A stretch of 64,000 nucleotides of DNA from Liolophura sinensis. Lineage: Eukaryota; Mollusca; Polyplacophora; Chitonida; Chitonidae. The translations under genes were made by a program, and so were the position numbers. Each line of letters begins with the position of its first letter. Position 1 is the first letter of the stretch. The DNA lies in the NCBI RefSeq assembly GCF_032854445.1, contig NC_088295.1, positions 49,091,385 through 49,155,384 on the forward strand, given 5' to 3'. The notes beneath the pieces were generated by a model that had not been told where the DNA came from, ran no database searches, and saw nothing but the letters and a program-made list of their open reading frames with translations. This document shows, piece after piece, positions 1-64,000 of this stretch.

Positions 1-600
1 GAATCAAAACTCGACAGAGACAGTCCACAAATAGCAAACCAGGGTTTTAGTGTTACATGGAGAACCAGAATTTACAGTGAGTCCACAAGAAGATAAGCGC
101 CGTTACCCCACTAATGACCCTCACATAATTGCACTGAACTGACGGAATGTAACCATCTTACTATAGCAGCGGGGTTTTCTCGAAACTAATGCAGTACATG
201 ATGAATCCTGTAAATATTACTATATACATGCATCGACATTTAAGCGCAAGTCACAGCAGCACAGTGTGTTTGGTTTCTAACAGAATCTGTTTAGGATTCT
301 TTATCTACGAGAGAAAGAAATATTTTCTCGTATAAAACTGTTCTTTAAGTTATTCAAATTCGTCCTGTGGATTTCCTGTGGAGAAATATATATTATTTAA
401 GTTAGAGTTTTCTGTGCGATTTATTTGCAAAAAAGCATTTGATGGATCTATTACTGGTGTAAACCGTCTGTGTCTGCTTACAAACAGGTATAATGAGACC
501 AGCATTAGTCCATAACTGTGGTAGTGTGTTGGAACAAGCTGCCAGATCAGTAGTTCAGGTTGTCAGACACTTGGTTTGATTTTGAGGTATAATTGCTTCC
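1..600. other. Non-coding flank, nothing recognised
   Basis: AT-rich single-copy-looking sequence before the minisatellite. No open reading frame with gene-like features and no recognisable repeat was seen. Confidence 0.5.
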
Positions 601-619
601 CACATGGACTTCCCGGGTT

Positions 620-1905
620 ACCTGGAGGTTAATTTGGATGACGGTGGATGATGGGTGTGTGCTGGGTGGATTGTGGGTGCGTGCTGGGTGAATGATGGGT
701 ATGGGTTGGGTAGACGATGGGTGTGGGCTGGGTAAACGATGGTGTGGGCTGGATAGACCATGGATGTGGGCTGAATAGACAATGGGTATGGGTTGGGTAG
801 ACGATGGGTTTGGGCTGGGTGGACGATGGGTGTGGACTGGGTGGATGATGGGTACGAGCTGAGTAGACGATGGGTGTGGGCTGGGTAGACGATGGGTGTG
901 GACTGGATGGACCACCGGTGTGGGCTGGGTGGGCGATGAGTTTGGGCTGGGTAGAAGTTGGGTATGGGCTTGGTGGACGATTGGTGTGGGCTAGGTAGAC
1001 GATGAGTGTAGGCTGGGTGGACAATAGGTGTGGGCTGGGTGGACGATAGGTGTGGGCTGGGTAGACGATGGGTATGGGCTCGATGGGCCATGGGAATGGG
1101 CTGGGTATTCTGGGTGGATCATGGGTGTGGGCTTGGTAGACGATGGGTGTGGGCTGGGTAGATCATGGGTATGGGCTCTTTGGATCATGGGTATGGGCTG
1201 GGTAGACAATAGGTGTGGGCTGGGTGTATGATGGGTATGGGCTGGGTGAACGATGGGTGTCGGCTGGATAGACGATGGGTGTGGACTGGTTAGACGATGG
1301 GTGTGGGCTGGGTGTATGATGGGTATGGGCTGGGTGAACGATGGGTGTGGGCTGGATAGACGATGGGTGTGGGTTGGGTGTGTGATGGGAGTGGGCTGGG
1401 TGGATCATGGGTATGGGCTGGGTGGATCATGGGAGTGGGTTGGGTGGATAATGGTGTAGGTTGAGTATCCACTCAACCTACACCATTATCGACTCAACCC
1501 ACTCCCAAGATCCACCCAGCCCATACCTATGATCCACCCAGCCCACACCTATGATCCACCCAGCCCACTCCCATTATCCACCCAACCCACTCCCATCACA
1601 CATCAGAATTGGCTGGGTGGATCATGGGTGTGGGCTGGGTGGATCATGGGTGTGGGATGGGTAGATAATAAGTGTAGGCCGGATGAATCAGGGTGTGGGC
1701 TGAGTGGATCATCAGTATGGGCTGGTGGATCATGCGTGTGGGTTGGGTGGGTCATGGGTGCGGGCTGGTGGATCATGGGTGTGGGTTGACTGGATCATGG
1801 GTGTGGGTTAAGTGGATCATGGGTGTGGGTTGGGTGGGTCATGGGTGTGGGTTGGGTGGATCATGGGTGTGGGCTGGGTGGATGATGCGTATGAGCTGAG
1901 TGGAT
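620..1905. repeat. G-rich minisatellite, 22-bp unit
   Basis: A tandem array of about 50 imperfect units of 22 bp. A typical unit reads TGGGTGTGGGCTGGGTAGAC plus two bases; for example, units start at 849, 871 and 893. The plus strand has runs of GGG every few bases. Because 22 is not a multiple of three and the C-rich strand almost never forms a stop codon, all three minus frames stay open and give His/Pro/Ser/Thr-rich peptides. These are artefacts of composition, not genes. The array is interrupted by a segment in reverse orientation at about 1471-1608. Confidence 0.95.
1350..1595. repeat. Fold-back inverted repeat inside the minisatellite
   Basis: At 1447-1466 and 1471-1490 there are perfect 20-bp inverted arms around a 4-base centre (ATCC). 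The symmetry continues imperfectly outward for about 100 bases more on each side, because the array changes strand at this point. It returns to the original orientation near 1609. Single-stranded DNA or RNA from here could form a long hairpin. Confidence 0.85.
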
Positions 1906-2311
1906 CATGCGTTTTAGTTTCATGGATGATAAATATTGGCCAAATGTATGTGTATATGTGTATATGTTGCCGGAGATAAATCAAAGGCGTTGCTATCATA
2001 CCCTGAAGAAACGCGAATTTCGCCGCTCCCACAAATATTTTACCCAACAATATTTTACCCAACAACGCCTACACAACCAACATAAACTGTTCAAGAATGT
2101 CTACCCATAAACTACACACAGCAAAACACTTTGTGCTTTTTTGACATTTGGGCTTTTGAAACTTACAGCATATGTAGGCCAAATCTTCATGTTAGATCCC
2201 GCCCATATTGTGCCATAAAAATGACTGCCTATAATGTAAAGCTAAGAAACGCCTTATCATCTGAAGAGTGACATATATTTTTATGAAGATCATACATAAT
2301 TTTTTCAACCT

Positions 2312-2430
2312 GGATGGTCGTGGGTTTTTCAGAGGCTCTGTCCGGTTTCCTTCCACCATAGTGCTGGCCGCCGTTATATAAGTGAAATATTCTTGAGTAT
2401 GGCGTAAAACATCAATCAAATAAAAAAATA
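2312..2430 (+). repeat. SINE family I fragment (3' half)
   Basis: Carries the family I body: GGATGGTCGTGGGTTT, then a stretch around ATAATGCTGGCCGCCG (here ATAGTGCTGG), then AAGTGAAATATTCTTGAGTA, and an A-rich tail after CATCAATCAAATAAA. Related copies occur throughout the window on both strands. The tRNA-like head is missing here. Confidence 0.8.
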
Positions 2431-3674
2431 TATCAGTTTTTTAAAATCATCAGGGCAGTTTTGAGATTGAACTGTTTTGTCGTTAAATGTTAGAAGAATT
2501 CATACTATACCATACTTGCCAAAGGTTTAAGGCAACTTTTGAGGACCTTAATTTACCATTCACCTAATATACTATAGCATAAATAACACGTCTCTCATTC
2601 GGGAACTTCTGGTGTTCACAAACACCCGGCTTTTCGAATTTCTCCATCGATGGTCTGTTCGAAATTACTTTTCACAGGCCTCAGGTTGTAGTATATGTAA
2701 TCAAAATAGCCACCTAATATTTCTGACAGGTCATGTCGTACAGGAGGACTTTTTTTTACCTTTTTGACGATAAGTGTTCAAATTCGAAACTCCCCTTTTG
2801 CAATTGATCTATCCATAAACGGCTTCTCTTTTAATTGAAATGAAATAGACAACGTGCATTGCATTTCCTAGAGATAGCTCAGAATTAGAAGAAGTAAGGT
2901 AGGCTACCGTAAACGAGATTTGTACAGCGAATCTGAAAGAATTCCGTGCGTCTACTTTTAACGTACCGGCAATCATACAAGGCGAGCAACCAAGAGGAGA
3001 ATTATGCTTACTTTTTACATTAAAATTTCAACTCAGCCTCAGTTACAAAGGAAACGTAATACAATGGAGACTTGACCTCCAAAAGTTTAATATTTGAACA
3101 GTACTTTATGTAGCTGGTATCAATCTGACCAGCTGAGGGTATACCAGCTGAGGGCAATGATGTATTGTGAGCAACTACTGCACCGCTACAATTCGTCTGA
3201 GTCAGTTCTTATGAATTCCAGGTTGTATACGAATAAGTTATTAGGCTGACTGGACCCCTACAGGTTTTACTGAAAGAACCTAGGCGAGTCTTCCATTGCA
3301 GGGGTATTAAAAAGAGTTCTAAATAAAGCGTTTCGCTTGAACGGGTCGATTGAGGTGAGGGCGTCAAAGCTTAACCCCTCGCCACTCCAGCCCCCACAAC
3401 ACGGTGCTTCATAATAACATCGACGAGTCCCAGTGCTTTCTGGTAGAGGGAGTGTCCACTCTCCCCAAGAATACGTCCCAGGCGAAACAATCTTGGGTCA
3501 GGTTAGACCAATAAGTGCGTAAACGTTTGGTAACAGAGCGTCGAGCAAAAACCACAACTTTACGACGAATTACTGATACCAGAAGGTCTGACCGTGGGAG
3601 AGAAAATTTGTGGATTACTTTTCGCAGATTTGGTAATATTACCACAGTGAAAACTTTGATTTCGAAAGGTCAAA
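2431..3674. other. Upstream region of gene A, nothing recognised
   Basis: About 1.2 kb with no supported exon. The promoter of gene A should lie near its 3' end, but no convincing TATA box or initiator was identified. Confidence 0.4.
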
Positions 3675-6600
3675 ATGTTTATCAGAACAGTTGTCATCTT
3701 GATTGCCTGCCTTGTTTGCCTTTCTTCCGTGGAGTGTCAAGTCACAGAGCGTGAGTATACCAGCTTGTGAAAGTACTCAGTAACATGGCAGTTATTCACT
3801 ATACAGTTCATAATTAGTTATTAGCTTACTCATCTTTTCTTACATGGGATGGAAAGTGCGTGAATAAAGAATTTATCTTCGAAAAGAATTTATTATTTCA
3901 TTGAACGTTTAATTTGTCTGATAGCTAAATGCTAATTTAATGCTGGTTTTGTACTAGATTTATCTATATTTACTTTATACTAGATTTTACTCGAACTTTA
4001 TCCTTATTGTTGATTAAAATTAAAGATATAGATGGTTCTCTGCACAAGGTTAATTATTTCATGGAATCGACAGGCTAACTCATGGTCAAAGTTGGTTATT
4101 AGCTTTAGGGATACCAGATACTAATGTTGAACCTTGGTTACTGGATTCAAACATTAGACCACTTCATGATCCGCTCTGGGCGTGTAATTTATGTATTTAT
4201 ATCATTGGTGTTAAACGTCGCATTGCTAAGGGAATATTCTCTGATTTGATTGAGCAATTTTAGAGGTATTTTATCATTTACGAACTCTCAAACTGTCGTC
4301 GCTGCTCTGGGTTTACTCTCTATGCCATTTTTCACACCCATAAAGTTCGAATGTCTTTACTGTGAAGAAGTTTACCAACAGCATCGCTTTTTGCAGAAAT
4401 GGAAAATTTTCTATATTATAAGGAAGGCAAATATAGTAACATCTGGCTTTTGCGGGTGTTGCACGCTCGCATAATGTCAAATCATACTGATAGCAAGTAC
4501 AGAAATTCCATCAGGATTATCATCTTGTCACTAGTGTTTTATATGACCCGTGCCATTTCCTATTAGATAAGGAAACGGATGGGAAGTACGTGTGGCATTA
4601 GATAATGGCAGCTGTAACGTGTTAACAGGAGTCACGTGTACTCTTCAGGATGAATTATGTTTCCATAGCGCTACCCTAACAACGAGTGGTCACTATCTAC
4701 TCCGGTTAGTGACACCATCCTGTCAAAAGAGGGGATCTATTTATATATGACCTACACATTGTTGGAAATGAACCTCAAGCAGACCAAACATGGAGATACA
4801 AGAACGAATTTTCATTCATCAGTATCATAGTACAGCGCCTATGTCAGGCTGTATTTGGAGTAGTGTGCTGTGAAGAGCTCACCACACAACACTCTGTCAT
4901 CAAACAGAACAGAACATATGCTGAGACATAACACAACTGAATGAAAGTGGATAAAAAAAAAAGATTTTCAAAAATGCTGAAAAAATGATAACAGAAACAA
5001 TGCTGAGAAATGACAACAGAACTTTGGCTGGAAAATGATAGTAAAAAACATGTTGGAATATACACCTTCAGAGATCCGCGTAGTCCCCAACACAATGAAT
5101 AGAACACAATGGCTGGAAAATGATAGCAAAACACATGTTGGAATATATACCTTCAGAGATCCGCGTAGTCCACAACACAATGAATAGTACACAATGGCTG
5201 GAAAATGGTGACAAAACATATACTGAAAAATGATGACAAAACAGTTAATGTCTTCAGTGATCCATATGATGCCCAACAAACTGAAAAGAACATATGCTGG
5301 AAAAAGATTTACATTTACAGATTTGGTGTGTGTGTACCAAAACTTTGAATTGGCGACTCCTTTCCCACCCTTCTCTTCCCAAATATAGGGTTAGCATGAC
5401 CAGCTTGGTATCTAAAAGGTGGTTTTGGATTATCTTACATTTAGGTTTTTTTCACTGCAATTCTTATCAGCAACATTTCACTTTGGGATAATTCCTCAAG
5501 CTTATCCGACACAAATATGACATTTTTCGTGGAAACATTTCTTTTACCTTAAGGTTGGAAAATCTGAACTGTGACGCTAATCTTTTATATACTGTCAAAC
5601 GAAAATGTCATTCTTTATTTAATGTGATGACGGACAACATTTTTAGTATTTTCATCCAGTGAAGGTTAATAAAATGCAATTAATGTCACTGCAGGTAAAG
5701 TGACAAGAGGACGTATTTCGCCGGCTATTGTCTATTGTTCCTACTCTGGTTTTAGTTTCTATGCTGTACGTCTGTCATATTCATAAAGCTCGAATGTCTT
5801 TACTGTGAAGAAGTTTACAGTTTTACCCACACTGCAAAAAAACTCCGCTGCATGTTTAACTCCGCTGTAAAGATGGGCTTTAACCGTTCAGGCCTATATT
5901 CTGACAATTGCTGAGGATGGCAACGGTGTAACAGTTGAAGTCAATGCACGGGTGTAGATAGCTTGCATTCCAATGGATACCCACTGGATATCCATGGGTA
6001 CATTAAATACGGGTTATATTTAGAGTATTGCATGGCCCTCAAAAGCTGAATCGAACAAAACACAACCAGACAGGCCCCTCACCAAAAAGGTTATAGACTC
6101 GAACCCACTTCTTCCTGATTCGGATGCGGCATTAAGCCCGGGATTTGTTTTCACAAGGGTGGTGTCGTGTTTGATACTGCGCTATACACAGGCCAGGATA
6201 CAGAATTGAGGATATTTGGTTTTCGCTCCTTACCTCACGGATGTTAATCATTACATTAGATATGTTTATTATTTTCTTTTCTTTTTTTCTTTGTGCCATA
6301 ATGTTTATGGGTCACTGATTATTACAAATAAAGGGCCAACGAAAAGTAAAATGGTGGCCCAATATAAGGCATTACTATGTTATTAGAGAAAAGGTCGTAG
6401 TTTGTATCTTTAAAAAGTGTTTTGAAGCTGTCATATTCCAGGTCTCTTGTGAGTCAGAGCGCATGACTCGGGATGGGGAGATGGGGGGGGGGGGGGCTGG
6501 CTGTTAACCATTACTGACCATGATACTTGCAAACACAAGTAAAACGTCTAGACTTTGCCTTTGATAATATAATATTTTTATCTCTCTCTTTTTAAAATAT

Positions 6601-9600
6601 ATCGTCGTCATATGACTGAAAAATAGTTAAGTACGATGTAAAACTTCAAGCATTCATTCATTCTTTCTTTAAAAGAAAGGGCACAGCGTAGTTTTGCTCA
6701 ATCTTAATTTCGACACCTTTATATCAGATCAGTGCCTCTTAACCATGTCGGACTACACAATAACATGTGAAAGAGCTGTGTGTCTTCTTTCGTGGTCCTT
6801 TTCTGTTAGGAATCTACAAGAAAAAAGTGTGTTGTTCTTCTTTATAGTGCTACCTATCTACAGTTTTATATCAGTTAAATGCTAAGAAGTCACCATTTAT
6901 CGGTACATTTATGTGATCAGTTGAATCTATTCAATTTGGTAACTTGACATTCTGCACCATCATACCGAACTGGAGCCGATTTCACAAAGAATTGTAAGTC
7001 AAACTTTAAACCCTCATCACAAAGGCTAACTTTTTCGAACTGCCTGGGAGGTGAGGTTTGAACATATTTGTCCAAGGATAATATTTTTGATTGTGGCCAA
7101 CATATGAATTTCTAAAAAAATAGACTGTAAAATTGTTTTTCAAATTTTGGCTGTCAGAAAAGTCAGGAAAGGCTTTATAGAATCGGCCTTTGTGTGATCA
7201 ACTTGTTCTCAGAGCACCGGGACAGAGTGGCTTGTGATGGACGGTGTCGTTTGCATGTTGATACAGTGAGGCAGCATTACACATACAAACGTGAATAAGA
7301 ATAAAATAATGTTGACTGGGTTTCTCTAGCAAGCAAGAAATATACTTACTAATTTTGGGTAATTTCATCCGCTCAGTATAATATATAAGAGTGGTCTTAA
7401 TGTAGGTTAATGTACGATACCATACTCATGATTCCGGTCTGCTATATAGTTACACACTTGTATGTCGATTTAATACAGCAGTCTCGTGCGCATGTATATT
7501 TATTGTCAATGTTGTTTATAATTACAGAGAACGATCCACCGGACTGGTTTTATGTATGTAGCGGCATGCCAGTACTCACCTGCCGATTTGGCTTTGTCTT
7601 AAACATTATCGGAATTTTTAATGGCGTCATTGCCGATGGCTGTTCACCAAACACGGCAGAGAATGCAGAGAAAGTGTGTGAACAAGAATTCAGCAGTTCA
7701 GTTGTGGGATTTCAGAAGAGAGCGTGTAACAACAGAACATGGTGTACTATCTTTGATTACACTGGTTATACGGTCTGCCCTGACAAAACAGAGATGCCTA
7801 CAAATTTTGGAGCGATTCACTATCAGTGCCTATTTGGTACGTACCTGTTTTGGGGTTATCAGTATACAGATACAAAAGAAGTTTAATTGAAAAGGCAAAA
7901 TTGACTGCGATGTCTCAAAGCGTTTAATTTTCAAATAAGAAAATTGTCATTTTGCGAAATCAAAGTATCACAAATTTACCACACGAGGTCAAACATTTTG
8001 TTTGCGTTTTCTTACTCTTCCTCGGTGGGGGGTAGGGGGAAGGGGGTTCTACTTGTTTTTGTATTTCAATGCAACAGTCAAAGACATAAATGTTCTACTC
8101 AAACCCGGTTTTCATCTCAGCCCATAGTTTTTGTTGGTTAAATCGCTTAAAATTAATATTATTTATAATATAATTAAAATTATTTATATGAGACAATGAA
8201 CGTTATCCCCTTGATTAATTGGATATTCACTGCTCGATAATGAGTTGATTTATTTATTGTGATAATGCATAAGCAAGACAAAGAATGTTGTGGTGTGTAT
8301 TATGAGATCATGGACATTATAAAGTGACGTATTGTTTCGTTTTATGAAGTCATGGGATCATGAATCTTATGACATATTGTTTACTGCCATAGTCATGAGA
8401 CATTGAACCTTGTAAAGGTGACGCAGTGTTTACTGCCCGACATAAGATCATGAAATAATGAACGTTTTACAGTGATGCATTGTTTTACTGCCCAACATAA
8501 CGTCATGAGGTAATGGACTTTGTCTACAGTGACGTATTATTTTACTGCCCAACATAACGTCATGAGGTAATGGACATTGTGTACAGTGACGTATTGTTTT
8601 ACTGCCCAACATGACGTCATGAGGTAATGGACTTTGTGTACAGTGACGTATTGTTTTACTGCCCAACTTAACGTCATGAGGTAATGGATCTTGTACAGTG
8701 ATTTATTGTTTAATGTATCGAAGTAAATTGTTTTTGTTAGTTGGCTACGAAGGGATGAGTTCTCCGCCAACCACAACCACGTCTACAACCACATCCACCA
8801 CAGCTGCCACCACAACCGTGAAAACAACAACAAAAAGAACGCCTGTCCCAACAACCACGTCAAAGGCAACAACAACAACATCGCCATCAACATCTGCTAA
8901 ACCTATGACTACTACTGGCCAGACTGTGAAATCAACAACCGATGGGGGCACTGTTACAACACCAACTCGGTCATCGACTCAGACTTCCACTACTAAGAGT
9001 GTTGCCGTAGGCGCCAGTGCTTTGGAAGAGGAAGAGAAAAGTGAGTCTCTCCTCTTTATACCCATTCCAATGTCCTTTATCATCTGATATCTTGCCATGC
9101 AAATGAATTGGGTTGTGTTTAGGTCTTCCATGAATGTTTTCCTTTGTTGTTGTCGTTTTTTAACATATGTATATGTCAACATACAACAATAACATACATC
9201 TTCTGTGAACTCACAGCTGATTGGCGTGCGCTGACACGTTTTCCTTTTGTCCCCTGTAAACAAGCGCGTGTGCAAAAACCAATGAACCAGTCAGAATTCA
9301 CTGACGTTGTTTTTTAGGACAGCCGAGTGTCGTTATTATTTTATTTCAAATTTTTTAACTGGCCAGCTACCAGACTGTTCGCTGGAAATCAAATAACGCG
9401 AGACCAACAAGGCTCTACGAGCTTGTGAATCCTCAAGAACGACTTTGCATTAAAGACTCTCTGAACCATTTCGTGGAGGTTTATACCTTGTAGAAACCTG
9501 TGAAATACGGTAAGCATCATTTGTCTGTATCTGCTTCGACTTTTTCAGATCGTAGATAATTTCACATTTTTCTTCTTGTAGCCAAGTTGATTGTTGGAGT

Positions 9601-10537
9601 TAGTGTCGGAGCTGTGGTTCTTATACTCATCATCATCTTCCTCGTAGAGTGCAAAAGGTAAGTAGCGATTCTGTGAACATTTTGATCGCGCACCAAAACT
9701 GTACATGGTACCTCAGCACAGTGTAAAGGTTTCCAGTGATACCATGTAACTTCGGTCAGTGACGGAGTTAAGGAGTGCCAAATTTGACTGGACGACCAAT
9801 TGGTCACCGGACTTTATACCGCTCGTTCAGTAAGAGCTCCTGTATATAATGTGTTTTATTTTCGAATTTAATAGCTTTCTTCCGTATCTTTCTGTAGCGA
9901 GAAGATAGTTTTGTTTCGATATTTATTTTTTCTATTCTCTACCAGGCAAACACGAGAACGGAAGGCGCGCAGGGTGGCTCGTTCTGCCGAGAAAGCGGAT
10001 GACAGAGAGATGGGTATCCAGCCTTTGACGGACGCGGAAAGAGCCGTTATGACAGGGGGCCACTTGGTGTACAGTGAAGAGAACAGCATCATCCCTGTGG
10101 AGCGCGAGAGGAAGTACAAGAAGAAAAGTGAGACAAACAGGGCCTATGAAAACACCGAAGAGTTTCTCCAGCCGCATTCTGAGCAAAGTATGGAAGAAAA
10201 TAATGGTCACTTAAACGGTCACCGCGATAGCGGGGTCAGCACGCTGTTTGCCGAAGATGGCAGCAACGAGAGGGCAGACGACAATCAGGACGACAAGACC
10301 GGGAGTGACGTAGAACCGGACTCTCCTGTCTCTTCGAACAACGATCCGTCCCAGCGCTCCCGACATGTGTCATTCAGTGATATGGCCATCAACACCGATA
10401 TGAGGGCCATTAATGGACAGTTTGGTGAACACGTATATGACCATCCCACAACCGTACCGTCCTCACAGAGCGCTGGCAACCCTGCCCTAGACCCTTCTGT
10501 TGCTGGGCCGGTAAGCGAAAACGAGGTACTTTATTGA
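3675..10537 (+). CDS. Gene A: type I membrane protein with SUEL-like lectin domain, mucin-like stalk and long cytoplasmic tail
   Basis: Five exons join in frame: 3675-3750, 7528-7836, 8741-9040, 9582-9657, 9946-10537 (450 codons plus stop). All introns are GT-AG, with phases 1, 1, 1, 2. Residues 1-21 look like a signal peptide (hydrophobic VVILIACLVCLSS). Residues 33-126 form an eight-cysteine domain (first Cys 36 and 44, last Cys 126) whose spacing and CxxG/Y-Q-C ending resemble the sea-urchin-egg-lectin (SUEL, Gal_Lectin) fold; it has an NRT glycosylation sequon. Residues 133-215 are Thr-rich, as in an O-glycosylated stalk. Residues 231-250 are a transmembrane helix followed by a basic stop-transfer stretch. 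The tail (254-450) contains YENT at 321, a consensus RSRHVS at 391-396 and YDHP at 418. The start codon is the only one placing the signal peptide in frame. The precise function is unknown; a cell-surface carbohydrate or ligand receptor is inferred. Gene B is a likely paralogue. Confidence 0.85.
4290..4378 (+). repeat. Dispersed repeat copy 1 in gene A intron 1
   Basis: This stretch ends in CATAAAGTTCGAATGTCTTT ACTGTGAAGAAGTTTAC and is closely matched at 5728-5818. The two copies are in the same intron and orientation. The family is not recognised. Confidence 0.6.
5031..5225 (+). repeat. 85-bp tandem repeat, about 2.3 copies
   Basis: Units start at 5031, 5116 and 5201 with GAAAATGRTAGC-like sequence and contain TTCAGAGATCCGCGTAGTCC. 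It lies in intron 1 of gene A. The minus-strand open frames across it are repeat artefacts. Confidence 0.85.
5728..5818 (+). repeat. Dispersed repeat copy 2 in gene A intron 1
   Basis: Second copy of the element at 4290-4378, most conserved over its last 40 bases. Confidence 0.6.
6480..6665 (+). repeat. Poly-G tract and SINE family II tail
   Basis: A run of 14 G lies near 6484-6497. At about 6600-6660 is the conserved family II tail (TCATATGACTGAAAAATAGT followed by TAAGTACGATGTAAAAC), without its head. Intron 1 of gene A has no other recognisable content. Confidence 0.65.
8400..8705 (+). repeat. 57-bp tandem repeat with CRE-like motifs in gene A intron 2
   Basis: Units start at 8469, 8526, 8583, 8640 and 8695 (last one partial), with degenerate copies further upstream from about 8330. 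Each unit carries AGTGACGTATTG and a second ACGTCATGAGG half-site. In one unit these form a perfect TGACGTCA palindrome at 8612-8619. The array ends about 40 bp before the Thr-rich exon of gene A. The open minus frames are artefacts (57 = 19 codons). Confidence 0.9.
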
Positions 10538-10741
10538 TCATCAAACTGTCGCTCTACTTCTCTGATTCGTCTGCATGGTTTAACTGCTAGTTTCTCGACT
10601 GACCCTAAAGTTTTAGATGCACCACTAGTTTCTGTGTTTGGACATACTTGCATCATTCGGCTAAGTTGGTTACACCATTTGTACTCATGGGTTCTCATGA
10701 TTTATGCTTACCAGTATAATTAAGCGCCAAATATGTAAGCT

Positions 10742-10747
10742 AATAAA
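10742..10747 (+). terminator. Candidate polyadenylation signal of gene A
   Basis: AATAAA about 200 bases after the gene A stop codon. It is the first canonical hexamer downstream; no transcript evidence is available. Confidence 0.45.
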
Positions 10748-10959
10748 CCTGTTAAGCCTAGCTGTTCAGACCATAATGGGGACCACTGGCTTCCTTAATG
10801 GGAACCACTGGCCTATACTGGTTTCTGCTGAAAACGCAATAATCCGTCACTATTATGATCCATCCTTCGCGAAGGATAGCTTTATTCTGTCAGTCACTGC
10901 AATCGTAATAACCCAGTGCTGGATTTGTTTGAATGGTATAGAGCTGTTTTAAGCGGAAA

Positions 10960-11197
10960 TTGGTTAGCGGGCTAGTGCAGTGTAATGGCCCAGGATCCTC
11001 TCACCAATGTGGTCGCTGTGAGTTCAAGTCTTATGGCATATCCACCTCATGCTGGCTTCCTGTCCGGCCGTACGTGTGAAGGTCTGGCATCAACCTACGG
11101 ATGGTCGTGGGTTTCTCCCGCCATAATGCTGGCCGCCGTCGAATAAGTGAAATATTCTTGAGTACGGCGTGAAACACCAATCAATTAAATAAATATA
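10960..11197 (+). repeat. SINE family I, near full length
   Basis: Starts with a tRNA-like head (TTAGCGGGCTAGTGCAG, then a B-box-like GTGAGTTCAAGTC near 11020), followed by the family I body and AACACCAATCAATTAAATAA tail. A tRNA-derived, pol III-type SINE is inferred from the boxes. Confidence 0.8.
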
Positions 11198-12230
11198 TGT
11201 TTCAAGCGATGAGGTAAGAAGTTCAGAATCATATTATAGGGCCTGCTGACTAGTATGATATTAAAATACATTGTGATATTTATTTCAAGCCGATCATAGA
11301 TAATATGAACCAATGCTTTAAGACATAATTTTATCCTCAAAGGATAAACCTATCCCACATTTGCCTCTTTCAGAATGACGTTATCAAACAATCTTTTTAT
11401 CTTTTTGAGGGTTCACAAACAGCTCCGTATTAAATTATACTTTACATGTCTGTAATTCCACAAATTACAACTGCTACTGTTGTTATTATTATTATTATTG
11501 TTATTATACAATATCCCTAATATGACGCTGTTATATGACATTTTCGTCATTAACTGTCATTAAAGTAACATCATTGCAATGAGTTCAGAAACGCGAGATA
11601 ATGTATGTCTTCATTTTGTAAATGTATTAGGTAATCTTGTGTCTTGGACAACAAGCGTTGTAAAGACATCGATGTACATGCAAGACAAATATCACATTAT
11701 TAGTAAAGTAAAAATGGTTTCAGACGACAAAGTTTCGAAGGCCTTAAGATGAAACAGTTTGCGATTATTATATCATGATGACTTTCATTTGTATGATGGT
11801 ATTTGCGATTTTCCTTTTTACTAAATAACATTTAAATGACGATAAAGAGTGTATAATAATCACATGTTGAGTTTCATTTGGTGAGCCTTACATCAAGGCA
11901 ATGTATTTGTATATTTCTGAAAATTGTGATGTTTGGACACAAGTGCACATACTTATGTTGTGGTTAAACCACAAGGGAGACAAAATATGCTAATATAGGT
12001 TGGATTTCCGCTGAGACTGGGATAACGATTGTCTGAATATAGATAAATATGAAGATCATGGATGTCGCTGAGGCTATGAAAAGTATGGCCGAAGCGATGA
12101 ATGACTGTGATGGTGATTGATTGTAAATGTTTCCGTGAAACTTCATTCTGTTTGACTGTGATAAGAGGTGGGCCGACAAGATTGTGATTTCCCATGAGGC
12201 TTGCGATTTCTTTTAATATGGCAGTACGAC
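11198..12230. other. Intergenic, nothing recognised
   Basis: AT-rich spacer with a short ATT trinucleotide run near 11485-11510. No exon, RNA gene or known repeat could be supported. Confidence 0.4.
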
Positions 12231-12239
12231 TTTGCATTT

Positions 12240-12500
12240 TCGGGCTAATGTTTTGATAGCAGTCACTGAAGTTGTAATTCCAGTCACTAACGTTGTGATA
12301 GCAGACATTAACGTTGTAATTCCAGTCACTAACGTTGTGATAGCAGACATTAACGTTGTAATTCCAGCCACTAACGTTGTGATAGCAGACTTTAACGTTG
12401 TAATTCCAGTCACCAACGTTGTGATAGCAGACATGAACGTTGCAATTGAAGCCATTAATATTGTAATTCCAGTCACTAACGTTGTGAGCAGGCATTAAGG
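12240..12500. repeat. 21/42-bp alternating tandem repeat
   Basis: About six 42-bp units, each made of two related 21-mers: AACGTTGTGATAGCAGACATT followed by a 21-mer beginning AACGTTGTAATTCCAGTCAC. Because 21 is a multiple of 3 and no stops occur, both strands give long repetitive open frames (plus strand NVVIADI/NVVIPVT; minus strand up to 199 codons). There is no splice context, start region or non-repeat domain, so coding is not supported. Confidence 0.9.
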
Positions 12501-14189
12501 TCGAAATAACATCTGTTAACTTCATGACAGAAGTCATTGAACACATGAACATTGTGAAAAAAAATCTGACGCAATGACAATTTTAAAGAAATCAAATGGT
12601 GTTTTTGACTAACAATAATATTAGAATCAGATCTTGAAAGTTAACCACCAGTTCCAGCTTGTCAGTAGAGAGTTGTTAAGAAATAACGCCCTAAAAATGT
12701 GCTACCCAAGACGGATTAACGGAGAACCTAGATCCTTGTACCTGACCAGGATTACAGGGGTTCTAAAAGCTGAACAGAATCCGGGATTACAAATGGAATT
12801 ACACACCATATCTGTATGTACAGCATTATTCAGAGTGTTCATTCAAGATCACTGACCAGTGGACAGAAATAATGTGACGAAAAGACTACAAGTGGCCAAG
12901 CGAGTCCACATGAAAGGTTTCCAAGGCTTACTCTGTTCATGGTTGACGGATTCTGTTGAAGGTTAAGTCCTAGTATGCCGTTTCTGTACCCCTTCAGCAT
13001 TCGGGTCATTACACTGAAAAATCGCTATGTTATGACATGTATACCAACTAAATAAACCTCAACGCAAGCAAATCGAAAAATACAGCTTTCATGTAACTCT
13101 GTTATCGCATGTTCTTTGATGACATCACCTTGAGTGGTATCTTTCGTCTGGCAAAACTACCACTGCAAAACATACCAAAGGTAGGCGTCGAAACAGACAT
13201 TCATATACCAACCGTCAATCGAAATGGACGTTTCGGGTCAATAACCGTAATACCAATTTTCAAAACAACATTTAACACAAACCACTAAAGAACTAAGAAT
13301 GTATGTAAAGTAGACGACAAAACACAAGGAATGTTCGATGCAAATGAATTAAATCAATTTCCAAGTCGTGTACCATGCTAGTTTTATAAGCTATGAATCA
13401 ACATGTGAGTCTCAGTTGCCCTTTGAATGCATGTTTGTGTATGCGACATGGCGACCTTATTCAAAAAAGATGAATATACAATCCCTGGCCTTGGGTAATT
13501 AAATGGCATGATGAAGCAGATTTCCAGACATTCTGGACACTACATCCATATTAACTTTCAAGAGAACTGTACTCAGAACTGTACTAAATTTGCCACATAA
13601 CACACAAGATCTATGGTAAAAACTCTTGAACGCGACGTTGCGAAATTGTTCTATAGTAATTTAGCAAAGATTCAAACTTACAAAGATGACAAGAGCATAT
13701 GAAATTCCAGGACCGGAAGCATTCAATATTTTGTGCACTTAATCTGTTTAAATTATCTTACTTCTTTTGGGACGTTTTTCACCACGAAAAATAAATTGTG
13801 ATAAATATTAACGTTAAATGATGCTGGGTGGAGATGTGAATATTAGTGGAATGCTATGAGATATTTTTAATACTAAAACAAACAAGAGCTTCTGTTTAAT
13901 CTTGCATGATGGACAACACATTGATGCATAAAATGTGTCATAATGATTCGGATTGTGCACGTAACCATGACGCCCATATGCCTTACTACTGAATGATTGG
14001 AAAACTTATATTTTCTGCACATGAACATGTGTTAGTATTTATTCTATGAGGAAAATAAGTCTCGTGGAACGTAACATTGTTACAGTGAACTTGTTTCAAA
14101 ATATCAAAATGGCTGATGTGTTCTCGTTGTCATCATATACATATACACGTGATGTGTGCTGTTGGTTTCTGTAGTGTTAATAAATTTTA

Positions 14190-14190
<1 letters not shown>
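12501..14190. other. Intergenic, nothing recognised
   Basis: Low-complexity AT-rich sequence. No exon with splice-site support and no known repeat was seen. Confidence 0.4.

Positions 14191-14192
<2 letters not shown>

Positions 14193-14264
<72 letters not shown>
14193..14264. repeat. (AT)n microsatellite
   Basis: About 36 nearly perfect AT dinucleotides. The plus-strand Ile/Tyr open frame across it is an artefact. Confidence 0.97.
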
Positions 14265-14269
<5 letters not shown>

Positions 14270-17200
14270 TCGTTTAATACATTCATTGATAGGAATTGCA
14301 ATCTTGATATAAATAGGTATAAATATAACATGTATATAACATGCAAAGAATGTATTATTGTAGATATCATATCAATTGTCGTTTTTCACACAGATAAGAT
14401 TACTTTGCTTTTAAAAAATCGAGGTGCGTTGAAAAACGTGTAGTTTGTGATTAGATATAAAGTGATTAAGTGTGTATATGGTGCATTTATTTGATTTTGA
14501 ATATCCCTGTAAATTTCTGACAATAAGCACATGTACATTGACTCATAGGATGGGTATCAACATACGTGCAAGTGTTTTTATTCAACCATGTGACCGCGGG
14601 ATGACTGAGCACTGGCTACTTGTGTCACGTGACAAACCATTAACTCTTGTGGATCTTGTCCATTGGCTAGAATCTTATCAAGAGAAATCCAAACGTTTGA
14701 TTTGGGCATCATTTCTTTGCACTGACTGGTGCAAATCAAGATTATTTCATGCTGCAGAATGTAATGGTAAAGGTGATGACGTGAATTTCTGGCACATCAA
14801 AGTACCAGATATTGCTGCAGGTATATAATACTGGGCACGTCTGAGCCAGGCCCAGTGTTGCAAAAGGCGCTGATGCGAGTCTTTCAACGATAATATGATA
14901 TGAATATATGTTATTATACGTATATACATTTATTCTTATAATGGGAGTGGAGTGCATGAAGTGGGCCGACAAAACATAGCAAAGATGTTTACAGTCTCTC
15001 CAGTATATACCGGGATATGGGTTGATTTTACCCATGTATTAGACCACTGACAGCTGCCACGCCTATCGTGCAAGCGGAGAATCAAACTGGTTTTCTTGTA
15101 TTCATGTATGTTTATGTACTTTGGTATAGCCTGAATGAACATTAATAATCTTTGTCAATATACAACAAAAGACACGGAAAGCTGGCTTGTAAATGGTGGG
15201 AAAGCTACGCAGTTTATGGGACATAGTCCACAACATGCACTGTTTTTCCTGGGTTAGGGTTTGGGAGCGATTTTGTTTACATCCGCATATGTGTTGATCT
15301 TTTATATCCCGTGCATCACAAGGCCGTTTTGAAGTGTGTTTTCCACTGATTAATTGCATGATCATACATTTTGTCATTTTATGAAAAATAAAGGTTTTCT
15401 TTTCAAAATATTGTTGGCATAAAGTGAAAAATAAAGGTCTTCTTTTCAAAATATTGTTGGCATTGTCCTATATTGTAACAAACTTTTCCAAGGTATAAAA
15501 AGGCTGTTTAACATTGTATGGTTTGAATGGATCACATATATGTATAAAAGTAGTCCCCAAAGAAAACACAATAAAATAGTTTAGGTACAGAAGAGAGCTA
15601 TATAAAGTTTGGCAAGGAATGTGGAACAGCTAGGTGCCCGTCTTGGAAGTAGTCGTATAAGAGCGCTATCACGGTGGTGCAAAATGGTACTTGATACATT
15701 TTTGTTCGGTTTATTTGTTTGTTACCGGCGGTTTCGGCTTAACTTCAAACCAGTCTGGGTTTTATTACTATGTTTCATTATAACCTGATGATCCGAATGA
15801 CCCCACAGTTATGTACAGTACTATAACATATACGTACTGAAATAAATATTCCGCTAGAGACAGCTAACGTTCGGTGTATTCAGGCTGTGCGCGCTGAGGA
15901 ACAAATCGACCGATATGACTACACTCATAATCTCTATAACCTAAGAAAAGTTAAACCAGAGGTAACGGTCGTAAAATACCTACGCGACAGGTGCAAGTCT
16001 ACAGTTTTAATACAGAGTGCATGCGCTGACAACCTCAAACGCTGCATTCAATCCTTCACACTTTACACAGCTTTATTACAAAAAAAAACTTTACAAAATT
16101 ATAAGGAGATTGTCATATCTTTCGAATCCAGACACTATTGACTGTATGCTTCATGACGTATGTTATTTGAAGCATCAATCTATACCTGATTTGAAGAATG
16201 TCTAAAGTCAAATTCACAAAGATATTTAGTATTAAACTTAACACGACAATCTCTAAATATATATATATATATAAACATACTTCAACGCAAGATAGTTACT
16301 TGAAAGCAGCCCAGGACTGAATCCACCTCTCGCTGGTGAGAACAGAACAAAAGTATAGGTATTATTTTATCGAAAACGGACGAAACGGCCTCAAATTCGT
16401 ACTTGATCTGTAACTCGTCGTGGTGAAACCATGTACCAAGTTGTTATTCAATGTCATGGACAACTTCTCGGGAAAAGATGACAAAACAGAACAAAAGAGG
16501 CCACAATTTTTGTCACATATTTGCTTATCAGAACGGAACTCTAACTTGATGCCTACCAACTTTCAATTCAGACATGGGGGTAAACCAGTGTATGGTCCAC
16601 TCTGTTTCCGACAGGGTACTAATAAGGAAGCAAAAGTGACAAATTATAGGTTTAGGGGGGAAAAAAGAGTTCCAATGTTCCAAATAAGTGAAAATTACAT
16701 GAATTAGCGCTATATTTACTATCCCAATAAGTTTCTACCGCTTAAAGGAAAGCAATGCAAACGAATCTATATGCACTGAACAGGAGAGTTTCCAGTTTGA
16801 ACTCTTTTGTCATCAAAGGTAAAGGCAGTTCCACTGTGCCATGTGAACAGAGAAAAATGTTGGGCAACCTTTGTTGACATAAATTTACTGATTACCTGTC
16901 TTCACTGAATTACCTGTCTCACCTTTTCCAGAGGCACAAATGAAGTGCCTCTCAAAATACTTCTCTATCATTCCTCTACACTATATTACTTTTTATGACA
17001 CTTTTCTCAGATGCCCATATTATAGTGAGTGTGATCAAAAATAGTTGCTTAACATCTGTTATAGGTACACATGATACAGTTTGACTTTTTCTACCTTCAA
17101 AGATGAATGAGTTCGAAAACGAAACTCCCCTATTGTCGTCATCATACAATACTAAAAGTATTAGCCTATAGCCCTATAAGTGGGAAAACGATGTGGGACA

Positions 17201-18159
17201 AATTACTGACAGGCCTACCGCTGTACTGTATATGTGTGGTCTGCTGACCAGTAAGTTGAACAGATTTGCAGCCTCTGTGAGAACGAAACGAATGTGTCTA
17301 TTCCTACAGACACTGTAACTTTTGTGTGTTAAAAACATAAATGATATGTGAATGACAAGCATACATCCTATTCATTACGCCATTAGACACTAAGCGTAAA
17401 ATTTACAGTGAAACCAATAAAATATGCGATGTAATTATACAGACATACCAGATCTAGTTAGTATACTTGTGATAAATCCCAGTCTGGACTGTAAGATAAC
17501 ATAAAACACCCACCAACAACAATTAGTATTCGGGTAATCGTGTAATTCTATTCAGCAAGCCATCACTGTGCGGTCTTCGTGATCGTATTCGTATTCTATC
17601 TGTGAATACTTAATACCACGTACCTTCAAAATGCCAGGAGAAACAGGAACGCTACCTTAAATCCATTCAAAACAGTTTTTTCAAGAAAATGCAGACCTGA
17701 GTTTTAGTTTCTTTCAATTTGTATTGCACATTAAAATATAACCTGAGTCATGCTTTTATTCATAGAGTGGTGTATTCAGCATGAATTTTATTGCATCTTT
17801 TTAAATACACATGGCTTGACATGTGACATGCGTCTAATATTTTATATATTGAAGCAGAATGTCTCATTTTGTCGCAACATCACTGTATTCTCATGGACGA
17901 CTCATGGTCAGAATTATTTATTGTATATAGGCCAAGTTTCTGCATGGGCGTGCGATCACATGACTTTTGATTATGACTAATCATTTCATTCTTTCGTAAC
18001 ACCATCACATTTGTCAGCTGACAATGCCTCATAATCATAATGAATTATGGGCTTCTGCGTTGCTATGGCTACGTCAACTGCGGTTTTAAGTCAGGAGGTT
18101 TGTCAGGAACATGATATCTGTTTCTTTTCCAGCATAATATGCACTGAACCTGAATTTGT
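14265..18159. other. Intergenic region with a 43-bp duplication
   Basis: No supported gene. A 43-bp direct duplication (GAAAAATAAAGGTYTTCTTT...) starts at 15383 and 15426. A short (AT)n lies near 16256-16274. Open frames of 84-118 codons at 14472-14828, 15887-16141 and 16420-16707 have no family resemblance or splice support. Confidence 0.4.
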
Positions 18160-18300
18160 TTTATTTATTTATTTACTTATTTCATTTTTTATTTACTGTT
18201 GTTGTTTAACGCCATACAAATTAATTTTTCACTTACATGATGGCGGCCAATTATATGGTTGATGGAAAGGGGAGAGCCAGGCGCAAACCAACATCATTTG
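18160..18300 (-). repeat. SINE family I fragment, divergent
   Basis: Minus-strand copy: the plus strand shows GTTGTTTAACGCCATACAAA, then TTTTCACTTACATGATGGCGG and a pattern matching the family I body, with a T-rich (A-tail) side first. Confidence 0.6.
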
Positions 18301-20334
18301 GCAAGTTGACTTTCGCACCTGTGACGTATACATATGACGCACGCCATATTTGTTTACAGACAAGTGGTCATCAACGAACGTAAACAGCACAAACTCAACA
18401 AGATCTGTAGCTATTTATATTTATTTATTTGTATATTTATCATTCAGCACAGGCTGTGAATGCAATTTGTCAGATAAAGACGTATTAAAGCCTACTTATC
18501 ATACACATGAGATCTGGCATTCAACTCAGACACGTCAAATTTCTAGACTTGAGAAATACCGCGTCAAATACATGTCAATCTACACGAGAAGCGTTCCCAA
18601 ATATGGTAATCTGTAACGCCTCCCCTGGCTCTAGATTTGGTCTTTGCACATTGATTCACAGACTAGACTACATGAAATTGATATCAGTAAATAGCTATGT
18701 GCGGATACTGTTTCCCACTATAAGACGTGCTAGTATTACTTGATTGATGTCACCGATGACGAGAGGTGTGTCAAATTATTACCATATATGGTACGGTGTC
18801 ACTCCCATGCAACAGCATGTATTCATGATCCAGACCCCTGTAGCCAATAGGACGAGATTACTGCGATAACTTTTTATATCTTCTTTCTTTAAGTATTATT
18901 ATACTGTAGGCCATATGCCATATTTTTGGCAAGCCCTGTGCCGTCGCTTCAGTGCATATAATATAATAACCATTCATATCTTTTCAGAATGTGAGCTCGA
19001 ACACACAAAAGAGCTCTCTCTTCCTGGATCGTTTGTCACAAAGGCATTCTTTTCGGGACACCATTTTTTTAAAGGTTGTATCCATGCAAGAGTCAAGGAG
19101 CAGTAATTTAGAATACATATCTTTATGCTGTGAGATACCTGACGTGTTAAGATAAAAGTATTGTGACGTTTTTGTTTACGCCACAAGAGGAAGGAAGTAT
19201 GTCGACAACAAGCCATTGAGCTTTAGAATTCTTGTATGACTTTGCCTTTTGGAAGAGGGAAGCAGTAGGTGAGACATCTGTGAGCGAGACGTTACAGACT
19301 TGCTCACATCTCTTTCTGAACCACAAATACCAACATCACTGGCAAATGAGATAGCCAGAATTGTGTAAAAATGAGGATGCCTGTGACACATCTTCCTATG
19401 TCACGCGATAATGACAAAGCAGTTGACACACATTTCTTAAGACGTAGAGGAGTAGGCGGCAGCTAGTGTGACATATATTTGTGCTGACTTTCACAATTCC
19501 TTTCTAAGTCATTAATAAATCATGTATACACCCCCGCGTTGAAGTGAGCGTTGGGTCAATAGAACGTTTATGACGAGTATGATTGAAACTTTATAGAAAC
19601 CCTCGTATGTGGTGGAGACTAACCATGGTTTCAGCACTGTTTCCTAGCACTGGAATTCTACATGCGTTTCATTCAAATTTGTCCTTTTTAGTCGTGTTAT
19701 GAACAGAAGAGACAATATTAGACTAAATGTATACATGCATAAATACGGTATCCCACCCAGCCTACAGGTTAAAAAGGCATATCTTTAACTTTAGTGAGTT
19801 TGTATACCCGAAATATCGCACTTGAGTGAACATTTAGAAAATCAAAGAGCCGCCATGATATCAATTATAACCAGTCACTAAACCCAATCACAGTTTTTTG
19901 CATACCGAACCGACGAGTTCTTGTGCTCAATATGTCCTACCAATGCACCAAACCCATTCATATATAGTTTAACCATAGCAACTGACGGGTTCTTGCGCTC
20001 AAAAATCACATCACATGACGTCAGACCCTATCACGGCATGTACTTTCGTGATATGCCGTGATATCCCGGCCGACGAGTTCATGCGTTCAAAAGATCGTGA
20101 CGCCAAATCCAATCGTAGTTTACCCACACCGAACCCACGTGTTTCTGTGTTCAACATATGCTGAAATGACACCAAATTAATCATACTACATACATAATGA
20201 TACCTGGTTCTTCATCTTTATGCTCTTTATCTTCATTATTACATTTTGGGTGAAGTCTTTTATATGTTCGCTTTTCCCAGTTTCATTCTACTATAATTTT
20301 GAAACATTCTTGAGTACGGCGTAAAAATTTACCA
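18301..20334. other. Intergenic, nothing recognised
   Basis: No supported exon. Near 19860-20150 there are three loosely repeated phrases around GACGAGTTCTTGTGCTCAA and variants, which suggests a decayed tandem duplication of about 100 bp. Confidence 0.4.
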
Positions 20335-20770
20335 CTTCGGTGGCCTAATGGTTAGAGCGGCCGTCTCGAAGTTTTGAGAATCAAATCTGCGGTCTGGTCA
20401 TACCTAAGACTTCAAAAATGGTACTTTTTGCTGCCTCCCTTAGCGCTCAACATTGAGAGGTTAATGCAAGGAAACGGAACTGGTTGGCCCGGTGTCAGCA
20501 AAGTGTGACTGGGTGGGGCGTTATGTCTGGTGTCTTTGGCATGATACTTCAGTCGCGGCAGCACTTTGACGGCATGGACTCGCCCTGCCACAAGAAGACA
20601 CAATATATGTACACACACCTCGTCATCATATGACTGAAAAATTGTTAAGTACGACGTAAAACTGCAAACATACATACACACATACATACATACATACATA
20701 CATACATACATAAAATACATAAAATACATACATACATGAATACACACATACACACATACACGTACATACA
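20335..20770 (+). repeat. SINE family II, full length, with CATA microsatellite tail
   Basis: The tRNA-like head GGCCTAATGGTTAGAGCGGC starts the element. A central part (GACTGGGTGGGGCGTTATGT) follows, and a conserved tail TCATATGACTGAAAAATTGT then TAAGTACGACGTAAA ends near 20670. The tail runs into (CATA)n at about 20662-20770. The tail is like the V-domain type SINE tails known from bivalves. Confidence 0.8.
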
Positions 20771-22345
20771 TCCGGCGTAAAACACCAATGAGATATATAA
20801 ATAAATGTATAGGTCTATTTGTTTGATGAAGATTACTTGTTTTCCATCAAATCTTTACAATACACAAATCTATAGCTTGCCTAAGGTCTGTGATGTAACA
20901 TAGACACTCTCAATCCACATAAAACTCACCGCCATCGAAAAATTCTTAAGCATGGCGTTCAGCCCTACTGAAATAAGTAACCAAAAAGTACACATAAACC
21001 TGTCGTATCAGTGAGAAATTCCACATTCATTCACAGTATAGTTTCTTCCCATAGCATTTAGAAGTATACCGGACATACGACTTCTTCAGCTGCCCCTCAA
21101 AACTGCTTACTGAACGAAGAACTTAGTAATAAAATTATTTCGTCTTTTTGGCATGACTGTGAACGGTGTCGTACGGACACTTGACTGACTCAATAATGTA
21201 ACCAAAAAAAAAATTACGCTAAATCAAGCAGAGTCACAAAAATGCATTTATCTGGGCAAGTGAAATCGTGTCTGTGTAAGAGCCATCCACTAATACGCTG
21301 TACATATGTGGGTAATGACGTAATAAACCCGACGATCCGCTTGGAATTTATGGTACAAGTAGAAACATAACGGATTATCTCACTGTGGCGTTACCAAACG
21401 CTTCTAAAGCACATAAACACGTGACAATTACCAGAGCTTAACAGGGCTTTTAAGCTGTTACATTACCTCAAAAGTCGGTTTCAGTGTCCTATACATTTCT
21501 AGGAACTCCAAAAAAGCCATAGCTATTTAGTATACAAGTAGCTCAACATACTGCATGTAAGGTGTGGTTTAGCACTTCCAGAACTAGTACAACATGGGAA
21601 GTCGCAGCTCTTCAGTCTTTTAATAGGGTACATATAAGTGTAAGGTGTGATAGTGTTGTAACTGGGTGTAACAGTTCTTTAGTCACCACAGGTGCGTTTA
21701 ATGGGCATGTTTTGACACCACTCCCGAGAGATCATCTCCACGCATGTTAGTAAAATTTAAACTTCATCAAGTTTTTATGAAGCTATACATGTAAAAGGCG
21801 TATCAGGATAAACAAGGAACGTGTTTTCGGAACAATAAACGGACCCTGATCGAGAGACTGCGTCAACATTCTTCTACAGTACAGGGTTTTTGTGTACCAG
21901 TTCTATGTAAGTGCCCCACCAGCCCGAACTTTAATGCTAGCTCTCCACGCGTGGCTGGCTATCCAGAATAGCATTCCAACTCCACGACCCGCTGTTGTTT
22001 GGACGTCAGTGAAGGAACGTCCCACAGACATTCCTCTTGGACTGAGCTCATCCGGGAAGACTGTTTGCGTAAATGTATTTTAACAGCTGATCTATGGAGC
22101 TTCTTCATTTACTCTCGCGGAAGTGAACGGAAGCAGATTTTTTTTCCTGTGCCAAAAAAACTGAATCTTTATTTGAACGGAACCGGTGCTAACTTTGGGA
22201 AATACCGACACTGAAAATCAGCCTCATTTCAGCCATACGAACCTCAGTTTATGTGTGTGGGCCTATACTTAAGCGTTGGTAAACCACCACTACATTGAAA
22301 GTTCAATATTATTTGTGTTAAAAAGGAAGGTCAATATTCAGTAGA
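20771..22345. other. Upstream region of gene B, nothing recognised
   Basis: No exon or known repeat was supported, apart from a possible SINE I scrap near 20930-20960 (AAAATTCTTAAGCATGGCGT). Confidence 0.4.
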
Positions 22346-25300
22346 ATGAAGGGATCCATGGGTTTTTTGCTGTGCTGTGTATTAGCAGTGTGTTTACTGA
22401 CCACAACGTCTGGTATGACAACACAGCCAACAGGTAAGTCCTCATTGACTACTGAAAAACAACTGCCTCTATTTTATTTTTTCTGTTTGTAACCAATTGT
22501 TATTTCGATCTTTTTCACCACACAACATGTTAACATACAACAACATTTCTTCGATCTAGTGTGCGCCTTTCTATTCAATCTAAGTATATAATTTTGGCTT
22601 CAAAACATGCATATATTGCTGAAAGTTTTTCTATCTCTTAGCGACCATCTAGTTTATCAAGATATCAGTAATTCAAGATTAATGAAAGAGCCTGATTCAG
22701 TAATACCGCTTGGCCGCCTTATATGTCTGCCATTCCAATTTTCAAAAGGTATTTCTTACCTAATCTGTTTAATTGAGACTTCTGGACATTTAAAGATAGT
22801 TTTTACGGCCGTGTACACATCAAGGGGCGGCTCCAAATCTCCAGCATGGATTAAATTTAAATCAACCTCTGAAATATGACTTACACATTTATTCCCCAGC
22901 CGTTGAAGTTAAAACTGGGAACACTCGAAAAAGCGTTATGTAAAGAGAGCCATGTGAAACATTTGACTACTGTAATATATTGAGGTTTTAGATTTTGGCC
23001 TAAGTCAAAAATATGAATTGTGGAGTCTGTTTTGCTTAAAAAATTGTGTCTTTATTTATGTATAGATTGGTGTTTTTGGCAAAATGCAAGAATATTTCAT
23101 GTATATGGCGTCAGGTTTGTGAGAACCAAAAACCTGGCAAAGCAGGCTAACTGGCAAAACCGCTACCGTGAACATGCTACCTTGGTTAAGGGCTACGGTA
23201 GATTATCCATTATGTTACACAGTCCACATTGGCCACGTGTTGACGTCAGGTCTCCAAAAATCATGCGGTTTACATAACGATATTTATAATCTGATTTTAG
23301 ACAATTCTGCATATTACAGAGCAGCATGGTGTATACCCCTCTGTATCAAATTCTGAACTAACGTAAAAAGGATTTTGCGTAATAGAGTTCCCATCAACTA
23401 TTATAAATATTGTTTGAGTCAGAGTTGAAAAGCAACCCTTAAAAAGAAAATAGTCCAGTGGGAAAAACATGTTGATATTTCATCTTGATATAAAAAAGTG
23501 TTTCTATTTTATTACATGTTAACAGTAAAATAAAAACGTGTTTACATGAAATATGAATAGTGCGTTGGTCTATAAATATCACCGAGATACGGTCTCCAGG
23601 GTATACAGTTATAGAAAGTTATCTGTCCTTGGCAGTGGTGTGGATCTGTCCACCACACCTCAATACCCGTGAATACAATGCGGATATCTGGTGTCACTTT
23701 GACACGGCACAAACTGTGACAGTTGAGAAACGGTCAATTCAAACATGAGAACAGCTGCATTGTAACAGGGACTTATGTTTTGTCCGAAGCAAATACTCAA
23801 ACGACTGGTTAACAGAGTGAACTGTATCTATCCAGGCTTTTTATCAAAGTTATAAATCCTGACTTCTATCTAAACCCTTTCATTGTGTAGCCAGTCCTTA
23901 AGAGTTGTTTGTCAAAGTTTCCACAAGATCGCGTCCGTCCTAGAATTGTCAAGACAACGTCGGTCTGTAATTTTACTACGATTTTTCCTAGGAGTGACTT
24001 TACGATCGTCTCTGGAACAGGCCTGAGGCGATTTACAGCAACATACGTTGTTCACATAGGCCTATTTCAAAGTAATGCACTGGGAACAAATCGGCATTAT
24101 GCCCAACAACGGGGCGCGGATCTGCTGAAAACAGCAAAATATTGCTAGTTGAGCCATTATGTAGCCTGACCGAGGTGGTTAGCGTGCCAGCGCGGCGCAG
24201 TGACCTAGAAACCTCTCATTAATGCGGTCGCTGTGAGGTGAAGCCCAGCTCATGAAAGTTTTGCAGCAACCTGCGGATGGTCGTTGGTTTCCAGTTTCTT
24301 CCCACCATAATGCTGGGCGCCGTCGAATAAGTGGAATGCTGTTGTCCACGGGGTAAAAAAATCACTCAAATAAAATCAATAAATAACATTATGTAGTTTC
24401 TTTGTTTACACAAAAGCCGCATAAGTACTGGTAACAATACCACCACGCATACACGAAGTTACGCCGAACTTCATACAATCACAGAGAATACAGCCAACTT
24501 TTCACAAAAATTTCTCTCATAAATCACACCATCTTGGAAACTTATCCTTGAATTTTACGTTTTTTGTTAAAAAAATTTACGACACCTTGTGATACGGCAT
24601 GACTTCTTGTTGCTCTGGAATTGGGTGTAGATCTAAATTTATATCAGACAACAGTAGTGAAACGCTTGTAGGCCCATCCTTGCATGTATTTTTAAAAATG
24701 AACTTTAAACTTATTTTTTATCAGTGAATGGCACAGAAACGACGCCGAACGCTGAAGACGTGGCAAACACTACATCAACGGCCAAAGTTACTCCATCAAC
24801 TGCCAAAGCCACAACAACAACAACAAAAGACACAACAACAACGACGAAAGTCACGCCACCAACGGCGATGGCAGGAGCATCAAAAACAACAACCCGTGGG
24901 CCTAAGATTGGTACCGTTGTTAACGAAACACCAACGCCAGGTAATAAAATCTAGTTTGGAAATTATCACCATGAAACAAAAAAACTCACTTGAAGGGCTG
25001 CGTAACCAAGTAGTACCCTATATCTGTTCTTATGTGTGTGCACTTTCCTCTAGGTCTGAGATTACTTGTATTTGGCCATCTTGTTACGTCATTCTGTCTG
25101 GCCTGTTTCTTATAGCAAATCTAAACTAAGGCCTATCCTTTGCCCGCCAGCAGTTTCTCCAGACGAATTCTTACGCACAGAAGAAAGTGCTTTTAAACGA
25201 TGATCCTGATTGGTCATATTTAAAGAGGAGTTATTGGGTGCGCTGAAAGAACTCCAGGTGCAGGGATCACGACGCGATCTTCGAATTAAGTCCAATATTT

Positions 25301-28075
25301 CAAATTAATTTAAAATTCTTGTTTCTTATGTTATAAGGTCGCAATTTTGCTTATTTACAACGTAAATTCTGGGTAAGTTATTGTTCAACAAATTTCACCA
25401 AAGATAACGGATAGGAGCACACCAAATTTAATAATAAGCGAAGTTTTGACTTAAGCCTTAGATCACCTTGTGATCCCTCGGTCATATCTAAAAAGCGCCA
25501 CGTGAGTACTGGTACGTAAGGATCAGCTGTTAAATCTGACTTGAATGACTGAGATCGAGATTGGCTAATCGTTCAGCAGAGTTATTCACACGTGATCCAC
25601 TAAGTGCATGTATTGTAGCGTGAGGTAAGAGTCCCAGCATACATGTGTCGCTCACAATACAAAAGTCATAAAGCCTTGCTGAATTTTTTGCTCTTTTTTC
25701 GCTCACAGCACCAACGTACTATTACGTGTCCACATGTAAGCCCATAACGATCGAGTGTCCACAAAAGGACTGGACAGTCCACGTTAACCGGGTGTTCGGA
25801 GGGAGGAAGTTGGACCCCACGTGCACGGCTGACCGCGCCGAGTGCTGTAAAGCGGAAATGGACAATAGGACGGAGTGCCTAATTGAGAACAAAGTGGTTG
25901 TCAATTTGCAGAGAGAGTACTGTCTGAAAACTCCTGGAGAACCGTGTCTCATCTTCGAGCACAGCGCCCATTACATAGGCTGCAAGGATAACTTAGTCAG
26001 CCAGTACACAGTGGTCGAGTTTTACTGCGCATATAGTAAGTAAACGTTTTGGAGCCTCTTGCACAAAAATTGAGTGTAAACTACCATGGCAAGACATGCT
26101 TTTAACATGTGTTGCCATGATGGTTACAATCAACTTAAGCTATGATCGCTTTGTGCGAGCGGCCTCTGCTCTCTAAGTCTTGGGGGAATATGACACAAAC
26201 TTGTGAAGATGGAAGATGAATTTTTCATGGATTGAGTGTTTTGTATATAATATCGGTATACGGCTAAACTGAGCTGGTTTGTTGGTATCAGCACTTAACA
26301 AAAAATTGAGGCTACACTTTGTTGGCCTTTCCATAAAGCCATACAGAACGGCTCATTAAGGTGTATTTCAATCTGAACCTAAAATCCTGCTTTGTGAAAT
26401 TAGTGCACAGACTTTCTGAATCACCTGTTTCCAAATGATTTGTAAGGAGTGTCGATAGATGTGCATGAAAGATTGGGGTTAAACGTCATACTTTAACAAT
26501 ATATAAGAAACAGATGCAATAAACCATACCTTATCTTAAGCCATTTGGCAAGTTTCTGACGTTTTAACTTTGGAAATTGTAATTGTGTTTGACTGTTAGA
26601 CGACATTACTAAAAACTGTTTGGCTAAGTTCTTGGTTAAATATTTCATTGTTGACTTAAAATTATGTGCAAATGGACCCACTGCACGATAATGTATGATG
26701 AAATACGACAAATTGGAATTAAAATTATGTGAAAATGGACACACTGCACGATAATGTATGATGAAATACGACAAATTGGTCTTAAAACGACATAACGACA
26801 TATTATGTTTAGTGCTATTGCTCAAAACCAAAACGGAAACGAAACTTTAATATGCCGTGGATAAGACTGGGCAGCCTAAGACATACAAACAAACGTGATG
26901 CCGTAAATTACTGTGTACATTATTTTTTCGAACAGTTCCCATACCGACCCGCAATGATACCACTGTAATCACAACACCCAGTACAACCGCCGCGCCGTCC
27001 ACCAGGAACACTCAACCCACAACCACAATTGGACGAAATACCAGCACGCCAAAACCTCGTAAGTCGCTTTCCAATACGTCAGCAGATTGCCTGTAAATAA
27101 TCTAAAACAATTAGCATAATATTTTTTATGGGGGTGGGGGAGGTGTTGTGTAAAAACACCCCTCCAAAATTGCATGGAGCTTTTAAACTACTGGAACGTT
27201 TCCTACACAAATTGCTTTTTGTATGTTTTGTAGAATTTTTTCCGCCAACTTAACTAAACGATACTTTTTTCTTCCTGTGGCACAGAAAATGCAAGATGTT
27301 AACTGAGATTTTGGTGTTGACTATTTCAGTGCCCATCGCCATTATCGCCGGGTCAGCAGGAGGCGGTGTTTTTCTCATTGTCATTATCGTCGTCATTGTG
27401 TGTTGCGTGAGGTAAGATTAGTGTCCGTGTCAAAAAAATTCACGTCGCAATAACGTTGTACTAGATGGTATTTCACAAACGATATTTTGCAATGATGCCG
27501 AAGCATACAGTAGGAAAACAAGAAAAACCTCCTCATGCAAAACCAAAAACTTGCAGACGGGAGCTTCAATGTATTGTCTAGAGAGCCCACTGCACTCAAG
27601 TCATAGCTCCTCCAGATTAAAAACTAAGGAGAGATTAAAAAGCAGACAGTTTATAGAGACAGCTGGCGTCTCAGAACGATGAAAAAATTGCAATAAGGCT
27701 TTATTTATTTTTGGGTTAATAACAATCTAATTTGTTTTTGAAATGCAATAAATGCATAAATGCATCTCGGAACGCACGGCTATGAGACATATGCGAACGC
27801 GGTGGTTAGTTAGCAGATATTTTGATTATCATAACGGTAAAGTTATATGCCGTTTTATGTTGTCGCGAGAATTTCACTCCTGGTCGTTTTTCTTTGACAG
27901 AATGCGAAAACAAAGAATTATGAAACAGGACATGACTAAAGCCCAGCTCGGTATGAACCCAGTGTCAGACATTGGCGTTAATTACATGGACGCTGAAAAG
28001 GGGACTGATCGTGATCCGGATATCATCAAAACAACTCCAAAAGTAGCTAATGGAAAGCCGTATAACTCCAGCTAA
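22346..28075 (+). CDS. Gene B: type I membrane protein with SUEL-like domain between two Thr-rich stalks
   Basis: Six exons join in frame: 22346-22433, 24725-24940, 25709-26035, 26936-27058, 27330-27411, 27901-28075 (336 codons plus stop). Introns are GT-AG, with phases 1, 1, 1, 1, 2, the same logic as gene A. Residues 1-23 are a signal peptide (GFLLCCVLAVCLLTTTSG). Residues 30-101 are Thr/Lys/Pro-rich. Residues 105-208 form a ten-cysteine SUEL-like domain (first pair C111/C118, FGGRKLDPTC, ending VVEFYC) with one NRT sequon. A second Thr-rich stalk spans 211-251 and the transmembrane helix 253-276 (VFLIVIIVVIVCC). The cytoplasmic tail is only about 58 residues and shows no similarity to gene A's tail. 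Further sequons (NGT, NTT, NDT, NTS) lie in the stalks. The first ATG opens the signal peptide; an in-frame ATG four codons later is possible. Function is unknown; surface receptor or adhesion protein is inferred. Confidence 0.83.
24161..24387 (+). repeat. SINE family I, full length, in gene B intron 1
   Basis: Complete head GACCGAGGTGGTTAGCGTGC (A-box like), GGTCGCTGTGAGGTGAAGCC (B-box region), body with ACCATAATGCTGGGCGCCG, and an A-rich CACTCAAATAAAATCAATAA tail. The rest of this 2.3-kb intron holds nothing recognisable. Confidence 0.8.
26661..26788 (+). repeat. 63-bp direct tandem duplication in gene B intron 3
   Basis: Two copies starting at 26661 and 26724 share ATTATGTGMAAATGGACMCA and ATAATGTATGATGAAATACG with few mismatches. 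Confidence 0.85.
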
Positions 28076-28822
28076 TGATCCACCTTGCCTTTGCAGATAA
28101 GAACGTTAGCTATTGGTTAGCCAAACAGGAATGCACAGGAGAATATAATATTTGTACACTGAATCGTGAAATGTGTACGCAGCATGCAATCACCATGAAA
28201 GCATCTGTGCAATATATACTGAAGCAATGTACTATGCTCTTCTTGTTCCGCTGTGGATGAGAATATTTCTATCCAGAAGCATTACCAAGTACTGCACGCC
28301 TAGGAGACAAACGTTAAGGTGCATTAATTGCATTCGTCTCGGACGTCCTCATGCCGCTAATCATGGCACTGGTTGTGTTGGATTAGAAGGCCTACATCGT
28401 CGCTGACACATCCCAAGAATCATGAGCATTCGTCATGGTCGTGAAGTATAATTAGCCTCAAGCCTATGGCGATCAACATGGTGGTGTCTTAAAAGTACGT
28501 GTGTGTTGGTTCACATTTTACCGCGCAATGAATCCAACCTTCCACGAGATGCACCCTTCAAGACGACCTATTCACCTGACAACCGATGACCAATATTCAC
28601 CTGACCTCATGCAGTCAACCTGTATTCACCTGATCACCGGCACCTCGTCCATATTAAAAGTCCGATAAGTAGTCATGGTTCCAATGATTGACAACCGGTA
28701 CTGTTATCTGATTGGCATGCTGCATGGTTGACAACGACTGGTTGCTGAGACGTGAAATCACCAAACCTACCACAAATACTACCTCCTTCTCAAACCCATC
28801 CCTTATCTCCCGAAGGGTTCAA

Positions 28823-28828
28823 AATAAA
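28823..28828 (+). terminator. Candidate polyadenylation signal of gene B
   Basis: AATAAA about 750 bases after the stop codon of gene B. Usage is not shown by the sequence alone. Confidence 0.35.
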
Positions 28829-29155
28829 TACGTATCCATGTAAGGAATGACTCCCGATGAAGTTTATTTGAATGATAGCCTCACATATACATGTATATAC
28901 AGCCTCTGTCATATGTACGATTCTTATCTTATTGTAGCACTTAAGAATGGGTGTAATCCTCGTGTGCTCTCTGTGAAAGTGTTCTTCCGATACAGATGAT
29001 TGAGACATTTACCAGAAAAGAGGTGCATGAGGTGTCCTAAATGATAATGTGGTGTCGGCTTTCAAATTTTCATCAATAATTTTAACTTTGAAAAACAAAT
29101 TTGCATTCTACATAGTTTAATTTTTTTTTACCATGGGGTGTGCTACATGACTCAT

Positions 29156-29512
29156 TCAAATTCGTTGAAATCCCCTATTTTTCATAACACTGGTTAAGAG
29201 GAGTACTCCTGGGTAGACAAAAATATCAGAACACTTGTAAATTACGTGTGTGTTCAGACGCCGCACTTTGTCTCGTTCCATGCACATTTGTTGGTGAGAT
29301 ATTAATGGTACAAAAGTGTACTCCGTATCAGTATACGGACTTCTGTGTGAAGCTCTGTGGTACATCTGAGTACCATACACGTTTGTCCTGCTCTCGGGCT
29401 CGATGAAAGAATTCACGTCTTGTCTGGTGACAAGATATGAATTAGTTTCAATAGAACCACCTCTCCTTGCACTCTCCGTTGAGCCGTCCACTAACAACTG
29501 TATCATTCCCAA
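29156..29512 (-). CDS. Orphan 118-codon open frame, possibly a 3' exon
   Basis: The frame begins after a possible acceptor (minus strand GGGAATGATACAG). It has a mixed, non-repetitive composition (charged, with several Tyr, and a QMYHRASHRSPYTDTEYTFV stretch) resembling a cytoplasmic tail more than random sequence. No domain, start context or upstream exon was found. It may equally be chance. It lies between gene B and the SINE cluster. Confidence 0.2.
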   Translation of the reverse strand: MGMIQLLVDGSTESARRGGSIETNSYLVTRQDVNSFIEPESRTNVYGTQMYHRASHRSPYTDTEYTFVPLISHQQMCMERDKVRRLNTHVIYKCSDIFVYPGVLLLTSVMKNRGFQRI

Positions 29513-29917
29513 GGTGCAGGCTTTTAGTATTTATAGGTGCTCCGCCCTGAGCACATATATGAAAAAAGATTCATTTTGGGGTTCCATGTTACTTAACACT
29601 CATGTAAACACATTTTTCAGTATGTCATTTGTATCCATTACATTTCAATGTTGTGATATTTTCTACACTATTAAATAAATATATTTTTATATCTGATGTT
29701 TCCTTTATACCTACTGTTGGTTTTTTTTTTACATTTTCTTTGAACCATTTCTACCGTCACCGTATGAGTTTTAAGTTGTAGAACCGGTTATAGATAGCTA
29801 GCAAACAAAAATTATTTGACAAACTCTGTTCAGAAACAAATTACTGTATTCGTCATGGATAATATTTCAATGGACTGTAATACAAACAAGCATTGACAAG
29901 TATAAGGCACATTTACG

Positions 29918-30050
29918 GCGACAGCAACCTGCGGATGATCGTGTGTTTCCCCTGGGCTCTGTTCGCTTTCCTCCTTTCATAATGCTGGCCACCGTCGTAT
30001 AAGTGAAATATTTTTGACTACGGCGTAAGGTGACCAATCAAATCAATCAC
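29918..30050 (+). repeat. SINE family I, 3' half
   Basis: CAGCAACCTGCGGATGATCG, CATAATGCTGGCCACCGTCG, TAAGTGAAATATTTTTGACT and a tail of CAATCAAATCAATCA. The tRNA-like head is absent. Confidence 0.8.
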
Positions 30051-30145
30051 TTGATAAATAACTAAATAAATTTATGGCCTCATTATCCAGCCGATGAAGG
30101 TCAGCCGATGGACACTGTTAAAGTTATTATAGTATTTGGTAATAT

Positions 30146-30402
30146 TTTATTTATTGATTGATTTGTTGGATTCTTGGTATTTTAAGCCCTATACGCTCAA
30201 GAATATTTCACTTACACGACGGCGACCAGCATTATGGTATGAGGACACCAGGTAGAGCGCGGGGGAACTTCCGCAGGCTGCTGTAGGACCTTGCCACGCA
30301 CGACCGGAGAGGAAGCCAGCATGAGTTGGGATTGAACTCACGGCGCCAGGTATTGGTAGGAGACTCCTGGGTCATTGCGCCGCGCTGGCGTGCTAACCTC
30401 CA
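30146..30402 (-). repeat. SINE family I, full length
   Basis: Reverse-strand copy ending with the tRNA-like head on the right (plus strand ATTGCGCCGCGCTGGCGTGC, then TAACCTCC). It contains CTCAAGAATATTTCACTTAC and GGAGAGGAAGCCAGCATGAG. Together with the plus copy at 29918-30050 it forms an inverted pair about 100 bp apart. Confidence 0.85.
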
Positions 30403-30459
30403 ATTTGGTACTAAGTGTACAGTTTCATTTACTTATGTACATAGTTGCTTAGGGATTTA

Positions 30460-30565
30460 CGCAGTATTGAAGAATATTTCACTTATTCGATGGACGGCAG
30501 TGAGGTTTATTGGATGAGGGAACTTCACGGAGTATGGACCCGGTTCTTCGCTGGGCCAGATACCT
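30460..30565 (-). repeat. SINE family I fragment, diverged
   Basis: Shows GAAGAATATTTCACTTATTC and a following GACGGCAG...GAGGTTTATTGGATGAGGG pattern, matching the minus-strand family I body only loosely. Confidence 0.55.
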
Positions 30566-31009
30566 GGACAACCCAGGACAACACCCCTTCAGACGAAACT
30601 GAATGTTTTTATGCTTCACAGTAACGAATATAAACGATTAACGTCGATGCCACTCTCGCGACTCATTCTGCAAAACTACATCTAGTGTATGAAGCATGGA
30701 AGGCAATCTGTAGAACAAGTCTAAAAGCCTTTCAAACTTCATACGACTCATTTGTACTCGACAGCCTGCTCAAGTCGTCCTTAGGCAACCACCCTCTAAA
30801 CCTGGGCATACACGAGAGCTTAAGACGCGACAAACTTAAGGCTACTAAACTGTTGCGTGGATCGTAAACGCTCATGAATGCCAAATAACGACTTACCCTC
30901 AGCTGTGCTCAATTTTAAGTCGTATGTGCATCAGTGATTGGGGTCAAATCCGAACGGCCAGCTGAGTGGAGTTGAGTTGCACGCTAAGCCCTCGAGCATG
31001 CTGAACGTT

Positions 31010-32100
31010 AGTTTCACGGCCGTTCCTCACACAGATTTAATTGATGGAATTTCATCAATCATTGTATCGATGTTTAGTAAAATTGGTCACCGCTGCATTA
31101 ACGTCAAAGACAACAGAGCCTTTTTCAGTTCAACTACATAAATGGGTTACCATTCATGGGATGTTTCGTTGTTCATCGAGTAGATCGAGTTGCTCGAGTT
31201 TCTCATTAATAACATTTACATCAAATTCGGGGAAGCCACACATCAACAGTGTGTAGGTATTCCGATCAGTACCAACTATACCCCTCTTTTGGCATACCTA
31301 TTCCTGTTCTCGTATGAATACGACTATATGCAGAAACTTTTAAAGAGTAATCCTCACGAATCCTTAGATCTTTCTCTATTCACTAAACTCTAGATTGATG
31401 ATTTGTTAGCTTTAAACAATCCATATAAAGCAAAGGCTGAGAAAGATATATACCGCACTTTGCTCTTTGCTGGATTTAAAGGAAACAACAGACTCTTCAC
31501 ATGGTACATTTTATCTGGACCTATATTTGTACAAAGACCAAACGGTTTCTTCTCTTGCAGATTGTACGTCAAGAGGGATAGTTTCAAGTTTGACATTGTA
31601 AATTATCCTTATTTGGACAGCACTATACATGGCGTGTACATATCTCGCCTAGTAGCATTTGTTTGATCTAGGGTGTAATGTGACGATTTCAATCAACGTC
31701 ACACGTTATTAATGCAAAAACTCGTATGGCACGGTTATTCCATCAAACGCAAAAGGCTGTGAAAGTTATTTACCCACTTTCGCTGGATTTAAAGGAACCT
31801 CCGATCTTTGTCTATTCACTAAACTGTAGATTGATGATCTGTTAGCTTTAAACAATCCACATAAAGCAAAGGCTGAGAAAGATATATACCCCACTTTGGT
31901 CTTTGCTGGATTTAAAGGAAACCACAGACTGTCCAGATGGTACATTTTATTTGGGCCTATATTTTTACAAAGATCAAACGGTTTCCTCCCTCGCAGACTT
32001 GACGACAAGAGGAATAGTTTTAATTTTGACATTGACCTATCTCGCCTTGTCGCATTTGTTAGATCCTGCGTGTGATATGACGATTTCAGTCAACGCCACA
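31010..32100 (+). pseudogene. Decayed reverse transcriptase (Penelope-like type), with internal duplication
   Basis: Fragments in shifting frames read like the RT of Penelope-like retroelements. MLEFLINNIYIKFGEATHQQ leads to a GIPISTNYTPLLAYLFLFSYE-type motif (31190-31330). The IDDLLALNNP motif (catalytic [YF]xDD) follows at 31394, then a DSFKFDIVNYPYLDS-like motif and GVYISRLVAFV. About 150 bp later (31795-32040) the stretch from the IDD motif onward is repeated. In both copies the codon that should be Tyr is TAG (31391-31393 and 31827-31829), so the element is dead. Frameshifts are many. Family assignment rests on motif memory, not on a search. Confidence 0.6.
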
Positions 32101-33470
32101 AGATGCATGATTCCGTCCTATTTTCGTACTTTCTTATTTCTTTGGTCATTTGTATTATATTTGTGTCGTTTTCTCGAATTGGCTTTGCGAATATTGACCT
32201 GGAATTGATTGACCAGCTTCGATTGACGGCTGGTATATATGGATGTCTGTTTCGGCGCATAGATTCACTCAAGGGTTTCTTGAGTTTTACGATGAGTATA
32301 ATTCTCTTGTAAGTAAATATGGGCAGAACGTTCCCAATCTGTGGCACTTTGCTTCATGATTGTGTCTAATTCCTCTTAACCCGGGGCTAGAGGCTGTCTA
32401 CTCATCGTGATGAATTAGATACTGATTTCACTCAGTCGCCAAACACATACGTTGCGTCTTTCTTACATCATTGAAAACTGTTGACTGCTTCTCTTTGTAT
32501 CATTCCGTCCTATTTTCGTACTTGATATACTTTCTTAGTTCTTTTGTTGTTTTTGTTAAACGTCGTTTTGGGAAGTGGCCTTGCTATAATTGACCCGGAA
32601 CGTCCTCATTGGTGCGCGAATTTCTGTTTCATAGACGCATAGATCAAGACGTTTGATAAATATGGGTCTTGGCTCGATTCGCGCGTTTTGTCAAAAGTTT
32701 CCGAAATGGTAGGCCTTTGTTTTGCGTGACGTTTAAAGTTCTGACTTTAATCATACAGTGGATTCGAGGAATGGACCCTCAGGTATCGCAATACCGAGAC
32801 AGAGGTGTGGCATGATCACTGATGTGGATGGCAGAATGTAGTCACATTCAACTGTTCGTGTATCCACATGAAATGCAGCATAACGCCTGCTGTCTTCGTT
32901 TGTGAGACTTGAACACAAAGGCTAGAACTGCATTTTTTAATTGCGTATATAGATTTTATTGAAAGTTGGATCTCTTCATAACATTGCACGACGTCACATC
33001 TGCGTCCCTGTAGGGCGGCTTGTCTTTCAAAACAATGTTCATAAACATCATTAAACAAAATATCAAGCATATCGTTCAATGCCAATCTGATGTGCTTCTT
33101 TTGTTATCAACAGACACATTGTAATTTTATCGGTGCGGTATCAAATGTTTTTACGGGGAAAAGCAGCTTGTAAAATTTGTGAATGGTAAATTTGATTTGA
33201 TTTGATTCCGATTATGGTTGAGCGGCAATTCATGAATTTTTCACTTATTCGACGACGGTCTGAGGAAACCGGAGTGCTCGGATTAAACCACCCACATTTG
33301 GCAAGTTACTGACGAATTTTCCAGGTTTTACCTGCATGTCACGTCAGTGGAGGCCAGTGGGCTTTCAATGAAAGCTAGACGGCGCAAACCGTAAAAAACA
33401 TCAATGGCCCTGACATAAACAGTTACAATAAAATCCTCACTCAGGACCCTGCGTGTTCCCCTAAAAATAC
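32101..33470. other. Intergenic, mostly unrecognised
   Basis: No supported gene. The stretch to about 32640 repeats phrases such as ATTCCGTCCTATTTTCGTAC at 32109 and 32503, which may be further remnants of the retroelement. A scrap of SINE I (minus) lies at about 33232-33300. Confidence 0.4.
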
Positions 33471-33471
33471 A

Positions 33472-33571
<100 letters not shown>

Positions 33572-34171
33572 TTCAAAAGACTAAGGAAACAAGGTTTACT
33601 TTAATGGCGGCACCATCCACAGAAATACATGTAGGCCTACCTGCGCCTGCAAGCCTCTTTTCAAGGGAGATAAGTGTTAGACTGGTAAGTAACCATGGGG
33701 AATTCATACCACCAGATCTGAAGTCGCTCCTCCTTTTCCCAAAAGCATTCATTGTACACCTTACCAGAATTTTGTTACAAGGCGGCAATTTCAAAAGCTT
33801 GCTCTACGCCATCATAGACAGTACATGTTTTCAGTGTAAAAATGATCTGGAAGTTTTAAGCTAAGAATTTTTGGGCAACCTGAATTATACATTGTACGTT
33901 GTCGGCATATCCTCACGATCAGCATTACATCATACACTAGAACAACAGTAAACAGTTGTGAGTTTTCATGCTGCCATGAGAAAAGCACTTTTTGTTTTAA
34001 CCCACATGCCAGGGACTCCGGTATTCGAATGGTGGAACCTTGGACACTGACATTTGCAAATGTGACTGCAGATATCCGTTTGGCGGGACACATGTGACGA
34101 CAGTAAGTAAACGTTGATTACATTTTATTTTGGCCATTTTAAGAATGCTTTTACTATGAATCCTGGAAACA

Positions 34172-34470
34172 AGTTACCCCTTCAGTGGCCTAGTGATTAA
34201 AAGAAAATAGTACTAGCTGTTTCCTTGCTGGGCGCTCAGCACTGAGAGGTTAGAGCAAGCAAACAGGATTGGTTGATCTGGAGTCAGTATAATTTGACTG
34301 GGTGGGGTGTCATATCTGGCGGCTGCACTTTGGCGACATGGACTCACTGTGCTACATGTATGTCGACGTGCAGCAGGCTCATAGAGGTAGGCCTGCAGGC
34401 GTACAGCCAATGACATCTCGATCGTCGATATATGACTTAAAAAATGTTAAGTGCGTCGTGAAATCATAAG
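34172..34470 (+). repeat. SINE family II, upstream of PRMT3
   Basis: Head CCTTCAGTGGCCTAGTGATT, centre TTGACTGGGTGGGGTGTCAT and tail TATGACTTAAAAAATGTTAA then GTGCGTCGTGAAATC. It ends about 160 bp before the PRMT3 start codon. Confidence 0.75.
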
Positions 34471-34592
34471 GATACATACACACCATTATTGATTGTTGAT
34501 ACATGTATATTATTATTTCCCACCCAGTTAAAATATAGCAGAATAAGCAATCTGTTTTGGATATGACAACTGTCAACTCGCGCGACCTTGTC

Positions 34593-34602
34593 CTTCCGGA
34601 AG
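34593..34602 (+). promoter_or_regulatory. ETS-like site in the presumed PRMT3 promoter
   Basis: CTTCCGGAAG lies 31 bases before the PRMT3 start codon, in a locally more GC-rich stretch. Palindromic ETS (GABP-type) sites are common in TATA-less housekeeping promoters. Position and motif are seen; function is inferred. Confidence 0.45.
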
Positions 34603-34632
34603 ACATCTTCGACCTTGACCGCATATAACAAT

Positions 34633-46950
<12,318 letters not shown>

Positions 46951-47605
46951 CAACTCCAAAGACAGCATGTCTGCAGAATTTTTTGTTTTTTTTTCATGAC
47001 AGCAGTGAGGTTTCAGGGGTAGTGGAAACTTGGAGAAGCAAAGAGGAACCTGCCTTTCACCATGTGCCTGACAAACCTCTTAGTTTGGAACATTCACGCT
47101 CAACCCAGCTGTAGTACTTGATTCAACCACATGAAAATGGTGAGGAGATATGGAAACGAATGGTCATTCTGTTTATTGCACCTTTCCTGATCGATTTATA
47201 TTCCATTTCTTTAAACGACTACGTCCTGGCTGTTCAGTGACTAATTTGATGCCTCCGACGGATTTTCATCACTGTGTGTAATATTTCTAGCATGACTGCT
47301 GTCGGCCATCTTGGATTTCCTAGCCATCACACCTTTATAAAGATGTTACAACATACTCAATATGGCAACTTGTCTCAACATTAAGCGGGTGACCTATAAG
47401 CTATTGAGCTTGCTGAAATTTGATATCAATGGCTGATACAATTAGGCTGTGATACCCATCATTAAAGACATATATCAAAACAATTAACACCCTATTGAGT
47501 TGAAATGGCAAGTGTATTTGTTACAAGAAAATATAAGTTTACAATATCCTCTGGAATGGGTGAAGAAGTACATGTATTGGACCACTGTTTAAATATCACA
47601 ATAAA
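46951..47605 (+). terminator. PRMT3 3' untranslated region with AATAAA at 47600-47605
   Basis: Non-coding after the TGA at 46948-46950. The AATAAA at 47600-47605 is the best downstream polyadenylation hexamer. It is only about 270 bases from the likely end of the opposing Slp transcript. Confidence 0.5.
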
Positions 47606-47875
47606 ATTAGAGGATGTGTAAGGACCCAACCAAGTGAAAAATTGTCACAATAAAATTCATACAAGGGTATTATTAACAGACAACTTATTTCATATACCCA
47701 ATTAAGAACACTGAAATAAAACATTTCTTTGCATAGGATTTGAATAGGAAAATACAGCATGTACTTCTTTTCTTCAAGCATATTTTTCCAAATGGATACA
47801 CTTCTATGTCATTTTGGATGATCTTTTCATGAACTCAAAAAAGTATATCTCATAGCTTGATGAACTACAAATTCA

Positions 47876-49354
47876 TTTATTTTGCGGTCTTCTTGAGTTT
47901 ATGGAAGGCAAGGAATTCTTTCTGTATTGCACTAATTCACGAATTCCCATAAACGAATGTAATTTTATATTCATAAATACTGAACAAATACTACATTTGA
48001 CTACATTAATTTTTACATTAAAATATTATAACAGGACATGGTTTTTAAAAAACAATGAATTACAGTATGTTTAGACAGTGAAATTGTTAAAGAGGCAAAA
48101 GGCCTGTAAAATACTTATAAAATATATCTTATAAGCTAGCACTAAACACTCAGTTAACAAAATGGAATCGAAATGTTTTCAAATGTGACAAAAAACTGCG
48201 TAAGAAACAAGAAAAACACATAGCCTTTAACGGATCAAAGTACAAATTAGTAATGGAAGCAAAAAGGCAAGGGACAACGAATAAATGGATAATGGAACTA
48301 AATTCAACAGTACAAAGAACAAATTGATAATGAAATGAAGGCTGCAAGACATGAAGTGCAATAAAGACAATACAACACAAGCCATGGGCATCCATGAAAA
48401 ATTCATGCCATGTAAAAAGACACATCATGGCTAATTTTTATCTCCGGAAGACTATTCTCCAACAATGTTTCATATTCATAAATCTAAAGTTGAAAGTTTC
48501 TCTTAAGACACATTGGAAGTCAGTAGTCTCTCAAAAAGGCACATTTGAGATCCAAAGTTCCTCACAAAAGCATCTTTGGATATGGGAGCTGCACAAAAAG
48601 GTAGTTTTGATGACAAAAGTCCCACAAAATTATAGAACTATGACCTCTTAACAGAGAAGTGACAGCGCTATTTGAGACATTTTCTGCCCAATAAAACAGT
48701 AACTTTGTTAAGCAATACTGAACTTCGGGTACAACACTATATAGGATTTTAAATTTGTTCAAAATATCCCCGAGCACATATAACTTTCGAATGACCCAAG
48801 CAAAAAAGGTACACTTCAATTAAAAATCTAATTCAGTGGTTTTAACAACAAACTGTTCCCCAGCTAATTACACTGTGAACATGTACATGTAGCTTGGGGG
48901 AGTACTTGTATTATTGTAGTGTGTCCTCGCTCCCATTCCACACATGGTATTTGTAGAAACTGGCTTATTTCGAAGTTAATTCAGATCAAAGAACCCTAGT
49001 ATGTGATAAGGTTTCTTGATTGAACTACTGATGCAAAGATATTAAAATTTCTGTTAAAATCAGACCTAATTAAGATACAAAATTTGAAGACTTCACTGAA
49101 TCAGAGTATGTGATTGAATTTTTTTTTTTTTGGCCAATCAGTAAAAATAATGACAAGTCAAAGGTGGAAGCACCACAGTACATGTATATCCATGGAAAAA
49201 GTGAGCAAGTATTTGAGATATAAAGGTACTTAGATATCGACAATCTCCAGCATGGTATGACCTATAAGTTACATAGCGCATTATCATGAGGAAATGCTGA
49301 AGCCCAGTGCTTGCCTTACAACACTGAGGACGCCCCCCTGGGAGAGTGCCCCTT
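47876..49354 (-). terminator. Slp gene 3' untranslated region and candidate poly(A) signal
   Basis: On the minus strand AATAAA occurs at 47881-47876, about 1.5 kb after the Slp stop. The region holds short A-rich repeated phrases (for example CACAAAAAGG around 48534-48605) and no supported exon or SINE. Another hexamer could be used. Confidence 0.4.
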
Positions 49355-62815
<13,461 letters not shown>

Positions 62816-62948
62816 CTGCGAATGTAGTGACATAAGAATTACAGTTCCATGACCTGCTAACTGGAAGAGCACGGACACACCAAACAACGGGCAAAGGCTT
62901 GATTGCTGACATCCAAGGCGGATTCGAGCTTTCTTCAAGGTTGAACAT
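62816..62948 (-). other. Open upstream extension of the giant Slp exon
   Basis: The reading frame stays open upstream of the acceptor chosen at 62818-62816 (minus TACATTCGCAG) up to an ATG at 62948. It encodes MFNLEESSNPPWMSAIKPLP and 23 more residues that are less acidic than what follows. It may be intron or an alternative first exon. Confidence 0.35.
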
Positions 62949-63903
62949 CCCCCATCACCAAAGTTGGTCAGTGGTTATTCCCGAAGTATTAAATCTAGGG
63001 CTATACATGTATGTAGTATGGATACAAGTTATTAAGGTGATAAAGCATGGTTAAGGGTCCAAAGCTGAAGCTTTAGGCATCTTGAATAATCGCCAGTTCT
63101 TATGTTAGATGTATACTGATATGGTAGTGTAACACAGTTCTGCATGCTCCAGATAAGTTCATAGCCAGGCCTGGTTTTGTGCAAGTCTCCACTTCCAACG
63201 CTTCCAATACATGTATATTAGGTGCACCAAATACACGGCTCAAGACACATCCAGAGGTGCAGTACACAATGTGACATTTCTTTCTACCCAATGGTGATTC
63301 CTTGATGGTTCACAACTCAACACTCAATGCTCTGTAGCATGCATACTCGTGTTACTCTGTTACAACTAGTGCAATTACCCATGAATACATTCACAGACAA
63401 CAGTCAAGAAATATGTACATAAACAGTATGTGCAACCACTATACCTCAACACACAGAAAACAAGTGATTTGAGGAGACAAATATACAGTTGGTTGCTTTA
63501 CACAGCCTTAGTAAGAACATCAACATAAAAAAAGACTTGACCTTCACATGCTCTAGAGTAGAACCTTGCATTGCAGAGCATCAATCAGTGTTACACTGAT
63601 TGGCCTGCTGGAAACTACATTATGTAATGCTTCAACACCAAAGATACACAACCAAGGTTCCTCCTAATTATGCAAATTATTAAACCCAATGCAAGAGATG
63701 GAAGAGAACAATTGGTCACGCACCTGCAGGAAGCTTATGGTTTAATTTGTATTTCTATGACACACTTCAAAGATTTGTCTGTACAGTATGTACATACATC
63801 TCACCAACGCACTACCTCCTCTGAGATGTCAAGAGACAAAAACAACAAAAGATAAACCATACTGACATTAGGCCAGACAATGTGAAAAAAGGAATATTTA
63901 CTG
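62949..63903. other. Right flank, probably Slp intron
   Basis: No exon or known repeat was supported. The N-terminal Rab-binding (SHD) exons expected for the Slp were not found here. Confidence 0.4.
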
Positions 63904-64000
63904 TTACTGTTTTTTAAAGCCCCATGTAGGAGTACCCACAGAGGGAGAGATGAGCGGCGGAGACGGAGAGTAATTGGAAGGAGGAGCTGTGGCAAGGGAG
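63904..64000 (-). CDS. Possible exon at the window edge
   Basis: After a good acceptor (minus CTCCCTTGCCACAG) one frame reads APPSNYSPSPPLISPSVGTP TWGFKKQ then TAA at 63906-63904. Composition is coding-like. It could be the last exon of another minus-strand gene or a linker exon with an unseen donor; chance is not excluded. Confidence 0.22.
   Translation of the reverse strand, partial: SLATAPPSNYSPSPPLISPSVGTPTWGFKKQ

Follow-up and report, generated by a model that had tools for sequence, protein, structure and literature searches.

On balance, genes A and B, two neighbors in the 64,000-nucleotide stretch of chiton DNA analyzed here (the window), probably belong to a family of single-pass receptors that duplicates in tandem, recognizes proteins, and has a role in recognition and signaling. 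The order of their parts (signal peptide, SUEL head, Thr-rich stalk, transmembrane [TM] helix, and tail) was confirmed in the predicted gene products, the head having lost the residues on which rhamnose binding depends in a better-known relative.

Structure of genes A and B

Gene A would encode a product of 450 amino acids (aa) with an 8-Cys domain, and gene B one of 336 aa with a 10-Cys domain, both predicted to be type I receptors. Both genes lie on the forward strand of the window. Gene A starts with an exon carrying the start codon, the signal peptide, and a phase-1 donor (positions 3675 to 3750), followed by the exon for the SUEL-like domain with its 8 Cys (7528 to 7836, phase 1-1), a Thr/Ser-rich mucin-type stalk (8741 to 9040, phase 1-1), the TM helix (9582 to 9657, phase 1-2), and a cytoplasmic tail of 198 aa (9946 to 10537) with five Tyr residues, one YxN site, and the C terminus EVLY. 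For its part, gene B comprises a signal peptide exon with a phase-1 donor (22346 to 22433), a Thr-rich stretch N-terminal to the SUEL-like domain (24725 to 24940), the domain itself with 10 Cys (25709 to 26035, phase 1-1), a Thr-rich stalk (26936 to 27058), the TM helix (27330 to 27411, phase 1-2), and a tail of 58 aa with two Tyr residues (27901 to 28075). Thus, the Cys domain is encoded by a single exon in each gene.

All nine junctions of the two genes are GT-AG, neither frame contains an internal stop, and the intron phases run 1,1,1,2 in gene A and 1,1,1,1,2 in gene B. Both signal peptide exons were detected again in a scan for signal exons. Three splice sites call for caution: an exon scan chose an upstream acceptor for exon 2 of gene A and an internal acceptor for its exon 3, and the donor of exon 2 of gene B (GTAATA) is weak. 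Hydrophobic 19-residue windows were found at the N termini of both proteins and at residues 227 to 256 of A and 251 to 286 of B, corresponding to one TM segment per gene; weak extra windows (1.62 to 1.66) fall at residues 38 to 64 of A, within its Cys domain. The type I architecture proposed in the first-pass annotation therefore holds for the predicted genes, with exons that splice cleanly, a hydrophobic N terminus, one TM helix, and a Thr-rich stalk. Its order of domain and then stalk needs one correction, in that gene B is Thr-rich on both flanks of its domain.

Relationship of the Cys domains to SUEL lectins

As single sequences, the domains of A and B gave no match to the Pfam SUEL profile (PF02140, Gal_Lectin) at an E value of ≤10, so that the profile check suggested in the first-pass annotation was negative for the two on their own. 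The same profile matched 14 of 20 family domains at that threshold, with a best value of 1.5e-8, and in a genome search only one of seven divergent copies (L005) was above the Pfam cutoff. When an HMM made from the seven divergent domains, which that genome search had recruited independently of A and B, was run against the 1211 open reading frames of the window, only B (1.1e-5) and A (4.1e-4) were above threshold, the next frame scoring 0.18. With an HMM of 18 paralogue domains, some of them recruited through a profile that included A and B, the two genes were found among the same frames at 8.8e-10 and 3e-9, the next best being 0.5. A profile of the 20 domains searched against PDB sequences returned 10 matches at an E value of ≤1, all of them SUEL lectin domains, the best being SUL-I (5h4s; 5.4e-24); CSL3 (2zx0) was absent from these matches.

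In hhalign comparisons with ten PDB SUEL domains, the real score was reached in none of 200 shuffles for B and in 1 of 200 for A, and when Cys positions were kept, it was reached in 1 of 100 for A and 0 of 100 for B. On the strength of the Cys-preserving shuffles and the exclusively SUEL matches in the PDB, we reject convergence in place of SUEL homology. A Cys-spacing pattern, composed with A and B in view, matched four places in a six-frame scan of the window (A, B, 39195, and 60983, of which the last is a repeat), whereas 50 block shuffles gave no match. In the 20-row alignment, six Cys columns were invariant and two nearly so, with 8 to 12 Cys per domain, in accordance with the 8-Cys framework. 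Since relatives in the same genome bridge A and B to the SUEL profile, both are assigned to SUEL, and their homology through these intermediates is supported at the level of sequence. Thus, the SUEL-like domain claimed earlier was borne out by both HMMs and by the PDB profile matches.

The fold of the B domain was also modeled, as had been suggested earlier. An AF2 model made with paralogues (m8fdb42019852) reached a pLDDT of 83.5, as opposed to 48.4 for an uninformative model of B folded from its single sequence. The nearest folds to this model among the structure-search matches listed were latrophilin lectin domains, and both SUL-I (5h4s) and CSL3 (2zx0) were within the Foldseek top 9, so that a SUEL fold is supported for B by prediction.

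Sugar-binding residues

At the positions of the rhamnose-binding Glu (after Cys1) and of the loop-2 Lys, A has Ser and Asn, and B has Lys and Gln, respectively. Judged likewise by position, the Glu is present in 2 of the 20 family domains (L039 and L042b) and the Lys in none. In mouse latrophilin-1 (Lat-1), both residues are reported to be required for rhamnose binding (PMC2430599), and thus the predicted heads of A and B lack what that receptor needs for this sugar. The same source describes SUEL domains of membrane receptors as often devoid of the residues for sugar binding, with proteins as their presumed ligands; the chiton domains fit its proposal that receptor-attached SUEL domains recognize proteins rather than, or besides, sugars (PMC2430599).

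Tandem array and descent

Genes A and B form the right-hand end of a 112-kb same-strand array, in which 10 SUEL exons are intact and other copies are broken, and at least 10 further SUEL domains lie outside it on chromosome 1, these copy numbers being lower bounds from four genome searches and from flanks that cover part of C1. The search for additional copies beyond the left edge of the window, suggested earlier, was positive, both in the array and among the genome search matches. Cluster self-BLAST revealed a segmental duplication on the forward strand (C1:49.0698-49.0990 Mb, a copy of C1:49.0216-49.0491 Mb), whose right-hand end occupies window positions 1 to 7626. Exon 1 of gene A and the opening 99 bases of the SUEL exon lie within it, the breakpoint being inside that exon at approximately 7626.

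In a tree of the domains, A joined L042a (89/82) and B joined L036 (89/81), in a topology that has 15 open branches among its 23 inner ones and long branches for several rows; the A/L042a join is flagged, and L013 was placed with PDB sequences. With that reservation about open and long branches, the tree does not support a recent duplication that gave rise to both A and B; the "pair" of the first-pass annotation stands as adjacency at the end of a tandem array but not, on this tree, as a sister relationship. In a BLAST comparison without low-complexity filtering, full-length A and B matched each other (E value, 7.6e-10), but the best stretch aligns the Thr-rich stalks. A single SUEL domain, as described earlier, is true of A and B but not of the whole family: one locus has two SUEL exons after a single signal-peptide-like exon, and at the 48.36-Mb locus three SUEL exons alternate with Thr-rich exons.

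Cytoplasmic tails

Over nine tails, a count that left out g7, g8, and the 49.0506-Mb tail (near copies), the 54.00-Mb locus (no clear tail), and loci whose tail was not found or not examined, YxxPhi occurred 17 times compared to 6.7 expected in shuffles, a value reached by 0 of 2000. The motif was present in the predicted tails of g2, g3, and the 48.36-, 50.89-, and 56.36-Mb loci. ITIMs were counted four times in the nine tails, compared to 1.3 in shuffles (reached by 105 of 2000). The tails of A and B contained neither YxxPhi nor [ILVS]xYxx[ILV]. Thus, the signaling-type tail ascribed earlier to A and B is found in some paralogues, on the evidence of the YxxPhi excess, but not in these two genes. 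The A tail does carry YENT, which we take to be an SH2-recruiting site of the Grb2 type. No tail homology was found between subfamilies among the five compared.

Functional interpretation

The loss of sugar-binding residues and the latrophilin lectin domains nearest to the B model would also suit cell adhesion or guidance receptors like EVA-1 or latrophilins, whose heads bind endogenous partners on neighboring cells and which would have no immune role. We regard this as a credible but rather unlikely explanation: guidance receptors do not usually occur in tandem arrays that include broken members and recent duplicates, and both EVA-1 and the latrophilins are conserved and present in low copy number. 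The quick turnover of the chiton family could be that of gamete or egg-surface recognition proteins, since reproductive proteins too duplicate fast. SUEL was first characterized from sea urchin eggs (PMC2430599), and egg-protecting functions are described for sea urchin SUEL lectins (PMC8878817), but the long tyrosine-motif tails of several paralogues would be unneeded in a coat protein, which makes a reproductive role improbable.

The products might instead be membrane mucins of a mucus-covered epithelium, in which the Thr-rich stalk does the work and the SUEL head is only a cap. Thr makes up 33 to 37% of the residues in the A and B stalks, and 9 of the 14 loci examined have a Thr-rich exon or open frame; however, these stalks are short (42 to 102 aa), and scans found no Thr exon at the other five loci (g1, g6, g7, 47.46 Mb, and 50.89 Mb), whereas a TM exon was present in 12 of 14. 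We therefore give the mucin explanation little credence, although the SUEL exon at every locus is no argument against it, because the loci were found by that exon. Several neighboring copies are broken, which would agree with A and B being largely nonfunctional relics of a decaying array. This is very improbable, as their frames are intact over five and six exons with mostly good splice sites; in addition, dN/dS was below 1 in 8 of 10 SUEL pairs of other intact duplicates, A and B having no intact recent duplicate of their own. Positive selection was not shown in this comparison of pairs.

The explanation that we favor, a receptor family of Liolophura japonica, would work as follows. A divergent SUEL head of the rhamnose-binding-lectin fold would be raised off the membrane by the Thr-rich stalk, which is probably O-glycosylated, and would bind proteins or nonrhamnose ligands at the cell surface. 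Such binding may then lead to tyrosine phosphorylation of the tails and to SH2 recruitment, through the one YENT in A and through several YxxPhi sites in the g2, g3, 50.89-, and 56.36-Mb tails. Copy-number turnover in such a birth-and-death family would change the recognition repertoire, the most likely setting being self/non-self or microbe recognition on hemocytes or epithelia. More speculatively, and in our opinion with a small chance of being correct, the array could be a molluscan recognition complex of paired activating and inhibitory SUEL receptors for self/non-self or microbial recognition, in which the fold no longer binds sugars; a rapid-turnover locus that combines one ectodomain plan with tails that are short, PDZ-like, YxxPhi rich, or ITAM-like would be in keeping with it. 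To our knowledge, chiton immune receptors have received little attention; should the array indeed serve recognition, C1:49.00-49.12 Mb would be a concrete locus in which to study self/non-self discrimination in a mollusc.

Immune receptors that combine a lectin-like or Ig-like ectodomain with a tyrosine-motif tail are arranged in tandem in the NK complex, among the Siglecs, and at the cnidarian and tunicate allorecognition loci. The chiton locus resembles them in its tandem arrangement, broken copies, segmental duplication, and single ectodomain plan with varied tails, but their ectodomain fold differs from the SUEL heads. Membrane SUEL domains are known mainly from conserved low-copy receptors (latrophilins, EVA-1, and PKD1-like proteins), while here an expanding family of predicted chiton receptors carries this fold as its head. 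SUL-I and CSL3 share the Cys framework and fold of the chiton domains, but these lectins have repeated SUEL domains that carry the Glu and the loop-2 Lys, whereas A and B have a membrane-anchored domain lacking both. Latrophilins are described as 7-TM receptors with additional domains (PMC2430599), unlike A and B with their single TM helix; a Pfam search of the two proteins found no 7-TM or GAIN family, and the latrophilin (ADGRL) body is thus absent. EVA-1 (C21orf63) is, by its description, likewise a single-pass receptor with a SUEL ectodomain lacking sugar-binding residues, but it has two such domains (PMC2430599), in contrast to the one SUEL exon each, Thr-rich stalks, and multicopy tandem family of A and B. 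No SUEL-mucin-TM receptor family was present among the matches listed in the open-license literature. In Acanthamoeba, 11 SUEL proteins are reported, about half of them with EGF domains (PMC4053784).

A and B at the end of a tandem receptor cluster

A and B form the right-hand end of a tandem array of type I receptor genes, a birth-and-death family whose members have a SUEL head and, mostly, a mucin stalk. When the exons proposed for A (3675-10537) and B (22346-28075) in the first-pass annotation were spliced, they yielded two uninterrupted proteins of 450 and 336 aa, and all nine introns were GT-AG, with phases 1,1,1,2 in A and 1,1,1,1,2 in B. Both genes follow an exon plan of signal, SUEL (1-1), Thr (1-1), TM (1-2) and tail, to which B adds a Thr exon upstream of its SUEL exon. 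In each, a single exon holds the entire cysteine domain (8 Cys in A, 10 in B), and a stalk with 33-37% Thr is followed by one strong hydrophobic segment.

The annotation had described an adjacent pair. The genes are real, but they are more than a pair, as the tandem cluster continues to the left. A module scan of chromosome 1 (C1) at 49.000-49.155 Mb, minus 2 kb unread and with settings derived from A and B, gave 10 SUEL, 8 TM and 8 Thr-rich matches on the plus strand, the Thr-rich ones from 6 distinct exons, and none on the minus strand; over ten other 10-kb stretches, one match fell on the strand opposite the gene. To the right of B, the same scan covered 36 kb and found no module matches. 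From left to right, the plus-strand A/B-like genes g1 (49.006 Mb), g2 (49.019 Mb) and g3 (49.028 Mb) are followed by broken SUEL copies (49.037-49.049 Mb), then by g6 (49.058 Mb), g7 (49.067 Mb), g8 (49.076 Mb), a two-SUEL locus with no TM exon detected (49.085/49.088 Mb), A and B, all again on the plus strand. Signal-peptide-like exons with phase-1 donors were found upstream of 6 cluster SUEL exons or genes, in a scan less specific than the module scan (3 unrelated plus-strand matches and 1 on the minus strand).

Relatives elsewhere on C1 comprised SUEL-Thr-TM modules (54.00 Mb), three SUEL and three Thr exons followed by TM (48.36 Mb), SUEL-Thr-TM-tail (56.36 Mb) and SUEL-TM-tail (47.46 and 50.89 Mb). 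Of 14 loci examined, 12 showed a TM exon and 9 a Thr-rich exon or frame, a count that leaves out the C1 loci at 50.98, 52.90 and 62.74 Mb. No close copy of the g2-type domain was found outside the cluster among 18 candidates scored (best, 0.18). Other SUEL exons lie at C1:17.60 Mb (L001, L004, L008) and C7:1.63 Mb (L002, L003, L010), where 4 of 6 matches exceed the Pfam cut-off.

Duplication, decay and selection

Self-BLAST of the cluster showed that C1:49.0216-49.0491 is duplicated at 49.0698-49.0990, with 90-96% identity in most blocks and 83-85% at the A-proximal end. The right copy terminates at about window position 7626, within the SUEL exon of A; therefore, the other copy has only a truncated A exon. 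The left half holds broken SUEL copies (L037:4768-5090, L037:6510-6958 and L038:6831-7085), the last being a truncated copy of A exon 2 fused to sequence from the vicinity of a TM exon of another member. Additional partial SUEL exons directly downstream of the main one (L039:7135-7670, L040:5633-5887, L016:7224-7478) occur in several members, some with stops, and represent exon-level duplication and decay. A GC-rich minisatellite-like array, open in several frames, occupies window ~500-1900 within the duplicated segment (GC skew, 0.42 over 1-2000).

In a tree with many long rows and 15 of 23 inner branches open, A and B grouped with domains L042a (89/82) and L036 (89/81), respectively, and one starred branch (99/99) split ten cluster domains from six PDB domains. 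Between recent duplicates, the SUEL exon gave dN/dS values of 0.36-1.79, with 8 of 10 pairs below 1, and tails gave 0.45-0.82 (four pairs, two of them using a tail from the broken-copy stretch). These values thus indicate constraint, and diversifying selection is not proven.

Sugar-binding residues and cytoplasmic tails

Mutation of the Glu following Cys1, or of the loop-2 Lys, in mouse latrophilin-1 strongly reduced or abolished rhamnose binding, and the authors of that study favoured non-carbohydrate ligands for receptor SUEL domains (PMC2430599). By alignment position, that Glu occurs in 2 of 20 domains and that Lys in none, A and B lacking both; given these missing residues, canonical sugar binding would be unlikely.

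Family members may function as recognition receptors. The nine predicted tails together contain 17 YxxPhi sites (6.7 in shuffles, with 0/2000 reaching the observed count), 16 of them in the tails of g2, g3 and the 50.89- and 56.36-Mb loci; paralogue tail exons are predicted from splice site and open frame alone. The ITIM-type count was marginal (matched by 105/2000 shuffles). Neither motif type was found in the tails of A and B, and five tails compared showed no significant similarity to one another. The g2 tail contains YEGI-x12-YEKI, a pair whose spacing fits that of an ITAM. The minus-strand tail predicted at C1:56.359 Mb (in L024) carries six YxxPhi sites, TYNQL and NPYDVL among them, reminiscent of ITAM sequences. 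The C termini of A (EVLY) and g1 (EMLY) resemble class II PDZ ligands, as a lead only.

Other features of the window

Right of the receptor cluster lies the N-terminal part of a PRMT3-like gene: a plus-strand ORF at 37189-37530 in which an acidic stretch precedes a partial match to the PRMT3 C2H2 zinc finger (PF21137; E 6.3e-6; 26.4 bits, cut-off 27). On the minus strand, a C2 domain at 50350-50598 (PF00168; E 1.1e-16) and neighbouring ORFs together look like a synaptotagmin-like gene; no Pfam family matched the ORF at 51665-51991, one of these neighbours. A 1398-aa minus-strand frame at 58758-62954, with no Pfam matches at E<=0.01, is rich in Glu, Asp, Ser and Thr and carries an internal 15-residue repeat at ~61000-61300.
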